From Streptomyces sp. NBC_01237 (GTDB lineage: Bacteria > Actinomycetota > Actinomycetes > Streptomycetales > Streptomycetaceae), in contig NZ_CP108510.1 in the NCBI RefSeq assembly GCF_035917275.1, forward strand, positions 186,001-250,000: a stretch of 64,000 bases of DNA. Reading direction: 5' to 3'. Positions 1 to 64,000 of this stretch are shown here, piece by piece. The translations under genes were made by a program, and so were the position numbers. The notes under the pieces are model-generated. The model was not told the DNA's origin. It saw nothing but the letters and a program-made list of their open reading frames with translations, and searched no databases. Every line of letters starts with the position of its first letter. Position 1 is the first letter of the stretch.

Positions 1-1
1 C

Positions 2-2839
2 GAGGCCGCGGCCCGGCTGCGCAGCGATCCGGTCGGCGAACCGGACGTGCTGGCCGCACAGTTGGACGGCCGGGAGAGTCTGCTCGTGGTGGACAACTGC
101 GAGCACCTGGTCGACGCCGTGGCGCACCTGATCCCGGCGCTGCTGTCCCGCTGCGCCGGGCTGCGGGTGCTGGCCACCAGCCGGGAGCCGCTGGCGGTCG
201 ACGGCGAGGCGCTGGTTCCGCTCGGGCCGCTCCCCCTGCCCGAGCAGGACGCGGACGTCCAACAGACCCGCCGCGCTGCGTCGGTGCGCCTGTTCACCGA
301 GCGGGCGGCCGCCGTGCGGCCCGGGTTCGATGTCGACGGGCACAACCTCGGCGAGGTGCTGCGTATCGTGCACGGCCTCGACGGCATGCCGCTCGCGCTC
401 GAACTGGCCGCTGCCCGTCTGCGCACGCTCTCACCGGCCGACCTGGCCGCCGGGCTGTCCGACCGGTTCCGGCTGCTCACCAGCGGCAGCCGGACAGCGT
501 TCCCGCGGCACCGCACGCTGCGTGCGGTCATCGCGTGGAGCTGGGACCTGCTCGGCGCGGACGCGCGGACGGTCGCGGAACGGATCGCCGTCCTGCCCGG
601 CGGCGTCACACCGGCATCAGCCACCGCGGTCCGTGCCGGCACCGCGGTGGCGGCCGGCGAGGTCCCGGAGCTGCTCGCGGGCCTGGCCGACCGGTCGCTG
701 CTGCAACTCGCACCGGACACCGGCCGGTACCGGATGCTGGAGACGATCCGGGAGTACGGCCTGGAAAGCCTGGCCGGTCAGGGCACCCTGACCGGGGTGC
801 GGGACCTGGCCGCCCGTCACTTCGCCGAACTGGTCGCCCGCTGCGACCCGCTGCTGCGCGGCCCCGAACAGCTCGACGCGCTCCAGGTCCTGCGTACCGA
901 GTACGACAACGTGCTCGCCGCGCTGCGCCACCTCTGCGACACCGGCGACGCCGGCGGCGCGATCGGGCTCGCCATGAACCTGACCTGGTACTGGCAGATG
1001 CTCGGCCTGCACGACGACGCCACGTACTGGCTCGGTGAGGCGGTCGCGGTGCCGGCCGAACGGCCGTGCCCGGAGCGCGGGATCGCCGAGGCGATGCTGC
1101 TGCTCCGGACCGTCGCCCCCCGGAGCGCACTGTTCAACGGCGCGGTCAAGGAAGGCGGCGAGGAACTGCGGGCGCTCACCGGCCGGCTGCTGAGCCACTC
1201 CGGGTCGCCCGGCTTCGGTGGCGCGCCGGCGCGCGTCGTGCTGGCCTCCCTGGAGGTGACCGAGGCGTCCGCGACGATCACCCAGCGCCTGGTCGACGGG
1301 CCGGACGTGTGGCTGGCCGGACTCGCCCGCATCTCCCGGGCCCATGCCGCCGAGAACGCGGGCCACCTCGACCGGGCCCGCGACGACGTGACCGCGGCCC
1401 TGGAGTGCTTCGCCCGGGCGGGCGACCACTGGGCCCTGGCCACGGCGCTGCCGCTGCGCGCGCTGCTGCGCCAGTACGACGGCGATCTCGACGGCGCGTC
1501 GGACGATCTGAACGAGGCCAAACGACTGGCCCGCGCGTTCGGGGCGCTGAGCCTCGGCGACGAGGTCTTCATCGACCTGCGCCTGATCGATCTGCACGCG
1601 CGGCTCGGCGATACCGCGCGGGCGGCCGGGATGCTCGCCACGACGCGGGGACATGTGTCGCGCTCGGCGTCGCCCGAGCCGGCGATCCTGCTCGACGCAC
1701 GCGAGGCCGCTCTGTGGGTGCAGGCGGGGGATGTGGACCGCGCGCGCGGGCTGATCGAGTCGGCCGAGACCGGGCTGTCCGAGCAGCACCCGCCCGGCGG
1801 CGAACACGAGCAGGCGCTGATCGGCGCGGTGCGGGGGACGCTCTGCCTCGAACTCGGCGACGGGCCGGGCGCCGAGGAGGCGCTGGGCCGGGCCTACGCG
1901 GCGGCGGTCGCCAGCAAGGACCTGCCGATCGTGGCGACGGTGGCGGTGACCGTGGCCGGACTCGCCGCCCGGTACGGGCGATACCGCGACGTGGCCGTCG
2001 TGCTCGGCGCGGCCGCCCGGCTGCGGGGCGCCGACGACCGTACCGATCCGCAGATCCGCACACTGAGCAGCCGCGCCCGCACCGCGCTCGGCGACGAACG
2101 CTTCGCCGAGGCGTACCGGACCGGCCGGCGACTTGACGTACCGGCAGCCCTGGCCCGGACCGATCCGGCGCTGCTGCGCCCTGCGGCGCCACCCGCGCTC
2201 CGACGGCAGGAGACCTCCGGCCGGACCACTTCCGGCGGCAGCCATGATGGGGACATGAATCAGCGCGTGCTGCCCGTCGAGGCCCTCGTTGTCGTGGACG
2301 TCCAGTCGGCCTTCGTGTCCGGTGACGGAGCTGTGCCCGAGGCCGCGCGGCTGATCGCACGGGCGACGGATCTGGTCTCGCGGGCGCGGCGCGGTGGCGC
2401 GCTCGTGGTCCACCTCCAGAACGACGGACCGGCCGGGGCGGCCGATGAACCCCATACGCCCGGCTGGGAACTCCATCTCCCCGTCGAGGCGGGCTCGCGG
2501 GAGGTCGTGATCCGCAAGACCGAGGACGACGGCTTCGCCGGGACGTCCCTGGGGAGCGTGCTGGCCGACGCAGGCGTACGGGGACTCGCCGTCTGCGGAA
2601 CGATGTCCGAGATGTGCGTCCTCGCCACGGCCCGCAGGGGTCTGGAGCTGGATTACCGGGTCGTCCTTCCGCACGATGCCCACGCGACGTACGACATCCC
2701 GGCGGCCGAGGGCATCAGCGACATGGTTCCGGCCGCCGCGGCTTCCCGGGTCGCCGAGTGGGCCCTCGGGGACGGGGTCGAGATCGTCGCGCACGCCGCG
2801 GACGTCACGTTCATGGCCCCGCGCCCGCAGCCGCGCTGA
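2..2839 (+). CDS. AfsR/NB-ARC-type regulator ATPase (5' end cut off) reading in frame into an isochorismatase-family hydrolase
   Basis: The frame is open from base 2, so the N-terminus (expected DNA-binding/BTAD domain and Walker A) lies outside the window. The visible part begins within a STAND/NB-ARC ATPase: Walker B-like LLVVDNCEHL, then RVLATSREPL and GMPLALELAAAR, followed by several hundred residues of helical TPR-like repeats. This is the architecture of AfsR-family regulator ATPases. There is no stop before an isochorismatase-like domain starts at about base 2255, so the predicted product is a fusion ending at 2839. I see no family precedent for this pairing. A lost stop, a small frameshift, or two proteins with internal initiation are alternatives. 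The target genes are unknown; it lies well left of the biosynthetic cluster. Confidence 0.72.
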   Translation, partial: EAAARLRSDPVGEPDVLAAQLDGRESLLVVDNCEHLVDAVAHLIPALLSRCAGLRVLATSREPLAVDGEALVPLGPLPLPEQDADVQQTRRAASVRLFTERAAAVRPGFDVDGHNLGEVLRIVHGLDGMPLALELAAARLRTLSPADLAAGLSDRFRLLTSGSRTAFPRHRTLRAVIAWSWDLLGADARTVAERIAVLPGGVTPASATAVRAGTAVAAGEVPELLAGLADRSLLQLAPDTGRYRMLETIREYGLESLAGQGTLTGVRDLAARHFAELVARCDPLLRGPEQLDALQVLRTEYDNVLAALRHLCDTGDAGGAIGLAMNLTWYWQMLGLHDDATYWLGEAVAVPAERPCPERGIAEAMLLLRTVAPRSALFNGAVKEGGEELRALTGRLLSHSGSPGFGGAPARVVLASLEVTEASATITQRLVDGPDVWLAGLARISRAHAAENAGHLDRARDDVTAALECFARAGDHWALATALPLRALLRQYDGDLDGASDDLNEAKRLARAFGALSLGDEVFIDLRLIDLHARLGDTARAAGMLATTRGHVSRSASPEPAILLDAREAALWVQAGDVDRARGLIESAETGLSEQHPPGGEHEQALIGAVRGTLCLELGDGPGAEEALGRAYAAAVASKDLPIVATVAVTVAGLAARYGRYRDVAVVLGAAARLRGADDRTDPQIRTLSSRARTALGDERFAEAYRTGRRLDVPAALARTDPALLRPAAPPALRRQETSGRTTSGGSHDGDMNQRVLPVEALVVVDVQSAFVSGDGAVPEAARLIARATDLVSRARRGGALVVHLQNDGPAGAADEPHTPGWELHLPVEAGSREVVIRKTEDDGFAGTSLGSVLADAGVRGLAVCGTMSEMCVLATARRGLELDYRVVLPHDAHATYDIPAAEGISDMVPAAAASRVAEWALGDGVEIVAHAADVTFMAPRPQPR
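2255..2839 (+). CDS. isochorismatase-family cysteine hydrolase (domain, or separate protein from an internal ATG)
   Basis: From ATG 2255 (MNQRVLPVEALVVVDVQ) the sequence is a complete isochorismatase-like fold of 194 residues. The triad is visible: Asp in VVVDVQSAF, Lys in VIRKTEDDGF and Cys in CGTMSEMCVLATARR. Such enzymes hydrolyse isochorismate, nicotinamide or other amides; the substrate cannot be read from the sequence. The bases before the ATG (GATGGGGAC) are only a weak ribosome binding site, so it may be translated as the C-terminal part of the upstream ORF, with which it is in frame. I list it separately because the domain is complete by itself. Confidence 0.55.
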   Translation: MNQRVLPVEALVVVDVQSAFVSGDGAVPEAARLIARATDLVSRARRGGALVVHLQNDGPAGAADEPHTPGWELHLPVEAGSREVVIRKTEDDGFAGTSLGSVLADAGVRGLAVCGTMSEMCVLATARRGLELDYRVVLPHDAHATYDIPAAEGISDMVPAAAASRVAEWALGDGVEIVAHAADVTFMAPRPQPR

Positions 2840-2880
2840 CCGTTCTTCAGGCGTGGTACATCAGGATCGAGGTGGGGACC

Positions 2881-3915
2881 GTGGTGGAGCGGGCGGGCAG
2901 CAGTGTGGCGACCGGGGGGAAGGCCGTGGCCGTGTTCCGGCGGGCGGGAGGCTGGGTCCGGGGCAGGGGTGCGGAGGGGCGCGCGGGAGGCCGGTCGGCC
3001 TGGGCTCGGGGGTGGGTGCTCGCCGCGCTCGCGGTGCTGACGGCCTGGCTGCTCGTGTTCCACCGGACCTTCGCCCGCCTCGCGGGCCGTCCCGGCAGTC
3101 TGCTGGAGGCGTTCCTCCCCTGGCTCGGCCTCGTGGTCGTGGTGCTGCTCGTATCGGCCCTGCTTCGCCGTTCGGCCACCGCGCTGGTGGCCCTGCTGTT
3201 GCCGGTGGCGGCCTGGACGTACCTCTTCGGCGGGCTGGTCCTGCCGGGGCCGGGCGCGCGTGACCTGGTCGTGGTGCAGCACAACGTCAGCGACGAGAAC
3301 TCCGACCCGGCGGGCACGGCCCGCGCCCTGGCCGGGGCCGAGCCGGATCTCATCGCGCTGGAGGAGCTGGTGCCTCCCGCGTCGGCCGTCTACGCGAGGA
3401 GCCTGGCCCCGGACTACCCGTACCACGCGGTCCGGGGCACTGTCGGGCTCTGGTCGAAGCATCCGCTGTCCGGCACGAGGCTGTTGGACATCAAGCCCCG
3501 GGGAATCACGGCGGGCTGGAGCCGTGGGCTGCGGACCGTGGTCCACACGCCGCACGGCGAGGTCGCCGCGTACGTCGGGCACCTGCCCTCGGTGCGTGTC
3601 CGGGTGAGCGGTCTCGCCTCCTCCTGGCGCGACGAGAGCGCCGCTCTGCTGGGCGAGGCCCTCGCCGCCGAGGAGCTGCGCACGGTGGTGCTGATGGGCG
3701 ATCTCAACGGCACGGTCGACGATCACGGACTGGCCCCGCTGACCTCACGGATGAACACGGCCCGGCGCGGATTCGCCCTCAGCTTCCCCGCCGCCTTCCC
3801 GGTGGCCCGGATCGACCAGGTCATGGCCCGTTCGGCAACCGTCGACCACATCCGTACGCTGCCGGCCACCGGCAGCGACCACCTGCCCGTCGCCGCCTCG
3901 ATCACCCTGCGCTGA
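2881..3915 (+). CDS. membrane-anchored endonuclease/exonuclease/phosphatase family protein
   Basis: The 344-residue product has three hydrophobic helices in the first ~130 residues (LAALAVLTAWLLVF, LGLVVVVLLVSALL, LVALLLPVAAWTYLF). An EEP-fold catalytic domain follows, with QHNVSDEN, the metal-binding Glu in ALEEL, MGDLNG and the terminal GSDHLPV motif. EEP proteins are Mg2+-dependent phosphoesterases. With this topology the domain probably faces the outside, as in actinobacterial vancomycin-resistance-associated (VanJ-like) phosphatases; that parallel is inference. GTG 2881 is preferred because GAGGTGGGG lies just upstream. It starts about 40 bp after the preceding ORF. Confidence 0.8.
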   Translation: MVERAGSSVATGGKAVAVFRRAGGWVRGRGAEGRAGGRSAWARGWVLAALAVLTAWLLVFHRTFARLAGRPGSLLEAFLPWLGLVVVVLLVSALLRRSATALVALLLPVAAWTYLFGGLVLPGPGARDLVVVQHNVSDENSDPAGTARALAGAEPDLIALEELVPPASAVYARSLAPDYPYHAVRGTVGLWSKHPLSGTRLLDIKPRGITAGWSRGLRTVVHTPHGEVAAYVGHLPSVRVRVSGLASSWRDESAALLGEALAAEELRTVVLMGDLNGTVDDHGLAPLTSRMNTARRGFALSFPAAFPVARIDQVMARSATVDHIRTLPATGSDHLPVAASITLR

Positions 3916-3933
3916 CCGGCACCCTCCGGCGGA

Positions 3934-5367
3934 TCACCGAAGGCGGCCGAGGCTTCCGGGGTACAGGTACTTCTGTTCCGGGACGGTGGTGCCGTGTGCC
4001 CAGGCGTCGAAGAATCCGGTGAGGTCCGGCCGCCCGGAGACCTTCTTCGCGAGTGCTTCGAACTGCGGCCAGGTGGCGTTGCCGTAGCGGTGCTCCTTCT
4101 GCCACTGCCGGAGGGTCCCGAAGAAGGCGGCGTCCCCGATGGTCCGCCGCAGGGCGTGCATCATCATCGACCCCTTGTCGTACAGCGCCGGGTCCAGTTC
4201 CCTGCCCTGGCCCGGGTCGTAGAGCTTCACGTTCCAGAAGTCGGGGTCCTGTCGGCTCTGCTCCACCATGTCGGCGTAGAAGCCGGTGTCGAGGTCGGCG
4301 CCGCTCTTCTCGTCCCACAGCTGGTTGGTGTACTGGGCGACGCACTCGGCGATGCAGCCGTCACGCCAGTCCGAGAACGAGACGCTGTTGCCGAACCACT
4401 GATGGGCGTACTCGTGCACCATCGAGGAGTCGAACATCATGCCGCTGTACGTCGGACGGCTCTGCGTCTCCAGTGCGAGGGGGCCCTCGCCGCCCCCGTC
4501 GGCTTCGCCGTTGATGACGATGCCGCCGGCCGAGGAGAAGGGGTACGGGCCGAACTTCGAGGCCAGGAAGCCGATGATCTCCGGGAGCAGCGCCTCGGAG
4601 TCCGGGTCGATCACGGCGCCGGGGCTGTAGGCGTTGACGACCGGGGTGCCGTCGGCCAGTTTCGAGGTGCGAACCGTGAACTTGTCGATGGCGAGCGTGC
4701 TGAGGTAGGTGGCGAGCGGCTTGTCCTCGTACCAGCGGAAGGTCTTCCTGCCCTTGGCCGGGGAGGTGGTCGGGCCGGGGCGGCCGTTGCCGATCACGGT
4801 CCAGGTGTCGGGGACCGTCGCGGTGAGCCGGAAGGTCGCCTTGTCGGACGGGTGGTCGTTGGCCGGGTACCAGGCGGTGGCGGAGTGCGGCTCGCCGGTC
4901 ACGCTCACCCCGCCGTTGGTGAGCCGGTGCCAGCTCTCGCCGACGGGCTTGCCGGAGTAGCGGACGCGGACGGCGAATCTCGCGCCCTTGGCGATCCGGC
5001 CGGCCGGGGTGATGACCAGTTCGTGTGCCCCGCTGCGGGTGAAGCTCCTGACGGGTACGCCGTCGACGGTGACCGAGCCGACCTGGAAGCCCTCCAGGTC
5101 CAGGTGGAAGCGGTCGAGTCGGCCGGTGGCCGTGGCGGTGACGGTGGTGTCGCCGTCGAGGTGGCCGGGGCGGGCCGGGTCGTAGGCCACGCGGACGTCG
5201 TAGTGGGAGACGTCGTATCCGGGGTTGCCGTCGTCGGGGAAGTACGGGTCCCCCACACCGGACCCGCCGCCGGTGGTGGCCGCGGAGGGCACGGCGGTCA
5301 GCAGCACGCTGCCTGCCAGGATGCCCACCACCGCGGGGTATCGGTGCCGTTTCGTCGTACTGCGCAT
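3934..5367 (-). CDS. secreted M1-family zinc metallopeptidase
   Basis: This 477-residue protein has an N-terminal signal sequence (positive MRSTTKRHR, then VVGILAGSVLLTAVPSA). The zinc site HEYAHQWFG is followed 18 residues later by the third ligand Glu in CIAEC. An LALETQ sequence upstream takes the place of the GxMEN exopeptidase motif, as in short actinobacterial members. It lacks the long C-terminal ERAP-like domain, so it is a compact aminopeptidase. It lies 37 bp downstream of the M28 peptidase gene on the same strand, suggesting one operon for extracellular peptide degradation. AGGAG precedes the ATG. Confidence 0.9.
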   Translation of the reverse strand: MRSTTKRHRYPAVVGILAGSVLLTAVPSAATTGGGSGVGDPYFPDDGNPGYDVSHYDVRVAYDPARPGHLDGDTTVTATATGRLDRFHLDLEGFQVGSVTVDGVPVRSFTRSGAHELVITPAGRIAKGARFAVRVRYSGKPVGESWHRLTNGGVSVTGEPHSATAWYPANDHPSDKATFRLTATVPDTWTVIGNGRPGPTTSPAKGRKTFRWYEDKPLATYLSTLAIDKFTVRTSKLADGTPVVNAYSPGAVIDPDSEALLPEIIGFLASKFGPYPFSSAGGIVINGEADGGGEGPLALETQSRPTYSGMMFDSSMVHEYAHQWFGNSVSFSDWRDGCIAECVAQYTNQLWDEKSGADLDTGFYADMVEQSRQDPDFWNVKLYDPGQGRELDPALYDKGSMMMHALRRTIGDAAFFGTLRQWQKEHRYGNATWPQFEALAKKVSGRPDLTGFFDAWAHGTTVPEQKYLYPGSLGRLR

Positions 5368-5404
5368 ATGTCCTGCTCCTGACCGTAGGGGCCGTGGTCG
5401 GTGA

Positions 5405-6301
5405 TCAGCGGGTGGCGAGCTGCCAGGTCACGCCCAGAACGGCGTTGGTGCTGACGGTCTCGGTCCCCGGGTCCACGTTGTCGATGCGGTCGCATGCGTC
5501 GTGGAGGCAGTCGCCGACGCCGGTGGTGAAGCCTGAGACCGGGATTCCGGCGTCTCCGAAGGACTCGTGGTCCGAGCCGCCGATGCCGATGTCGAAGGTG
5601 GGCAGGCCCTTGTCCGCGAAGTAGGCCTCGAACGCGTCCGTGGCCCTGGGGTCGTCGTGGACGACGAGCCACTGCTGCACGTTCCTGCTGCCGGTCATGT
5701 CGAAGTTGAGGTAGACGTCGATCTTCTCGCGCCCGGCGGCGGAGAGCTTGCGCACGTAGTCCTTGGAGCCGATCAGGCCCTGCTCCTCCGCTCCCCACCA
5801 GGCGAACCGCAGATGCCGCTTCGGCGCGACACCCGCCCGCGACATCGCGACGGCGGTGGCGAGCACGGCGGCCGAGCCGGAGCCGTTGTCGTTCATGCCG
5901 GGTCCGGCCTCGACGCTGTCGAGGTGGGCGCCGACGAGCACGACGTGGTCCGGGTCGCCTCCCGGCCAGTCGGCGATGAGGTTGTGTCCGAGGACGCCGT
6001 TGTGCGTGAAGGGACGCAGGCTGGTGCGGAAGCCCGCCTTGTCCAGCACGCCCTTCACATACGCCAGCGACTGCTGGAAGCCCTTGGTGCCGTGGGCGCG
6101 GTTGCCTCCGGTGCGGTCCGCGATCGACTGCAGCGCCCGCAGGTGCGACATGACCTGCTCGGTGGAGACGACGGGTATCCGCGGTGTCTTCGGTGGCTTC
6201 GGCGCGGCGGGTTCGGCCGAAGCCGCGGCGGGGACGGCGACCAGTGCCGCACACAGACCGAGTACCGCGGCCGTGCGCCGCATGCGGCTGAGTATCTCCA
6301 T
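5405..6301 (-). CDS. secreted M28-family aminopeptidase (S. griseus aminopeptidase-like)
   Basis: The product is 298 residues with a signal peptide (MEILSRMRRTAAVLGLCAALVAV to an ASA-type cleavage region). M28 di-zinc ligands are visible in order: GAHLDSV, MNDNGSGSA, WGAEEQGLIGS, NFDMTGS and a C-terminal His in CLHDACDRIDN. This matches calcium-activated SGAP-type leucine aminopeptidases. An upstream in-frame ATG at 6325 exists, but AAGGAGAG sits 8 bases before ATG 6301, which is chosen. It is first in a two-gene unit with the M1 peptidase. Confidence 0.9.
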   Translation of the reverse strand: MEILSRMRRTAAVLGLCAALVAVPAAASAEPAAPKPPKTPRIPVVSTEQVMSHLRALQSIADRTGGNRAHGTKGFQQSLAYVKGVLDKAGFRTSLRPFTHNGVLGHNLIADWPGGDPDHVVLVGAHLDSVEAGPGMNDNGSGSAAVLATAVAMSRAGVAPKRHLRFAWWGAEEQGLIGSKDYVRKLSAAGREKIDVYLNFDMTGSRNVQQWLVVHDDPRATDAFEAYFADKGLPTFDIGIGGSDHESFGDAGIPVSGFTTGVGDCLHDACDRIDNVDPGTETVSTNAVLGVTWQLATR

Positions 6302-6457
6302 GCGTGACTCTCTCCTTGAGGGCAAGGCGGGATCTTCCGGCGCGGAGCCGGAAGAAGAGAGTCGCTGGGTGATGTCAGAAAACTGTCAGGAACCTGTGAT
6401 CGCGCAGTGGTTCGTCATCCAGGGAGCCAAGCGGTCCGTGCTGCGGATACCGCCGAT

Positions 6458-6503
6458 CGCTCCCGGCCGGCCTGCCGCACGTGCGGCAGGCCGGCCGGGA
6501 GCG
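6458..6503. terminator. 46-bp perfect palindrome, likely transcription terminator
   Basis: CGCTCCCGGCCGGCCTGCCG continues into an exact inverted copy centred at 6480/6481. It lies between the stop of the MetE-like gene (6530) and the promoter side of the M28 gene, so it should end minus-strand transcripts of the MetE-like gene. No U-tract is present, as is usual in Streptomyces. Confidence 0.75.
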
Positions 6504-6529
6504 AGGAGGGCGGGGCAGGAGCCCCGTGC

Positions 6530-7594
6530 TCAGAGGCCGAGGGCCTCGGCGGCCAGGGCGGTGCCCCGGACCCGCGCGTCGATCTTCGCGAAGGCGAGGT
6601 CGCGTGAGGTGGAGGCGTCGTCCGCGAACGGCGCGAAGCCGCAGTCGTCACAGGTGCCCAGCTGCTCCAGCGGAATGTGGCGAGCGGCCTGGAGCACCCG
6701 GTCACGTACCTCTTCCGGTGTCTCCACCCGCGGGTCGATCGGATCCGTCACACCGACGAACACCCTTGCCCCTGCGGGGAGGTGGTCCCGGATGACGCCC
6801 AGCACCCGCTCCGGGTCGGCCTCGCTCGCCAGCTGGAGGTAGAAGTTGCCCGCCTTGAGCTGGAAGAGCTTGGGCAGCAGACCGGCGTAGTCGACATCGA
6901 GGCTGTGGGTGGAGTCCTGGTCCCCGCCGGGGCAGGTGTGCACCCCGATACGGGCACGGTCGGTGTCGCTGAACCGGCCGAGGACCTCGTTGTTGAACGC
7001 GATGAAGTCGTCCAGGAGAGCACCGCTGGGATCCAGCTTCAGCGACAGCCGCCCTTCGGTGAAGTCCAGCTGGACCGCATGGGCCCCGGCGTCCAGGCAG
7101 CCGCGGATGTCGGCCTCGGCCTCGTCGGCGAGATCGCGCAGGAACTCGTCCCGGGTGTATCCGTCGATGGGCGTGGCCGGGTAGAGCAGGCTGAGCGCGG
7201 AGGGGGCGATGACGGCCTGCTTGAGCGGCCGGTCGGTGAGCCGCTGCGCCTCGCGCAGATAGGACTCCGCCCGCACCTGGTAGCGGAAGGGCCCTTCGGT
7301 GATGCAGGGCAGCTGTCGGGTGTGCCCGTCGGCGAACGGGATGACGACTCCGTCCGGCGACAGGCTGTCCAGACCGGCGACGGGGTAGGTGGCGAAACTG
7401 GGCTTGGCCTGCTCCCCGTCCCCAAGGACGGGGCTCCCCGACTGTTCCAGCCGGGCCAGGGTCTCCGCGACGGCCTGCTCCTGTTGCTTGGCCAGGTCGC
7501 CGTCGCCCAGCCGTCCTCGCGCGTGCGCGGTGAGGGCGGACAGAAGGTCCGAGGGGCGCGGGATGCTACCGATCAGCTCGGTGGGGATGCTCAT
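6530..7594 (-). CDS. cobalamin-independent methionine synthase-like methyltransferase (MetE C-terminal domain family)
   Basis: The 354-residue TIM-barrel protein matches the catalytic C-terminal half of MetE. It has the zinc-binding HTCPGGD and a C-terminal Cys in GTCDDCGFAPF. Full MetE is about 750 residues, so this is the short single-domain type found in many actinomycetes. It transfers a methyl group to homocysteine or a related thiol; the donor is not known for the short family. ATG 7594 is the only well-placed start after SIMSIPTELIG. A single gene, ended by the palindrome at 6458. Confidence 0.85.
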   Translation of the reverse strand: MSIPTELIGSIPRPSDLLSALTAHARGRLGDGDLAKQQEQAVAETLARLEQSGSPVLGDGEQAKPSFATYPVAGLDSLSPDGVVIPFADGHTRQLPCITEGPFRYQVRAESYLREAQRLTDRPLKQAVIAPSALSLLYPATPIDGYTRDEFLRDLADEAEADIRGCLDAGAHAVQLDFTEGRLSLKLDPSGALLDDFIAFNNEVLGRFSDTDRARIGVHTCPGGDQDSTHSLDVDYAGLLPKLFQLKAGNFYLQLASEADPERVLGVIRDHLPAGARVFVGVTDPIDPRVETPEEVRDRVLQAARHIPLEQLGTCDDCGFAPFADDASTSRDLAFAKIDARVRGTALAAEALGL

Positions 7595-7909
7595 GATCGA
7601 GACGATAGGGACGGCTCCGGGCACCCACAAGGCAGATGCGTGAAATGCCTTGCAGATGGGGCCTGTTGGGCGAAGATCGGGTTGCGGGGCCGGTGATTGG
7701 TGTAATGCGCCGCAGCACCCCGGCGTACGACGCGGCGGGGAGCGTCCCGGCGGCCGCCGGGCCGGGCCGGGAGGGACACGGCGACGGCCGATGAGTCCGT
7801 CCGTGATCCGGAGTCGTAGATCATGGTGGGTGCGCAGCCGCGAGTGCGGTGGAAGCGCACCTGGACCGAAGCTGCCGAGATCCCGACACGAGTCACCGAG
7901 GACCCTTAG
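7595..7909. other. divergent intergenic region without a gene
   Basis: 315 bp separate two divergent genes and must hold both promoters. GCAGATG occurs twice, 20 bp apart (7632 and 7652), about two helical turns, on the MetE-like gene side. I could not assign convincing -35/-10 boxes. Confidence 0.4.
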
Positions 7910-8482
7910 ATGCGCACTCTGATCAGCACCGCCTTCGTCTCCCTCGACGGTGTCGTGGAGGCCCCTGGCGGCGAGCCCGGCTACCGGAACTCCGGGTGGA
8001 CCTTCAAGGACGTGGAGTTCCTCCCCGAGGCGTTCGGGATCAAGGGCCGGGAGCAGAAGGAAGCCACCGCGATACTGATGGGCCGGGTCAGCTACGAGGC
8101 GTTCAGCCCGGTGTGGCCGGACATGGAGGACTTCGCCGACTACAAGGAGATGCCGAAGTACGTCGTCTCCTCCACCCTCGCCGAGGACGGCCTGGTGAAG
8201 AACTGGGGCGAGATCACGGTCCTGCGCTCGCTCGACGACGTCGCCGCGCTCAAGGAGACCGAGGGCGGCCCGATCATCGTCCACGGCAGCGCCACCCTGA
8301 ACCGGAGCCTCGCGGACGCCGGTCTGATCGACCGCTACCACCTGCTCGTCTTCCCGTTGCTGCTCGGCGCGGGCAAGCGGCTGTTCAGCGACACGGACAA
8401 GGACGCCCAGAAGCTGAAGCTCGTCGAGCACGAGGCCTACCCCAACGGCATTCAGAAGAACGTCTTCGACGTCGTCCGCTGA
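7910..8482 (+). CDS. dihydrofolate reductase-family protein (RibD C-terminal domain)
   Basis: The 190-residue product opens with MRTLISTAFVSLDGVVEAPGG and contains ILMGRVSYEAF, YVVSSTL and PIIVHGSATL, followed by LLLGAGKRLF. This is the pattern of small actinobacterial RibD_C/DHFR-like reductases. They bind NADPH; the physiological substrate of this group is unknown. ATG 7910 comes directly after a TAG with only a weak GAGGA upstream. The gene is monocistronic and followed by a strong hairpin. Confidence 0.85.
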   Translation: MRTLISTAFVSLDGVVEAPGGEPGYRNSGWTFKDVEFLPEAFGIKGREQKEATAILMGRVSYEAFSPVWPDMEDFADYKEMPKYVVSSTLAEDGLVKNWGEITVLRSLDDVAALKETEGGPIIVHGSATLNRSLADAGLIDRYHLLVFPLLLGAGKRLFSDTDKDAQKLKLVEHEAYPNGIQKNVFDVVR

Positions 8483-8498
8483 CCGGGCCCCGGCCCAC

Positions 8499-8534
8499 GA
8501 CCGCCCTGCCCGCTCATCAGCGGGCAGGGCGGTC
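8499..8534. terminator. hairpin terminator, 16-bp perfect stem
   Basis: GACCGCCCTGCCCGCT, loop CATC, then the exact complement. It starts 17 bp after the stop of the DHFR-like gene. Confidence 0.8.
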
Positions 8535-8590
8535 GCGCTTGGTGCGACGGATCCCCGGGACAGTCCTCGGGGCGCGCCCGGATACGCGAA

Positions 8591-8633
8591 CGGCAGGCCG
8601 TGTGCCCGGTACGAGTCGGGCCACGGCCTGCCG
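8591..8633 (-). terminator. inverted repeat downstream of the DUF4287 gene
   Basis: CGGCAGGCCGTG at 8591-8602 pairs with CACGGCCTGCCG at 8622-8633. It sits 22 bp beyond the stop of the minus-strand gene. Confidence 0.65.
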
Positions 8634-8654
8634 TCGGTGAGGTGGTGCGGTGCG

Positions 8655-8948
8655 TCAGGCCTTGGGACGGGTCTTCTTGCCGTCCAGCCAGAGCGTGTCG
8701 GTCTCGTCCCGGTGTGTGCCGTCCGTACCGACGTGCTTCGCGTCGATCTTCGGGCCCTTCTTGAAGACGTGCACCAGCGCCATCCCGTGTCCGCGGCCCA
8801 GGTTGTAGTCCTCCTTGAGCCACTCCAGGATCGTTCCGGCCTTGGTGGAGGGGTCATCGAAGCCGCGCTCGTGCGCGAGCGTGATGAACTCGCGCGGAGT
8901 CAGTCCGGTCTTGTCCTCGATCGTGTCCAGATACGCCTGAAACGACAT
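8655..8948 (-). CDS. DUF4287-domain protein
   Basis: This 97-residue protein (MSFQAYLDTIEDKTGLTPRE... GHGMALVHVFKKGPKI) has the layout of the DUF4287 family: a short helical N-terminal part that usually contains TGLTP and a GRGHGMA segment. No biochemical function is established for the family. It is monocistronic. The CAACT-type variant of the cluster element lies about 240 bp upstream in the proper orientation, so it could be the outermost target of cluster regulation, though that distance is unusually long. Confidence 0.75.
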   Translation of the reverse strand: MSFQAYLDTIEDKTGLTPREFITLAHERGFDDPSTKAGTILEWLKEDYNLGRGHGMALVHVFKKGPKIDAKHVGTDGTHRDETDTLWLDGKKTRPKA

Positions 8949-9188
8949 TTTTTATCTCCCGCACCCGTGGGCTGTGTTGCTTGTCCGGTAGTCAGGTCCG
9001 GACCCCTGTGCGGGGGTCCTGCGACCTTTCGGGGGTGTAGACCGCACCCGGATCGAAAACTCATCGGTCACCGTGACGCGCACCCGTATGAACTTATCGT
9101 TCCGCCTGTACGGAGCGGTCCCGGACAGCGCTCGTCCGTCCGCCGGCCGTCTCCATCTCGTCAACGATGCGGCGTCGGACCTCCGGCC

Positions 9189-9204
9189 GCAACTTCTGAA
9201 GTGC
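9189..9204 (-). promoter_or_regulatory. cluster element, variant copy (CAACT-N7-TGC)
   Basis: GCAACTTCTGAAGTGC on the plus strand differs in one of the eight consensus bases from CATCT-N7-TGC. It abuts the stop codon of the MFS gene (9205) and marks the left border of the element's distribution. It may be a fortuitous match. Confidence 0.35.
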
Positions 9205-10506
9205 TCATCCGACCAGGCTGAAGCCGGAGGGTTTGGAGGTGGGTGCGGGGGCGGGCGAGCGGATGAGGACCGCGGGCCACGCGAGCAGGACCATGGCCAT
9301 CACTCCGGCGACGAACCAGCCGGAAGCACCGCGCTCACCGAGGTAGGTGGCGAGTGCCGGTGCGATGCCGCCGAGGACGGCCGAGGTGACGGCGTTGGGC
9401 AGACCCAGCCCCAGCGCACGGTTCTCCGTGGGGAAGAGCTCGCAGAGAATGCCGGGAAGGGTCGTCGTGACGCAGGTCAGGTAGACCGTGCCGCTGAGAT
9501 AGGTGAACAGCAGGCTGGTGAAGGTGCCCTCGATGGTCAGGAAGGTGTAGGAACCGGCGACGGCGAAGGCGACGCTCGCCGACAGCAGGAAGCGCCGGGC
9601 ACCCACCTTGTCGGCGAGAAGGCCGATCGGAACGTTGACGATCATGAGGATCGCCGTGGCGCAGACGACGACCCAGAACATCAGCCCCGGGGCGAGTTTC
9701 TGCCCCATGGACGGCACCACGGAGGTCCACGTTCCGCCCACCACCGCCATGCCCGCGATGAACAGCACGGACCTCAGGACCTGACGGCGGTACGTCACGA
9801 GGACCTGGCGCAGGGAACCGCGGGCCGGACGCTCGCCGGCCTCGCGCCGGAAGACCTCGGTCTCGGCGAGCTGACGACGCATGATCATCAGCACCGCGCC
9901 GAAGAGTCCGCCGACGAGGAAGGGGACGCGCCAGCCCCACGAGGCCATGGCCTCGGAGCCGAGCACCGCCGTGAGGCCGCCGCCGAGGAGGGAGGCGGTG
10001 AACGCGCCCGCGACGGTGGTGAGCGAGAAGAGACTGCCGTACAGGGACTTGCGGCGCTGGGGCGCCACCTCCATGAGATAGGCGGCGGCGGCCGGCCACT
10101 CTCCGCCCGAGGAGATGCCCTGGGCGATACGGGCCAGGATCAGGACCGCCGGGGCGAGGAACCCGATCTGGTCGTAGGTGGGGGTGATGCCGATCAGCAC
10201 GGAACCGGCGGTCATCAGGCTGATGGCGAGCATCAGGGCGGGGCGTCGTCCGCGCCGGTCGGCGAGGCGGCCCAGCAGGATGCCGCCCAGCGGACGGACC
10301 AGGACACCGATGCCGAGTACGGCGAACGCGCCGATCAGGGAGGTGACCGGGTTGGAGGACGGGAAGAAGCGGGCTGCGAAGAGATGGGCGAAGAGCCCGT
10401 ATCCGAGCCAGTCGAAGGATTCGACGAAGTTGCCGACGACGGTCGCGGTGACCGCTCGGCGGTGGGCGCGCTCCGGGGAGAGCGGCTTGGATGTCTGACC
10501 GGGCAT
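9205..10506 (-). CDS. MFS transporter, metabolite:H+ symporter (MHS) type
   Basis: The 433-residue protein has about 12 predicted membrane segments. The MHS/ProP-like signature includes GNFVESFDWLGYG near the N-terminus, the loop GRLADRRGRRPAL, and GISSGGEWPAAAAYLMEV. MHS members import small organic acids or betaines by proton symport. Here it follows an AhpD-like gene by 13 bp, so the two are probably co-transcribed. Its substrate, and whether it belongs to the pathway, are not known. Confidence 0.85.
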   Translation of the reverse strand: MPGQTSKPLSPERAHRRAVTATVVGNFVESFDWLGYGLFAHLFAARFFPSSNPVTSLIGAFAVLGIGVLVRPLGGILLGRLADRRGRRPALMLAISLMTAGSVLIGITPTYDQIGFLAPAVLILARIAQGISSGGEWPAAAAYLMEVAPQRRKSLYGSLFSLTTVAGAFTASLLGGGLTAVLGSEAMASWGWRVPFLVGGLFGAVLMIMRRQLAETEVFRREAGERPARGSLRQVLVTYRRQVLRSVLFIAGMAVVGGTWTSVVPSMGQKLAPGLMFWVVVCATAILMIVNVPIGLLADKVGARRFLLSASVAFAVAGSYTFLTIEGTFTSLLFTYLSGTVYLTCVTTTLPGILCELFPTENRALGLGLPNAVTSAVLGGIAPALATYLGERGASGWFVAGVMAMVLLAWPAVLIRSPAPAPTSKPSGFSLVG

Positions 10507-10519
10507 GTGGTCCCGCCTC

Positions 10520-11059
10520 TCAGATGATGGGGGCGTAGCCGTGGGCGGTGATCCGCCGGCCCGACTCCTCGTAGTAACCCGGTTCGCCCGGCAGCTCGGT
10601 GTCGAGGCCGCTGACGTAGCGGTTGTACATGCAGAACGCCGAGGCGATCAGGACGGTGTCGTGCAGATGCGCGTCCGTGGCGCCCTCGGCGCGGGCCGCG
10701 GCCACCACGTCGTCCGGGACGGGGCGGGCCGCGTCGCGGACCTCCGCGGCGATCCGCAGCAGGGCCCGCAGCAGCGGGGACAGCGGCGCCGTGTCCACGT
10801 GGTGGTGGACGGCCTTGACCAGGTCGGCTCCGCCTGCCAGTTGGGCCGCCGCGGCGGCGCCGTGGGTGTCGGCGCAGAAGCGGGTCCCGTTGAGTTCCGA
10901 GACGTACGAGGCGATGAGTTCGCGTTCCCCGCGGCTCAGCGGCGACGGTCCGCGCAGGAGGGCGTCGGCGAGCGCGTTGAGCGGGGCGGCGGTGTCGGGG
11001 CGTTCGGTCATCAGGCCTCTGATGCCGGGAAGGCCGTTGGTGAGCGCTATGTGCGGCAC
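10520..11059 (-). CDS. AhpD-like (carboxymuconolactone decarboxylase family) protein, copy 1
   Basis: The 179-residue product (GTG start, AAAGGA 8 bases upstream) has the all-helical AhpD/CMD fold. The active-site loop reads SELNGTRFCADTH, so one Cys and the His remain, but the first Cys of the usual CxxC is Thr. FCMYNRYVSGL is a second conserved segment. A close paralogue lies at 61056-61589, at the other end of the cluster. The family includes peroxidase partners and decarboxylases; loss of the CxxC argues against disulfide-based peroxidase chemistry. It is followed directly by the MHS transporter. Confidence 0.8.
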   Translation of the reverse strand: MPHIALTNGLPGIRGLMTERPDTAAPLNALADALLRGPSPLSRGERELIASYVSELNGTRFCADTHGAAAAAQLAGGADLVKAVHHHVDTAPLSPLLRALLRIAAEVRDAARPVPDDVVAAARAEGATDAHLHDTVLIASAFCMYNRYVSGLDTELPGEPGYYEESGRRITAHGYAPII

Positions 11060-11227
11060 CGGGTGTGTCCTTTGCTGGTGGCTGTCTCACGGATAGGGGT
11101 TCATCGTCGGCAACCGCTCGATGGGCGGCCAACTCCCGTTGTGCGCAGGGGGTGGTGGCCCGGTCGGTGCGGTTCCGGGGTGAGGCCGGGAAGCTCGCGG
11201 ACCTGCGTCAGCGGGCGCGGGGGCCCG

Positions 11228-11362
11228 TGCAGGAGCCGGAGCTGCTGCCGGAGCGGAAGCCTGAGCGGGAGCCTGAGCGGGAGCCGGAGCTACCGGCGGA
11301 GCCGGAGTGGGAGCCGGAGCTGCTGCCGGAGCCGGAGTGGGAGCTGCTGCCGGAGCCGGTGC
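11228..11362. repeat. degenerate hexanucleotide repeat tract (GAGCCG/CTGCCG type)
   Basis: About 135 bp consist of imperfect tandem GAGCCG, GAGCTG and CTGCCG units, reading as Glu-Pro repeats on one strand and Ala-Pro or Gly-Ser on the other. It begins where the metK remnant loses homology, so it looks like expansion inside or next to a decaying gene. No convincing protein is encoded. Confidence 0.7.
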
Positions 11363-11369
11363 GCCCCGT

Positions 11370-11615
11370 GGGTCGGCACGCATCGACTCGGGTGTCCCGT
11401 CGCACGTGTGACCGGACAGCGGGCCCTGATCGCCCGCACCGCCGGTGACCGCACCCGAGATACGCCGGACCCGTGGTGGTCAGGGTCTCGGCAGCGACGC
11501 GCCCGGCGGGGTCCTCACGCGGGTGCGCGTCGAAAAGCGTGTCGCTGAGCGGGTCGGCGTTCGTACCGGGGTGACCCTCGGTGACAGCTTCCGAGGTGAA
11601 GAGCCTATTTCGCAT
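11370..11615 (-). pseudogene. metK: remnant of S-adenosylmethionine synthetase gene
   Basis: From ATG 11615 the minus strand reads [16 protein letters not shown], then [10 protein letters not shown] and [17 protein letters not shown], closely following the N-terminus of actinobacterial MetK. After about 50 residues homology stops. It resumes in another frame at 11452-11370 with [20 protein letters not shown], matching the later GAGDQGLMFGY...DETP..MP region. About 65 codons are deleted, the frame is shifted, the GHPDK motif has become GHPGT, and the rest is replaced by repeats. It cannot be functional; a complete metK must lie elsewhere. Confidence 0.8.
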
Positions 11616-11750
11616 ATGCCTGCCCCTGCTGGAATGACCGTGCGGACGGGTCATCAGACACAGGACGCTTCGGGGGAGGCAAGCGGACTTGGCGAAGTCG
11701 TCGGAGAAAGAGCACGACGGCGGATGTGCGGCTCGCCGCCGGAGGGGCGA

Positions 11751-11816
11751 CCGCTCCCCTCCCCCTCCAGGCGCGGGAGGGGAAACCGGCTGACCGGGGA
11801 GAGGGAGGGGGAGCGG
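11751..11816 (-). terminator. imperfect stem-loop after the apoprotein gene
   Basis: A CCGCTCCCCTCCC-type arm at 11751 can pair, with a bulge, with GGGAGGGGGAGCGG ending about 11816. It lies directly downstream of the apoprotein stop (11825) on the minus strand. Confidence 0.4.
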
Positions 11817-11824
11817 GTCGTGGG

Positions 11825-12265
11825 TCAGGCGAAGGTGATCACCTGACCGCCGCCCTCGCCCGAGCCGGTGCCCAGGCCGATCTGGCAGGCGGTGACCTTA
11901 CAGTTCACGCTGCCCCACGGCTCGGTGGCGGAGCCCACCACTGCCTGGAAGGTCGAACGCACGACGATCTGCGTGCTGATCTTGCCCTGGGCGTCGGCGG
12001 TGATGTCCGAGGCGGTGCCGGCATTGCAGCCGTACACGCCCGGCTCGACGAAGGCGCACTGCCCCGCGTGGTAGACGGTTCCGGGCGTCAGGCCGGTCGC
12101 GGAGAGCGTCACCGTCGTCCCGTCGGCGAGTCCGGAGGCCGGAGTCACCGTGACGACCGGTGCGGCCGCCAGCGCGCTCGGGGTCGCGGCGACCCCAAGA
12201 CCTATGGCCAGAGCTGCGGTGGCGCCGACGCGGGTGATGAGGCCGAGCTTGTTCTTGACGGTCAC
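11825..12265 (-). CDS. secreted enediyne chromophore-binding apoprotein (neocarzinostatin/macromomycin family)
   Basis: The 146-residue precursor has a signal peptide ([20 protein letters not shown] to ALA|AP) and a ~113-residue beta-sandwich. Family marks are [28 protein letters not shown] and [10 protein letters not shown]. The two disulfide pairs correspond to [11 protein letters not shown] and CKVTAC. By memory it is closer to macromomycin/auromomycin apoprotein than to those of neocarzinostatin or C-1027. Such proteins carry and protect a nine-membered enediyne and deliver it outside the cell. GTG 12265 follows TAGGAG. It is divergent from an efflux pump, and the shared region holds two cluster elements. 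Confidence 0.92.
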
Positions 12266-12348
12266 GTGGACTCCTAGTCAGATGCGGAAGAGGTACAGCC
12301 TGTTCCGGCTGCTGCAACGATGACGTTACGGAGCTCGCTGCGACTTAG

Positions 12349-12364
12349 GCATCTTCCAAGTTGC
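12349..12364 (-). promoter_or_regulatory. cluster element CATCT-N7-TGC upstream of the apoprotein gene
   Basis: GCATCTTCCAAGTTGC, about 84 bp before the GTG. Its last bases run into the tandem 20-bp repeat at 12361. Confidence 0.7.
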
Positions 12365-12400
12365 TTTCCGAATTTCGCCGTTGCTTTCCGAAATTCGCCG
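12361..12400. repeat. two tandem 20-bp repeats in the apoprotein/efflux promoter region
   Basis: TTGCTTTCCGAATTTCGCCG is followed at once by TTGCTTTCCGAAATTCGCCG, one base different. Each contains a CGAAnTTCG-like small palindrome. Repeats phased at 20 bp are typical of operator arrays. The first overlaps the TTGC end of the cluster element. Confidence 0.7.
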
Positions 12401-12472
12401 GTGGCATACATTCAAGTGTTCGTGAAGGCCGGATACCGGGAGACCTCGAACAGCCGGCCGCGGGAACAGAGA

Positions 12473-12488
12473 GCACGCAGTGAGATGC
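12473..12488 (+). promoter_or_regulatory. cluster element (plus orientation) upstream of the efflux pump gene
   Basis: GCACGCAGTGAGATGC is the reverse complement form of CATCT-N7-TGC. It lies 114-138 bp before the two possible starts of the MFS gene. Confidence 0.6.
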
Positions 12489-12626
12489 GGACGGCCGCTC
12501 GCGCGCGAGACCGTGTGAGGTGGACTCGACGGTACCGACGACCCGGCCCCTACGGCCCTTGACCACCTTCATCACGGGTGCCACGGCTCCACCTCCACAC
12601 TCATGACGACGGGAAGTTTGAGGCAC

Positions 12627-14282
12627 ATGACTGTAGGCAGTGCTCCCAAGGCAGGGCGGAAGGAGTGGATCGGGCTGGGTATCCTCGCCCTCCCCACCCT
12701 TCTTGTGGCCCTCGACGTGTTCGTACTCCTTCTGGCACTGCCGCATCTGAGCGCGGATCTCGGTGCCGATTCCACCCAGCAGCTGTGGATCATGGACATC
12801 TACGGCTTCATGGTCGCCGGATTCCTCGTCACGATGGGAACGCTCGGTGACCGCATCGGCCGTCGCAAGCTGCTGCTGATCGGTGCCGCCGCCTTCGGCG
12901 CGGCCTCGCTGGCCGCCGCGTTCGCCACCAGCCCCGGCATGCTGATCGCCGCCCGTGTCCTGCTCGGCATCGCCGGTGCGAGCCTGACACCGTCCACGCT
13001 CTCCCTCATCACCACGATGTTCCAGGACGCCAAGCAGCGCACGGTCGCCATCAGCCTCTGGGCCAGCTGCTTCACCCTGGGCGCCATCATCGGCCCGCTG
13101 CTCGGCGGCGTCATGCTGGAGTACTTCTGGTGGGGCTCGCTCTTCCTCATCGGCGTACCGGTGATGGTCCTGCTCCTGATCGTGGGACCGCGCGTCCTGC
13201 CGGAGTTCAAGAACGGCGAGGCGGGCGGGATCGACTTCCCGAGCGTCCTGCTGAACGTCGGCGCCACCATTCCGGTCATCTACGGAATCAAGGAGCTCGC
13301 CCGCAACGGCTGGGAGGCCCTCCCCGTCGTCACCCTCGTCGTCGGACTGGTGCTGGGTGTGCTGTTCGTGCAGCGCCAGCGCCGTCTGTCCAGCCCGCTG
13401 CTGGACGTGAGCCTGTTCGCGCACAGCCGCTTCACCGCCGCGCTGCTGGCCCTGCTCGCCTACAGCATCATCGGCGGCACGGTCATGCTGTTCATGACCC
13501 AGTACTTCCAGTCGGCGCAGCGGATGTCGCCGTTCGAGGCGGGTCTCGGGCTGTTGCCCGGCATGGCCGCGGCCACCGTCTCCTTCGGGGTGTGCCCGAT
13601 CATCGCCCGCAAGGTGCGTCCCGCGTACGTCATCGGCGCGGGGATCGCCGGTGTGGTCGCCGTGCTGCTGACCTTCTCCCAGCTCAACCCGGAGTCGGGC
13701 ACGGCCGTTCTGATCGTGGGCTTCGCCGTGTTCTCCTTCTGCGGCGCTCCGATCGTGGCGCTGGGGACCAACATGGTGGTCGGAACCGTTCCGTCGGAGA
13801 AGGCCGGTTCGGCCGGTGCCCTGTCGCAGATGAGCAATGAGTTCGGTGCGGCGCTGGGGGTGGCGACCCTGGGAACCCTGGGCCTCGCCGTCTACCGTTC
13901 CGACATCGCCGACTCCGTGCCCGAGGGCGTGCCCGCCGGAGCCGCGGAGGCCACCCGGGACAGTGTCGCCGGGGCGTCGGCCGCCGCGGACAGTCTGCCC
14001 GAGCAGGTGGGCAACGCACTGATGGACGCCGCCCGGGTCGCCTTCACCGGGGGCCTGCACACCGTCGCCACGGTCAGCGCCATTCTGATCGGGATCGCCG
14101 GCGTGTTCTTCGTCGTCCTGCTGCGCCATGTACCGCCGGTCGGTGCCGAGGCGCCGGAGGAGGCGGAGGCGCAGGCCCCGGAGGAGTCCGGGGAGAAGGC
14201 CGCGGCGTCCGCCGACGCTCCGGTGGACCCCGCCGGTACGACGGGCACCCCGGGCACGACGGAGAAGTCGCTGTCGGTGTGA
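12627..14282 (+). CDS. 14-TM MFS drug efflux pump (DHA2/EmrB-QacA type)
   Basis: The 551-residue membrane protein has motif A in GTLGDRIGRRKLLL, motif C-like ASCFTLGAIIGPLLGG, and a DHA2 length. A hydrophilic, Ala/Glu/Pro-rich C-terminal tail of about 50 residues follows. DHA2 pumps expel hydrophobic drugs by proton antiport. Placed divergently from the apoprotein, it is the obvious self-resistance exporter of the chromophore, as similar pumps are in C-1027-type clusters. ATG 12627 has GAGG close upstream; ATG 12603 (8 residues longer) is possible but has no ribosome binding site. Confidence 0.88.
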   Translation: MTVGSAPKAGRKEWIGLGILALPTLLVALDVFVLLLALPHLSADLGADSTQQLWIMDIYGFMVAGFLVTMGTLGDRIGRRKLLLIGAAAFGAASLAAAFATSPGMLIAARVLLGIAGASLTPSTLSLITTMFQDAKQRTVAISLWASCFTLGAIIGPLLGGVMLEYFWWGSLFLIGVPVMVLLLIVGPRVLPEFKNGEAGGIDFPSVLLNVGATIPVIYGIKELARNGWEALPVVTLVVGLVLGVLFVQRQRRLSSPLLDVSLFAHSRFTAALLALLAYSIIGGTVMLFMTQYFQSAQRMSPFEAGLGLLPGMAAATVSFGVCPIIARKVRPAYVIGAGIAGVVAVLLTFSQLNPESGTAVLIVGFAVFSFCGAPIVALGTNMVVGTVPSEKAGSAGALSQMSNEFGAALGVATLGTLGLAVYRSDIADSVPEGVPAGAAEATRDSVAGASAAADSLPEQVGNALMDAARVAFTGGLHTVATVSAILIGIAGVFFVVLLRHVPPVGAEAPEEAEAQAPEESGEKAAASADAPVDPAGTTGTPGTTEKSLSV

Positions 14283-14311
14283 CGTCCGCGCCCCGCTCCT
14301 GAACGCTCACC

Positions 14312-14342
14312 GATGGCCCCCGCCCCGCAGGCGGGGGCCATC
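14312..14342. terminator. hairpin terminator after the efflux gene
   Basis: GATGGCCCCCGCC, loop CCGCA, then the exact complement; 30 bp after the stop codon. Confidence 0.8.
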
Positions 14343-14428
14343 AGCCGTATGTGCGGCCCCCGTCCGGCCCCGGTGGCGGTCACAGGCGCCCTGCCGCAGC
14401 CGTGGCGCGGCGCCGGGCGCACCGGAAC

Positions 14429-14464
14429 GCGGTGTGCCCCCGGACGGATCCGGGGGCACACCGC
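14429..14464. terminator. hairpin terminator between convergent genes
   Basis: GCGGTGTGCCCCCGGA, loop CGGA, then the exact complement. It ends 10 bp before the stop of the minus-strand FAD oxidoreductase, so it serves that gene and probably both directions. Confidence 0.8.
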
Positions 14465-14474
14465 GTGCGGGGTG

Positions 14475-15860
14475 TCAGAGAGCGGCCGCTCCGGCGGAGA
14501 CGTCGTCCGCGAAGACGCCGCGCGGGTCGTACCAGCGGCGGATCCGGGCGACGGCCGCCGCCCGGTCCTCGGTGAGGTGGCGTTGCGGCCGGGTGAATCC
14601 CTCCACGAGGGAGGGCACGGTACGGCCGGTGTCCCAGGGCGCGAGGGCCGCGCGCACCGTCGCGCAGTGCTTCTCCAGGGCCTCCACGGTCACCGGGCCG
14701 AACGGGGGGCCCGATCCCATGTAGGCGTACGCCGCGTCCACCTGGTTCAGGACGCCGCCCGCCGGGTCCTCCTCGGCGAACGCGCCGCCGAGCTGGCGGA
14801 GTGTGGCGACGGCCAGTGGTGAGCCGGAGTCCGCCCCCACGGCGCCCAGGAACGCCTCGGCGCCGTCGTCACCGAGCTCCCGCAGCAGGAAGTGGTCGCC
14901 GATGAAGGGGACCGGGTCGGCCGGGTCCATGTGTGCGTCGAGCACCCCGGCCGGTCCGGTGAGCGCCCAGGTGTCGAGCAGGGCGGGCGCGATCTCCCGC
15001 AGCGTTCCCAGGAGTTCGTCCGCGTGCCGCTGGGCCGCGGGGACGTCGTGCGCCGTCGGCGCCAGGACGGCTCCGTCCACGCAGAGCACGGGTCCGGCGG
15101 CGAGCTGCGGCGGGACGCCGGGGACCGGGGGCAGGTTCATCAGGCGCAGTGAGGTGGTGGCCTCCCGCGGCGCGTCCTTCGTCCAGGCGCGCCAGGCCGC
15201 CAGCAGCGGTCCGGCGTCGGCCGCCGACCAGTACGTCGCGCCGGTGACGACCTTCGCCACCGGGAAGAGGGCGACCTCCACGGCGGTGACGACGCCGAAG
15301 CCGCCGCCTCCGCCGCGCAGGGCCCAGAACAGTTCGGGTTCGGTCGTGGCGTCCGCGCGGACGCATCCGCCGTCGGCGGTGACGAGTTCGATCGCCCGCA
15401 CCGTGTTCGCGGCCAGTCCGGTGCGGCGGCCGTAGAAGCTGACGCCGCCGCCGAGCAGGTATCCGATCACCCCGACATCGGCCGCGGATCCGTGTGCCGC
15501 GCCGAGTCCGTGCGGCGCCGCCGCCCTGACGACATCGCCCCAGCGGGCGCCCGCCGGAATCCTGGCGGTGCGCGTGGCCGTGTCGATCTCCACCTCGCCC
15601 GCCGGGGCGGTGCGGATCAGCGCGGAGCCGTCGAGCGGGCGTACGGCCCCGGCGGCGTGCCCGGAGGTGTGCACCCGGACGGTGAGGCCCCGGCGGGTGG
15701 CCGCGAGCACCGCGGCCCGGACCTCGGCCGGCCCGCGTGCGGTGACGGCGGCGGCCGGGTGGGCGGGGGCGGCGAGGTTGAAGACCCGGGCGGCCTCCTC
15801 GTAGTGGGGGGTGCCCGGTTCGGCGAGGGCGTCGTCGTCGCGCACATCGGCCGTACTCAT
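14475..15860 (-). CDS. FAD-linked oxidoreductase (VAO/berberine-bridge type)
   Basis: The 461-residue protein has a PCMH FAD-binding domain (VRVHTSGHAAGAV with the His that usually carries covalent FAD; GVIGYLLGGGVSFYGR; LRGGGGGFGVVTAVEV) and a C-terminal BBE segment (YDPRGVFADD). The second covalent anchor, a Cys before the LGGG loop in bicovalent members, is absent, so a single His link is expected. Family members oxidise alcohols, aldehydes or amines with O2. The start overlaps the stop of the upstream methyltransferase by ATGA, and AGGAGGAG precedes it, so the two are translationally coupled. Substrate unknown. Confidence 0.88.
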   Translation of the reverse strand: MSTADVRDDDALAEPGTPHYEEAARVFNLAAPAHPAAAVTARGPAEVRAAVLAATRRGLTVRVHTSGHAAGAVRPLDGSALIRTAPAGEVEIDTATRTARIPAGARWGDVVRAAAPHGLGAAHGSAADVGVIGYLLGGGVSFYGRRTGLAANTVRAIELVTADGGCVRADATTEPELFWALRGGGGGFGVVTAVEVALFPVAKVVTGATYWSAADAGPLLAAWRAWTKDAPREATTSLRLMNLPPVPGVPPQLAAGPVLCVDGAVLAPTAHDVPAAQRHADELLGTLREIAPALLDTWALTGPAGVLDAHMDPADPVPFIGDHFLLRELGDDGAEAFLGAVGADSGSPLAVATLRQLGGAFAEEDPAGGVLNQVDAAYAYMGSGPPFGPVTVEALEKHCATVRAALAPWDTGRTVPSLVEGFTRPQRHLTEDRAAAVARIRRWYDPRGVFADDVSAGAAAL

Positions 15861-17404
15861 GAACGGGTCTCCTCCTGGTCGTCGCGGACGGCGGTCAGAA
15901 AGACGAACGTCCCCGGTCCGCTCTCCTCGCGCACGGTCAGGCCCGCCGCGGCCAGCCAGCGGCCGAGGTCCTCGGGGTCGAACAGCTGGAGTCCTCCGTC
16001 GTGCTGGGGGAACCTGTGGGCCGACTGGAAGTAGCTGTAGACCGGGTCCTCGGAGCGACGGAACGTCAGCACCGTGAAGGTGCCGCCGGGCCGCAGGATC
16101 CGGCCGACCTCGGTGATCGCCGCCTCGGCCTCGTGGTAGAAGGCCTGGAGGGCGTTCCAGCAGACGACCGCGCCGACCGACGCGTCCGCGAAGGGCAGGT
16201 CGGAGGCGCCGGCCAGTACCGAGGGGACGTCGGGAAGCCGGCCGCGCAGCACGTTGAGCATGGGCAGTGAGCTGTCGACGGCGACCAGCCGGTCGGCACC
16301 GACGGTCTCGGCGATGACGGTGGTCCAGCGTCCGGCTCCGGCGGCGAGGTCGACCACCGGGCCGTCGACCGGCTGTATGTGGGTGGCGAGGTAGTGGTCC
16401 TCGTCGGCCGGGGTCACCTGGCCGCCCCAGTTGGAGCCGGAGACGCGCAGGAAGGAGGGCCGGGCCACCGCTTCGTAGAACAGCCCCATGCTGGGCACCT
16501 GGGAGAGCTTCTCCAGGAAGTCGTCGACGGCACCGTCCCCGGTGGCGGGCGCGGTCAGGTCGAGGATGCCGTTCGCGGCGGGGTAACGGGCCGGGCAGCC
16601 GGTGCAGTTCAGGAGGTCCTCGGCGGGCTCCAGGGTGCCGCGGCAGGCCGGGCAGCGCAGGGCGCCGGTGTGCGGTGCGAAGAGGGAGGTGTCGGCGGGC
16701 GGCGCGCTGGCGTGGGCCCGGTCGGGCACGGTGGCCGCGGGGGCGTCCTGCGGGTCGCCGTTGCGGACCGCCCAGTAGGCGCGGGCGCCGATGCAGCCGA
16801 GCACCGTCCGGGTGTCGTTCTCCCAGGCCGCCCGGATCTGCTCGCCGCTGAGCGCCTTGATCCAGCTCGCGTCGAAGGCCCGCTCGTCCTCGTTGAGGGT
16901 CCAGGCCGACGGGGAGGGCCACACCCGGCCGAGGTCGGGCCGCTCGGGGTCGAGTTCGCTCAGCCCGCGGTGCAGCCGTGACAGGTCCTCGGGCTCCAGA
17001 CCGAGGTCCAGGGTGGCGGTGAGGATCGTGTCCCGGTCGGCCGGGAAGTGTGCGAGGAGATAGAGCAGCGCGAGGGTGAGCGGCGTGCCGATGCCGTCGG
17101 TGCGCACCAGGTCGAGGTAGAGGCCGAGGTGGGCGCGGATCTCCTCGGTGACCGGTCCGGCCGCCGGGTACTCGGCCTCGGCGAGCAGTCCGAGCAGGAT
17201 CGCCAGGTGGCCCCGGCTGTCGTGGTCGGACCGTTCGAGCGCGGCCACCAGCGACGGCACGGCCGCGAGCGCGGCGGGCGAGAGTTCGCCCTGGTGCCAG
17301 AGGCCGTCCACCAGGGCGCGGAACTTTGCCTCGCGGACCTCCGGGGCCGCGTCGGCGAAGGCGTCGACAAGGCCGGCGGCGGCGTGAGCGGTGGAGAAGT
17401 TCAT
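15857..17404 (-). CDS. methyltransferase with N-terminal helical repeat domain and zinc-ribbon (Trm112-like) insert
   Basis: The 515-residue product has three parts. Residues ~1-200 are Leu/Ala-rich helical pairs resembling HEAT repeats (AALAAVPSLVAALERS, GHLAILLGLLAEAEYP). At ~250-285 there is a zinc-ribbon, CPACRGTLEP...LLNCTGC. The rest is a class I SAM-methyltransferase: VVDLAAGAGRWT, VAVDSSLPML, ASDLPFADASVGAVVCWNALQ. It is therefore a SAM-dependent methyltransferase acting on an unknown substrate; the helical domain may dock a protein partner. First gene of a two-gene operon with the FAD oxidoreductase; a cluster element lies 120 bp upstream. Confidence 0.85.
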   Translation of the reverse strand: MNFSTAHAAAGLVDAFADAAPEVREAKFRALVDGLWHQGELSPAALAAVPSLVAALERSDHDSRGHLAILLGLLAEAEYPAAGPVTEEIRAHLGLYLDLVRTDGIGTPLTLALLYLLAHFPADRDTILTATLDLGLEPEDLSRLHRGLSELDPERPDLGRVWPSPSAWTLNEDERAFDASWIKALSGEQIRAAWENDTRTVLGCIGARAYWAVRNGDPQDAPAATVPDRAHASAPPADTSLFAPHTGALRCPACRGTLEPAEDLLNCTGCPARYPAANGILDLTAPATGDGAVDDFLEKLSQVPSMGLFYEAVARPSFLRVSGSNWGGQVTPADEDHYLATHIQPVDGPVVDLAAGAGRWTTVIAETVGADRLVAVDSSLPMLNVLRGRLPDVPSVLAGASDLPFADASVGAVVCWNALQAFYHEAEAAITEVGRILRPGGTFTVLTFRRSEDPVYSYFQSAHRFPQHDGGLQLFDPEDLGRWLAAAGLTVREESGPGTFVFLTAVRDDQEETRS

Positions 17405-17523
17405 CTACGCGTCCTCTCGGGATCGGTGCGGCAGGGCCTGTGCCGCGTGGGGGCACGACGGCGCGCCGAGCGCGCCGGGCCGGTCACCCGGACGGTGATG
17501 CTTCCAGTGGGCGGGAGCCGCGC

Positions 17524-17539
17524 GCATCTTCTGAACTGC
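17524..17539 (-). promoter_or_regulatory. cluster element upstream of the methyltransferase operon
   Basis: GCATCTTCTGAACTGC on the plus strand, 120 bp before the minus-strand ATG. It is paired with an opposite-facing copy 22 bp to the right. Confidence 0.75.
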
Positions 17540-17561
17540 GCTGACGCTCCGGGCCCATGGA

Positions 17562-17577
17562 GCAATTCGCAAGATGC
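17562..17577 (+). promoter_or_regulatory. cluster element upstream of the epoxide hydrolase gene
   Basis: GCAATTCGCAAGATGC, reverse orientation, 130 bp before ATG 17707. With the copy at 17524 it forms a symmetrical divergent control region. Confidence 0.75.
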
Positions 17578-17706
17578 GGCGGGCTTCGGCGGCGGCGGAC
17601 GATACAGCCGGGCGCGCCGAGTGCGGCCGGGGCCGATCCGGTCGCCGGTGAGCCCTCCATCCGCCTTCGACGACCCTTTCCGGCCCGGACATCACGGAGT
17701 GCTCCC

Positions 17707-18879
17707 ATGCGTCCCTTCCGTATCGACATCCCGCAGGAACAGATCGACGACCTGCACGCCCGCCTCGGGGCCACCCGCTGGCCGGACGAGCTGCCCGGCG
17801 CCGGCTGGGACCGCGGGGTGCCGCTGGAGTATCTGAAGGGGCTCGCGGAGTACTGGCGCACCTCTTTCGACTGGCGCGCCGCCGAGGCCGAGCTGAACAG
17901 GTATCCGCAGTTCATCGAGGAGATCGACGGTGCCCCGGTGCACTTCCTCCATGTCGTCTCGCCGGAGCCGGACGCGACCCCGCTGCTCCTCACCCACGGC
18001 TGGCCCGGTTCGGTCGCCGAGTTCCTGGACGTGATCGGCCCGCTCTCCGATCCGCGTGCGCACGGCGGTGACCCGGCGGACGCCTTCCACCTCGTCATCC
18101 CGTCCATACCGGGGTACGGGTTCTCCAGCCCCCTGCCGGAGAAGGGCTGGGACACCGCCCGCATCGCCCGTGCCTGGGCGGAGCTGATGGCACGGCTCGG
18201 ATACGATCACTACATCGCTCAGGGCGGTGACGCCGGTGCGGTGATCTCGCTGGAGCTCGGCCGTACCGACCCCGATCACGTGCTCGGAGTGCACGTGAAC
18301 ATGCTGATGACGTTCCCCTCCGGTGACCCCGCGGAGTTCGAGGGCCTGACCGAGCGGGACCAGGCCCGGCTGGGCAAGCTCTCCCGCTTCGACGCCGAGC
18401 TGTCGGGCTACATGAAGCTCCAGCAGACCCGCCCGCAGACGCTGGCGTACGCGCTGACCGACTCTCCGGTGGGCCAGCTCGCCTGGATCGCGGAGAAGTT
18501 CCTGGACTGGACCGGGGCCGAGCAGCTGCCGGAGGAGGCGGTCGACCGCGACCGGCTGCTGACGATCGTGTCGATCTACTGGCTGACGGCGACCGCCGGT
18601 TCGTCCGCCCAGTACTACTACGAGGGTGCGGAAGCGGTGCGGGCCGCGGCCGGCGGGGCGGTGCCGCCGCCGCTCACCGTGCCGGTGGGCGTGGCCGTCT
18701 TCCCCGACGACATCTTCGTACCGATCCGCCGTTTCGCCGACCGGGACATCCCCACCCTCGTCCACTGGACGGAGTTCGAGCACGGCGGTCACTTCGCGGC
18801 GCTGGAGAAGCCGGCCGAGCTGGCGGGGGATGTCCGGACGTTCGCCCGTTCCGTGGTCCCGGCCGCCGCCGTCGTCTGA
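17707..18879 (+). CDS. epoxide hydrolase (EHN-domain, microsomal type)
   Basis: The 390-residue protein has the N-terminal EHN segment ([17 protein letters not shown]...TRWPDE) and an alpha/beta-hydrolase core. Visible elements are the oxyanion motif HGWPGS, nucleophile Asp in [10 protein letters not shown] and catalytic His in [10 protein letters not shown]. Enzymes of this family in nine-membered enediyne pathways (SgcF, NcsF2) open an epoxide of the enediyne core to a vicinal diol, the attachment point for an acyl side chain. That role is inferred here from the apoprotein and condensation genes nearby. GGAG lies 8 bases before the ATG; a solute-binding protein gene follows after 35 bp. Confidence 0.9.
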
Positions 18880-18914
18880 ACCGTCCGTCACCGTAGAGCA
18901 GAAAGAGGCATCTC

Positions 18915-20324
18915 ATGACCGCCGCAACCGTGATCGACGTCTGGGTGGCCGACCTGACGTTCCCCGGCTACATGGACCGGCTGCACAGGCTGGCCGCCGA
19001 GTTCGAGAAGGCGCACCCCGAGTACCGGATCAACCTGGAGGGACGCGACTTCCGTACGCTCTCCGAGGAGATAGCGGAGGCGGCCGAGCAGGGCCGGCCG
19101 CCGGCGGTCGCCGAGTACTACTTCGCCGTCACCCAGGCCGCCCGTGACTCACGGACCCGTGACGGCAGGCCGCTGTTCACGTCGGTGGAGAAGGCCGTCG
19201 CCGGGCGCACCGAGATCCTCGGCGAGCCCGTCGTCCTCGACGACATCCTGCCGGCCGTGCGGGAGTACTACTCGGTCGACGGCGACCTGACGTCGATGCC
19301 CGCCGTGGTGACGGCCATGCTGATCTACGGCAACCGCGACCTTCTGCGGGCCGCCGGTGTCGAGAGCCTGCCGCGGACGTGGGAGGAGATCGAGGCCGCG
19401 TGCGAGGCGGTGGCAGCCCTGGAGAACGGGCCGTCGCACGGGGTGACATGGTCGAACCACGGTCTGTTCTTCCAGCAGGCGCTGGCCGTCCAGGGCGGAC
19501 AGCTGGCCGACAACGACAACGGCCGCTCCGGCCGGGCCGGCCGGCTGGACCTCTCCTCGGCGGAGATGCTCGGCTGGGTGGAGTGGTGGCAGCGTCTGCA
19601 CAGCCGGGGGCACTACCTCTACACGGGCAAGATCCCGGACTGGGAAGCCAACATGAAGGCGTTCGCGAACCAGGACGTCGCGTTGCGCATCACCTCCTCC
19701 AACGACCTGAACTACATGGCGCAGGCCGCGCAGAACGCGGGCTTCGAGATGTCGGTCGGCCGCTACCCCGGCCGGGAGGACCAGCCGTACGGCGGGAACA
19801 TCATCGCCGGTACGTCGCTGTGGCTGGCCAACGGCCTGGACGAAGTGACACAGGACGGTGCGCTGGCGTTCATGCAGTTCATGAACAGTCCGCGCAACGC
19901 CGCCGACCGCCACATCGCGAGCAGCTTCGTACCGGTCACTCGCTCCTCCTACCGGCTGTTGCAGGACGAGGGCTGGTTCGAGGCCAACCCCTTCCACCAC
20001 CTGGCGAGCGCCCAGCTCAACACCTTCGCGGAGGGCCAGGGCGAGGGCGTCCCGCCGTGCCGCGGTGCGCTGTTCGGTGACTTCGCCGGGGCGCAGGACG
20101 TGATGACGCGGGCGATGGGAGACGTGCTGCTGGACGGCGTGGACCCGGTTCTGCGCTTCGGGCAGGCGACCGAGGAGGCGCAGCGGCTGCTGGACGACTA
20201 CGACAAGGACCGGGCCGAGAACGGGGTCCGCAGCCCGCAGAGTCTGCGCGTGGAGTACTTCACCGGCATGGAGGTCTACACCGGGGCGCAGCTGGAGAAC
20301 GCCGTGCGGGGCAGCTCCGGCTGA
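18915..20324 (+). CDS. solute-binding-protein-like (SBP family 1) protein lacking a signal peptide
   Basis: The 469-residue sequence has the bilobal family-1 extracellular solute-binding fold: IDVWVADLTFPGYMDRLHRL, AVVTAMLIYGNRDLLRAAGV, PRTWEEIEAACEAV, YGGNIIAGTSLWLANG. It starts directly in the first beta-strand with no signal sequence and no lipobox Cys, and no ABC permease genes are nearby. It should therefore be cytoplasmic, possibly binding or shielding an intermediate rather than feeding a transporter. The ribosome binding site AAAGAGG supports ATG 18915. Co-transcribed with the epoxide hydrolase and ended by a 56-bp palindrome. Confidence 0.8.
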   Translation: MTAATVIDVWVADLTFPGYMDRLHRLAAEFEKAHPEYRINLEGRDFRTLSEEIAEAAEQGRPPAVAEYYFAVTQAARDSRTRDGRPLFTSVEKAVAGRTEILGEPVVLDDILPAVREYYSVDGDLTSMPAVVTAMLIYGNRDLLRAAGVESLPRTWEEIEAACEAVAALENGPSHGVTWSNHGLFFQQALAVQGGQLADNDNGRSGRAGRLDLSSAEMLGWVEWWQRLHSRGHYLYTGKIPDWEANMKAFANQDVALRITSSNDLNYMAQAAQNAGFEMSVGRYPGREDQPYGGNIIAGTSLWLANGLDEVTQDGALAFMQFMNSPRNAADRHIASSFVPVTRSSYRLLQDEGWFEANPFHHLASAQLNTFAEGQGEGVPPCRGALFGDFAGAQDVMTRAMGDVLLDGVDPVLRFGQATEEAQRLLDDYDKDRAENGVRSPQSLRVEYFTGMEVYTGAQLENAVRGSSG

Positions 20325-20334
20325 TTCACGGCGG

Positions 20335-20390
20335 CGGTGATGTCGAAGGGGCGGTACCCCGGCCGGGGTACCGCCCCTTCGACATCACCG
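20335..20390. terminator. 56-bp perfect palindrome between convergent genes
   Basis: CGGTGATGTCGAAGGGGCGG continues to an exact inverted copy centred on GGCC at 20361-20364. It lies 10 bp after the plus-strand gene and 5 bp beyond the minus-strand stop, so it is a bidirectional terminator. Confidence 0.85.
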
Positions 20391-20395
20391 GGTGG

Positions 20396-20665
20396 TCACA
20401 CGCCGAGCACCCGGTCGGTGTTGCGGTAGTAGTCGAATTCCACGGCCTGTCCGTCGAGGGCGATCCGGAGCTCGGCGAGCGAGGCCCGTACGGCGGCGAG
20501 CACGGCCGGGACCCGGCAGTTGTCGGCGAGGTAGCCCAGCGTGCGGTAGCTCTCCATGAGGTGGAGCTCCTGCTCGGCGGTCAGGTACTCGGCCGTGGGC
20601 TGCCACGGCGTCAGGATCTCGTCCGTCGGGGGTTCAGCCGTGAGCTGTGAGGACTCGTTCGTCAT
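20396..20665 (-). CDS. small protein of unknown function coupled to an acyl-adenylate ligase
   Basis: The 89-residue product begins MTNESSQLTAEPPTDEI and has an acidic start followed by a predicted helical region (TAEQELHLMESYRTLGYLA, PAVLAAVRASLAELRIAL). I recognise no family. Its start overlaps the last 32 bp of the ligase gene, indicating translational coupling and suggesting that the two products act together, for example as a small accessory subunit. GGAAGG lies 12 bases upstream of the ATG. A strong terminator follows at once. Confidence 0.65.
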   Translation of the reverse strand: MTNESSQLTAEPPTDEILTPWQPTAEYLTAEQELHLMESYRTLGYLADNCRVPAVLAAVRASLAELRIALDGQAVEFDYYRNTDRVLGV

Positions 20666-21944
20666 GAAGTCGTGCCGCCTTCCAGTTCGTTCGGGGCAGG
20701 CTGCCCGCCGGGGCGAGCTCCACCTGGGGCCGGATGCCGATCTCGCGCTTGAACTCCTCGGTGATGCGCGCGCACAGCAGCTGCGCGGCCTCCGCTCCGA
20801 GCCCTCCCGCGTCGATCTTGACGTGGATGGTGTCGAGGCCGCGCACGGTCCGGATGGCCGAGTGGAACTCGTTGACCTCGGCGAAGCCGCGTACGACGTC
20901 CTCGATCATGACGGGGGTGATGGAGACGCCCCGGATCTTGCGCATGTCGTCGACGCGCCGCAGGATGCCGCCGTCGTAGAAGTCCCAGGTCCTGCCGCAG
21001 CCGCACTCGCCGTACGGCCGCTTGACGACCACGTCCTCGGTCCAGTGCCGGAAGAGCTGGATGCCCTCACGGGCCAGGCCGGTGGTCACCCGGACGCCCT
21101 CCTCGCCGTAGCCGACCGGCTGGAGGGTCTCGGGGTGCAGCACCTCGTCGTAGCAGGAGGGCTCGATGATGTGGCAGGCTCCGCGCCGCTGCGGGCACTC
21201 GAACATGAAGACGCCGCCGAACTCGGTGGTGCCGGCCGCGTTGAAGACGCGGGCGCCGAACGCCTCCTCGATGGTCCGGGTGGTGAAGTCGGAGCGCGGT
21301 TCGGCGCCGGCGAGCATCACCTGGACGTTCGCGTCGCGGGCGAGGTCGATGCCCATGTCGCGGGCGGTCTCGATCAGCCGCATCGCATAGCTCGGGGTGA
21401 GGCCGAGCACTTCGATCCGGTAGTCGACCAGCAGGCGCACGACGGTTTTCGAATCGAGGCCGCCGGCGGGAACGACGGTGCAGCCCATGCGCTCCAGCGC
21501 GTAGTGCATCCCCCAGAACCCGGCGAAGAGGCCGTAGCCGAAGGCCACCAGTCCCCTGTGGTGCGGGCGCACCCCGTTGGCGTGCAGCGCGGTGCAGAAG
21601 GTGTCCACGCACCAGGCCCAGTCGCGTTCGGTGTCGAACGTGCGGATGGGCGGGTTGCCGCTGGTGCCGCTGGTCTGGTGGTGGCGCACTCCGCGTGAGG
21701 GGTCCAGCGAGGGCCAGGTGCCGTACGGGGGCGCGACCGCCTCGGCGGCCAGCAGGTCCTTCTTGTACAGCAGCGGCATCCGCGCCGCGTAGTCCTGCGG
21801 GGAATCGATGCCGTCGGGTATACGTCCGTTCCAGAACGGTGAGTTCCGCTTGGCGTGGTCGAGTGCCTGCCGGAGCCTGCGCCATTGCCATGCCTCTAGT
21901 TGCGGGCGGGGCATGGTCTCCGCCCTACTGTTCCAGTACGTCAC
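20634..21944 (-). CDS. PaaK-like acyl-adenylate/CoA ligase 1 (benzoxazolinate cassette)
   Basis: This is a 436-residue member of the phenylacetate-CoA ligase branch of the ANL superfamily. Marks are the P-loop HHQTSGTSGNPP, AAGTTEFGG (adenylate site), HWTEDVVVKR and YDGGILRRVDDMRKIRGV. PaaK-type enzymes adenylate aromatic acids and usually form CoA thioesters. In benzoxazolinate pathways an acyl-AMP-ligase-like enzyme also performs the ring closure of 3-enolpyruvoylanthranilate. Two such ligases occur here, so one may be the cyclase and one the CoA ligase; I cannot say which. GTG 21944 follows GGAGG at close spacing. A cluster element lies 58 bp upstream. Confidence 0.85.
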   Translation of the reverse strand: MTYWNSRAETMPRPQLEAWQWRRLRQALDHAKRNSPFWNGRIPDGIDSPQDYAARMPLLYKKDLLAAEAVAPPYGTWPSLDPSRGVRHHQTSGTSGNPPIRTFDTERDWAWCVDTFCTALHANGVRPHHRGLVAFGYGLFAGFWGMHYALERMGCTVVPAGGLDSKTVVRLLVDYRIEVLGLTPSYAMRLIETARDMGIDLARDANVQVMLAGAEPRSDFTTRTIEEAFGARVFNAAGTTEFGGVFMFECPQRRGACHIIEPSCYDEVLHPETLQPVGYGEEGVRVTTGLAREGIQLFRHWTEDVVVKRPYGECGCGRTWDFYDGGILRRVDDMRKIRGVSITPVMIEDVVRGFAEVNEFHSAIRTVRGLDTIHVKIDAGGLGAEAAQLLCARITEEFKREIGIRPQVELAPAGSLPRTNWKAARLHDERVLTAHG

Positions 21945-22001
21945 GACGCCTCCGTTGCACAGTGCCGACACCACTGACTCTTCTCGTTCGGCGGGGGCCC
22001 G

Positions 22002-22017
22002 GCATCTTTGGACGTGC
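22002..22017 (-). promoter_or_regulatory. cluster element upstream of ligase 1
   Basis: GCATCTTTGGACGTGC, 58 bp before GTG 21944, in the 96-bp gap after the amidotransferase gene. Confidence 0.7.
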
Positions 22018-22040
22018 GCACTTGTGTTCGGTGTTCCGTG

Positions 22041-22697
22041 TCACGCCGCCTCGACGTCGGGCAGAACCGCCGTGAAGGCGCGCACCGCGGAGAGGAAGTT
22101 CATGACGATGCGCATGCCGTGCTCGGTGCGGAAGCTCTCCGGGTGGAACTGGACCGACTCGATCGGCAGGTCCCGGTGCCGCAGGCCCATCACATAACCG
22201 TCGTCCGCGGACCGGGCCGTCACCTCCAGGCAGGACGGCACGGTCGTCTCGGGGACGACGAGGGAGTGGTAGCGGGTGGCCAGGAAGCCGTCGGGCATCC
22301 CGGCGAACAGCCCACGCCCGTCGTGCCGGATCCGGCTGGTCTTGCCGTGCATCAGATGGTCGGCCGGCAGCACGCTCGCCCCGTAGGCGCGGGCGATGGC
22401 CTGCTGGCCCAGACACACCCCGAACAGGGGGAGCCTCCCGGCGAACGAGCGGACGATCTCGACGTGTCCGGACACGTCCGGGTGCCCCGGTCCCGGGCCC
22501 AGCAGAATGCCGTCGGGGCGCAGCAGCGGCACCTCCTCCAGCCGGAGCTTGTCGGAGCGGACCATGATCGGAACCGCGCCGGCCGACATGAGGTACTGCC
22601 GCAGGATGTCGACGAAGCTGTCGAACGCGTCGACCACCAGCACCCGCGGGCGCTCGGTGTCCGGCGCACCGGTCGGGCCTGCCACATGCAGTTTCAC
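22041..22697 (-). CDS. class I glutamine amidotransferase (TrpG/PabA-like), partner of ADIC synthase
   Basis: The 218-residue GATase has the nucleophile in FGVCLGQQAIA and the His-Glu pair in QFHPESF. It supplies ammonia from glutamine to the adjacent chorismate-using subunit. GTG 22697 overlaps the TGA of the synthase gene as GTGA, with AAAGGAG 6 bases upstream, so the two subunits are made in equal amounts. Sequence alone cannot tell a TrpG from a pathway amidotransferase; the cluster position argues for 2-amino-2-deoxyisochorismate (ADIC) formation. Confidence 0.9.
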   Translation of the reverse strand: MKLHVAGPTGAPDTERPRVLVVDAFDSFVDILRQYLMSAGAVPIMVRSDKLRLEEVPLLRPDGILLGPGPGHPDVSGHVEIVRSFAGRLPLFGVCLGQQAIARAYGASVLPADHLMHGKTSRIRHDGRGLFAGMPDGFLATRYHSLVVPETTVPSCLEVTARSADDGYVMGLRHRDLPIESVQFHPESFRTEHGMRIVMNFLSAVRAFTAVLPDVEAA

Positions 22698-24175
22698 AGC
22701 AACTCCTTTCCGGTGACCGCCCAGTAGGCGGCGCTCATCTTGGCCAGCGTCTCGCGCCATTCGCTCTCCGGGCGGGAGTCGGCGACGATGCCCGCCGAGG
22801 CCCTGGTGCGGTAGGCGCCGTCGTGGTGGAACAGGGTGCGGATGCACAGGGCCAGGTTGGTGTAGCCGCCGATGTCCATCAGGCCGAGGGCGCCGGCGTA
22901 CAGGCCGCGGCGGCTGCGCTCGACGGACTCGATGATCTCCATGGCACGGATCTTGGGGGTGCCCGTCATCGTGCCCGCGGGGAAGAGGGCGGCGATGGCG
23001 TCGAAGCTGTCCTCGCCCGCCTCGACCCGTGCCTCGACGGTGGAGACGAGGTGCAGTACGTGCGAGTACCGCTCGACGACCAGTTGGTCGGGCACGTTGA
23101 GGGTGTCGGCCTCGCAGATCCGGCCGATGTCGTTGCGGCAGAGGTCCACGAGCATGGTGTGCTCGGCGATCTCCTTGGGGTCCTGGGCCAGCGTCCGGGC
23201 GGCGGCCTCGTCGTCCGTACCGGTGCGCGGCAGCGTCCCGGCGATGGGCCGCATCACGACCTTGCCGCCCTCGATGCGGACGAACAGTTCGGGGCTGGCG
23301 CCGATGGTGCAGTGTCCGCCGACGTTCGCCATATACATGTACGGGGACGCGTTGCGCTGCCGCAGCCTGCGGTAGACGTCGAGGGGGGCCGCCTCGGAAC
23401 GCATCGTCAGCTCGTGCCCGATCTGCACCTGGTAGATGTCACCGACCGCGATGTGCTCCAGGCACCGCTCCACATCGGCCCGGAACAGTTCGGGGTCGCT
23501 GTCGTCGGTGACCGTCGCGGGGGGCGGGTCCGCGTCGTCGAAGCACGGCGACCCGGCGGCGGGTTCACGGACCAGCAGCGCGGCGATCTCCTCCACGTCC
23601 AGGGGCGGCCAGTGCTCGGACTCGTGCAGGAGCAGTTCGGTGCCGCCGTCGGTGAGGTCCGTGGTCACGCAGCCCTGGTGGAGGACCAGGTGGATGTCCG
23701 GCAGGGCGGAGTTCCGCTCGATGAGGTACGGCAGTTCCTCGACGTAGCGGGCGGTGTCGTAGCCGAAGTAGGCGAGGAACCCGAAACGGAAGCGCTCGGC
23801 CGATCCCTGGGCGTCGAACATGCCCTGGGCGGCGCGCAGAAGCGCCCACAGGTCGTCCGTACCGCGCAGCCTCAGCCCCTGGCCGGGAACGTCGGTGAGC
23901 AGCGGCCCGGCCCGTTCCCGCAGCAGCCGGGCAAGCGCGGGCCGGCCCTCGATCCGCACGGCGTCCCCGGTGACCGAGAGGGACAGCAGGGCGCCGAACC
24001 CGGTGAACTGGTACTTGCGGTCGCGCAGCGGTCCGGCCGCGGATTCCAGGAGGTACGCCTCGTCGGCGCCGAAGCGCCCGCAGAGGTTGCGGTACGCGTT
24101 CAGCAGGTCGAGAGGAGGCAGGCGGCGCGTACGCGTGGTCACGCCGACGCCCACCGCCGGTGCTTGAAGGGTCAT
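22694..24175 (-). CDS. ADIC synthase (anthranilate synthase component I homologue, SgcD-like)
   Basis: The 493-residue protein has the chorismate-binding domain of TrpE/PabB/PhzE-type enzymes: RPIAGTLPRTG, PKEIAEHTMLVDLCRND, GTMTGTPKIRAMEII and GALGLMDIGG. The family aminates chorismate. In C-1027 biosynthesis the homologue SgcD stops at ADIC, which then enters the benzoxazolinate branch. The adjacent SgcG-like flavoprotein makes the same role likely here, but plain anthranilate synthesis cannot be excluded by motifs. GGGAGG lies 8 bases before ATG 24175. The gene is third in the operon 26362 to 22041. Confidence 0.88.
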   Translation of the reverse strand: MTLQAPAVGVGVTTRTRRLPPLDLLNAYRNLCGRFGADEAYLLESAAGPLRDRKYQFTGFGALLSLSVTGDAVRIEGRPALARLLRERAGPLLTDVPGQGLRLRGTDDLWALLRAAQGMFDAQGSAERFRFGFLAYFGYDTARYVEELPYLIERNSALPDIHLVLHQGCVTTDLTDGGTELLLHESEHWPPLDVEEIAALLVREPAAGSPCFDDADPPPATVTDDSDPELFRADVERCLEHIAVGDIYQVQIGHELTMRSEAAPLDVYRRLRQRNASPYMYMANVGGHCTIGASPELFVRIEGGKVVMRPIAGTLPRTGTDDEAAARTLAQDPKEIAEHTMLVDLCRNDIGRICEADTLNVPDQLVVERYSHVLHLVSTVEARVEAGEDSFDAIAALFPAGTMTGTPKIRAMEIIESVERSRRGLYAGALGLMDIGGYTNLALCIRTLFHHDGAYRTRASAGIVADSRPESEWRETLAKMSAAYWAVTGKELL

Positions 24176-24191
24176 CGCGTGGTCCTCCCGT

Positions 24192-25616
24192 TCATGTCGT
24201 GATCGCGTAGCGGTGCGCGACCTCGCGGGCGGCCCGCACGGCCCCGTCGAGGCCCGACCTGTGGTCGAGGACCCGGGCGGCCTTCCAGCTGACGAAGGAG
24301 CCGGTGTGGGTGACCGGGTCCAGGTCGGCGTCGACGGCGATGTCGGCATGGGCTCCCGTGCGTTCGCGCAGCCGGGCCGCGACGGCGGCCGCCGGGTCCG
24401 CCGCACCGGGCAGCAGGTCCATCCGCACGGTGATCCGGTCGCCTTCGGGGCCGCCGTCGACGACGACCTGGTAGCCCAGGCATCCCCGTACGTCCCCCAG
24501 TACGGCGGCTTCGAGCTCCGCGGGGTGCAGGAGGACGTCCCCCAGCGGGATACGGTCGGCGGCGCGCCCGACGACCTCGACCACCGGGCCGGGCAGTGCC
24601 GCTCCGGGCGGTGCGGGGGTGATGCGGACGAGGTCGCCGGTCCGGTAGCGGATCAGCGGCTTGATGCCGTCGACGAGCATGGTCAGGACCAGCTCGCCCT
24701 CGCCGAACTCGCCGCGCGGGGCGCCGGTGTCGGGATCGACCAGCTCCGCCAGGTAGTTGGGCGTGGCCAGGTGGAGGGCGCCGGTGTCGGCACCGGTCGC
24801 GATGCAGAGGGCTTCCTGGGAGCCGTACAGGGCGGGGCGGACGACGGCGTGCGGCCAGACCGAGGAGACGTTGGCGGCGAACTCGGGGGTGCAGATCTCG
24901 CCGAGGACCAGGAACAGCTTGACGGGGAGGTCCGCCAGGTCGTACCCGTAGTGCCGGGCCGCCTTGGCCAGGCTGAGGCAGAGGGCCGGCGCACAGACGA
25001 TGACCTCGACCCCGAGCTCCTCGATGAGACGCAGGGCCTTGCGGAAACCGACCCGGGGGGACTCCGGCCAGATCTTGACGTGACAGGCGCCGAGCGAGGC
25101 GGCGACGTCGGTGAACACATCACCGAAGGCGTACAGCTCCGAGGGCCCCATGAGTCCCACCACGGGCATGCGGTCGCCGAAGTGCGCGCGGAACAGGCGC
25201 CGCCAGGACTCCTCGACAGAGGCGTTGGAGGTGGCGATGTCGACCGCGCCGCGCGGGCACGGAGTGGCGGCCCCGGTGGTGCCGTTGGTCTCGTAATAGA
25301 TGCTCGCCGCGGAGAGGGGACCGCTGAGCACGTCGTACATCTCGCGCCGCAGGTCGTCCTTGGTGGTGAAAGGGAGCGTGTTCAACGTATCGGGGGTCAC
25401 GGCCGTGATGTCGGTCCCGGCCAGGTGGCGCCGGTAGAACGGAGAGCGTTCGGTGACGTGGTGGAGCACGGTGGTCAGCCGCCGGGCGCGCCAGTCGGCC
25501 AGCTCCCGCGGTGACAGGGAGGCGTCGTGGAAGGCCCGGCTGACGCGGCGGTAGTCGGTGAGGAAGTCCTGGAGGTCCGCGTCGGCCGGGGCGCAGGGCA
25601 GGGTCGGCGCGCTCAC
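24192..25616 (-). CDS. PaaK-like acyl-adenylate ligase 2 (benzoxazolinate cassette)
   Basis: This second ANL-superfamily ligase (474 residues) has the P-loop [38 protein letters not shown] and [17 protein letters not shown]. It differs clearly from ligase 1, so the two are not a recent duplication. GTG 25616 overlaps the TGA of the SgcG-like gene (GTGA), and the ADIC synthase begins 16 bp after its stop. Because it is embedded between two early benzoxazolinate genes, I favour it as the adenylating cyclase; that is inference. A longer start at 25628 is possible. Confidence 0.82.
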
Positions 25617-26362
25617 TGGCGGGCCCACACGTCGTCGGCGAGTTCCCGGACCGTCTCATCCACAGCCGTCACGTCCACGACCGCCTCGTCCGCGGCGGCG
25701 GGGCCCGTCTCGTTCAGGGCGAGCCCGATGCGCTCGTTGACCTCGCGGGCGGCGAGCAGGTTGTCACGTCCGGTCAGGGTGCGGTGCTCGTCGAGCAGTT
25801 CCATCATGTCGGTCATCCGGTCGATCAGGCGCTGGACGTTGGTGAGCCCCTCGTCGTCCTTGAGCGCGTCTCCCCGGTGCAGCGCGTGGACCGTGGCGGG
25901 GAATCCGCTCCCGACCACGATCATGCGGTTGAGCAGCGCGTTCACCGTCAGCTGGGCCCACACCTCGCCGGCGCTGTAGCGGCGGGCCACGGAGATGATG
26001 CCCGCGACCTTGTTGCTCAGCGGCCGGTCGAAACGCAGGTAGCCGACACCGGCCCGCTCGATGAAGGTCTGCATCAGGCTGGCCGTCCCGAAGCCGTGGA
26101 CGGGAGCGGCGAAGACGATGCCGTCGGCCTCGACCATCTTCCTGATCACGCCGGGCACCCCGTCCTCCAGGGCGCACGGGACCGGGCGGTCGTTGCAGTC
26201 ACCGCACGGTCCGCAGCGCGACATCTGGATGTTCCGCAGGTCGACGGTCTCCCACTGGACCCCCCGCGCGGCGGCGACCGCCGCGGCGTGGCGCAGGACA
26301 TCGCTGGTGTTGCCGTCCCGTTCCGATCCGTTGATCGCGAGGATCTTGAGTGGTGTGGTCAC
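25613..26362 (-). CDS. iron-sulfur flavoprotein, ADIC dehydrogenase (SgcG-like)
   Basis: The 249-residue product has the flavodoxin-like NADPH-dependent FMN reductase fold ([39 protein letters not shown]). A compact cysteine cluster [14 protein letters not shown] (CX2CX2CX6C) follows residue ~50 and binds a [4Fe-4S] centre in iron-sulfur flavoproteins. SgcG of C-1027 is exactly this type: it oxidises ADIC to 3-enolpyruvoylanthranilate, the committed benzoxazolinate step. GTG 26362 follows AAGGAG by 8 bases. First gene of the ISF-ligase-ADIC synthase-GATase operon; a cluster element lies 109 bp upstream. Confidence 0.88.
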
Positions 26363-26470
26363 GGGATGTCTCCTTCGCTGGATACGGCTGCGGGCACCGG
26401 GTCCGCCGTACTTCGGGTCGCTGCTACTTCGGCGACTCCCCGAAATCGTCGCGTCTGCGGGTATGGGGAG

Positions 26471-26486
26471 GCATCTCTTGGAATGC
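26471..26486 (-). promoter_or_regulatory. cluster element upstream of the benzoxazolinate operon
   Basis: GCATCTCTTGGAATGC, 109 bp before GTG 26362. Confidence 0.75.
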
Positions 26487-26538
26487 TGTGCAAAAGGGGG
26501 CGCCCGCGTGAGGGTCACGTACCGGATGTGCGGTACGG

Positions 26539-26610
26539 GAGGCGGTGCACGAGGCCGTACGGAAGGCGGTGCACGAGGCCGTACGTGAGGCCGTGCACGC
26601 GGCGGTACGG
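26539..26610. repeat. three tandem 24-bp repeats
   Basis: GGCGGTGCACGAGGCCGTAC-type units occur three times at exactly 24-bp spacing between the P450 stop and the ISF promoter. On the plus strand they would read as an [12 protein letters not shown] octapeptide repeat, but no start or conserved context supports translation. Each unit holds the palindrome GTGCAC. Confidence 0.65.
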
Positions 26611-26648
26611 GGACGCGGCGCCGCGGCGTCGGCCGGGACGGCCGGGCT

Positions 26649-27884
26649 TCAGGTGCCGACGGTGAGCGTGAAGGTGTCCAGCCCGCGCACGACCCACCGG
26701 TCGCGGTAGACGGGGGCCTCGACGGCGGCGATCCCCGGGAAGCGGCGCAGCAGGGCCGGCAGGGCGATCTTCGCCTCCAGGCGCGCGAGGGGGGCGCCCA
26801 GGCAGAAGTGACCGCCCGCGCCGAAGCTCAGCGGCTGGGCCTGGGTCCGGTCCGGGTCGAAGCGGTCCGGGCGGTCGAAGCGCCCGGGGTCGCGGTTGGC
26901 GGCGGCCAGGATGAGCACGACCTTGGTGCCCGCCGGGACGGGTTCGCCCAGGAGTTCGGTGTCGGCGACGGCCCAGCGGCTGGTGACGTGCACGGGCGGC
27001 TCGTACCGCAGGATCTCCTCGGTGTACCGCTCGGCGGCCTCCGGTTCGCCCGCACGCAGCCGGGCGGCGTGCGCGGGGTGCTCCAGGGCGAGCATCACAC
27101 CGTGGCTGATGAGGAAGCTCGTCGTCTCGAACCCCGCGGTCAGCAGCACCATCATGTTGCCCATGAGCTCGCCGTGGCTGAGCCGGCCGGGATCGCCGTG
27201 GTGCACGCTCGCGAGGAGGGTGACCAGGTCGTCGGCCGGGTGGCGGCGGCGGTGCTCGACGAGTTCGGCGAAGTAGCCGCTCAGTTCGTCCATCGCGGCG
27301 TCCGCCCGGTGCAGCGCCCCGGGATCGGTGTTGCCGTCGGTGGAGACCGCGATGGCCGAGGCCATGTCGCGGAACCACACCTGGTCCTTCTCGGGGAAGC
27401 CGAGCATCGTGCTGATGACGGCGATGGGCAGCCGGGAGGCGAACTCCGCGACGACGTCCACCGGTGCCCCGTCGCGGCCGAGGAGGGCCATGCGCTCCAG
27501 CAGCCGGTCCGCCATCTCCTCGATCACGGCGTCCAGTTGCCGCACCCGCGGCGGGGTGAAGGCGAAGCTGACGAGACCCCGCTGGCGGCTGTGGGCGTCC
27601 GCGTTGCTGTAGAGCATGGAGTCGGTGAAACCGCGGAGCGAGGAGTGGGCGCGCCAGCCGGGCCGCGCCACGTCGTAGGCGGCGCCGTCCTGGACGTGGA
27701 GCAGCGGATCGCGCAGGGCACGGGCGCAGGCGTCGTAGCCGACGACGACGAGCCGGTCCTTGCGCAGCCAGGCCCGGTCGCCGTGGCCCCGGATCGCCTC
27801 GTAGAGCGGGTACGGGTCCTGGCGGCCCTGCGCGGTGCCCAGGGCGCCGAACGCCTCCGTGAGTTCGAGAACCGGCACGGCCAT
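26649..27884 (-). CDS. cytochrome P450 (candidate benzoxazolinate hydroxylase)
   Basis: The 411-residue bacterial class I P450 has the I-helix TAGFETTSF, ExxR in EEILRYEPP and the heme loop [17 protein letters not shown]. It lies 48 bp downstream of an O-methyltransferase gene and shares its promoter. The pair would add a hydroxyl and then a methyl group, which fits the 7-methoxy group of the benzoxazolinate of C-1027 and auromomycin. That assignment rests on context. GAGGAG stands 8 bases before the ATG. Electron-transfer partners are not encoded nearby. Confidence 0.9.
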
Positions 27885-27932
27885 GGGGGCGTCTCCTCGC
27901 GGTACGTGTTCCTGGTTTGGGCCGACGGCCGG

Positions 27933-28937
27933 TCAGGCGGCGTCGAGCTGGATGATCGCCGAGGGCCCGGCCGGGTGTACGGCCGTCACCTTCAGCCCGG
28001 CGGCGGAGGCGAGCACGGCGAACTCCTCGACGCTGCGTTCCTGGGCGCCGTAGACGGCGAGCATGCGCAGATCCATTCCGGTACGGGGGGTGTCGCCGTC
28101 GGAGCCGATCGACTCGATGACGAAGACCGATCCCCCGGCGCCGGCCGCCTCGGCGCAGCGCCGCAGGATGGCCACGGAGTCGTCGTCGTCCCAGTCGTGC
28201 AGGATCAGCGAGAGCAGGTATCCGCCGGCTCCGGCGGGCAGCGGGTCGAAGAAGCTGCCGGTCACGGCGGTGGCGCGCTGGGCCAGGCCCGCCGCGGCGA
28301 ACGACTTCGCCGCGGCGCGGGTGGCGTCGGCCAGGTCGACGACGCTGCCGTGCAGATCGGGGTGAGCGGTCAGCAGTGCGCTCAGGAGCGATCCGTCGCC
28401 ACCGCCGACATCGATGACATGGCCGAGCGAGGACCAGTCGAACCCGTCGACGATGGCGGGCGCGCGGACCGCGACGTCCTCGCCGAGCAGTCTGTTGAAG
28501 GCTTCGGCGCGGTCCGTGTCCGCGGCGAGGTCCTCCCAGTAGGTCCGGCCGTAGCGGACGGGGAAGGCGGCCTCACCGGTGCGGATGCTGTGCAGCAGCT
28601 CGACGAAGGACAGTTCGCCGCGGCCCCCGCTGCCGATGTCGAACCAGAGCCGGATACCGGCCGGGTGGTCCTCGCGCAGCGGCTGCCCGAGCGGGGTGAG
28701 GGTGTAACGGCCCTCTGCGTCCCGCGCGAGCACGCCGCGCACCGTGAGGTAGCGCAGGAGGCGGTCGAGCGCGCCGGGGTGGGCGCCGGCCGCTTCGGCC
28801 AGGTCCTCCACGGTGTGCCGTCCGGCCTGGATGTGGTCGGCGAGGTGCAGCGTCGCCGCCACCCGCACGGCCATCGGGGTGCCCAGGTTGGCCATCGACC
28901 ACAGCTTGGCGGCAGAGCCGTCCGCGTCGCCCTTCAC
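27933..28937 (-). CDS. SAM-dependent O-methyltransferase (plant-type/DUF1205-like dimer fold)
   Basis: The 334-residue protein has the N-terminal winged-helix dimerisation domain of O-methyltransferases (LHLADHIQAGRHTVEDLAEA, PGALDRLLRYLTVRGVL) and a C-terminal SAM fold (HVIDVGGGDGSLL, GSFFDPLPAG, LSLILHDWDDDDS). The LHDWDD segment carries the catalytic His of aromatic O-methyltransferases. It most likely methylates the phenol made by the downstream P450. GTG 28937 is chosen because AAAGGA precedes it by 6 bases; an upstream GTG at 28955 is less likely. A cluster element lies 73 bp upstream. Confidence 0.88.
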   Translation of the reverse strand: MKGDADGSAAKLWSMANLGTPMAVRVAATLHLADHIQAGRHTVEDLAEAAGAHPGALDRLLRYLTVRGVLARDAEGRYTLTPLGQPLREDHPAGIRLWFDIGSGGRGELSFVELLHSIRTGEAAFPVRYGRTYWEDLAADTDRAEAFNRLLGEDVAVRAPAIVDGFDWSSLGHVIDVGGGDGSLLSALLTAHPDLHGSVVDLADATRAAAKSFAAAGLAQRATAVTGSFFDPLPAGAGGYLLSLILHDWDDDDSVAILRRCAEAAGAGGSVFVIESIGSDGDTPRTGMDLRMLAVYGAQERSVEEFAVLASAAGLKVTAVHPAGPSAIIQLDAA

Positions 28938-29008
28938 GGCGTGTCCTTTCTCCACAGCGGGCCCGGAGGGCACCGCGTAGCCCATCCTTGCGCAGCTCCG
29001 GAGACCGC

Positions 29009-29024
29009 CCATCTCCTGAAGTGC
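29009..29024 (-). promoter_or_regulatory. cluster element upstream of the O-methyltransferase-P450 operon
   Basis: CCATCTCCTGAAGTGC, 73 bp before GTG 28937. Confidence 0.75.
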
Positions 29025-29050
29025 GCTGATTTCAGGGGCTGTTCACGACG

Positions 29051-29090
29051 GTGCGGCTGGGCCCTCCGGTTTCGGAGGACACAGCCGCAC
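29051..29090 (-). terminator. hairpin terminator after the MMPL gene
   Basis: GTGCGGCTG (29051) pairs with CAGCCGCAC (29082), and the inner CCTCCG/CGGAGG extends the stem. It lies 26 bp beyond the MMPL stop on the minus strand. Confidence 0.7.
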
Positions 29091-29115
29091 GGACGGACAG
29101 GAGTTCAGCCGGTGA

Positions 29116-31221
29116 TCAGACGCTCTCCAGCTTGCGCTCACCGGTGTCGGTCTCGCTGCCGGTGCCGGACCCGCTGTCCGGGGCCGGACGTGCGGGCCAC
29201 CAGAACCGGCGGGCCCCCAGGTCGAGGGCGAGCGCCGGGACCAGGATGGTGCGGACCAGGAACGTGTCGATCAGGACGCCGACGCCCACGATCACGCCCA
29301 TCTGGGCCATGGACACCAACGGCAGTACGGCGAACACGGCGAACGTCGCCGCCAGGACGAGCCCGGCCGAGGTGATGACACCGCCGGTGCTGTTCAGACC
29401 GGCGATGACCCCCTGGGTGTGGCCGCGCAGTGCCGACTCCTCCTTCACCCGGTGCATCAGGAAGATGTTGTAGTCCACGCCGAGGGCCACCAGGAAGACG
29501 AAGCCGAGCAACGGGATCGACCAGTCCATCCCGGAGTAGCCCATGACGTGCTGGAACAGCAGGCTGGAGGCGCCGAACGCCGCGAAGTACGAGACGACGA
29601 CGGTGGCCAGCAGCACCAGCGGTGCGACGAACGAGCGCAGCAGCCAGATCAGGACGAGCATGATGACGATCAGGACCGCGGGGACGACGACCCACAGGTC
29701 GCGTACGGTCGAGGTCTCCTTGTCGAGGGTCTGGGCCGCGGTGCCTCCCACGAGTGCGTCGGTGTTCGCCCGCAGCGCCTCGACGGCGTCCTTGGCGGCT
29801 TCGCTGTCCGGCGCGCCCTTGAGCACGACGGCCAGCTGGGTCAGGTCACCGTCCGGCGTCCGTGCGGCCACCGAGACGTCGACGACGCCCTCCGTCTTGC
29901 GTGCGGCCTCGGTCACGGCGTCCACCTCGGACGTCCTGGCGACGACATGGGCCGGGTCGGAGGCTCCGGAGGGGAAGTGCTTCGAGAGGGATTCCTGGGC
30001 GACCACCGATTCCGGCTTGTCCTGGAACCACTCCGACTGGGTGAGGCCCATGTTGACGCCGAAGGCGCTCACGGCGAGCACCACGGTGACGCCCAGCGAC
30101 ATCAGCCAGGAACGGCGCGGACGGCGGGCGACCGCGTTGCCCACTCGCTGCCAGGCCGAGTTGGCGCTGCGCTGGGGCGCGCCCTCCTTCGGTACCAGCG
30201 GCCAGAACACCCAGCGGCCCGCGATGACGAGCAGCGCCGGAAGGATCGTGACCATCGCGAGGAACCCGAAGATGATGCCGATGGCTCCGACCAGCCCCAT
30301 CGAGCGGGAGGAGTTGATGTCGGCCAGTCCGAGGCATGCCAGGCCGATGGTGACGGTGCCCGCGGAGGCGAGAATCGCGGGGCCCGAGCGGCGCAGGGCG
30401 ATCTGCATGGCCTCGTGCCGGTCCTCGTGCCGGTGCAGTTCCTCCCGGTAGCGGGCGATCAGCAGCAGGGCGTAGTCGGTGCCGACACCGAAGACCAGCA
30501 CCATGAGGACGCCCGAACTCTGTGGGTCGACCTGGAGCCCTCCGTACTTGGCGAACAGGTAGGTGCCCGCCTGGGTGAGCACGGCGGCGAAGCCGACCGC
30601 GAGAACGGGGAACAGCCACAGGACCGGGCTGCGGTAGGTGAGCAGCAGCAGGATGATGACCACCAGAGCGGTGGCCATCATCAGGGTGCCGTCGAGGGTG
30701 TCGAAGACATTGAAGGCATCGGTCGTGGCACCGGCGGGGCCGCCGATCTCCGTGTCGATGCCGGGCGGGGCCTGCGCGGCCGCGACGGTGCGCAGCTCCT
30801 CGACCTTTCCGGCGAGGACTTCCTGGTCCTCACCGGACAGCGGGACGACGAGCATCAGTGCCTTGCCGTCCTTCGAGGCCACCGCGGGGTTGACCTTCTG
30901 GCCCTCCACGGCGATCTTCGCGAAGGCGGCACGGTCGGACTCGACCTTGGTCCGGACGGCGTCGGTCAAGGGCGCGTCACTGCTGTAGACGGCGACCGCC
31001 GCCATGAGGTCGTCGGTCCGGAACTTCTCCAGCTCGGTGTTGACCTGCGCGGACTCCGCACCGCGCGGCAGGAAGGCATTCGCGCTGGTGTCCTGGACCT
31101 CTGCCAGTTTTCCGGCCAGCGCGCCGAACGCCATGACAGCGATCACCCAGCCGGCGAGAACAATCCACTTGCCGCGTCGGCCGCCGGGCACAGCGGCGCT
31201 TCGCTCGAGCCAAGCTCGCAT
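29116..31221 (-). CDS. MMPL/RND-family transporter
   Basis: The 701-residue membrane protein has the duplicated MMPL layout: one helix, an outer domain, five helices, then the same again. Charged-helix signatures are VGTDYALLLIARYREE and LGVDYNIFLMHRVKEE. MMPL proteins use proton motive force to export lipids, siderophores and drugs. Together with the MFS pump it gives the cluster a second export route, possibly for a precursor or lipophilic shunt. AGAGGAG precedes the ATG. It is 101 bp downstream of the hydrolase gene, with a hairpin in between that may reduce read-through. Confidence 0.88.
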   Translation of the reverse strand: MRAWLERSAAVPGGRRGKWIVLAGWVIAVMAFGALAGKLAEVQDTSANAFLPRGAESAQVNTELEKFRTDDLMAAVAVYSSDAPLTDAVRTKVESDRAAFAKIAVEGQKVNPAVASKDGKALMLVVPLSGEDQEVLAGKVEELRTVAAAQAPPGIDTEIGGPAGATTDAFNVFDTLDGTLMMATALVVIILLLLTYRSPVLWLFPVLAVGFAAVLTQAGTYLFAKYGGLQVDPQSSGVLMVLVFGVGTDYALLLIARYREELHRHEDRHEAMQIALRRSGPAILASAGTVTIGLACLGLADINSSRSMGLVGAIGIIFGFLAMVTILPALLVIAGRWVFWPLVPKEGAPQRSANSAWQRVGNAVARRPRRSWLMSLGVTVVLAVSAFGVNMGLTQSEWFQDKPESVVAQESLSKHFPSGASDPAHVVARTSEVDAVTEAARKTEGVVDVSVAARTPDGDLTQLAVVLKGAPDSEAAKDAVEALRANTDALVGGTAAQTLDKETSTVRDLWVVVPAVLIVIMLVLIWLLRSFVAPLVLLATVVVSYFAAFGASSLLFQHVMGYSGMDWSIPLLGFVFLVALGVDYNIFLMHRVKEESALRGHTQGVIAGLNSTGGVITSAGLVLAATFAVFAVLPLVSMAQMGVIVGVGVLIDTFLVRTILVPALALDLGARRFWWPARPAPDSGSGTGSETDTGERKLESV

Positions 31222-31267
31222 GGGGTACTCCTCTTCAGGATCAGGCATGGGGAGGGGTGCACGCAGC

Positions 31268-31302
31268 CGGTGCCCGTGGAAAGCACATCTCCACGGGCAC
31301 CG
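31268..31302 (-). terminator. hairpin between hydrolase and MMPL genes
   Basis: CCGGTGCCCGTGGA and TCCACGGGCACCGG, 14-bp exact arms with a 7-base loop, 20 bp after the hydrolase stop. It may attenuate rather than fully stop transcription, because no separate element precedes the MMPL gene. Confidence 0.7.
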
Positions 31303-31322
31303 GCCGAAGGCGTGCGTTCCTG

Positions 31323-32105
31323 TCAGTTCGCGAAGAAGTTCTTCAGCTCGGGAGCGAGGACGGCCGGTTCGACGGCGATGCCCTGGCCCGGCAGGGCGTG
31401 GCACGTGGCGTCGGGGACGGTTTCGGCGACAGCGTTCGCCGACTGCTGCAGCCACTGGTCGGCGTCGGCGCCGTGGACGATGAACGCCGGAGCCTTGACG
31501 GAGGCGAGCTCCTCGGCGGGCAGGGAGAAGTCGCCCATGATCGCGGTGTCGTAGGGCAGCGTGTGTGCCAGCGCCTCCAGACCGGACCAGAACGGGGCGT
31601 GGCGCATGCCCGCGACGGCCTCGGCCGGTGCCCCCATGCCGTTGACCATGAAGAACTCGACGGCGTCACCGCGGTTTTCGGCGCTGAGCTCGACCAGCTT
31701 CTCGGTGAGGTCCGCCGGCGGCTGCGGGCCGGCCCCGTTGATCATGTACGGCGGGTCGTAGACGGCGACCTTGGTGACGGCGAGACCGCTCGCGGTGGCC
31801 TTGAGCGCCAGGGCGCCGCCCGCGGACAGGCCGAACACCTTGGCGGAACCGCCGGCTTCGGTGATGAGAGCGGCGAGGTCCTCGATCTCCCGCTCGACCG
31901 CGTAGGTGTCGGCGTCACCGCTGTCGCCCCGGCCGCGGCGGTCGTAGTTGTAGACGGTGAAGTGCTGGGAGAGCTCCTCTGCCAGCTGCGTCATGGTCGG
32001 GTGCGAGCGCTCGCTGAACGAACCCCCGATGAGAATCAGCGATTCCCCGCTCCCGGTGCGGTCGTAGGCGATGGTCGTACCGTCGGCCGACTTGACAGTT
32101 TTCAT
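31323..32105 (-). CDS. alpha/beta-hydrolase
   Basis: The 260-residue hydrolase has the nucleophile elbow FGLSAGGALAL, YNYDRRGRGDSGD (as in many small actinobacterial hydrolases) and the oxyanion region IGGSFSERSHP. The expected C-terminal catalytic His is not in an obvious GH motif; PGQGIAVEP occupies that place, so activity may be altered. It could be an esterase or an editing thioesterase. AGGAG lies 4 bases before the ATG; a cluster element lies 81 bp upstream. Confidence 0.82.
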   Translation of the reverse strand: MKTVKSADGTTIAYDRTGSGESLILIGGSFSERSHPTMTQLAEELSQHFTVYNYDRRGRGDSGDADTYAVEREIEDLAALITEAGGSAKVFGLSAGGALALKATASGLAVTKVAVYDPPYMINGAGPQPPADLTEKLVELSAENRGDAVEFFMVNGMGAPAEAVAGMRHAPFWSGLEALAHTLPYDTAIMGDFSLPAEELASVKAPAFIVHGADADQWLQQSANAVAETVPDATCHALPGQGIAVEPAVLAPELKNFFAN

Positions 32106-32185
32106 GCTTCTCCTGGAATGAGCGGCTTCGTGGGGGTGCACGCAGTGGTGCCCAAACTCAGGCTCTCCCGCCGGGACCGGGAAGC

Positions 32186-32201
32186 GCATCTTCCAGATTG
32201 C
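32186..32201 (-). promoter_or_regulatory. cluster element upstream of the alpha/beta-hydrolase gene
   Basis: GCATCTTCCAGATTGC, 81 bp before ATG 32105. Confidence 0.75.
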
Positions 32202-32259
32202 TGTAACCGGTTGCGTCGCACACCGGACGGCGGAAGAGGCGCTTCCCGGGCCGGGTGCT

Positions 32260-33579
32260 CTACCGCGGACCTGCCAGGACGTGGGTGTCCTTCGCCGCCG
32301 GGTCGGTGGCCTCGCCCTGCGGAGCCGGTCGTGCCGGTGCCGGGTCCTTGCGCTGCGCCCACCTGCCGACGGCGTTCACGATGGGACGCTCGACGAGGTA
32401 GTGGCTGAGACTCGCCGCCAGGACGCTGCCGACGAGGACGGCGGTCATCAGCTCGGGGAAGCCGATCGTGCCGCGCAGCTGGTTCATCAGCGCGGGTTCG
32501 GTGCCGAAGACGCTGCCCGTCTCGAACCAGAAGTACATGACCGCGAAGTGCCAGAGGTAGATGCCGTAGGAGATGCGGCCGAGGTAGCGCACCACCGGGT
32601 TGCCCACGATGGCGTCGATGACCCGCGACTTGGCCTCGGGTATCGCCAGCGGCATGACGATCACGAAGGAGAACAGCAGGAGCAGGAAGTACTGGGTGAT
32701 GGCGAGCCCCACGCCCTCGTAGTCCCCGTAGCCGGGACGGCCGAACGGCTGGGTGCAGTTGACCGCGTAGATGACGAGGCCGACTCCCCACAGCAGCAGC
32801 GGGTGGGCGGCGGCGAGACGGTAGAGGGAGGGCTTGTCGTCCGGCCGGAGCTCCGCGAGGACCTGGAGGATGGCCATGACCATACCGAGGACGAAGGCAC
32901 CGCCCACGGCCAGCGGCCACCAGTACTGCTGCGGGTAGGGCCCCATCTCGGGACGGTGGATCCACCAGGTCCAGACGGCGGAGCCGATCGTGATGATCAC
33001 CGGGGGGATCAGCATCCGGCGGGCCTTGCGGACCGGGTCGTCGGTGCCGCGGGCCAGCCAGTGCATGAGCGCGGCCAGCAGCGGGAGCGCGAGGTAGTAC
33101 TGCATCTCGGCGGGCACGGTCCAGGCCGGGTCCATGCCGGCGATCCACGTGTAGTCGTAGACCTGGAGCATGAGGACCGGCCGCAGGACGTACCAGGGTC
33201 CGTCGATGGCGTTGTAGTTCAGCAGGAAGACGCAGACCAGTGCGACCAGGATGTAGGCGGGCCACAGCCGGGCCAGGCGCTTGGCGAAGAAGGGACCGAT
33301 CTTCGGCCGGCGTGTGCCCGCCAGGGACCAGCGGGCGAACGGGCGGTAGAGCAGCAGGCCCGACAGGACGAAGAAGGGCCCCAGTGCCAGCGGACGCATT
33401 CCCGCCAGGAAGGTGGCCAGCGCCTCGTTGCCGGGCGGAGCGGTGTAGGCGCCCATGACCCCGGCGCTGAACGACGTGTGCACGGCCGCCACTCCGAGGG
33501 CACACAGCGCGCGGATGCCGTCGAGTCGGCCGACACGTTTGGTCCTTTGGGCCGACGCCGCGACCCCGTTGGCATTCAC
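32260..33579 (-). CDS. integral-membrane acyltransferase (acyltransferase-3/OafA family)
   Basis: The 439-residue protein has about ten membrane helices and the family start RVGRLDGIRALCALGVAAVH, with the conserved Arg and catalytic-type His. GRISYGIYLWHFAV and YLVERP follow near the end. Such enzymes move acyl groups to sugars, lipids or natural products. In C-1027-like pathways an acyltransferase attaches benzoxazolinate, so this is a candidate for that last step; the membrane location would place it near export. GTG 33579 follows AGAGGAG. Own cluster element 60 bp upstream. Confidence 0.88.
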   Translation of the reverse strand: MNANGVAASAQRTKRVGRLDGIRALCALGVAAVHTSFSAGVMGAYTAPPGNEALATFLAGMRPLALGPFFVLSGLLLYRPFARWSLAGTRRPKIGPFFAKRLARLWPAYILVALVCVFLLNYNAIDGPWYVLRPVLMLQVYDYTWIAGMDPAWTVPAEMQYYLALPLLAALMHWLARGTDDPVRKARRMLIPPVIITIGSAVWTWWIHRPEMGPYPQQYWWPLAVGGAFVLGMVMAILQVLAELRPDDKPSLYRLAAAHPLLLWGVGLVIYAVNCTQPFGRPGYGDYEGVGLAITQYFLLLLFSFVIVMPLAIPEAKSRVIDAIVGNPVVRYLGRISYGIYLWHFAVMYFWFETGSVFGTEPALMNQLRGTIGFPELMTAVLVGSVLAASLSHYLVERPIVNAVGRWAQRKDPAPARPAPQGEATDPAAKDTHVLAGPR

Positions 33580-33638
33580 TACGGTGAGCTCCTCTGGATA
33601 GATGGCTCATTCAGGATGGGTCTGGCTCGTTTTAGAAG

Positions 33639-33654
33639 CCATCTTCTGAAGTGC
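33639..33654 (-). promoter_or_regulatory. cluster element upstream of the acyltransferase gene
   Basis: CCATCTTCTGAAGTGC. CTGAAG within it is repeated in inverse as CTTCAG 6 bases later, so this copy sits in a small dyad. Confidence 0.75.
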
Positions 33655-33687
33655 TGTCTTCAGAAAGGGAGTTGATGTTGTGTGTGA

Positions 33688-34014
33688 TCAGATTTCCTGG
33701 GTAGTGTGCGGGCGCACCTGAGGCGCGTCGGCGCCGAGCAGACCGGCCAGCACCGCAGGATCGAAGTTGACCGCGCTGCACCAGCGGCCCTCGCCGAGCT
33801 CGAACCACACGCGGCTGACGATCTCGCCCACCGGGTTCCCGCCCTCGATCACCTCGTCACCGAGGACCCACCCTTCGGCCGTGTACCGGGTGACCCCGTC
33901 GGGCAGCACGAGGTCGATGACGGGGCTGTCCAGGGAGGGGCCGGTACGGATGTTGGAATCGCGCCAGATGGTGCCGGGAACGAGCGGCTTGCGCTCGTGG
34001 GCGGGCCGGGTCAT
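33688..34014 (-). CDS. small SH3b-like protein of unknown function
   Basis: This 108-residue protein has NIRTGPSLDSPVIDLV near the N-terminus and spaced Trp/Gly (GWVLGDEV, SRVWFEL, GRWCSAVNF), the pattern of a single bacterial SH3 domain. There is no signal peptide. It is the last gene of the nine-gene minus-strand operon, 49 bp after the fused flavoprotein. GGAAGG precedes the ATG. A scaffold or protein-binding role is possible but unproven. Confidence 0.68.
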   Translation of the reverse strand: MTRPAHERKPLVPGTIWRDSNIRTGPSLDSPVIDLVLPDGVTRYTAEGWVLGDEVIEGGNPVGEIVSRVWFELGEGRWCSAVNFDPAVLAGLLGADAPQVRPHTTQEI

Positions 34015-34030
34015 GTGCGTGCCTTCCGGG

Positions 34031-34060
34031 TACGGTTACGGGTACGGGAACGGGAACGGG
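34031..34060. repeat. hexanucleotide repeat (TACGGG/AACGGG, 5 units)
   Basis: Five tandem 6-bp units fill the short gap between the SH3-like gene and the fused flavoprotein gene. Confidence 0.7.
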
Positions 34061-34063
34061 TGG

Positions 34064-36019
34064 TCAGGCGGCGGCCGGAACCGCTTCGGGACGTGCGCCC
34101 GCCGAGCGGGCCGTCGCCAGCCACATCAGCTGACCGACCATCTGGTCGAGGCGTTCCTCGTCGGGCAGTGAGGGGGCCTCGTCGGCGGGCAGCGGTGCGG
34201 GGGCCTGCGACACCGCGACCCCCACCGGAGTGGGCCAGGCGCGCAGCGCGTGCGCGATGGTCCGCAGTGCGGCCAGCGTGCTCGCCGCGCCCTGCGCCCC
34301 GGCTCCGACGGCGACCGTGCCGATCGCCCGCCCTTCGAGGTAGGGCAGCGGACCGCCGATGTCGTTGACGAAGTCGAGGGCGTTCTTGAGCAGGCCGGAG
34401 ACGGAGGCGTGGTACGTGGGCGAGATCAGCACCACCCCGTCGGCCCGGCGGAGTTCGGCCAGCAGGTCCGAGGCACCCCGATGCGTCTCGGCGAGGCCCG
34501 GCCGGTAGGCGGGGAAGTCGATGTCGGCGCCGGTGAAGACCCGGGTGGTCGCGCCCCGGCCCTCGCACCGCAGCGCGCACCACTGGGCGACCCGGTCACA
34601 GACCGAACCCTCCCTGAGCGAGCCGCCGATCAGGACGATGTGCGCTCCGGCCCCGACTCCCGCTCCCGGCCCGGCCTCCTCGGCTTCTGCTCCGGCTCCC
34701 GCTCCCGCTCCCGGCCCGGCTCCGGCTTCTGCTCCCGGCCCGGCTCCGGCTTCTGCTCCTGCTCCGGTCTCGGCTCCGGTCCCTCCTCCCGCGCCCGTCC
34801 CCGCGTCTGCTCCTTTCGGCGCGGCAGCCGGGGGGAGCGCGTCCAGCGCCGGCCGGGGCCGCCATCCGACGATGTCCACGGACCCCTGGTCCTTGCGCCC
34901 GGCGGACCGCATCCGGGCGTTGCGCCGTTCCACGCCCGCCCGGTCCGCGCCCTGGTCCACTCCGCCCTGGCGGCGGGACTCCAGGACGACGGCGGCGGCG
35001 CGGCCGACGCGTTCGTGCGCGTAGAGGGCGAGCGCGTCGGTCACCGAGGAGGTGGCTTCCATGGCCTGTCCGAGGACGACCGCGTCCTCCAGCGCCGTGT
35101 TGGCCCCCTGGCCGAGCGCCGGGACCATGGCGTGGGCGGCATCGCCCAGCAGCGCCACCGGTCCGTCCACCCAGCGGGGCGCCGGATCACGGTCGTGGAT
35201 GTCGGTGACGACGAGGTCACCCGGCTCGGCGTCGCGCACCAGGTCGACGACCGGCCCGTACCACCCCTCGATGGCGTCCACCAGCGCCTTCCGTGCGCCG
35301 TCCGGTCCCCGTGCGGGCCAGACTCCGGGCGGGGCGGTGATCTTGGCCGCCCAGTAGAGGGTGTCGTCATCGACGGGGGCGATGAAGAACTGGATGCCGA
35401 GCCCGCTGACGACATGGCCGCGCCCGCCGAGGGCCGAGCCGCGGGTACGTCCCCGTACCGAGGTGTAACCGCGGTACTGGAGCGGTTCGTCGCCCAGCAT
35501 CCGCCGGCGCACCGCGGAGCGGATGCCGTCGGCGGCGATCAGCGCCTCGTAGTCCTGCGTGGTGCCGTCGGAGAGGTGCACCGACACGGAGTCCGTGTGC
35601 CGGGTGTAGTCCGTGACCGTGGTGGCCAGTTGCACGGAGGCGCCTGCCGAGAGCGCCTCGTCCAGGAGTACGCGGTGCAGTGCCGACCGCAGGACCGGGA
35701 TCTGCGGGGCGCCCAGCCGCTCCCCCGTCGCGCCGATGGGCTCCTCGGCGAGTACGGTTCCGTCGGCGTCCATGAGCAGCCGGACCTCGTCCGGGGCGGT
35801 GACATGGCCGGCCGCCCGGATCTGCGCGGCCAGAGTGCCGCCCAGCGCCTCGGCGGCCCGCACCCCGTTGGGGTAGAGCACCAGGCCGGAGCCGTTGACA
35901 CCGATCCGCTCGGCCCGCTCGATGACGGTGACGTCGTTGCCCCGGGAGGCCAGGGCGATCGCGGCGGCCAGCCCACCGATGCCCCCGCCCGCGACGGCCA
36001 GGGTGCGGTGCTGCGTCAT
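34064..36019 (-). CDS. fusion of FAD-dependent aromatic monooxygenase and NADPH-dependent FMN reductase
   Basis: The 651-residue product has two enzymes. Residues ~1-380 are a class A flavin monooxygenase: GGGIGGLAAAIAL, a DG motif in AADGIRSAVRRR and LLGDAAHAMVPALGQG. Residues ~425-475 are an Ala/Gly/Glu/Pro repeat linker. Residues ~476-651 are a flavodoxin-like FMN reductase: LIGGSLREGSVCD and SPTYHASVSGLLKNALDF. Class A enzymes reduce their own FAD, so the second domain may supply FMNH2/FADH2 to the separate two-component oxygenases of this cluster. The linker is encoded by expanded GGCTCC-type repeats. It starts 3 bp after the amidohydrolase stop. Confidence 0.88.
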   Translation of the reverse strand: MTQHRTLAVAGGGIGGLAAAIALASRGNDVTVIERAERIGVNGSGLVLYPNGVRAAEALGGTLAAQIRAAGHVTAPDEVRLLMDADGTVLAEEPIGATGERLGAPQIPVLRSALHRVLLDEALSAGASVQLATTVTDYTRHTDSVSVHLSDGTTQDYEALIAADGIRSAVRRRMLGDEPLQYRGYTSVRGRTRGSALGGRGHVVSGLGIQFFIAPVDDDTLYWAAKITAPPGVWPARGPDGARKALVDAIEGWYGPVVDLVRDAEPGDLVVTDIHDRDPAPRWVDGPVALLGDAAHAMVPALGQGANTALEDAVVLGQAMEATSSVTDALALYAHERVGRAAAVVLESRRQGGVDQGADRAGVERRNARMRSAGRKDQGSVDIVGWRPRPALDALPPAAAPKGADAGTGAGGGTGAETGAGAEAGAGPGAEAGAGPGAGAGAGAEAEEAGPGAGVGAGAHIVLIGGSLREGSVCDRVAQWCALRCEGRGATTRVFTGADIDFPAYRPGLAETHRGASDLLAELRRADGVVLISPTYHASVSGLLKNALDFVNDIGGPLPYLEGRAIGTVAVGAGAQGAASTLAALRTIAHALRAWPTPVGVAVSQAPAPLPADEAPSLPDEERLDQMVGQLMWLATARSAGARPEAVPAAA

Positions 36020-36022
36020 GGT

Positions 36023-37447
36023 TCAGCTCTCCGTCCCGGCCGGGACGGCCGTGTCCGTGGGCGCGGCGGCATCGGCCGCCGCCAGCAGTCGTCCGTCGTG
36101 TCCGCCGAACGAGCCGTCGGCGGCGTTCCACACGGTCCGGCCCGCCCGCAGCGTGCGTTCGACGCGTCCGGTGAAGGTCCAGCCCTCGTAGGCCGACCAG
36201 CCGCACTTGCTCTGCACGTCGTGCGCGGAGAACATCCAGGGGGTGTCCGGCGCGAAGATCACCAGGTCCGCGTCGGCTCCCGCCTCCAGACGCCCCTTGC
36301 CCGGCAGCCGGAACAGTTCGGCGGGGACCTGCGCGAGGTGGCGCACCAGGCGGGCGACGGCCGCGTCCGGGTCCTCCTCCGGCCGGCGCCTGCGCATCCC
36401 GGTCCAGACGGCGACCGCGAGTTCCTGCACGCCCGGCAGCCCGGGGGGCGACTGGGCCACGCTGCGGGTCTTCTCCTCGACGGTGTGCGGTGCGTGGTCG
36501 CTGCCGACCGTGGAGACCTGGCCGGACAACAGCGCGTGCCACAGCCGCCGCTGGTCCGACTCCCCGCGGATCGACGGGGACAGCCGGGTACGGGCGCCCA
36601 GGCGCCGGGTGTCGGCGTCGGTGAAGGACAGATGGTGCCCCGTCACCTCGAAGGTGACCGGATGGCCCGCGGCGCGTGCCGCGCAGACGAGGTCGGCCTC
36701 CTCCGCGCTGGAGAGGTGCAGGATGTGGGCGTCCGTGCCGTACCGGCGCACCAGCTCGATGATCCTCGCCACGGCGACGATGCCGCCGGTGCGCGGGCGT
36801 CGGGCCTCGTACTCCCGATAGCTGCCGGGCTCGCCCCACCAGGCGTCCAGCAGTTCGAACAGCCCGTCGTCCTCGGCGTGCAGGACGAGCCGGACGCCTC
36901 CCTCGGCCGCCGCGGCGAACGCCTTCTCCAACTGGACGGGGTCCCGGACCACGGTGGGCGCCGTGTGGTGGCCGGCCATGAAGATCTTGGCGCTGGTGGC
37001 GATGGACGGGTCGAGCCGGGACAGCAGTTCGGGGCGGGCCGGGTCGAGACCGATGTGGAACCGGTAGTCCACCAGGCTGTGCCCGTCGACGAGCCGGGCC
37101 TTGGCGAGCACGGCCTCGGGCGCGAGCGTGGGCGGCACCGTGTTCGGCATGTCGATCACGGTGGTGACACCGCCGCGCACCGCGGCCCGGCTCGCGTGCC
37201 GCCAGTCCTCCTTGTGGGTCAGTCCGGGGGTGCGGAAGTGCACATGGGAGTCGATGAGTCCGGGCAGGACGTAGTGGTCCCCCGCGTCGAGCCGCGGCAC
37301 ACCCGCGGGCGCGGTGTCGGTGTCGTCGATCGCGGTGATCCTGCCGCCGGCGATGGAGACATGGCCCGCCCGCACCCCCTGGGGGGTCACGAGCCGGCGT
37401 CCGCCGACGACGAGGTCGGGCACGGCGGCCGGGTTCAGTCCTGCCAT
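36023..37447 (-). CDS. cyclic amidohydrolase (dihydroorotase/allantoinase-like)
   Basis: The 474-residue metal-dependent hydrolase of the D-hydantoinase/dihydroorotase group has the metal ligands DSHVHFRTPG (HxH), a lysine for carbamylation in SAKIFMAGH, His in LHAEDD and HILHLSS, and the final Asp in GSDHAPH. All catalytic residues appear present, so it should open or close a cyclic amide such as a hydantoin, dihydropyrimidine or lactam. A housekeeping pyrC role is unlikely inside this operon. Its ATG overlaps the acyl-CoA dehydrogenase gene by 13 bp. Confidence 0.87.
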   Translation of the reverse strand: MAGLNPAAVPDLVVGGRRLVTPQGVRAGHVSIAGGRITAIDDTDTAPAGVPRLDAGDHYVLPGLIDSHVHFRTPGLTHKEDWRHASRAAVRGGVTTVIDMPNTVPPTLAPEAVLAKARLVDGHSLVDYRFHIGLDPARPELLSRLDPSIATSAKIFMAGHHTAPTVVRDPVQLEKAFAAAAEGGVRLVLHAEDDGLFELLDAWWGEPGSYREYEARRPRTGGIVAVARIIELVRRYGTDAHILHLSSAEEADLVCAARAAGHPVTFEVTGHHLSFTDADTRRLGARTRLSPSIRGESDQRRLWHALLSGQVSTVGSDHAPHTVEEKTRSVAQSPPGLPGVQELAVAVWTGMRRRRPEEDPDAAVARLVRHLAQVPAELFRLPGKGRLEAGADADLVIFAPDTPWMFSAHDVQSKCGWSAYEGWTFTGRVERTLRAGRTVWNAADGSFGGHDGRLLAAADAAAPTDTAVPAGTES

Positions 37448-38538
37448 GACGCGGCCACCAGCTCCCGGCACAGATCGTTGGTGGGCCCCATCAGCGCGAT
37501 GGCACGGGCGTCGGCGAGTAGCCTGCCGATCCCGGCGTCGGACAGGAACCCCGCGGAACCCAGCATCCGGGCGACGTCGAGGCAGATCTCCTCCGCGGCG
37601 ACCGAGGCGTGCAGTTTGCTGTGCAGGGTGGTCAGACCCGGGTCGGCCGAGATCCGCGCCCCCGCCCGTCCGACGATGCCGCGGGCCGTCTCCAGCCGGG
37701 TCGCCAGATCGGCCAGGTGGTGCCGGACCGAGGGCAGCTCCAGCAGCCCGCGCCGACGGGCGTGGGCGAGGCCGAGGTCGAACGCCGCCTGGGCCGTTCC
37801 GACGGCCACCGCGCCGAGCGAGGCCCCGCTCTCCCGCACGCCCGCGATGATCCCGGCCGCCTTGCCCACCGGCCCGAGCCGGTCGCCGTCGTCCACCACG
37901 CAGTGGTCGAGGCCGATCAGACCGGTAGCGGAGCCCCGCATGCCGGCCAGGTCGAGGCCGAGGTCGGGCAGCAGGCCGGGGTTGTCGGCGGACACCAGGA
38001 AGAAGGTCTGCCCCGCCGCCCCGTACGCGGCCCGCGGCCCTGTCGTGTCCGGGCCGGTGCGCACCAGCACCAGATAGAGGTCGGCGACCCCGGCGCCGGT
38101 GGTGAAGGTCTTGGAGCCGTGCAGTTCCCATCGGCCGTCGGCACGGGGCTCCCCGGTGCTGGACAGCTTCTGCTTGGCGGCTCCGGCCCCGTTCTCGCTC
38201 CACGCGGAGGCCGCGAGCAGGGAGCCGTCGGCGAGCCTGGGCAGCCAGCGCTCCCGCTGGCCGGGGGTGCCCCATTCCGCGATGCGGGCACTGACGGCGA
38301 AGTGCTGGAAGGCGATGATCGCGACGGAGGGATTGGCCTCGGCGATCTGTTCCACCACGTGGTTGACGGCCGAGGCGTCGCCGCCCCCGCCCCCGTACCC
38401 GGCGGGCACCGCCGTGCCCAGCAGACCGCTGGAGCGCAGCGCCGCCAGGGCCTCCCGGTCCGGTTCCCCCGCCCGGCCGGTCCGCTCCGCCGACTCCTTG
38501 AGCAGGGCGTGGAGTTCTGGTGTGGGCTGCGTTCTCAT
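37435..38538 (-). CDS. acyl-CoA dehydrogenase-family flavoprotein
   Basis: The 367-residue protein has ACAD features: ASAWSENGAG and SKTFTTGAGVADLYLV in the middle domain, SATGLIGLDHCVVDDGDRLG, and C-terminal helices with MLGSAGFLSD. It is slightly short. I do not see the canonical catalytic Glu region clearly, so it may oxidise a carrier- or CoA-bound acid or act on a free acid. ATGA overlap with the PrpF-like gene shows tight coupling. Confidence 0.8.
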   Translation of the reverse strand: MRTQPTPELHALLKESAERTGRAGEPDREALAALRSSGLLGTAVPAGYGGGGGDASAVNHVVEQIAEANPSVAIIAFQHFAVSARIAEWGTPGQRERWLPRLADGSLLAASAWSENGAGAAKQKLSSTGEPRADGRWELHGSKTFTTGAGVADLYLVLVRTGPDTTGPRAAYGAAGQTFFLVSADNPGLLPDLGLDLAGMRGSATGLIGLDHCVVDDGDRLGPVGKAAGIIAGVRESGASLGAVAVGTAQAAFDLGLAHARRRGLLELPSVRHHLADLATRLETARGIVGRAGARISADPGLTTLHSKLHASVAAEEICLDVARMLGSAGFLSDAGIGRLLADARAIALMGPTNDLCRELVAASWQD

Positions 38539-39599
38539 GCCGCCACCGACAGCGCCAGGCATTGGGCGACCTCCTCGAATTGCAGATGGCTCAGGGGGGC
38601 CAGGACGAACGACCCCTGGAAGGTGACGCGTTTGCGGGCGACGCTCGCCCAGAGCAGGGCTCCGCTGTTCCCGGCCGCGTCGGGGGCGGACGTGACGGCC
38701 GTCACCGTGGTGCGGCCGCCGGGCGTCTCGATGTCCGTCAGCCCCTGCTCGTCCGCGCCGTTCTCGCGGGCGAGGAGCCAGGGGACGGTCTGCGGGATGC
38801 GTACGGCGATGCCCAGGCAGACCGCGCCGGTCAGGGCGATCGTCGGGTGCCAGCGGGGCACGGTGACCGCGCGCGCGGCGATGCCGCCGCCGGGGTCGGG
38901 CACGATCGCCGCGATCTTGGGGAACGCCCCGCCGCGGGGCCAGCCGAGCCGGTCGGCCGCCGCCACCCTGATCCGTTCGAGCCGGTCCAGCAGGTCGTCC
39001 CCGGCGGCGAACAGCGCGGCCGGTGACGGCACTTCGAGGGTCCTGGCGTCGACGAAGGCGTACGCGTTGGCGCTCGTGACGAGGGAGACCTCCTGCGGGC
39101 CGCCGTCGAGGTCGAGCACGGTACGGGTCTCCCCGGTGGGCAGCAGGTCCGCGAAGGGCACCGGCCCCGGCTGGACGAACGCGACGGAGAACTGGACCTC
39201 GTCGCGCTCGACCCGGTCGACCTCGCACACCACGCTGTCGCCGTTGTTGAGGACCCGCACCCGTATCCGCGCACCCGGCAGCAGACGGGGCAGCATCCCG
39301 CAACGGCCCGCGGCGACGACGGCGGAGAGCACCGAGTGGCCGCAGGAGCCCCGCAGGTCGAACCGGTCGTCGCCGCCGGGCAGTGCCTGGACGAACCGGT
39401 AGTCGAGGTCGAACATCGGGTGCGCGGACGGCTCGACGAGCGCGATCTTGAGTACATGGGCGCCGCCGGCCGACGCGAGGAAGCGCCGCGCCTCCGTCAG
39501 ATGTCCCAGCAGCGCCGCCTCCTCACGGGGCAGGCGGGCCGCGTCCAGCACGAAGGTGGGGCAGGGGCTGCCCACCGCGTAGGCCAGGTGCCCGATCAT
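38535..39599 (-). CDS. PrpF-like isomerase (diaminopimelate-epimerase fold)
   Basis: The 354-residue protein resembles PrpF/4-oxalomesaconate tautomerase: GSPCPTFVLDAARLP, RGSCGHSVLSAVVAAG (equivalent of the CGN catalytic loop) and PTIALTGAVCLGIAV (second catalytic position). The family shifts double bases in unsaturated di- and tricarboxylates by proton transfer between two active-site residues. In this operon it would move a double bond in an aldol-derived keto acid, together with the HpcH aldolase. ATGA overlaps on both sides. Confidence 0.8.
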   Translation of the reverse strand: MIGHLAYAVGSPCPTFVLDAARLPREEAALLGHLTEARRFLASAGGAHVLKIALVEPSAHPMFDLDYRFVQALPGGDDRFDLRGSCGHSVLSAVVAAGRCGMLPRLLPGARIRVRVLNNGDSVVCEVDRVERDEVQFSVAFVQPGPVPFADLLPTGETRTVLDLDGGPQEVSLVTSANAYAFVDARTLEVPSPAALFAAGDDLLDRLERIRVAAADRLGWPRGGAFPKIAAIVPDPGGGIAARAVTVPRWHPTIALTGAVCLGIAVRIPQTVPWLLARENGADEQGLTDIETPGGRTTVTAVTSAPDAAGNSGALLWASVARKRVTFQGSFVLAPLSHLQFEEVAQCLALSVAA

Positions 39600-41416
39600 G
39601 CCGCCACCGCCAGGGGCACCGGTCCGGCCGAGCGGCTCGGCCCGCGCTGGAACTGCTCGATCCACACCTCGTGCACGAGCAGGGCCCACAGGGCCAGGGA
39701 CGTCGTGTCGCCCGGCCGGTCGGCCTGCGCGGCGAACAGGGCGTCCACGGCCCCGGCATCGAGTCGCCCGTCGGCGGCGAGGCGGCGTGGCTCCAGCAGG
39801 TCGCGGGCGTACTCCCACAGGGCCGCGCCGGGGGTGAGCATCGCCGTGATCGGCAGGGTGAAGGGCTGCTTGGGGCGGGTCAGCACACTGGTGGGGAGCA
39901 GCCCCCGCGCCGCGGCGTACAGGGTCTTCTTGACCCGGCCGTCCTCGATCCGCATCCGGTCGGGCAGGGCCCGGCCGAGCGCCACGATCTCCCGCTGGCA
40001 GAACGGCAGTCGGGCCTCGATGGAGGCGGCCATGCTGAGGTGGTCGACGCGGCGCAGATGGTACGAGGGCAGCCGGTGGCCGAGCTCGAACCGGGTGATG
40101 CGGTCGAGGACCGTACCGGGGCCGTGCAGCAGGTCCTCGTACGCCTCGGCGGGCAGGGGAGGTATCCCGTCGACATGCGCACGGTAGTCGTCGGTGTAGA
40201 GGGAGGCGCGCAGAGCGGCCGGGGCGGCCGACAGGGCGTCGAGGTAGGCCGGGGCCCAGTCGCCGCCGGTCCCGGCCGTCTCGGCGGCCTGCCGCATCCT
40301 GCCGTAGCCGCCGAACACCTCGTCGGCCGCGTCACCGGTCAGCGCGACCGTGAATCCCGCCTTCCGCACCGCGGTGAACAGGGCCAGGGTGCTCAGCGCG
40401 ATCGGATCGGCGTTCGGCTGGCCCAGGTGCCAGACCGTGTCGTCGAGCAGTGCCGGGAAGTCCTCCGGGTCGATCTCGACCTGGTGGTGCACGGCCCGTG
40501 CCCGTGCGGCGGCCTCCCGGGCGAAGTGCCGCTCGTCGAACGGCCAGTCGCCCCGGTAGGCGATGTTGAAGGAGTGGACCGGGCGGTGTTCGGCGGCCAG
40601 CGCGGTGACCAGGCTGGAGTCGAGTCCGCCGGAGGTGATCAGGGCGACGGGCACATCGGCCACGAGCAGCCGCCCGACCTCCTCGCGGAGCGTGTCGCGC
40701 AGCCGCACCGCGGCGGCTTCGGCGTCGTGGGGCACCGGCCGCGCCGGGGCGGCCGTACGCCGCCGGTAGCGGACCGTCCCGCCCAGGTCGCAGACCAGGG
40801 TGGTGCCCGGCGCCAGTACGTCGATGTCCTCGAACATGGTCGTGTCCCCGAAGGGGACGCGGGTGGCCAGGTAGGCGTCCAGGGCGGCTTCCCGGATGCG
40901 CCCGGAGACCGCGGCGAACCCGAGCAGGGCGGGGATCTCCGAGGAGAAGTGCAGGGAGCGGGCGGCCGGATCCCAGCGGTAGTACAGCGGTTTCATGCCG
41001 ATGTGGTCGGTGGCCAGCAGCAGCCGGGGCACCGGGCCGCGCAGATCGGTGAGGGCGATGGAGTACATGCCGTCGAGGTGATCGGTGAACGCGTCCCCGT
41101 ACTCCAGGTAGAGGGCGGGGATGACGGCCCCGTCGCACCGGTCCGCGAAGACGTGACCGCGGTCCCTGAGCCGGGCCCGCAGCTCGTCGTGGTTGTAGAT
41201 CTCACCGTTGAAGACCACCTGGACATGGGGGCCCGCCCGGTAGGGCTGCTGTCCGCCGTCGAGATCGACGACGGCGAGCCGGTTGCTGCCCAGTCCCCAG
41301 TCGGGGGCGAGAGCGGCACCGGTCGCGTCCGGACCGCCGTGGCGTTGGAGCGCGGCGACGGTGCGCATCTCGTGCGGCGTCGCAGCCGCGTTGAAGTAGC
41401 CATGGATACGGCACAT
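39596..41416 (-). CDS. asparagine synthetase-like (class II) amidotransferase
   Basis: The 606-residue AsnB-type enzyme has the nucleophile Cys2 (MCRIHGYF), VFNGEIYNHDELRARL in the glutaminase domain, and the pyrophosphatase loop ITSGGLDSSLV in the synthetase domain, with LTGDAADEVFGGY. All catalytic marks are present, so it should form an amide from a carboxylate with glutamine and ATP. Homologues in natural-product clusters amidate or cyclise other acids than aspartate. AGGAG is 11 bases before the ATG; it is followed by the PrpF-like gene with ATGA overlap. Confidence 0.9.
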   Translation of the reverse strand: MCRIHGYFNAAATPHEMRTVAALQRHGGPDATGAALAPDWGLGSNRLAVVDLDGGQQPYRAGPHVQVVFNGEIYNHDELRARLRDRGHVFADRCDGAVIPALYLEYGDAFTDHLDGMYSIALTDLRGPVPRLLLATDHIGMKPLYYRWDPAARSLHFSSEIPALLGFAAVSGRIREAALDAYLATRVPFGDTTMFEDIDVLAPGTTLVCDLGGTVRYRRRTAAPARPVPHDAEAAAVRLRDTLREEVGRLLVADVPVALITSGGLDSSLVTALAAEHRPVHSFNIAYRGDWPFDERHFAREAAARARAVHHQVEIDPEDFPALLDDTVWHLGQPNADPIALSTLALFTAVRKAGFTVALTGDAADEVFGGYGRMRQAAETAGTGGDWAPAYLDALSAAPAALRASLYTDDYRAHVDGIPPLPAEAYEDLLHGPGTVLDRITRFELGHRLPSYHLRRVDHLSMAASIEARLPFCQREIVALGRALPDRMRIEDGRVKKTLYAAARGLLPTSVLTRPKQPFTLPITAMLTPGAALWEYARDLLEPRRLAADGRLDAGAVDALFAAQADRPGDTTSLALWALLVHEVWIEQFQRGPSRSAGPVPLAVAA

Positions 41417-41449
41417 GTATGCCTGTTCTCCTGTGAGGCGGCGGCGGGT

Positions 41450-42391
41450 TCAGCCGCTCGCGGCCGACAGATAGCGCTCCCCGCTGTCGGGGAAGACCGT
41501 GACCACGGTCGCCCCGGCCCAGCGCGGGTGGGCGGTGACGCTCCGGCTCGCCCAGGCGGCGGCCCCAGAGGAGAAGCCGACCGGCAGACCGGTGGTGCGG
41601 ACGATCTCGACGACCGTGGCGGCGGCCGCCTCGTCCGGTACGGCGACGACCTCGTCGACGAGCGAGAGGTCGGTGATGTCGGAGACGTAGCCCGCGCCGA
41701 TGCCGGGGATGCCGTGGGGGCCCGGCTCGCCGCCGGACATCACGGCGGAGCGGGCGGGTTCGACGGCCACCACGTGGACGCTGCCCCGCTCCTTGAGGTA
41801 CCGGGCGGTGCCCGAGAGGGTTCCGCCGGTGCCCACCCCGCAGACCAGGACGTCGACGTCGCCGCCGGTGGCCTCCCAGATCTCCGGGCCGGTGCTCTCG
41901 TAGTGGGCCCGCACATTGGCGGGGTTCTGGTCCTGGTGCGGCACCCATGAGCCGGGCAGGGTGCGCTGCATCTCCTCGGCGTGCAGCCAGGCGGCGGGCA
42001 GCCCGTCCTCGGCGGGGACCAGGACGACCTCGGCGCCCAGTTCCCGCAGGATCAGACGGCGTTCCACGCTGGCGTTGTCCGGCATGACGATGATGCAGCG
42101 GTGACCCCGCCGGGCGCACAGCGCCGCGAACGAGATCCCGGTGCTGCCGGAGGAACACTCGATGAGCGTGCCCCCGGCGGGCGGCAGTTGGCCCGACTCC
42201 TCGGCGGCCAGCACCATGGCGAGCGCGGCGCGGTCCTTGACGCTGGAGAGCGGGTTGAGCATCTCCAGTTTGGCCAGCAGCCGCACCGAAGCGGCGAGGC
42301 CCGGCAGCGCGACCTCCAGCAGAGGCGTGCCACCGATCAGTTCGTCGATCGAACGGGCGGGCCGCTGGATCGTCCGTGTCGTCCCTGTCAT
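41450..42391 (-). CDS. cysteine synthase homologue 1 (PLP beta-replacement enzyme, divergent active site)
   Basis: The 313-residue fold-type II PLP enzyme has the Schiff-base Lys in LSSVKDRAALA and the phosphate loop GVGTGGTLSGTARYL. The substrate loop, TSGNTG in true O-acetylserine sulfhydrylases, reads SSGSTG, so the Asn that contacts the amino acid substrate is Ser. A different nucleophile or acceptor is therefore likely, for example synthesis of a beta-substituted alanine. A more canonical homologue is encoded at 45436-46389. GGGGGAG precedes the ATG. Confidence 0.87.
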   Translation of the reverse strand: MTGTTRTIQRPARSIDELIGGTPLLEVALPGLAASVRLLAKLEMLNPLSSVKDRAALAMVLAAEESGQLPPAGGTLIECSSGSTGISFAALCARRGHRCIIVMPDNASVERRLILRELGAEVVLVPAEDGLPAAWLHAEEMQRTLPGSWVPHQDQNPANVRAHYESTGPEIWEATGGDVDVLVCGVGTGGTLSGTARYLKERGSVHVVAVEPARSAVMSGGEPGPHGIPGIGAGYVSDITDLSLVDEVVAVPDEAAAATVVEIVRTTGLPVGFSSGAAAWASRSVTAHPRWAGATVVTVFPDSGERYLSAASG

Positions 42392-42425
42392 CACTGCTCC
42401 CCCAACGTTGTCATGACTTCCCGGC

Positions 42426-43223
42426 TCACGCCGCGGTGCGTACGGAGGCCGCCGCGAGGTGGCCGGCCGCGATCTCCTGCAGATGCGTGATGTCGCTGGA
42501 GACGGTGGCGAAGGTGAAGCCCTCGGTGAGCCGCCGGGCCGCGCTCGCCCCGTCGAGGCAGTGGATGCCACAGGCGATCCCGGCCCGTTCCGCGGCGGCG
42601 GTGACCTTCTTCAGCGCGGCCTCCAGGTCCTCGGTGACACCGGGGTCGCCGAAGTGGGTCGCGCCGAGTGCCAGGGAGAGGTCGGCGGGCCCCACGTAGA
42701 CGGCGTCCAGGCCGGGAGTGGCGCAGATGGCGTCGAGGTTCTCCAGCGCGCCGGCCGTCTCGACCATGACGATGCACGCGATCTGGTCGTCGATCTCGGC
42801 CGGGACGCCGCCCAGCCGGAGTTCGGCGCGGACCGGCCCGGCGATGCTGCGGGTTCCGGCCGGCCAGTGCCGGCAGGCGCGGGCGGCGTCCAGGGCCTCC
42901 CGCGCGGTGCTGACCATGGGCACGATGACGCCCCGGGCGCCGGTGTCCAGCGCGGTGCCGATGGCGATGGGGTCGGGTGCGGGCACCCGGATGACCCCCG
43001 CGGAGCGGCCTCGGGAGTCGACGGCGAGCATGGCCGACTGCCAGCCGGGCTGGTGCAGCACGCCGTGCTGGCCGTCCACCCCGACGTAGTCGTAGCCCAG
43101 GCCCGCGATCCGCTCCGTGCCGACCGGGTTGTCGCAGGCGATCCAGTAACCCACCAGGCGTTCGCGGGAGCGGAGCCGGGCGGCGAACTCGGCAGGGGGC
43201 CGGTGGGTGCCCGTCCCGGTCAT
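42426..43223 (-). CDS. HpcH/HpaI-family class II aldolase/lyase
   Basis: The 265-residue TIM-barrel aldolase has VGVDGQHGVL, a general-base region (GYDYVGVDGQH), metal ligands in MVETAGALENLDAI and VYVGPADLSLALG. Family members catalyse reversible pyruvate or glyoxylate aldol reactions with a divalent metal. Here it would make or cleave a hydroxy keto acid feeding the amino-acid branch. The start overlaps the dioxygenase stop by ATGA. Confidence 0.87.
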   Translation of the reverse strand: MTGTGTHRPPAEFAARLRSRERLVGYWIACDNPVGTERIAGLGYDYVGVDGQHGVLHQPGWQSAMLAVDSRGRSAGVIRVPAPDPIAIGTALDTGARGVIVPMVSTAREALDAARACRHWPAGTRSIAGPVRAELRLGGVPAEIDDQIACIVMVETAGALENLDAICATPGLDAVYVGPADLSLALGATHFGDPGVTEDLEAALKKVTAAAERAGIACGIHCLDGASAARRLTEGFTFATVSSDITHLQEIAAGHLAAASVRTAA

Positions 43224-44080
43224 TCGCCCTCCTCGATGACGTACCCGGTCTTGCCGTCGAGCCCGCGGGTCGCCTCGCCGGTGATGGACACCCGGTGCAG
43301 GATCCGCTGGTGACGGTCGTAGTCGTTGACCGCGTAGTGCTGGGTGCAGCGGTTGTCGAAGATCAGGACGTCGCCGGGGCGCCAGGACCAGCGCGCCGTG
43401 TTCTCGGGGCGCCGCACGGCGGCCTGGAGGACGTCCAGGAGCGGACGGGACTGGCGTACGTCCATGCCGACCAGGCGCTGGGCGAAACCGCCCAGGAAGA
43501 GGCTGGGTTCACCCGATTCGGGGTGGACGCGCACCACCGGGTGGGCGGCCTCGAAGCGGCGGGAGAGGAAGGCGGCGCGGACCTTCTCGCCGCGTTCGGT
43601 GCCCAGCCGGGGCTGTTCGGCGTGATTGGTGTGGACGGCCCACAGCCGGTCGGCGACCTCGCGCAGCTCGGCGGGCAGATCGCGGTAGCCGGCCGCGCCG
43701 TTGGCCACGAGGGTGTCGCCGCCGTACGGCGGGAGCACGACGCTGCGCAGCGTCGTGCCGAGCGAGGGGGCGGCCGTGAAGCTGATGTCGGTGTGCCAGT
43801 GGTCGGCCCGCTGGTCCTCGCCGTCGACCGGGATGACCTGCGGGTCGCCGTCGACGGTGCGCATCATCGGATGCTTCTGCGTCAGGGGGCCGAAACGGGC
43901 GGCGAAGGCCAGCTGATCGGCGTCGGTGATGTCCTGGTCACGGAAGAACAGGACCTTGTGATCAAGAAAGGCGTCATGTATCTGGCGGAATACCGAATCG
44001 GATATCTCCGAACTCAGATCGACCCCTGTGACCTGAGCTCCGATTCTTCCACCGATTTTGCGTACATCGAATGCGGACAC
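43220..44080 (-). CDS. TauD/TfdA-family Fe(II)/alpha-ketoglutarate dioxygenase
   Basis: The 286-residue enzyme has the facial triad start HWHTDISF (HxD) and a distal His in RILHRVSITGEA, with Arg downstream, plus FGPLTQKHP typical of TauD. It hydroxylates or desaturates a small substrate using O2 and 2-oxoglutarate. First gene of the nine-gene minus-strand operon ending at 33688. GTG 44080 follows GGAAGG. The first ~150 bp are visibly less GC-rich than the rest of the gene. Confidence 0.87.
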   Translation of the reverse strand: MSAFDVRKIGGRIGAQVTGVDLSSEISDSVFRQIHDAFLDHKVLFFRDQDITDADQLAFAARFGPLTQKHPMMRTVDGDPQVIPVDGEDQRADHWHTDISFTAAPSLGTTLRSVVLPPYGGDTLVANGAAGYRDLPAELREVADRLWAVHTNHAEQPRLGTERGEKVRAAFLSRRFEAAHPVVRVHPESGEPSLFLGGFAQRLVGMDVRQSRPLLDVLQAAVRRPENTARWSWRPGDVLIFDNRCTQHYAVNDYDRHQRILHRVSITGEATRGLDGKTGYVIEEGE

Positions 44081-44800
44081 AGGATTTTCCTTCCGCGTGA
44101 AACTGAGGGATACCGGGCCGCTTCCGCCGGAATACTCACGGACAGCACAGGAAGGGCACCGTGTGAAGCACGCAGAAGAACCGACTCTGCGATGGCCCGC
44201 TGAGCGAACCACGGGGAAAGCGGACGCGGCAACCTTCAGGTTGAACGGCGCAACTACTTCACCAACTCGGGTGCCGTCGCGATGACACCGACTTCCGAAA
44301 GTAGCGCCACCGTCGGCTGATTCCTTGTCCTCTGCACCCCGCAGGTGAAAACTCCCGGGTAAAGGGCCGTGCCAGGTCCGCCGCACCGCGCTCCGCGGCG
44401 CCGTGCCCCTGCCCTTCCGGCCCGAAGCGGCCCGGAGCGGCCCGCGGTCCGAAGACTCTCTGGAGGCTGCGGTGCATGCGATCGGCTTCTTCCAGGTGCT
44501 GCTCGTCGGCGGCGCCGACGGGCAGGGCGACCCGAACGTGCCGCGGGAGCCGACGGGACGGCGGACCGACCGCGGCTCGACGCCGACCGCGCACCTTACC
44601 CGCCGGCGAAGGAACCCGCGGGCGTCTGACCCCGCGGCCGTCTGACCCCGCAGTCGTCCGACCCCGCGGCCGTACCCACCGCGGCCGCGAGGAGCCCCCC
44701 AGGGGCGTTGCGCCCGGATCGCCCCGCGAGCCCCGGCGCGGTCCGAACGGAAAGCCCCAGCACCGTGCCGTATCCCACCGCACCCCTGGAGCCGATGGTC
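44081..44800. other. 720-bp divergent control region without a gene
   Basis: This spacer separates the two central operons. Its left third is comparatively AT-rich and should hold the promoter of the dioxygenase operon. The right part is very GC-rich, with GACCCCGCGGCCGT-type direct repeats around 44630-44690. Open frames here lack start signals and family features. I found no exact copy of the CATCT-N7-TGC element, which makes it the one large operon promoter without it. Confidence 0.5.
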
Positions 44801-45403
44801 ATGCCCGAGAAGAGCGGACTGCTGCACATTCTGCGCGAGGACCTGAACGTGATCGTCGAACGCGATCCGTCCATCCGTTCCCGACTGGAGGGCCTGTGGC
44901 ACCCGGCGCTGCCGGCCCTGTGGACCCACCGGGTGGCGCACCGGCTGTACCGGCGCGGCCACCGCATGAGCAGCCGGATCGTGGCCTACTTCGCCCGCAG
45001 CCGTACCGGGGTGGAGATCCATCCGGGAGCCGTCATCGGCAGGCGGGTCTTCATCGACCACGGTGCCGCCGTCGTGATCGGCGAGACCGCCGTCGTCGGG
45101 GACGACGTCACCATTTTCCACCAGGTGACCCTCGGCGCGCTCGGCTGGTGGACCGACAACTCCCTGGCGCCGGGCACCCGGCGCCACCCCGTGATCGGTG
45201 ACCGGGTCGTCCTCGGCGCCAACGCGACCGTGCTGGGTCCGGTCACGATCGGCGACGACGCGCTCATCGGCGCCATGGCCACGGTGACCCGGGACGTCTG
45301 CTCCGGGGCACGGGTGTACCCGCCGCCCTCCGTGATCCGGGAACCGCACGACCCCGCCGCCCCGGACCCGGTGCGGCTGCTCGCCTCGGCCGGCTCGTGG
45401 TAG
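44801..45403 (+). CDS. serine O-acetyltransferase (CysE/EpsC type)
   Basis: The 200-residue protein has an N-terminal helical part (LREDLNVIVERDPSIRSRL) and a left-handed beta-helix: GVEIHPGAVIGRRVFIDHG, ETAVVGDDVTIFHQVTLG and GDRVVLGANATVLGPVTIGD. It makes O-acetyl-L-serine from serine and acetyl-CoA. The next gene, a cysteine synthase homologue, would use that product. GGAG lies 9 bases before ATG 44801; a longer GTG start at 44765 is possible. In a cluster this pair usually makes a dedicated amino acid, not bulk cysteine. Confidence 0.88.
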   Translation: MPEKSGLLHILREDLNVIVERDPSIRSRLEGLWHPALPALWTHRVAHRLYRRGHRMSSRIVAYFARSRTGVEIHPGAVIGRRVFIDHGAAVVIGETAVVGDDVTIFHQVTLGALGWWTDNSLAPGTRRHPVIGDRVVLGANATVLGPVTIGDDALIGAMATVTRDVCSGARVYPPPSVIREPHDPAAPDPVRLLASAGSW

Positions 45404-45435
45404 CACGGCCGCAGGCTTCGCAGAAAGCCGCGCAG

Positions 45436-46389
45436 ATGAGCCTGACCGTCACACGACGCCGCGTCGTCGTCGACCACCTGTACGACCTCATAGGCAACAC
45501 GCCACTGCTGCGCCTCAGTCTTCCCGGCATCGATCCGACGGTGGAGGTACTGGCGAAGCTGGAGTCGCACAACCCCTACGCCAGCAGCAAGGACCGGGCC
45601 GCCCTGTACATGCTGCGCGCCGCCGCCGAGCGCGGTGATCTGAAGCCGGGCGGCACCGTGGTGGAATCCACCTCGGGCAACACCGGCATCGCCCTGGCCG
45701 CGATGGCGGCCACCGGCGGATACCGCTGCACCGTGGTCCTGCCCGACAGCACCACCCCCGAGCGGGTGGGCCTGCTGCGGGCCCTCGGCGCCGAAGTCGT
45801 GCAGACGCCGAGTGCCGAGGGCTTCGCCGGCGCCATCGCCAAGGCGGAGGAGATCCAGGAGACGACACCCGGCTCCTGGTACAGCCGTCAGCACGAGAAC
45901 CCCGACAACATCCGCGCCCACTACGAGACGACGGGCCCGGAGATCTGGAACGACACCGACGGCAAGGTCGACTTCCTGGTCGTCGGCGTCGGCACCGGCG
46001 GCACCCTGACCGGTACCGGGCGCTACCTCAAGGAGCGCAACCCCGCGCTCACCGTCGTCGCCGTCGAACCGGAGAACTCGCCCGTCCTGTCGCAGGGGTA
46101 CGGCGGCCAGCACCGCATCCCCGGCCTCAACGGCGGTGTCGTCCTGCCCACCACCGACGTCAGCCTCATCGACGAGGTGCTCACCTGCCCCGACGGAGCC
46201 GCGCTGGAGACCGCCCGCCGGCTGGCGCGCGAACAGGGCGTCTTCGCCGGGCTCTCCTCGGGCGCCGCCGTCCACGGCGCGCTGCTCGTCGCCCGTCGGC
46301 CGTCGAGCGCCGGACGCACCATCGTCACCGTGCTTCCCGACACCGGGGAGCGCTACATCAGCATCTGGAACGAGAAGTACGCCGCATGA
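45436..46389 (+). CDS. cysteine synthase homologue 2 (O-acetylserine sulfhydrylase-like)
   Basis: The 317-residue PLP enzyme has Schiff-base Lys in YASSKDRAALYM, the standard loop VESTSGNTGIAL and VGVGTGGTLTGTGRYL. All canonical residues of OAS sulfhydrylase are present, unlike homologue 1. Paired with the serine acetyltransferase it should replace the acetate of O-acetylserine with a sulfur or nitrogen nucleophile. ATG 45436 is preferred; the frame is open to GTG 45397, which overlaps the previous gene. The stop overlaps an ATG (ATGA), as if another gene originally followed. Confidence 0.88.
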   Translation: MSLTVTRRRVVVDHLYDLIGNTPLLRLSLPGIDPTVEVLAKLESHNPYASSKDRAALYMLRAAAERGDLKPGGTVVESTSGNTGIALAAMAATGGYRCTVVLPDSTTPERVGLLRALGAEVVQTPSAEGFAGAIAKAEEIQETTPGSWYSRQHENPDNIRAHYETTGPEIWNDTDGKVDFLVVGVGTGGTLTGTGRYLKERNPALTVVAVEPENSPVLSQGYGGQHRIPGLNGGVVLPTTDVSLIDEVLTCPDGAALETARRLAREQGVFAGLSSGAAVHGALLVARRPSSAGRTIVTVLPDTGERYISIWNEKYAA

Positions 46390-46524
46390 CCACGCTCGTC
46401 CCGCACCGCGGCCCCCGGCGGCTTCCTGGTGGCCTCCCTCGTCGTGGGCGAGGACCGGGCGCGGTGCGAGGCCCGTATCCGGGCGGCGGAGTCCTGGTTC
46501 CGGGCAAGGCCGGTGACGGGCTGA
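46386..46524 (+). pseudogene. vestige of a deleted gene, ATP-grasp-like C-terminal tail
   Basis: An ATG overlapping the cysteine synthase stop begins MTTLVPHRGP. About 10 codons later the other frame continues GFLVASLVVGEDRARCEARI and then RAAESWFRA to a TGA at 46522-46524. The second piece resembles the C-terminal strand and helix of ATP-grasp enzymes. I read this as the first and last bits of an internally deleted, frameshifted gene that was coupled to the cysteine synthase. The family call rests on a short segment. Confidence 0.35.
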
Positions 46525-46544
46525 CGGCCCGTCGCGGCGGCACG

Positions 46545-46560
46545 GCAATCCAGGAGATGC
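46545..46560 (+). promoter_or_regulatory. cluster element upstream of the NRPS operon
   Basis: GCAATCCAGGAGATGC, plus orientation, 106 bp before ATG 46666. Its presence shows that the A-T/C/oxygenase/P450 genes have their own promoter. Confidence 0.75.
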
Positions 46561-46665
46561 AGGGCCACGGCGCGGTCTGTGAACGTGGCGCCATACCCGA
46601 GAGTGCGCCGTGCCGGGGCGACATCGCCCGCGGACACGGATACGGCTGAGCGGATTGGACGGACG

Positions 46666-48438
46666 ATGGCCTTCAGCGATTCCGAGGACACCGCCTCGGT
46701 GCAGCGGCGCTTCGCCGCACAGGTGGCACGGGTGCCCGATGCCGTGGCCCTGTCCGGACGGGACGGGTCCCTCACCTACCGGGAGCTCGACCGCCGCGCG
46801 AACCGGCTCGCCCACCGGCTGCTCGCCCTCGGGGTGCGACCCGAGGAACCGGTCGCGGTCCTGATGGAACGCTCCGTGGACCTGGTCGTCTCCCTGCTCG
46901 CCGTGGTCAAGGCGGGCGGCTGCTACCTGCCCCTGCACAGCGCCCACCCGGTGGAGCTGATGCGGCGGATCGTGAACCGCGCCGGGAGCCCGCTGATCCT
47001 GACCGACGCCGTGATGCGGGGCCGGGCCGGTGTGCTCGGCGGCCGTCTGCTGGAACCGGCCGCCGACCCGGACCTGGCCACGCTGCCCGACCACGCCCCC
47101 GGCGTCGCCTCGGGCGGCGACGACGTCGTCTACGTCATCCACACCTCCGGATCGACCGGCGAGCCCAAGGGCGTCGCCGTGACGCACCGCGGCGTGCTGG
47201 GCCTGGCCGCCGACTCCTGCTGGGACGGCGAGGGCCACCGGCGGATCCTGTCCGTGGCCCCTTACGCGTTCGGGGTGTCGACCTACGAACTGTGGGTGCC
47301 GCTGCTGCGCGGCGGCCACCTGGTGCTGGCACCGCCCGGCGAGCTGGACCTGGGTACGCTGCGCCGGCTGTTCACCGAGGAGCGGATCAGTGCCGTACAC
47401 CTGACGGCGGGCCTGTTCCGGGTGTTCGCCGAAGAGGCCCCGGAGAGTTTCGCGACACTGTCCGAGGTCCTCACCGGCGGCGACGTGATCGCGCCGACGG
47501 CGGTGCGGCGGGTCCTCGAAGCCTGCCCGGGGCTGGTCGTACGGGCCATGTACGGCGCGACCGAGGTGTCCTCGTTCGCCGCGCACGCGGCGCTGGCCTC
47601 CGTGGACGACTGCCGCGCGGGTGTGCCGGTGGGACGTCCGATGGACACCGTCGACGCCCGGCTGCTGGACGACCGGCTCGCCGAGGTGCCCGACGGCGAG
47701 GTCGGCGAGCTGCACATCGCGGGCGAGCGGCTGGCCGCCGGGTACTTCCGCAGCCCCGGACTGACCGCCGAACACTTCGTCACCGGCCCGGACGGCGAGC
47801 GGATGTACCGCACCGGCGACCTGATGCGGCGTGGCGCGGGCGGTCTGCTGGAGTTCGCCGGGCGCTCCGGGGACCAGGTCAAGATCCGCGGCTACCGGGT
47901 GGAGCCGGCCGAGGTCGAGCACGCGCTCGGGCAACTGCCCGGTGTGGCGCACGCGGCGGTCGTGGTCCGTGAACCGCAGCCCGGTGACAAGCGGCTCGCC
48001 GCGTACGTGGTGCCGCGCGGCAGCGGCCCCGGGGACCTGCGCACCGCGCTGGGCGGCCTGCTGCCCGACTACGCGGTACCGGACACGTTCGTGGAGCTCG
48101 CGGCCCTGCCACTGACGCCCAACGGCAAGCTGGACCGGGCGGCGCTGCCCGAGCCCGCCGCGCCCGCGCCCGCGGCCACCACCGCCACCGCCCCCGTCGG
48201 CGAACGCCAGAGCGTGCTGTGCGTGCTGGTCGCCCGGGTGCTCGGGGTGCCGGAGATCGGCCCGGACGACAGCTTCTTCGACCTGGGCGGGCAGTCGCTC
48301 CAGGCGATGCGGCTGGTCGCCCGCATCCAGGCCGAGTTCGGCGCCGAACTGACGGTCGGCGATGTCTTCAACAACCCCACGGTGGCCGAGCTCGACAGCT
48401 ACCTCACCGACCTGGCCGCGACCGGAGCCGCGGCGTGA
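46666..48438 (+). CDS. NRPS adenylation-carrier didomain (A-T)
   Basis: The 590-residue protein has A-domain cores HTSGSTGEPKGV (A3), MYGATEV (A5), YRTGDL (A7), VKIRGYRVEPAEVE (A8) and PLTPNGKLDRAAL (A10, Lys). A carrier domain with LGGQSLQAM near residue 545 follows. In core A4 the sequence is FGVSTYEL where alpha-amino-acid A domains have FDxSxxE, so the Asp that binds the alpha-amino group is Gly. Aryl-acid and beta-amino-acid domains often lack this Asp. It probably loads a non-standard acid or beta-amino acid, as SgcC1/SgcC2 do in C-1027. Confidence 0.9.
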   Translation: MAFSDSEDTASVQRRFAAQVARVPDAVALSGRDGSLTYRELDRRANRLAHRLLALGVRPEEPVAVLMERSVDLVVSLLAVVKAGGCYLPLHSAHPVELMRRIVNRAGSPLILTDAVMRGRAGVLGGRLLEPAADPDLATLPDHAPGVASGGDDVVYVIHTSGSTGEPKGVAVTHRGVLGLAADSCWDGEGHRRILSVAPYAFGVSTYELWVPLLRGGHLVLAPPGELDLGTLRRLFTEERISAVHLTAGLFRVFAEEAPESFATLSEVLTGGDVIAPTAVRRVLEACPGLVVRAMYGATEVSSFAAHAALASVDDCRAGVPVGRPMDTVDARLLDDRLAEVPDGEVGELHIAGERLAAGYFRSPGLTAEHFVTGPDGERMYRTGDLMRRGAGGLLEFAGRSGDQVKIRGYRVEPAEVEHALGQLPGVAHAAVVVREPQPGDKRLAAYVVPRGSGPGDLRTALGGLLPDYAVPDTFVELAALPLTPNGKLDRAALPEPAAPAPAATTATAPVGERQSVLCVLVARVLGVPEIGPDDSFFDLGGQSLQAMRLVARIQAEFGAELTVGDVFNNPTVAELDSYLTDLAATGAAA

Positions 48439-48555
48439 CCGGCAGCCCCCGCCGGTCCGACGCCCGCTGATCCCGTTTCGCGCCTCCCCACCACCGCACG
48501 GTCCATCCCGGTCGGCATTCCGGACCGGTCATCGCAGGAGAAAGGACTGGTCCAC

Positions 48556-49929
48556 GTGACCATCACCCAGGCGTCACCGGAGACGGCCGAGTCGGGCCGC
48601 CGCATCCCGTTGTCGTTCAACCAGGAGTTCCTGCGCGGCTTCGACAAGGGCGAGACCGACGGCGCGTTCGGACACCGGCACACCCTCGTGTGCGGCTGGC
48701 GGGTGACCGGCGCACTGGACACCGACGCGCTGGCCCAGGCGCTGAACGACGTCGTGGAACGCCACGAGGTGCTGCGCACCTCGATCCACGGCGACGAGTC
48801 GGGCAGTCACCAGACCGTCCACCCCGCCACGCCCGCCGAACTGCGGGTGGTGGACCTGGCGGACGACGGCCGCCCGCGCGACGAGCGTGCCGAGGCGTTC
48901 CTCAACGAGCTGGACGCCACCCCCTTCAGCGTCGCCGTCCTGCCGCACCTGCGGGCCGAGTTCGGCCGCTTCGACGCCACCGACGGTGTGCTGGTCCTGG
49001 TCACCCACCACACCGCGACCGACGCCTGGTCGGTGCAGCTGCTGATGCGCGACCTGGCCGCCGCCTACACGGACCGGGCCGCGGGCCGGGCACCGGCGGC
49101 CGAGCCGGCCCACCAGTACCAGGAGTTCGCCCGGTGGCAGCAGGAGAGCGCGGGCAGCCCGCGCACGGAACGCGAGCGGGCGTACTGGAGCGAGCGGCTG
49201 GCGGGGGCCGAGATCACCGGCATCACCACCGACCGCCCCCGCGAGGACGTGCCCGCCGCCTACGGTGTGCACCGCTTCGTCTTCGACGCCGAGCTGTCCA
49301 CGTCCGTCACCCAGTACGCGAAGGCCACCCGCAGCACCCCGTTCATGGTCCTCGCGGCGGCCTACAGCCTGCTGCTGCGCGGCCTGACCGGCACCACGGA
49401 CGTCGTCTTCCCGACCTTCTCCTCAGGACGTTACGAGGAGCGGTTCGCCGAATCGGTGGGCCCGTTCTTCAACTTCGTGCCCATCCGCATCGACACCACC
49501 GGCTCCGCCACCTACGGCGCGGTGCTGGAGCAGGCGCGCGCCGCCTGCCTGGGCGCCTACCAGCACGAGATCCCGTTCGCGCACGTCGCGCAGGACAGCC
49601 CGGGACTGCTCGCCCCGTTCGCCGACGGCTTCCTGGCCGTCGTCGCCTTCGAGGTGCTCCAGTCGCCGTTCGCCGCGGAGGACGGCGCGGGCGACGGCCC
49701 GCGGTTCGCCGAGATCCGCCGTCGCGTCCTGTCCCAGAGCGTCAGCTCCGCCATCCCGGACGGCGGTCTGTGGGCCATGGACGTGCTGCCGGACGGCACC
49801 CTGGCCGGCAGCCTCAAGTTCGACAACAACCGGTTCGACGAGGCCACCGCCGTCGCGCTCGTGGAGCGGTTCCGCGCCCTGCTCCACACGCTGGCGACGG
49901 CTCCGGACACCGCCGTCGACGCGGGCTGA
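48556..49929 (+). CDS. stand-alone NRPS condensation enzyme (SgcC5-like)
   Basis: The 457-residue free condensation domain has the catalytic motif VTHHTATDAWSV (HHxxxDA, Gly of the usual HHxxxDG replaced by Ala) and a second-half FVPIRIDT segment. In C-1027, SgcC5 joins a carrier-bound beta-amino acid to a hydroxyl of the enediyne core. The same reaction is expected here between the acyl group on the upstream A-T protein and the diol made by the epoxide hydrolase. GTG 48556 follows AAAGGA. Second gene of the operon. Confidence 0.87.
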   Translation: MTITQASPETAESGRRIPLSFNQEFLRGFDKGETDGAFGHRHTLVCGWRVTGALDTDALAQALNDVVERHEVLRTSIHGDESGSHQTVHPATPAELRVVDLADDGRPRDERAEAFLNELDATPFSVAVLPHLRAEFGRFDATDGVLVLVTHHTATDAWSVQLLMRDLAAAYTDRAAGRAPAAEPAHQYQEFARWQQESAGSPRTERERAYWSERLAGAEITGITTDRPREDVPAAYGVHRFVFDAELSTSVTQYAKATRSTPFMVLAAAYSLLLRGLTGTTDVVFPTFSSGRYEERFAESVGPFFNFVPIRIDTTGSATYGAVLEQARAACLGAYQHEIPFAHVAQDSPGLLAPFADGFLAVVAFEVLQSPFAAEDGAGDGPRFAEIRRRVLSQSVSSAIPDGGLWAMDVLPDGTLAGSLKFDNNRFDEATAVALVERFRALLHTLATAPDTAVDAG

Positions 49930-49975
49930 GCCCGCACCGCCCGCGCCCACCGAGACGTAAAGGGACCGATCCACG

Positions 49976-51217
49976 ATGACGACGACTCTGCCCGGCACCT
50001 TCGCAGCCGGCCCCGTGTCACCTCCGGAACCCGACCTCACCCCGGACGAGCTGGTCGCCCGCGCCGAGGCCCTGGCCGCGACGCTCGTCGAGCGGCAGGC
50101 GGAGACCGAGGAGCGCGGCCACTACGCCGAGGACACCCACCAGGCCTTCTCCCGGGCCGGTTTCTACCGCATCCTCGTCCCCCGGCGTTACGGGGGCTAC
50201 GAGTTCGGCCCCGAGACGTTCGTCAGGGTCGCGACCGCCCTGGCCCGCGGCTGCCCGTCGACGGGCTGGATGTATCTGTTCGGGGCCGCCCACGCGCTGG
50301 TGGCGGGTGCGGTGTTCGACGAGCGGACGCAGGACGAGCTGTTCGCCGGCGGTGAGTTCATCTGCCCGGCGACCGTGGCCCCCACGGGATCGGCCGAGCC
50401 GGACGGCGAGGGCGGCTGGGTGCTGAACGGCACCTGGAACTACTGCTCGGGAGCGCCGTACGCCACCCACTTCATCGGCCACACCCTGATCCCCCAGGGG
50501 GAGGGGCAGCCGCCCGCGCCGCTGCTGTTCGTCGTCGACCGCGGCCAGTTCGAACGGCTCGACGACTGGGGCGACCAGCTGGGCCTGCGCGGCAGCGGCT
50601 CGCACAGCCTGCGCATCGAGAACGCCCGCGTCCCGGCCCACCGGGCCCTCGTCGGACACCTCAGCCAGCTGCCCGTCACCGACGAGCTGCCCGGCCGGGT
50701 CCTGCACGGAGGTGCGTACGGCGGCGGCCCGCTCAGCTTCATGCTGCTCGAACTCGGCGTCCTCGCCGTGGGCATGGCCAAGGGCGCCCTGGACGCGTAC
50801 GAGCAGCTGATGCGCGACCGCACCACGTCCTTCTTCCCGATCGTGCCGCGCACCGAGGACCCCGACTACCAGTTCCGCTACGGCGAGGCCACCGGGCTCA
50901 TCGCGGCCGCGGAGGCGGCCGTGCTGCACGCGGTCGGGCAGTGGCAGGAGCTGTGCCACCGCGAGGCGGCGGCCTTCACCCGGGAGGCGGAACTGCGTCT
51001 GGCCCTGGTCAGCCGCGAAGCCGTACGGCTGTGCTGGCGAGCGGTGGAGAGTCAGCTGTTCCCCACGGCCGGTTCCAGTTCGGTCCGGCACGGCGAGCGG
51101 ATCGAGCGGGTGTGGCGCGACCTGTCGATGCTCCACAGCCACGCCGGCAACGGCATCTTCCTCGCCACCCACGCCAACCGCGAGCTGTCGCAGGCCCACT
51201 TCGGCCCGCTCGGCTGA
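49976..51217 (+). CDS. flavin-dependent oxygenase of the acyl-CoA dehydrogenase fold (group D)
   Basis: The 413-residue protein resembles HsaA/DszC-type two-component monooxygenases rather than true dehydrogenases: [56 protein letters not shown] and a His-rich end ([11 protein letters not shown]). These enzymes use FADH2 from a separate reductase to hydroxylate aromatic rings or amines. It probably oxidises the carrier-bound acyl unit. AAAGGGA precedes the ATG. A related protein is encoded at 54711-55892. Confidence 0.85.
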
Positions 51218-51228
51218 TCCCGGCACGC

Positions 51229-51330
51229 CACCTCCGTACCGCCCCCGTACCTCCCCGTACCGCCGCCCGGCCCGTATCGCCCCCGCACCTCCTCGTACCG
51301 CTCCGTACCGCCGCCCGCCCCGCCGCCCCA
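51229..51330. repeat. degenerate CCGTACCGCC repeat in the gap before the P450 gene
   Basis: CGTACC and its near variants (CGTATC, CGCACC) recur about eight times in 100 bp, with CGCC spacers. No coding or terminator structure is apparent; it may be an expansion tract. Confidence 0.6.
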
Positions 51331-51356
51331 GGCCAGAAGAGAAACCGGACACTCCC

Positions 51357-52601
51357 ATGGAGCAACGCTGCCCGTTCGCCCTCGACACCACCGGCCGGGA
51401 CATCCACGGCGAGGCCGCCGCCCTGCGCGAGCAGGGCCCGGCCACCCGGGTGGAACTGCCGGGCGGAGTGGTCGCCTGGTCCCTCAACAGCCACGACGTC
51501 ATCAAGAAGGTGCTCACCGATCCGCGGGTCACCAAGAGCGCGCGGTCCCACTGGCCGGCCTTCGTCAACGGAGAGATACCGCCGGACTGGGAGCTGATCA
51601 GCTGGGTGGCCATGGACAACATGGTCACCGCCCACGGCAGGAACCACGTACGGCTGCGCAAGCTGGTCGGCAAGGCGTTCACGCCGCGCCGCACCGCCGC
51701 CTTCCGGCCGCGCGTCGAGGAGCTGACCAAGCAGCTCCTGGACGCCCTGGAGACGGCCGGGCCCGACGAGGTGGTGGACCTGCGGGAGCGGTTCGCCTAC
51801 CCGCTGCCGGCCCGGCTCGTCGCCGACCTGATCGGTATGGAGGAGGAGGCCCGCGCGAAGACCGCCAAGGTGATCGACGCGATGGTCGACACCACGGTCA
51901 CCCCCGAGCAGGCGCAGGCGGTGCTGGCCGGCTGGCGCGGGGCGATGGCCGACCTCATCGCCGACAAGCGGCGCGAGCCCGGCGAGGACATCACCAGTGA
52001 CCTGGTCGCCGCGCGGGACGAGGACGGCACCGCGCTGTCGGAGGAGGAGCTCGCCGACACCATCTTCGCCATCCTCGGCGCCGGTTCGGAGACCACGATC
52101 AACTTCTTCGACAACGCCATCACCGCCCTGCTCAGCGATCCCGCACAACTGGAGCTGATCCGTTCCGGCCGGGCCACCTGGGACGACGTCATCGACGAGA
52201 CGCTGCGCGTCGAGTCGCCGCTGGCGCACCTGCCCCTGCGTTACGCGGCCGAGGACATCGAGCTCGACGGGGTCACCATCCCCAAGGGCGACCCGATCCT
52301 GGTCAACTACAGCGCCGTGGGCCGCGATCCGGAGCTCCACCCGGACAGCCCCGGCACCTTCGACCTGACCCGGTCCGACAAGTCGCACCTGTCCTTCGGG
52401 GTGGGCCCGCACTACTGCCTGGGGGCCGGTATCGCCCGCCTGGTCGCCACGACGGGTCTCTCCCAGCTGTTCGAGCGGTTCCCGGACCTGTCGCTGGCCG
52501 TGGACAGCGGTGAACTGCAGCCGCTGCCGACGTTCATCATGAACGGTCACCGCAGCCTCCCGGTCCGTCTGACGGCCCCGGTCCCGGCGGCCGCCGGCTG
52601 A
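51357..52601 (+). CDS. cytochrome P450, second in the cluster
   Basis: The 414-residue P450 has I-helix [11 protein letters not shown], ExxR in DETLRVESP and heme loop [16 protein letters not shown]. The sequence suits the CYP107-like actinobacterial group. It is the last gene of the NRPS operon and is followed by two strong palindromic terminators. It may hydroxylate the amino-acid-derived unit or the core; the position suggests the former. The upstream ribosome binding site is weak (GAGAAACC). Confidence 0.88.
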
Positions 52602-52619
52602 CACCGCGTCCCGCCCGCG

Positions 52620-52657
52620 CGCCGAAGGGCCGCCCCGGCCGGGGCGGCCCTTCGGCG
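52620..52657. terminator. 38-bp perfect palindrome after the P450 gene
   Basis: CGCCGAAGGGCCGCCCCGG followed by its exact complement, 19 bp after the stop. Confidence 0.8.
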
Positions 52658-52703
52658 TTCCCGCCGCCGCCCGCACCGCCGCACACCACCGGGACACGGA
52701 CGA

Positions 52704-52768
52704 CGGCACAACACCCCGCACAGCACGACAGCACAGCACGACGGCACAGCACGACGGCACAGCACGAC
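52704..52768. repeat. tandem GCACAGCACGACG repeats
   Basis: About five copies of a 13-bp unit lie between the two terminators. They contain no start codon context and look like slippage expansion. Confidence 0.65.
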
Positions 52769-52798
52769 GCCCGGCCGGAATTCCGGCCGGGCGTCGTG
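52763..52798. terminator. 36-bp perfect palindrome between convergent genes
   Basis: CACGACGCCCGGCCGGAA plus its exact complement, ending 12 bp before the stop of the minus-strand FAD protein. Confidence 0.8.
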
Positions 52799-52810
52799 GG
52801 TGGACGGGGG

Positions 52811-54160
52811 TCAGGCGGCCACGGACTGCTTCCCGCGGCGTGAGCCCTTGAGCACGCGGTACATCATGCGCGGGCTCATCAGTGCCTGCGGCGACTCGAC
52901 GAGGCCCGCCACCCGCATGAAGGTGCCGGTGATGCGGCCGTCGTGGACCGCCGCCGCCTGAAGCCGCGCCATGTACGCACCGCCCGTGCGCACCTTGGCG
53001 TTCCGTACGCCCTCGACCTCGGGGTAACCGAGGTCCCCTCCCGCGGAGAAGTCCCACGGGACGTCGATGACACCGGAGATGTCGCGCTGGAACTCCAGGG
53101 GCTGCGGCGACAGACCGCGCGCCAGGTGGCCGTCGAGCACCTTGGCCTCCATCGCGGCGACCGTCATGCCCTGCCCGTAGACCGGGTTGAAGCTGCACGC
53201 CGCGTCGCCCATCACCAGCAGCCCGGCGGGCAGGCTCCGCAGCCGCTCGTAGTGGCGCCGCACGCTCGCCGGATAGCGGAAGGTCGAGCCGTCCCCGACG
53301 GGTTCGGCGTCCTGGAGGACGTCGTAGATGTCGGAGACCGGAAGCGTCTTGGTCCAGGCGAGGTATCCCTCCAGGTCGGCGGGCGCACTGTCGCCCAGCA
53401 CCCCGGTCAGTGAGACCGCGATGAGCCCGTCCTCGATGCGGGAGAGGAACGCCCCGCGCCGGTGGCTGGGCGAGGAGACGGGGTTGATGGACAGGTCGCC
53501 GTTGAGCACGCCGAGGTCCGGCAACCGGAAGAGGCGCGTGGTGTAGCTGAGGTCGATCTTGATGCGCTGCTCCTCGGGGCGCTCGAACCCGAGTTCCTCC
53601 AGCCACAGCGGTGTGCGCGAGCCCCGGCCGCTGGTGTCCACGACGAGCCCGGCTTCGAGGACCTGCTCCGGCTCGCCGGGCTGCTGGCTCTGGACCCGGG
53701 CCCCGGTGACGGTGGTCCTCGCGTCGTCCGTGACGAGCCCGACGATGTCGTGCCGGTCGAGGAACGTCACGTTCTCCAGCGCGGCGACCCGCGCCCGTAC
53801 CCGGCCCTCCAGCACCGGGCGGGTGGCGGAGACGCACACCAGCCCGGTGGTGGCGGGGCTGAGCCGGCGGCCGTTGAAGTACCAGCGCAGCTCTCCGAGG
53901 TCACCCGTCGGAATGCCGGCCGCGACGGCCTCTTCGGTGAATCCGGGGAAGAACTCGTCGAGTATCTGCTGTCCGCGGGCGAGCAGGCCGTGCACGTGGC
54001 GGCCCTGGGGCACACCCCGGCGCGCCTCGGCGCCCGGCGACAGGTCGTCGCGGTCCACGACGACGACCTCGCGGAACCTGTCGGCAAGCACCCGGGCGGC
54101 CAGCAGACCGGCCATGCTGCCGCCGAGTACCACCGCGCGGCCTGCTTTCGTGTCGGCCAT
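52811..54160 (-). CDS. FAD-dependent oxidoreductase (geranylgeranyl-reductase/halogenase-like class A fold)
   Basis: The 449-residue protein has the dinucleotide motif VVLGGSMAGLLAARVLADR, VVDTSGRGSRTPLWL (DG-like) and LLVMGDAACSFNPVYGQGM. The GxG motif is GGSMAG rather than GxGxxG with a third Gly, as in the PHBH-like clade often annotated as 2-polyprenyl-6-methoxyphenol hydroxylases. No WxWxIP halogenase motif is seen. It is last in a three-gene operon with the SgcJ-like and ACAD-fold genes. AAGGAGG 8 bases upstream supports ATG 54160 over GTG 54169. Confidence 0.85.
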   Translation of the reverse strand: MADTKAGRAVVLGGSMAGLLAARVLADRFREVVVVDRDDLSPGAEARRGVPQGRHVHGLLARGQQILDEFFPGFTEEAVAAGIPTGDLGELRWYFNGRRLSPATTGLVCVSATRPVLEGRVRARVAALENVTFLDRHDIVGLVTDDARTTVTGARVQSQQPGEPEQVLEAGLVVDTSGRGSRTPLWLEELGFERPEEQRIKIDLSYTTRLFRLPDLGVLNGDLSINPVSSPSHRRGAFLSRIEDGLIAVSLTGVLGDSAPADLEGYLAWTKTLPVSDIYDVLQDAEPVGDGSTFRYPASVRRHYERLRSLPAGLLVMGDAACSFNPVYGQGMTVAAMEAKVLDGHLARGLSPQPLEFQRDISGVIDVPWDFSAGGDLGYPEVEGVRNAKVRTGGAYMARLQAAAVHDGRITGTFMRVAGLVESPQALMSPRMMYRVLKGSRRGKQSVAA

Positions 54161-54194
54161 CGCCGCCACCTCCTTGGGAATGAGTACGGAGCCG

Positions 54195-54626
54195 TCAGGC
54201 GGCGTGGAGGGGAGTGTTCTGGTACGCGGCGAGGTGCCAGGCGCCGCCGCGCTTGACCACGACCCAGGAGCCGTGGACGGCGCGCTCGGGGCTCGGTTCG
54301 GTCTGTCCCGGGGCGAGGATGCCGCCGCGGGTGATGAGGATGCCGGACTCCGCGTCGGCGAAGCGGATGTCCACGGGGGTGCCGGTGACCCGGGTGCCCT
54401 TGAGGGGGCCGGTGAACGCCTCGGTCATGAAGGCGGCGATGGCCTCCTGGCCCTGCTGGAAGACGCCGGGCAGGATCATCGTGCCGTCGGGGGTGAAGAC
54501 CTCGGCGAACGCCTGGGCGTCGTGCGCGGCCCAGGCGGCGACGACTCGGCCGGGCACGGCCGCGACGGCGGCCTTGTCCTCGTCGGAGATCTCGATGGCG
54601 GGCGCGTCGGTGGTCTGAGCAGTCAT
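54195..54626 (-). CDS. SgcJ/EcaC-family NTF2-like protein
   Basis: The 143-residue protein has the NTF2/SnoaL cone fold pattern: VVAAWAAHDAQAFAEVFTPDG, a middle MTEAFTGPLKGTRVTG, and the end SWVVVKRGGAWHLAAYQNTP. SgcJ is encoded in the C-1027 cluster and is needed for early enediyne core maturation, without a known cofactor. This fits an enediyne setting, though the family also occurs elsewhere. GAGGAG precedes the ATG; 34 bp separate it from the FAD gene. Confidence 0.82.
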   Translation of the reverse strand: MTAQTTDAPAIEISDEDKAAVAAVPGRVVAAWAAHDAQAFAEVFTPDGTMILPGVFQQGQEAIAAFMTEAFTGPLKGTRVTGTPVDIRFADAESGILITRGGILAPGQTEPSPERAVHGSWVVVKRGGAWHLAAYQNTPLHAA

Positions 54627-54710
54627 TCCGGTGGGCTCCTCGGTCTCGTCGAAATGCGGTCCCGCCGAAGTGCGGTCCCGCACGTGCGGGCTGGGGCTGC
54701 GACTGCGGCC

Positions 54711-55892
54711 TCAGATGTAGAGCGTGTTCGGCTCCTGGCCGCACAGGACGCGGCCGTAGAGCTCGTTGTTCGTGTTCGGGTTCATCAGGGCGTGCAGGTT
54801 GATCGCCTGGATGTCGCGGACGACGCGCTGGATGGGAACGTCGCGGTAGATCGAGGAGCCGCCGCTGGCGGAGGCGAGCAGGTCGACGGCCTCCTTGGCG
54901 AGCCGGCACACGGCACCCAGGTCGGCGCGGGCGCGGGCGCGCTCCTCCAGCGTCCAGGTGTCGCCGGACTCGCCCTTGCTGTCCACGAGCGAGGCCAGCC
55001 GGTGGGCGTGGAACTCGGCCTGATCGGTCTTGAGCGTCGCCTCGGCCGCCTGGAAGTGGGTGAGCGGCGCCTCGGACTGCTGCTGGTAGGTGGTGTAGGT
55101 GATGGTGCGTCCCGGCAGCCGCTCGAAGAAGAGGTCCCGGGCGGCCTGGGCCAGCCCCAGCGCGGTGCCCACCGACGAGGCCGAGGCGACGGGCAGCAGC
55201 GGGGTGCGGTAGACGGGCGTCCGGGCGTTCAGCTCGGAGGCGTAACTCCCCTGGAGGATCGCGCCGAGCGGCAGGACGCGCTCCTGCGGGACGAAGAGGT
55301 CCTGGGCGACGGTGCTCACGCTGCCGGTGGCGCGCAGACCGGTGGTGTCCCAGTCGTCGATGATCGTCAGGTCCTCGATCGGCACCAGGGCCATCACGGG
55401 CTGCGGCGGTCCGTCGGGACCCTGAAGGACGGCGATGATCTCCTGCCAGTGGCTGTGCCGGGCGCCGCTGACGAAGCCCCACTTGCCGTTGACGGTGATA
55501 CCGCCGGGCGCGGGCGTGGCCAGCGCGGACGGGCTGAGGGTGCCGCAGATGCGGACGTCCGGGGTGGAGAAGACCTCGTCCTGGACGCTGTCGGGGAACA
55601 GGCAGGTCATCCAGGTCGGGATCCAGTAGACGGCCGTGGTCCAGGCCGCTGCGCCGTCGGCACGGCCGAGGGCGGCCGCGACATCGACGAGGGTACGGGT
55701 GTCGGCCTCGAAGCCGCCGTAGCGCTTGGGCACCCGCAGCCGGAAGAAGCCGGCGTCCCCCAGCGCCTCGACGGTCTCGTCCTGGAGTCTGCCGTCCTGC
55801 TCCGCCTGCGCGGCGTTCTTCTTCAGAAGCGGTGCCAGCTCGACTGCGCGCTGGACGAGTTGCGCCCGCGTGGGGATGTCGGCGGTCAGCAT
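54711..55892 (-). CDS. flavin-dependent oxygenase of the acyl-CoA dehydrogenase fold (group D), second copy
   Basis: The 393-residue protein shares architecture with the product at 49976: FRLRVPKRYGGFEADTRTL, WGFVSGARHSHWQEIIAVL, WDTTGLRATGS and a Gly/Ser-rich ASASGGSSIYRDVP. It is a typical aromatic or amine hydroxylase of the HsaA/nitrososynthase-like group and needs an external flavin reductase. First gene of the operon with the SgcJ-like and FAD genes; AGGAGG precedes ATG 55892. A cluster element lies 76 bp upstream. Confidence 0.85.
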   Translation of the reverse strand: MLTADIPTRAQLVQRAVELAPLLKKNAAQAEQDGRLQDETVEALGDAGFFRLRVPKRYGGFEADTRTLVDVAAALGRADGAAAWTTAVYWIPTWMTCLFPDSVQDEVFSTPDVRICGTLSPSALATPAPGGITVNGKWGFVSGARHSHWQEIIAVLQGPDGPPQPVMALVPIEDLTIIDDWDTTGLRATGSVSTVAQDLFVPQERVLPLGAILQGSYASELNARTPVYRTPLLPVASASSVGTALGLAQAARDLFFERLPGRTITYTTYQQQSEAPLTHFQAAEATLKTDQAEFHAHRLASLVDSKGESGDTWTLEERARARADLGAVCRLAKEAVDLLASASGGSSIYRDVPIQRVVRDIQAINLHALMNPNTNNELYGRVLCGQEPNTLYI

Positions 55893-55967
55893 CGGTTTCC
55901 TCCTGGACATGACGATCGTGAAGAGTGGCAGGGCTGGACAGACCGTCACATCGGCAGGGGACGGGCG

Positions 55968-55983
55968 GCACCTCTTGGATTGC
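55968..55983 (-). promoter_or_regulatory. cluster element (CACCT variant) in the flavin-oxygenase/HpaB divergent region
   Basis: GCACCTCTTGGATTGC has one change from CATCT-N7-TGC. It faces the minus-strand operon 76 bp away; the plus-strand HpaB gene starts 187 bp to the right with no copy of its own. Confidence 0.65.
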
Positions 55984-56169
55984 GCACCTGTCGTCGGCGG
56001 CACGGCGCCGGAGGACGTCGCAGCCCCGCGGCGGGCCGTTCACGGATGCGTGCGGCGGTCCCGCACGCAGGGAGAAGCCCTGGTCGCCGCCGACTGCCAC
56101 GATGGCATCCCGGCCACGCCCGCGCGCCCCGGCATCGGGCGGTGAGGGGACTTCGAGGGAAGAGGGCTC

Positions 56170-57753
56170 ATGACCGATCAGCACCGCTCCGGCGCCGAGA
56201 GTCGTCCCCGGTCATCGGTGAGCTGGCCGCTCACCGGCGACGAGTACATCGAGAGCCTGCGCGACGACCGGCAGGTGTTCCTGTACGGGGAACGCGTCAA
56301 GGACGTCACCGCCCACCCGGCGTTCCACAACCCGGTGCGGATGACGGCACGGCTCTACGACGCCCTGCACGACCCGGCCACCCAGGACGTCCTGACCACC
56401 CGGACGGACACGGGCAGCGGCGGACTGACCCACCGCTTCTACACCACGCCGCACAGCGCCGAGGACCTCGTCGCCGACCAGCAGGCGATCGCCGCGTGGT
56501 CCCGGATGAGCTACGGCTGGATGGGCCGCAGCCCCGACTACAAGGCGGCCTTCCTCGGCACCCTGGGAGCCAACGCGGACTTCTACGGTCCGTTCGCCGA
56601 CAACGCACGGCGCTGGTACCGCGAGGCCCAGGAGAAGGTCCTGTACTGGAACCACGCGATCGTGCATCCGCCGGTGGACCGCAGCCTGCCGCCGGACGAG
56701 GTGGCGGACGTCTTCGTGCACGTGGAGAAGGAGACCGACGCGGGTCTCGTGGTCAGCGGCGCGAAGGTGGTCGCCACCGGCTCGGCGCTGACCCACCACA
56801 ACTTCATCGCGCACTACGGACTGCCCATCAAGAAGAAGGAGTTCGCGCTGGTGGCCACGGTGCCCACGGGCGCCGCCGGGGTGAAGCTGATCTGCCGCCC
56901 CTCCTACAGCGCCACCGCGGCCGTGATGGGCACCCCGTTCGACTATCCGCTGTCCTCGCGGCTCGACGAGAACGACACCATCCTGGTCATGGACAAGGTG
57001 CTCATCCCGTGGGAGAACGTGTTCATCTACGGGGACATGGCGAAGATCCAGATGTTCTCGTCGCAGTCCGGGTTCATGGAGCGCTTCACCTTCCACGGAT
57101 GCACCCGGCTGGCCGTCAAACTGGAGTTCATCGCGGGAGCGCTCGCGAAGGCCCTGGAGGTCACCGGGACCCAGGACTTCCGGGGCGTGCAGACCCGTCT
57201 CGGTGAGGTCCTGGCCTGGCGCAACCTCTTCTGGGGACTGTCGGACGCGGCGGCCCGCAATCCGGTGGAGTGGCACAACGGGGCGGTGCTGCCCAATCCG
57301 CAGTACGGCATGGCCTACCGCTGGTTCATGCAGATCGGCTATCCGCGCGTCAAGGAGATCATCGAGCAGGACGTGGCGAGCGGCCTGATCTACCTCAACT
57401 CCAGCGCGGACGACTTCAAGAACCCCGAGATCCGCCCCTACCTCGACAAGTACGTACGGGGCTCGAACGGCATCGAAGCCGTCGACCGGGTCAAGGTGCT
57501 CAAGCTCCTGTGGGACGCGGTGGGGACGGAGTTCGGCGGACGCCACGAGCTGTACGAGCGCAACTACGCGGGCAACCACGAGAACACCCGTACCGAGCTG
57601 CTGTTCGCGCAGACCGCCTCGGGGCAGATCGACGACTACAAGGCGCTGGTCGACCAGTGCATGTCGGAGTACGACCTGGACGGCTGGACGGTGCCCGACC
57701 TCTCCTCGTTCGAGGGGCTCAGGGACATCCGCAGGAACCTGCCCGGCTGCTGA
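56170..57753 (+). CDS. 4-hydroxyphenylacetate 3-hydroxylase-type monooxygenase (HpaB family, SgcC-like)
   Basis: The 527-residue HpaB-type oxygenase component has [51 protein letters not shown] and [11 protein letters not shown]. It binds FADH2 from a partner reductase and hydroxylates phenols ortho. In C-1027 the homologue SgcC acts on carrier-bound beta-tyrosine. A phenolic substrate would be needed here, but no tyrosine aminomutase is present in the window. It is divergent from the flavin-oxygenase operon and followed by a hairpin. Confidence 0.9.
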
Positions 57754-57777
57754 TCCCCCGCTGCAGCCGGGCACGAC

Positions 57778-57811
57778 GACGGCCGCGGACCCACCCGGGT
57801 CCGCGGCCGTC
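57778..57811. terminator. hairpin after the HpaB-type gene
   Basis: GACGGCCGCGGACCC, loop ACCC, then the exact complement; 24 bp after the stop. Confidence 0.8.
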
Positions 57812-57815
57812 GCTC

Positions 57816-57880
57816 CTTCCCTTGTTCTTGTCCTTGTTCTTGTCCTTGCCCTCGCCCTTGTTCTTGCCCTTGCCCTTGCC
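57816..57880. repeat. hexanucleotide repeat (CTTGTC/CTTGCC type)
   Basis: About 65 bp of CTTGTT, CTTGTC, CTTGCC and CTCGCC units lie between two convergent genes. On the minus strand they would read as alternating Lys-Gly/Asn/Asp, but they follow the stop of the TPP enzyme and are not coding. Confidence 0.7.
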
Positions 57881-57941
57881 GTCCGCGTTGCCGCGGGCCG
57901 TCGCCGCGGCCGCTGTGCCGTCGCGACCGCGGCCCGTCGGG

Positions 57942-59612
57942 TCAGTCCGGGCGGTCCGCCGGGGCCAGCAGATCCTCCAGGAACGGCGCCATCACCGTGT
58001 GCACGATCTTGCAGTCCAGCAGCAGCGTGCCGGGGCAGCCGCGTTCGCGCCAGGCCGTGACCTCGGCCAGATCCTCCGGTGCGCGTACGGTGACGGCCCG
58101 AGCGCCCAGCGCGCGGGCCGTCCCGGCGAAATCGGTGTCGTTGAAGTTGACCGTCGCCGGGTCCGCACCGCGCGGTGTGTACATGTGGTCCTCGAAGCCG
58201 TACGACGCGTCGTCGTAGACCACCACCAGGCAGGACCGTCCGGTGCGCACCAGGGTCTCCAGCTCGGGGAGCCCCATCAACGCGCCGCCGTCACCGAGCG
58301 CCGCCACCGTCGTGCGGTCGGGACGGCCGACCGCGGCACCGACCGCCCCCGCCAGGCCGAGGCCGATGCTCTGGAAGGCGGCCCCGGTGAAGACCATCGC
58401 CGCGGGATCGGGCACCGGCCAGTACATGGCGGGCCAGGCGATGAAGTGGCCGCCGTCCAGCACGAGGGTGCGGTCGGCGGGCAGCAGTCCGGCGAGCCGG
58501 CGTGTGAGGGTGCGCGGATCGATCCGCCCCGCGCCCGAGTCGTCCGTGAAGGGCACCGTGTCCCAGCGGCGGGCGGCGGTGGCGCGGACCTCCGCCGAGC
58601 GCCAGGTGCCGGACGCGTCCGGCGTCCCGGCCGTGCCGAGGGCGTCCAGCAGACGGGCGGCGACGACCGAGGCGTCCCCGGTCACCGAGAGATCCCCGCG
58701 CCCGGCCGATCCGGGACCGGGCTCCAGGTCGATCCGTACGACGGTGGCGCCGGGATCCAGCAGCCGCCCGCCGTGCAGGGTGAACGTGTCCAGGCTCGTA
58801 CCGAAGGCCAGTACCAGGTCGGCTCCGGAGAGGAGCCGGGCGGGCTCCGGGGCGGCGAACCCGCCGCAGATCCCGAGGGACCAGGGACTCTCGTCGAACA
58901 GCCCGTTGGCCATCACCGTCGTGGTGAACAGCGCGCCCAGCCGGTCACCGAGATCGCGCAGCACCTTGCCCGCCCCCGCGCGCCAGGCGCCCGCTCCGGC
59001 GAGCAGCAGGGGCCGGCGTGCCCGGCCCAGGGCGTGCAGCACCGGAGCCAGTTCATCGGGGCGGACCGTCGCCGCGGCGGCCGGCACCGCGACCGTGTTG
59101 GCGCCGGGCGCCGAGGGCGTGGACACCTCGGCGCCCAGCAGATCACCGGGCAGCATGACGGCGACGGGGCACTGCCGGAGACGGGCGAGTTCCAGCGCGG
59201 CGGAGGTCCGCGCGACCGCGGTGGCCGGATCGGTGAGGCGCACGACGGGTACACCGAGCGAGGTCACCAGGGCGCTCTGGTCGATGTCGTGCGCCCTGGG
59301 CCCGCCGGTCGGCGCGTCACCGCACAACAGGACGGCGGCGGAACGGTTCTTGGCCGCCTCGGCCAGGGCCGTGGCCGCGTTGGTGAGCCCCGGCCCGTGG
59401 GTCGTCGTACAGACCGCCACCTCCCCCGTCACCCGGAAGTAGGCGTCGGCCATGGCCATGGCACCGCCCTCGTGGCGGGCCGCCGTGTAGTGGACGCCCG
59501 CCCCGGTCAGGGCGGCGGTGGCAAGGATGTTGCCACCGCCCACCAGGCCGAACGCGTGCCGGACGCCATCGGCTGCGAGGGCACGGGCGACGGCGACGGC
59601 AAGCGTGGTCAT
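57942..59612 (-). CDS. thiamine diphosphate-dependent enzyme (acetolactate synthase/decarboxylase family)
   Basis: The 556-residue three-domain TPP enzyme has the activating Glu in ARHEGGAMAMADAY, a Gly-rich THGPGLTNAATALAEA segment, and the TPP/Mg motif GDGGALMGLPELETL...VYDDASYG, where Asp replaces the usual Asn. It could decarboxylate a 2-keto acid or join it to an aldehyde; it is not the housekeeping acetolactate synthase, because no regulatory subunit follows. The ribosome binding site TAGGAG supports the ATG. It is 93 bp downstream of a methyltransferase gene. Confidence 0.87.
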   Translation of the reverse strand: MTTLAVAVARALAADGVRHAFGLVGGGNILATAALTGAGVHYTAARHEGGAMAMADAYFRVTGEVAVCTTTHGPGLTNAATALAEAAKNRSAAVLLCGDAPTGGPRAHDIDQSALVTSLGVPVVRLTDPATAVARTSAALELARLRQCPVAVMLPGDLLGAEVSTPSAPGANTVAVPAAAATVRPDELAPVLHALGRARRPLLLAGAGAWRAGAGKVLRDLGDRLGALFTTTVMANGLFDESPWSLGICGGFAAPEPARLLSGADLVLAFGTSLDTFTLHGGRLLDPGATVVRIDLEPGPGSAGRGDLSVTGDASVVAARLLDALGTAGTPDASGTWRSAEVRATAARRWDTVPFTDDSGAGRIDPRTLTRRLAGLLPADRTLVLDGGHFIAWPAMYWPVPDPAAMVFTGAAFQSIGLGLAGAVGAAVGRPDRTTVAALGDGGALMGLPELETLVRTGRSCLVVVYDDASYGFEDHMYTPRGADPATVNFNDTDFAGTARALGARAVTVRAPEDLAEVTAWRERGCPGTLLLDCKIVHTVMAPFLEDLLAPADRPD

Positions 59613-59705
59613 GCTGACTCCTACCCGCCCCGGGCCGACAGGAGGCGCCGGCTTCCGGGGGCGGTGACGGCGGCAGCCGGGCGTGAGGTACCGGGGAGCG
59701 GGGCA

Positions 59706-60704
59706 TCAGGCCAGCTCGAAGATGACCTCTCCGACGGTCAGCTCGATGCGGTTGGTGCGTACGAGTTCCCAGCCGCCCTCGGCGAACACCGACTGCCAGT
59801 CGTCGACGGTCGGCAGGAAGGTGCCCATCAGGTCGTGCCCGAGCTCGAAGCCGAGGGTGAAGACCGGCAGTTCGGTGTCCGGCAGCGCGGTACGGGTGGC
59901 GTCGCCGATCAGCAGCCGGCGCGCGGACGGGAAGACCTCGCGCAGTCGGCGCAGGGTCGCCACGCAGTTCTCGCGCGGCCAGAAGTCGTGGCCCATCATG
60001 AAGCAGGTGACCAGTTCGATGTCGGCGAACTCCGGGCGCGGCTCCAGCCGGAGCACATCCCCCTGCACGAACTCGGATCGGTCGGAGAGACCGGCGTCGG
60101 CGGCTTCCTTGCGCGCCACCTCCAGGGACGGGGCGGCGATGTCGACGCCGGTGCCCGTGCTGTCGGGGAAGCGGCGCAGCAGGTCCATCAGCCGGCCGCC
60201 GCTGCCGCAGCCGAGGTCCGCGACGCGGGTCACGGGGAAGTCGAGGCGGTCGATGGCTCCCCGGTAGGCCGGGGCGTAGGTGATGTCGTCGATCTCGCGG
60301 CAGGCGAACGCGATGGCCGCCGGGTCCCGGCGGTAGTAGGCGCCGGTGCGCTGTTCGTTGCGCAGCACCCGCGGTATCTGCTGGAACAGTTCGGCGCTGC
60401 CCCGGCCGAGCCAGTGGAAGAAGGACTTGTTGTGGTACACCGCGTCGAACCCCGGCAGCGGGGTCACGGTGGCGCCCTCGCGGTGGACCAGTCCGACCGA
60501 GGCCATGGCCCGGAAGAGACCGTTCGTGGAGAGAGCGTCGAGACTGTTGCGGTCGGCGAATTCGGCTGTGTCCAGGGTGCGTTCGCGGTAGAGAACTTCC
60601 AGTGCGCCCACCTCCCACGCGGCGGCGATGGCGAAGGCCGCGACGGCCGAGTTGTAGATCGTGGCAACGCTGCGCGCGCTGGTCGGCGCGATGTCAACGG
60701 TCAC
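59706..60704 (-). CDS. SAM-dependent methyltransferase
   Basis: The 332-residue protein has an N-terminal helical domain (IYNSAVAAFAIAAAWEVGALE, a winged-helix-like region) and a class I SAM fold: RVADLGCGSGGRLMDLLRRF, GVDIAAPSLEVARKEA, QGDVLRLEP. It differs from the aromatic O-methyltransferase at 27933. The acceptor is unknown; C- or O-methylation are both possible. GTG 60704 follows GAGGTG by 7 bases; ATG 60719 with a weaker AGGA is the alternative. A cluster element lies 110 bp upstream. Confidence 0.83.
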   Translation of the reverse strand: MTVDIAPTSARSVATIYNSAVAAFAIAAAWEVGALEVLYRERTLDTAEFADRNSLDALSTNGLFRAMASVGLVHREGATVTPLPGFDAVYHNKSFFHWLGRGSAELFQQIPRVLRNEQRTGAYYRRDPAAIAFACREIDDITYAPAYRGAIDRLDFPVTRVADLGCGSGGRLMDLLRRFPDSTGTGVDIAAPSLEVARKEAADAGLSDRSEFVQGDVLRLEPRPEFADIELVTCFMMGHDFWPRENCVATLRRLREVFPSARRLLIGDATRTALPDTELPVFTLGFELGHDLMGTFLPTVDDWQSVFAEGGWELVRTNRIELTVGEVIFELA

Positions 60705-60813
60705 TGCTGAGCACCTCATCCCGGTGGTCCTGCGACGGGTCGTCCCCGCCCTGGCCCACCGGCAGAACCGGTGGGCGATTCGCGGTCCATGTTCCGAGCG
60801 CCCGTCGGGGCGG

Positions 60814-60829
60814 GCATCTCCGGCGTTGC
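60814..60829 (-). promoter_or_regulatory. cluster element upstream of the methyltransferase-TPP enzyme genes
   Basis: GCATCTCCGGCGTTGC, about 110 bp before GTG 60704. Confidence 0.65.
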
Positions 60830-61012
60830 TCAGCTCTCCGCGCAGCCCGGTGACGTCCGCCGCGGGCTGTTCAGGTGGACCGGCGCCGTGACGGTGCCGG
60901 TGTGCGGGGGACGGGGTCCGATCAGGAGCCGGCCGTAGGTGCTGAGTGCGGCGTACACGCCGCGCGGCCCCCGGCGCGGTCGGGGCCGCGCCGGTACGGA
61001 GCGGTGGAACAT
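60830..61012 (-). CDS. possible 60-residue small protein
   Basis: ATG 61012 follows GGAGG at 5 bases, a strong ribosome binding site, and the frame continues for 60 codons to a TGA that abuts the cluster element. The product is Arg/Pro-rich (MFHRSVPARPRPRRGP ... SPRRTSPGCAES) with no recognised family. It lies 43 bp after the AhpD-like copy 2. Composition is compatible with noncoding GC-rich DNA, so only the start signal argues for it. Confidence 0.3.
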   Translation of the reverse strand: MFHRSVPARPRPRRGPRGVYAALSTYGRLLIGPRPPHTGTVTAPVHLNSPRRTSPGCAES

Positions 61013-61055
61013 GGTGGCCTCCGGGGCGGGGACGGCCGGATGAGGGAGGTCCTTC

Positions 61056-61589
61056 TCAGCCCCGGTAGCCCTGCGAGACGATGCGTTCGGCCGACAGCGC
61101 GTAGTAGGCGGGGTCGGAGGGAACCGCGGTGGCGAGGCCGTTGACGTAGCGGTTGTACATGCAGAAGGCGGCGGCTATCAGCACGGTGTCGTGCACGTCG
61201 GTGTCGTCGGCGCCCTCGGCGCGGGCGGCCGCGATCGCCTTCTCGGAGACCGGTCGGGCGGCTTCCCGGACCTCGGCCGCGATCCGCAGCAGGGCGCGCA
61301 GCTTGCCGCTGACGGGTGCGGTGTCGGGGTCGGCCAGCACGGCGGCGACGAGGTCCCGGCCGCCGGGGAGCTGGGCGGCGGCGAAGGCGCTGTGCGAGGC
61401 GGAGCAGAACTCGGTGCCGTTGAGCTCGGACACGTACGCCGCGATCAGCTCGCGCTCACCGGCGCTCAGCGAGGACGGCGCGCGCAGCAGCGCGTTGGCG
61501 AGATCCCCCAGCGGGCCGGCGGTGTCGGGCCGCTGGGCCATCAGGCCGCTGATCCCGGGGAGGTCGTTGTCGAGTGCGATGTGCGTCAT
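61056..61589 (-). CDS. AhpD-like (carboxymuconolactone decarboxylase family) protein, copy 2
   Basis: The 177-residue paralogue of the product at 10520-11059 shares HIAL.N.LPGI.GLM, SELNGTEFCSASH and FCMYNRYVNGL. As in copy 1, the first Cys of the CxxC is Thr. Both ends of the cluster thus carry one copy. AAGGGG lies 7 bases before ATG 61589; a longer start at 61637 has no support. The upstream region carries TGGCAA palindromes shared with the XRE gene region, so it is probably under that regulator. Confidence 0.82.
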   Translation of the reverse strand: MTHIALDNDLPGISGLMAQRPDTAGPLGDLANALLRAPSSLSAGERELIAAYVSELNGTEFCSASHSAFAAAQLPGGRDLVAAVLADPDTAPVSGKLRALLRIAAEVREAARPVSEKAIAAARAEGADDTDVHDTVLIAAAFCMYNRYVNGLATAVPSDPAYYALSAERIVSQGYRG

Positions 61590-61691
61590 GGAAAGCCCCT
61601 TGTCGACGAGCGGGAAGGCAGGCGTCAGGGACATCAATACCTTCTGGACCAGGTGTGGAGCGGCCTGTTCGGCAAAAGAGAGGGGTGGGGA

Positions 61692-61757
61692 TCAGGGCCA
61701 CTCGACGCCTTCGCCGGAGTCGGCACGGACGTCGGTCACAGTGAGAGCGATACGCAT
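61692..61757 (-). CDS. candidate 21-residue peptide ORF
   Basis: ATG 61757 is preceded by GAGGAG at 5 bases, and the frame (begins MRIALTVTDV, ends GEGVEWP) stops at 61692. It lies between the TGGCAA palindromes and the AhpD-like gene, so it would be first in that transcript. It could be a leader peptide, a small regulator or a modified-peptide precursor. No family is recognised. Confidence 0.4.
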   Translation of the reverse strand: MRIALTVTDVRADSGEGVEWP

Positions 61758-62206
61758 GTCGGCTCCTCGGGGAAGGCGGGATGCAGGTGCGGAGACCGGG
61801 CCACGAGCCGTGGGAAGTCTCCCGATCCCAGGAAGGTAGTGAGCCCCGCCGGGAATGGCAACGTTTTGCCAGACTTTGGCAACTTGCCTGTATGGAGGGG
61901 TGCTGCCTCTTGACCACCTCGGCTGCACCGGTCCGGGCGGAGCGGCACCAAGGAGCCAGGTGGGAGGGCCGGCGGGCCTGCGGGAGAGCGGCGGGGCGGG
62001 CAGGAGGACGGGCAGGGTGACGTACCCGGAGAGGAGACCGGGGAAGGCCGCCGAGGGCCGGGGAAGGCGGCGTAAGGCTGCCGAGGGTCGCGGAGGGCCC
62101 CGGGGAGCCGGGCAGGGCCCGCGTATGGGCCTCACAAGCCCCCACAGGCCCCTACAGGCCCCTGCCGCAGCGCGGAGCACCTCCCGGACTCGCGGCACAC
62201 GGAAAG
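61758..62206. other. control region and low-complexity spacer without a gene
   Basis: The left 130 bp hold the promoter of the peptide/AhpD unit, with two TGGCAA-type palindromes. From 62000 on the plus strand is G-rich with short GGGAAGGC and CAGGCCCCTAC direct repeats. I see no open frame with start signals. Confidence 0.5.
61856..61888 (-). promoter_or_regulatory. two TGGCAA-type palindromes, putative XRE-regulator operators
   Basis: TGGCAACGTTTTGCCA (61856-61871, 6-bp exact arms) and GGCAACTTGCC (61878-61888, 5-bp arms) lie about 100 bp upstream of the peptide ORF. The same half-site recurs next to the XRE gene. Confidence 0.65.
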
Positions 62207-62244
62207 CCCTCGCCCCGGCCGGGTGAACCGGGCCGGGGCGAGGG
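62207..62244 (-). terminator. hairpin downstream of the carrier-protein gene
   Basis: CCCTCGCCCCGGCC (62207) and GGCCGGGGCGAGGG (62231) form an exact 14-bp stem, about 84 bp beyond the stop. Confidence 0.65.
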
Positions 62245-62327
62245 CGGGGAGCACGCGGGGAGGCGTGCGGGGAGGACCAGGAGAGGCGCAGCGGATCAGG
62301 AGGGGCGCAGCGGGATCAGAAGCTGCT

Positions 62328-62951
62328 TCAGGCGGCCCGGCGCCGGAGCAGGGGTGCCGGGCGCAGGGCCTCGGTGAGCAGGCCGCTCACCAGCCGGGTC
62401 TGATCGGCCAGCGTCGTGGCGGTCAGGATGTCGCGCACCGAGACCTCGACGCCGAACTCCTTGCCGACGCGCCGTACGAGCCGGGTGACCAGGAGCGAGT
62501 CGCCGCCCAGGGCGAAGAAGTCCGAACCGTCGGACGGGGTCGGGCAGTCGAGGACATCCCGCCACTGCTCGGCCAGGAAGGTCCGGATGCCGCTCGTCGT
62601 GACGGCGGGCCGGGCGCGCCCGGAGATGCCGCGGGTGCGCAGCGTGTGGACGAGGTCGATCTGGTCGCCCAGATTCCGCCGCGACATGTCGTGCAGCGGG
62701 ATCACGACGCCGAACTCCTTGCCGACGCGCCGTACGAGCCGGGTGAACAGCAGCGAGTCGCCGCCGCGGGTGAAGAAGTCCGCGTGTTCGGTGAGGTTGT
62801 GGCAGCCGAGCAGATCGCTCCAGGCGCCGAACATGAACTCCCGCACATCCTGGGCGTGATCGACGGGTGCGTCGGATTCGGCGGGTGCTGTGGAGGCGCC
62901 GGCCCGGTCGGTACCGGTGAGGGCGATGACGGCAGAGCGGTCACGGGTCAT
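62328..62951 (-). CDS. tandem peptidyl/acyl carrier protein (two T domains)
   Basis: The 207-residue protein contains two carrier domains. Each has the phosphopantetheine site GGDSLL: FTRGGDSLLFTRLVRRVGKEFG near residue 63 and FALGGDSLLVTRLVRRVGKEFG near 146. The near-identity around both sites shows a recent internal duplication. No adenylation or condensation domain is attached. It could present an aminoacyl unit to the stand-alone condensation or HpaB-type enzymes. AGGAGTG precedes ATG 62951; the promoter region faces the XRE regulator gene. Confidence 0.88.
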   Translation of the reverse strand: MTRDRSAVIALTGTDRAGASTAPAESDAPVDHAQDVREFMFGAWSDLLGCHNLTEHADFFTRGGDSLLFTRLVRRVGKEFGVVIPLHDMSRRNLGDQIDLVHTLRTRGISGRARPAVTTSGIRTFLAEQWRDVLDCPTPSDGSDFFALGGDSLLVTRLVRRVGKEFGVEVSVRDILTATTLADQTRLVSGLLTEALRPAPLLRRRAA

Positions 62952-63023
62952 TTTCGCCACTCCTGTGGGCATCGTCGGGCTGGCATCATCTTGCCCGTCA
63001 TCGTACGACAACCCCCACCTGGC

Positions 63024-63150
63024 TGGCAACAACTTTCCAAGGTTTCTGGCAACACGTGTTGCCCAAACCCTCCCTCCGGACCCCGCTATCCAGCCACCTT
63101 GCGAGGTCAGGCGTTTGCCAACCCGTACACTTCCCGGATATCCTTTGGCA
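63024..63150. promoter_or_regulatory. TGGCAA operator array in the carrier-protein/XRE divergent region
   Basis: GGCAACACGTGTTGCC (63048-63063) is a perfect 16-bp palindrome. A TGGCAACAAC half-site at 63024, TTTGCCAA at 63114 and TTTGGCA at 63144 lie around it. The region is AT-rich relative to its surroundings and must contain both promoters. Autoregulation by the adjacent XRE protein is the simplest reading. Confidence 0.65.
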
Positions 63151-63235
63151 TAATTGGAACGAAGAGTGTGACGCGAAGACGGCAACACGGTCGGCCCGGA
63201 ATCTCTGTCATCCATCCATCCGTTGGGGTGTACAC

Positions 63236-64000
63236 GTGCTGGAGCAGCCATCCTTCGGCCGCCGGCTGAAGCAGCTGAGGACTGAACGCGGCCTGTCGCA
63301 GGCGGTGGTCGCCGGGGACGGAATGTCCACCGGCTATCTCTCGCGCCTGGAATCGGGCGCACGCCAGCCCACCGACCGCGCCGTGGCACATCTGGCGGCG
63401 CAGCTGGGCATCAGCCCCTCGGAGTTCGAGGAATCCCGGGCCACCTCACTCGCGCAGATACTGTCGCTCGCCACCTCACTCGAATCCGACGAGACCAGCG
63501 AGCTGCTGGCCGGGGCGCTGGAGTCGGCGCACGGGCAGGAGCCGATGCTGCGCTGGCAGGCCCTGTGGCTGCTCGGCCAGTGGAAGCGCCGCCACGGCGA
63601 CCAGGCCGCCGAGCGCGTCTACCTCGACGAACTCGCCGCGCTCAGCGAGGAGATCGGCCTGGCCGAGCTGCGGGCGCGGGCACTCACCCAGCTGGCCAGG
63701 TCCCTGCGTGTCACGGGCGAGATCGTCCCCGCGGTCGAGGCCGCCGGGACGGCCTACCGGCTGGCCCGGGAGAACGACCTCTCCACCCAGGACGTGGCCG
63801 CCGCGCTGCTGGTCCTGGTGTCCGTGGAGGCGGAGGCGGGCCGGATGCCGGACGCCCGCCGGCACGCGTCCGAGCTGACCTCCCTGGTGGAAGGCCGCTC
63901 CGACACCCTGTGGGCCGAATCGCTGTGGACCGCGGGCGCCCTCAAGGTCCGTGAGGGCGAGTTCGGTGTGGCGCAGGATCTCTTCCAGCAGGCCCTGGAC
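63236..64000 (+). CDS. XRE-family helix-turn-helix regulator with TPR-like C-terminal domain (3' end cut off)
   Basis: From GTG 63236 the frame stays open to the window end (255 codons). Residues 1-60 form an XRE helix-turn-helix (FGRRLKQLRTERGLSQ, MSTGYLSRLESGARQP). The rest is helical pairs resembling TPR (LRWQALWLLGQWKRRHGDQ, ALTQLARSLRVTGEIVPAVE), a layout used for peptide or ligand sensing. It is divergent from the carrier-protein gene, with palindromes in between. I infer it to be the pathway-specific regulator for the right-end genes. Confidence 0.82.
   Translation, partial: MLEQPSFGRRLKQLRTERGLSQAVVAGDGMSTGYLSRLESGARQPTDRAVAHLAAQLGISPSEFEESRATSLAQILSLATSLESDETSELLAGALESAHGQEPMLRWQALWLLGQWKRRHGDQAAERVYLDELAALSEEIGLAELRARALTQLARSLRVTGEIVPAVEAAGTAYRLARENDLSTQDVAAALLVLVSVEAEAGRMPDARRHASELTSLVEGRSDTLWAESLWTAGALKVREGEFGVAQDLFQQALD

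Follow-up and report, generated by a model that had tools for sequence, protein, structure and literature searches.

Boxes in the enediyne cluster

The window, by which we mean the whole analysed stretch of 64 kb, harbours part of an antitumour-antibiotic cluster, C-1027-like and of enediyne type, that continues past the window end. Its upstream regions contain a recurrent box that reads GCA-N7-AGATG in gene direction. Eleven exact copies were counted in the window as compared with 1.01 expected from shuffled sequences, the largest count in any of 100 shuffles being 4. The number of copies is thus far from random, as the sequence-only reading had maintained. The whole genome holds 101 exact matches, 11 in the window and 90 in the remaining 10.13 Mb; equal density genome-wide, which the same reading had named as the outcome that would tell against the element, was not found.

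All 13 sites pointed out at that stage were recovered: 11 exact copies, a CACCT copy at 55969 and a CAACT copy at 9190. The starts given then count the base before CATCT, which explains a seeming one-base shift of plus-strand matches. If one mismatch is allowed, the 36 matches in the window do not exceed the 32 expected by chance. The CACCT and CAACT copies are therefore argued for by their placement, a -10-like hexamer (see below) and their matrix score, not by their number.

In all 13 cases the box reads GCA-N7-AG(A/G/T)TG in gene direction and the called gene lies downstream on the same strand, which bears out the uniform orientation described earlier. It is an asymmetric site of two words, one helical turn apart, in a single orientation to the gene. 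Placement ahead of called starts likewise holds; the proposed distance of 58-145 bp widens to 23-240 bp with our own composition-based caller, the source of all gene starts used here. All boxes had been placed outside genes; if gene 25613-26518 is given its longest frame, the box at 26472 would fall within it. Called starts at boxes 22003 and 29010 are probably too early. The copies at 17525 and 17562 do face two divergent genes, and those at 12350 and 12473 form a second divergent pair, between an apoprotein gene and an MFS transporter gene. Coordinates are listed in Table 1.

Table 1. Composite sites of the window and regulator genes of the cluster (window coordinates)
Feature	Extent	Strand	Box	Hexamer	Downstream gene or remark
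Composite, AGTTG variant	9164-9207	-	9189-9207	CATCGT 9164-9169	next called gene DUF4287 (8655-8948), 240 bp away
Composite	12323-12367	-	12349-12367	TAACGT 12323-12328	neocarzinostatin-type apoprotein gene 11825-12265
Composite	12470-12514	+	12470-12488	GACCGT 12509-12514	MFS transporter gene ending 14282; divergent to apoprotein promoter
Composite	17498-17542	-	17524-17542	AAGCAT 17498-17503	gene 15857-17404
Composite	17559-17603	+	17559-17577	GACGAT 17598-17603	epoxide hydrolase gene ending 18879; divergent pair with 17498-17542
Composite	21977-22020	-	22002-22020	AAGAGT 21977-21982	AMP-binding gene, called as 20634-21974 but probably starting further in
Composite	26445-26489	-	26471-26489	GACGAT 26445-26450	flavoprotein gene (called start 26362) and chorismate-enzyme genes after it
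Composite	28984-29027	-	29009-29027	AAGGAT 28984-28989	O-methyltransferase gene, called as 27933-28985 but probably starting further in
Composite	32160-32204	-	32186-32204	GAGCCT 32160-32165	alpha/beta hydrolase gene 31323-32105
Composite	33613-33657	-	33639-33657	CATCCT 33613-33618	acyltransferase gene (called 32260-33492)
Composite	46542-46586	+	46542-46560	GAACGT 46581-46586	NRPS adenylation-PCP gene ending 48438
Composite, AGGTG variant	55942-55986	-	55968-55986	GACGGT 55942-55947	acyl-CoA dehydrogenase-like gene (called 54711-55892)
Composite	60789-60832	-	60814-60832	GAACAT 60789-60794	methyltransferase gene (called 59706-60704)
SgcR3/TylR-like XRE-TPR gene	63056-64471				starts in window
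StrR-like gene (SgcR1 homologue)	75575-76558				adjoins AraC gene
SgcR2-type AraC gene	76584-77360				beyond window end
HxlR-type repressor gene (SgcE1 homologue)	90842 to ~91285				beyond window end

Box and -10-like hexamer

The 13 window sites served to train a scoring matrix. Its threshold was 14 in the plasmid-cluster and six-cluster searches, 13 in the search of G112, G293, G317 and G269, and 15.5 for the alignment of strong sites, the per-genome significance counts and the survey of loci L077-L089; a survey of 118 loci for the composite used threshold 11 plus the hexamer. The alignment comprises 76 sites, 15 from our own cluster and 7 inside called genes. They derive from 25 sequences judged box-bearing, 23 of which gave sites (G277 and G346 gave none); G161, G384, G392, G275, G094, G391, G073, G317, G112, G293 and G221 were left out. 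Sites were admitted only if they lay 15-350 bp upstream of a called start, a condition that applies to every site behind the column counts. In these counts the base after GCA is A or C in 61 of 76 sites and the second word is AGATG, the 19-bp box being W-n-n-GCA-n-TYC-n-G-R-AGATGC. GCAnTTC and GAAGATGC resemble the two halves of a dyad; a perfect palindrome bound by a symmetric dimer was nevertheless rejected because the spacing is not the same in both arms and the box always points one way.

A hexamer of the form AnnnT, most commonly GACGAT, is located 35-37 bases after the G of GCA in 74 of the 76 strong sites from 23 sequences, even though it played no part in their selection. The two sites devoid of it are SGLP1 90433 and G259 39172. 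In our own genome the hexamer accompanies all 12 exact boxes of the cluster as compared with 5 of 89 elsewhere (Fisher p ~5e-12). It starts with T in only 5 of 74 cases, which is unusual for a housekeeping -10. If the hexamer is taken as the -10, the centre of the box comes to lie near -41, in place of the -35, which would correspond to the position that MarA-type activators occupy at class II promoters. The box is not unique to our cluster: it was sought beyond 64 kb and in related enediyne clusters, as had been proposed, and occurs in the C-1027 cluster and others, the same composite preceding the DUF1702/PKS operon and further operons in C-1027 and related plasmid clusters. The element had been regarded as the operator of an unseen pathway activator or an unusual promoter. 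Fixed spacing to the hexamer and a candidate activator gene beyond the window support a closely similar view, in which it is both at once, as one half of a composite promoter.

Regulators accompanying the box

The candidate is an SgcR2-type AraC protein. It had escaped attention because its gene lies about 12.6 kb past the window end. SgcR2 is its 73%-identical homologue, and both proteins contain PF12833 and PF00165, i.e. an AraC-type double helix-turn-helix. The DNA-binding domain, about residues 1-112, matches RamA, AdpA, Rob, SoxS and MarA in sequence comparison with PDB entries, as does the predicted fold; the C-terminal beta-rich domain has no Pfam match.

In Streptomyces clusters alone the AraC protein cannot be told apart from the StrR-like one as binder, because the two genes are neighbours there. 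Other lineages separate them. In six clusters that encode an AraC relative (47-52% identity), 17 box matches above 14 were counted at 16 places, 7 of the 17 being inside called genes, while controls contain none; no relative of StrR, HxlR or XRE type was found in the 40 kb fetched of each. Plasmid NZ_CP108847 carries an AraC relative (48%) and boxes, with no StrR match on the 487-kb record. In G269, the genome of which gave no UnbV match at 1e-10, an AraC relative (57%) is found together with two strong boxes within 6 kb, placed before non-enediyne genes. In all 13 loci L077-L089 (12 Nocardiopsis, 1 Glycomyces) the composite is found 245-366 bp before the AraC gene itself, scoring above 15.5 in 11. 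Among loci with an AraC gene of the FSKFHF type, 25 of 26 possess the composite, with 114 sites (16 of them from the training cluster) versus 3.9 for permuted matrices. The 118 surveyed loci are not independent, since many are close relatives and at least five places are counted twice (G016/L148, G283/L077, G197/L079, G346/L125, G391/L138). Their class "without AraC" denotes loci with no match to the helix pattern, and G112, G221 and G094 in that class have AraC relatives by tblastn.

Among the C-1027 regulators included in the comparison, SgcR2 is the only one whose relatives accompany the box in lineages that separate them, which makes the SgcR2-type protein the likely binder. On the basis of this co-occurrence, the box is very probably the docking site of one SgcR2-type AraC activator, with class II promoter geometry.

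Several observations speak against this assignment. Twenty-nine Amycolatopsis-type loci, our own selection among loci with an UnbV match, encode AraC relatives with similar recognition helices and show no box enrichment at thresholds 8-14 (at 14, 4 matches versus 6.9 for permuted matrices); a few carry a lone weak composite. Helix type does not separate box-bearing Nocardiopsis from box-free Amycolatopsis loci. No box above 13 was detected in G112 and G293, which have StrR-like and AraC-like genes (~35% identity), or in G317 (AraC relative, ~40%). The AraC relative of G391 comes without a box, and the FSKFHF-type AraC gene of L102 without a composite. When boxes above 15.5 are counted alone, G143, G277, G151, G283 and G019 do not reach significance, and G346 lacks such boxes altogether. 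De novo search for two-word motifs in 17 Amycolatopsis-type loci returned composition noise first and then a CTA-N4-CAGT signal.

Other binders were weighed against the AraC protein. StrR-type proteins are classic cluster activators in actinomycetes, and their operator, a long inverted repeat with an 11-bp spacer, would share with the box the role of a cluster-wide activator site in antibiotic clusters. The StrR-like gene is conserved beside the AraC gene in Streptomyces enediyne clusters, and in C-1027 sgcR1R2 act below SgcR3 (PMC2657911). Even so, the box is asymmetric and has one orientation, unlike such a repeat. StrR relatives are absent genome-wide at 1e-8 from 11 of 13 box-bearing genomes and from NZ_CP108847 (no positive control; the same query matched 83 plasmid records), and the StrR relatives of G112 and G293 come without a box above 13. 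We therefore agree with the earlier opinion that the box does not match StrR-type sites, despite the adjacent gene, and dropped the StrR-like protein as a very unlikely binder. The SgcR3/TylR-like XRE-TPR protein is encoded by the only regulator gene found to reach into the window, is 82-85% identical to its C-1027 homologue (WQO_RS33930 of that record, taken as SgcR3 from its place and size), and SgcR3 is an essential activator there (PMC2657911). In EMSA with eight fragments, however, the one upstream of sgcR1R2 alone was shifted by SgcR3 (PMC2657911). The 455 bp before sgcR1 contain no composite site down to score 5, while such sites are present in the halogenase/thymidylyltransferase region and upstream of the apoprotein gene of C-1027. 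As SgcR3 relatives are moreover absent at 1e-30 from all 13 box-bearing genomes (no positive control; our own homologue matched 40 plasmid records), this protein was dropped and deserves next to no credence as binder.

Equally little credence is due to the box as operator of the HxlR-type repressor. Its gene is conserved beside the PKS operon, the HxlR protein TnmR1 is described as binding several promoters of the tiancimycin cluster (PMC9464397), and the fetched region of G283 has a weak relative (38% over 94 residues). This candidate was given up since six box-bearing clusters hold no relative at 1e-6 within the 40 kb fetched and those found at 1e-20, in ten of 13 genomes, have at most 51% identity and lie only outside the fetched regions; 50 kb of L019 contain none either. 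A conserved DDE_5 protein was ruled out, since it matched nothing in the regions fetched from G299, G323, G259, G016, G369, G307 and G151. Finally, an alternative sigma factor acting with no activator might recognise the whole composite, as fixed spacing to the non-canonical GACGAT hexamer and a box near the -35 position would suggest. The usual -35/-10 spacing is 16-18 bp, though, and AGATGC is separated from the hexamer by 19-21 bp. GCA is conserved at about -48, the box goes along with an AraC gene, and no sigma gene was found among the Pfam-scanned proteins, which represent part of the cluster genes. We consider a sigma factor on its own highly improbable.

Putative mechanism and known systems

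According to the AraC model, each copy of the box would represent an enediyne-pathway promoter that depends on an activator. The first helix-turn-helix of the SgcR2-type protein may read GCA and the second AGATG, one helical turn further on; two motifs reading different words would explain why the box is asymmetric and keeps the same direction relative to the gene. Bound near -41 in place of a -35, the activator would bring RNA polymerase to a weak -10 (consensus GACGAT) lying some 20 bases downstream of the box, in the manner of RamA at a class II promoter. If the hierarchy resembles that of C-1027, the SgcR3-like protein may turn on the operon of the StrR-like and AraC genes; the AraC protein may then activate the structural operons, including that of the polyketide synthase.

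The closest counterpart is the marbox of MarA, SoxS, Rob and RamA, exemplified by the class II site of RamA near -41 at micF (PMC8811837). Common features are two short words seven bases apart (CACT-7X-AAA, here GCA-7X-AGATG), a centre near -41 and the AraC-type double helix-turn-helix domain (PMC8811837). By contrast, the second word is AGATG instead of AAA, the box recurs before many operons of a single biosynthetic pathway, the -10 is GACGAT-like, the protein has a C-terminal beta-rich domain, and the box keeps one orientation whereas RamA sites occur in both. The box would work like a marbox but is not one, as both the CAC-type first word and the AAA second word are missing. It is the putative operator that is new, while the class of mechanism is known.

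Activators of this type are known genetically in enediyne producers. In the sections of the reports covered, SgcR2 is called a positive regulator with UcmR7 as its homologue (PMC8210685), and the AraC-type TnmR7, which was insoluble and left out of EMSA, is a positive regulator of another enediyne cluster (PMC9464397). The units tnmD, tnmM1 and tnmN of that cluster, tiancimycin, fell when tnmR7 was deleted (PMC9464397), and boxes are predicted before them. Neither the passages covered there (PMC8210685, PMC9464397) nor the literature searched describes their operator. The composite promoter offers a sequence-level definition of the regulon and predicts transcription starts for many operons; it would also allow clusters to be delimited and regulators predicted in uncharacterised genomes from sequence alone. 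Tentatively, box, GACGAT hexamer and SgcR2-type protein could form one dedicated promoter class, moved as a module between unrelated actinobacterial natural-product pathways, enediyne and non-enediyne, whose rarely T-first -10 would keep genes silent without the activator (or would serve a special sigma factor working with it). In G269, the genome of which gave no UnbV match at 1e-10, an AraC relative (57%) is found together with two strong boxes within 6 kb, placed before non-enediyne genes.

Repeated element and its enediyne cluster

Exact CATCT-N7-TGC occurs 11 times in the window, against 1.0 expected in shuffled sequence, and two further copies (9190 and 55969) carry one mismatch each. 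With one mismatch allowed, the window total is 36 against 32 expected, i.e. not above chance, so these two copies rest on other evidence. Read toward the following gene, all 13 copies show GCA-N7-AGATG or a one-base variant. The sequence-only reading claimed a real, uniformly oriented element, and both claims are borne out by these counts. The element is also locally dense: 11 of the 101 copies in the 10.19-Mb genome fall in the 64-kb window (C3:186001-250000 on a 316-kb contig).

Pfam scan of the window revealed a neocarzinostatin-type apoprotein, chorismate-binding and glutamine-amidotransferase enzymes, a 4-hydroxyphenylacetate 3-hydroxylase-type enzyme, an O-methyltransferase and free-standing NRPS adenylation and condensation proteins. 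Past the window lie DUF5987, P450, an FG-GAP/UnbV-type protein and two DUF1702 proteins of the enediyne cassette. A 1937-residue open frame amid the cassette genes is, from its position, the putative enediyne polyketide synthase. One cassette protein is 87% identical to its Streptomyces globisporus C-1027 counterpart. Given this gene content, cassette and identity, the cluster seems to be a nine-membered enediyne cluster of the C-1027 type.

Counterparts of four C-1027 regulators were found as well. The C-1027 record contains the names SgcD, SgcG, SgcE6 and SgcJ; which of its loci are sgcR1, sgcR2, sgcR3 and sgcE1 we inferred from their position and size and from the account given in PMC2657911.

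A DDE_5 "transposase"-type gene adjoins the cassette, and also stands beside it in SGLP1 (the C-1027 plasmid of S. globisporus), in seven of the other eight plasmid stretches (all but L019) and in 2 of 19 regions of other genomes (G143, G277). These genes are 54-77% identical; the gene looks vertically kept and is perhaps domesticated. In another genome, one TGA lies within the UnbV-type cassette match (G392:C3:260885-262633).

Features of the cluster and related sites (window coordinates, continuing past 64000, unless a contig is named)
Feature	Coordinates	Remark
Neocarzinostatin-type apoprotein	11825-12265	
XRE-TPR protein	63056-64471	SgcR3-like
Matrix site	69104-69122	
StrR-like protein	75575-76558	SgcR1-like
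AraC-type protein	76584-77360 (L004:14584-15360)	SgcR2-like; 73% identity over 246 residues
Matrix site	90774-90792	precedes DUF1702/UnbV/PKS operon
HxlR-type protein	90842 to about 91285	SgcE1-like
DDE_5 gene	92605-93846 (-) (L005:10605-11846)	
Exact box beyond the window	C3:276748	own cluster
Extra-cluster composite	C1:3786935-3786976	good box by eye
Extra-cluster composite	C2:1330203-1330243	good box by eye

Wider distribution and a predicted composite promoter

For wider searches, a matrix was built from the 13 window sites; it adds two notable sites in the own cluster. SGLP1 contains 15 matches above 14, of which 14 are intergenic (reversed matrix 1). Eight further 50-kb plasmid stretches have 3 to 8 matches each, 38 in total (reversed matrix 4), with one match ahead of the DUF1702 operon in every stretch. 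The motif, which the sequence-only reading proposed to seek past 64 kb and in related clusters, is thus present in both. Against a null of 200 permuted matrices and at threshold 15.5, 12 sites fall in the SGLP1 cluster (0.30 expected) and none in the remainder of SGLP1 (again 0.30 expected). When boxes alone were counted against the permuted-matrix null, several single clusters were not significant.

Upstream regions of the eight plasmid clusters (L012-L019) are also strongly enriched in AT-rich AAA-N12-TATT-type words, possibly gamma-butyrolactone receptor sites near ScbA/ScbR genes.

We searched 25 sequences considered to bear the box (the own and SGLP1 clusters, L012-L019 and 15 regions of other genomes), and 76 sites above 15.5, each 15-350 bp ahead of a called start, were aligned from 23 of them. 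Further conserved box columns are W at -3, T at 4, C at 6 and G at 8. Outside the box, the standout block is AnnnT at 36-41, although sites were selected independently of this hexamer. Its A and T are correctly spaced in 74 of 76 sites, starting 35, 36 or 37 bases past the G of GCA (27, 45 and 2 sites), whereas background offsets 46-74 average 0.28 sites each in the own cluster and 0.93 in the other sequences. The hexamer consensus is GACGAT, with T as first base in 5 of 74. All 12 exact boxes of the own cluster (11 in the window) are followed by the hexamer, versus 5 of 89 elsewhere in the genome (Fisher p 5e-12).

Judged from these alignments, the element is a composite promoter consisting of the box and a predicted -10. 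If the hexamer is placed at -12 to -7, the box would extend from about -51 to -33 and be centred near -41. RamA likewise has a class II site near -41 at micF, CACT-7X-AAA (PMC8811837). The type of mechanism is already known. What seems new is the operator, together with its -10 and its reach; no description of the element was found in the literature searched, which took in few subscription papers.

Two of the five extra-cluster composites appear, on visual inspection, to contain good boxes; these are possible additional targets.

Candidate binders of the box

The sequence-only reading saw no obvious binder gene; of the four regulator genes of the cluster, just the first part of the XRE-TPR gene lies within the window.

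In C-1027, the thymidylyltransferase/halogenase and apoprotein upstream regions contain three composites (26904 at 20.3, 28712 at 13.7, 26930 at 9.0), two of them weak; the thymidylyltransferase gene is presumably sgcA1. The composite is absent from the sgcR1 upstream region down to score 5. According to PMC2657911, SgcR3 shifted just the sgcR1R2 upstream fragment of eight, and not those of sgcA1, sgcB1, sgcC1, sgcD2, sgcK, cagA and sgcR3. Together with composites lying elsewhere, this is consistent with a hierarchy in which SgcR3 works at a higher level and a different protein acts on the boxes. Whole-genome search found no SgcR3 relative in the 13 box-bearing genomes, and StrR relatives in just two (G016, G197). 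HxlR relatives at 1e-20 are present in 10 of the 13, every one outside the fetched regions; a weaker one sits inside that of G283.

Since StrR-like and AraC genes adjoin in Streptomyces clusters, the two are separable only through other lineages. Clusters from six other genomes (G299, G323, G259, G369, G307, G151) carry an AraC relative of 47-52% identity, and no StrR-, HxlR- or XRE-type relatives at 1e-6 within the 40 kb fetched. They have 17 matches above 14 at 16 places, 7 within called genes (reversed matrix 0). The 487-kb plasmid NZ_CP108847 likewise bears boxes and an AraC relative (48%), with no StrR match on the plasmid record. G269, a genome without UnbV match at 1e-10, encodes an AraC relative (57% identity), and its fetched stretch carries strong boxes at positions 33658 and 44924. 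These boxes precede ribonucleotide-reductase-like and MFS transporter genes, and an aldehyde dehydrogenase/TPP/AMP-binding/ketosynthase run.

AraC typing covered 118 loci, with at least five places counted twice. The composite is found in 25 of 26 loci with FSKFHF-type AraC (114 sites versus 3.9 expected, 16 from the training cluster), in 37 of 67 with VSP[FY]HFSR type (60 versus 7.1), in 14 of 18 with other types, L019 included (33 versus 2.0), and in three of seven without AraC-pattern match (3 versus 1.4). In all 13 loci L077-L089 (12 Nocardiopsis, one Glycomyces) it lies 245-366 bp upstream of the AraC gene, 11 times above 15.5, suggesting autoregulation.

Some AraC-bearing loci lack the box. 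It is not enriched in 29 Amycolatopsis-type loci chosen among loci with UnbV match (4 versus 6.9 at threshold 14), though recognition helices of their AraC relatives look similar. Boxes above 13 are likewise missing from G112 and G293, which have StrR- and AraC-like genes (about 35%), and from G317, whose AraC relative is about 40% identical. G391, too, encodes an AraC relative but lacks the box. This indicates that the box belongs to part of the AraC family.

CTA-N4-CAGT is common to upstream regions of 17 Amycolatopsis/Actinopolyspora-type loci (between L091 and L142; 13 versus 0.6 expected). It is a possible different operator; shared descent may instead explain it, because these loci are related.

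PMC8210685 describes UcmR7 as an SgcR2 homologue (34% identity) conserved in several enediyne clusters, and calls SgcR2 a positive regulator, attributed to Chen et al. 2010. Without TnmR7, tnmD dropped by a factor of more than 350 and tnmO by more than 100; the protein proved insoluble and EMSA was not done (PMC9464397). The predicted structure of our AraC protein (mean pLDDT 84) displays a seven-helix AraC DNA-binding domain matching AdpA-DNA, MarA-DNA, SoxS and RamA chains, and a C-terminal domain rich in beta structure (residues about 128-245), to which Pfam scan assigned no family. The full-length model has no convincing PDB match (best TM-score to query 0.40). This C-terminal domain is a possible ligand-sensing part of SgcR2-type activators.

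Loci of Streptomyces scopuliridis (L151) and S. albus (L156) encode a more distant AraC type, YSSTGSFTRRF, and contain four composites each at similar positions, so another pathway may have a related regulon of its own.
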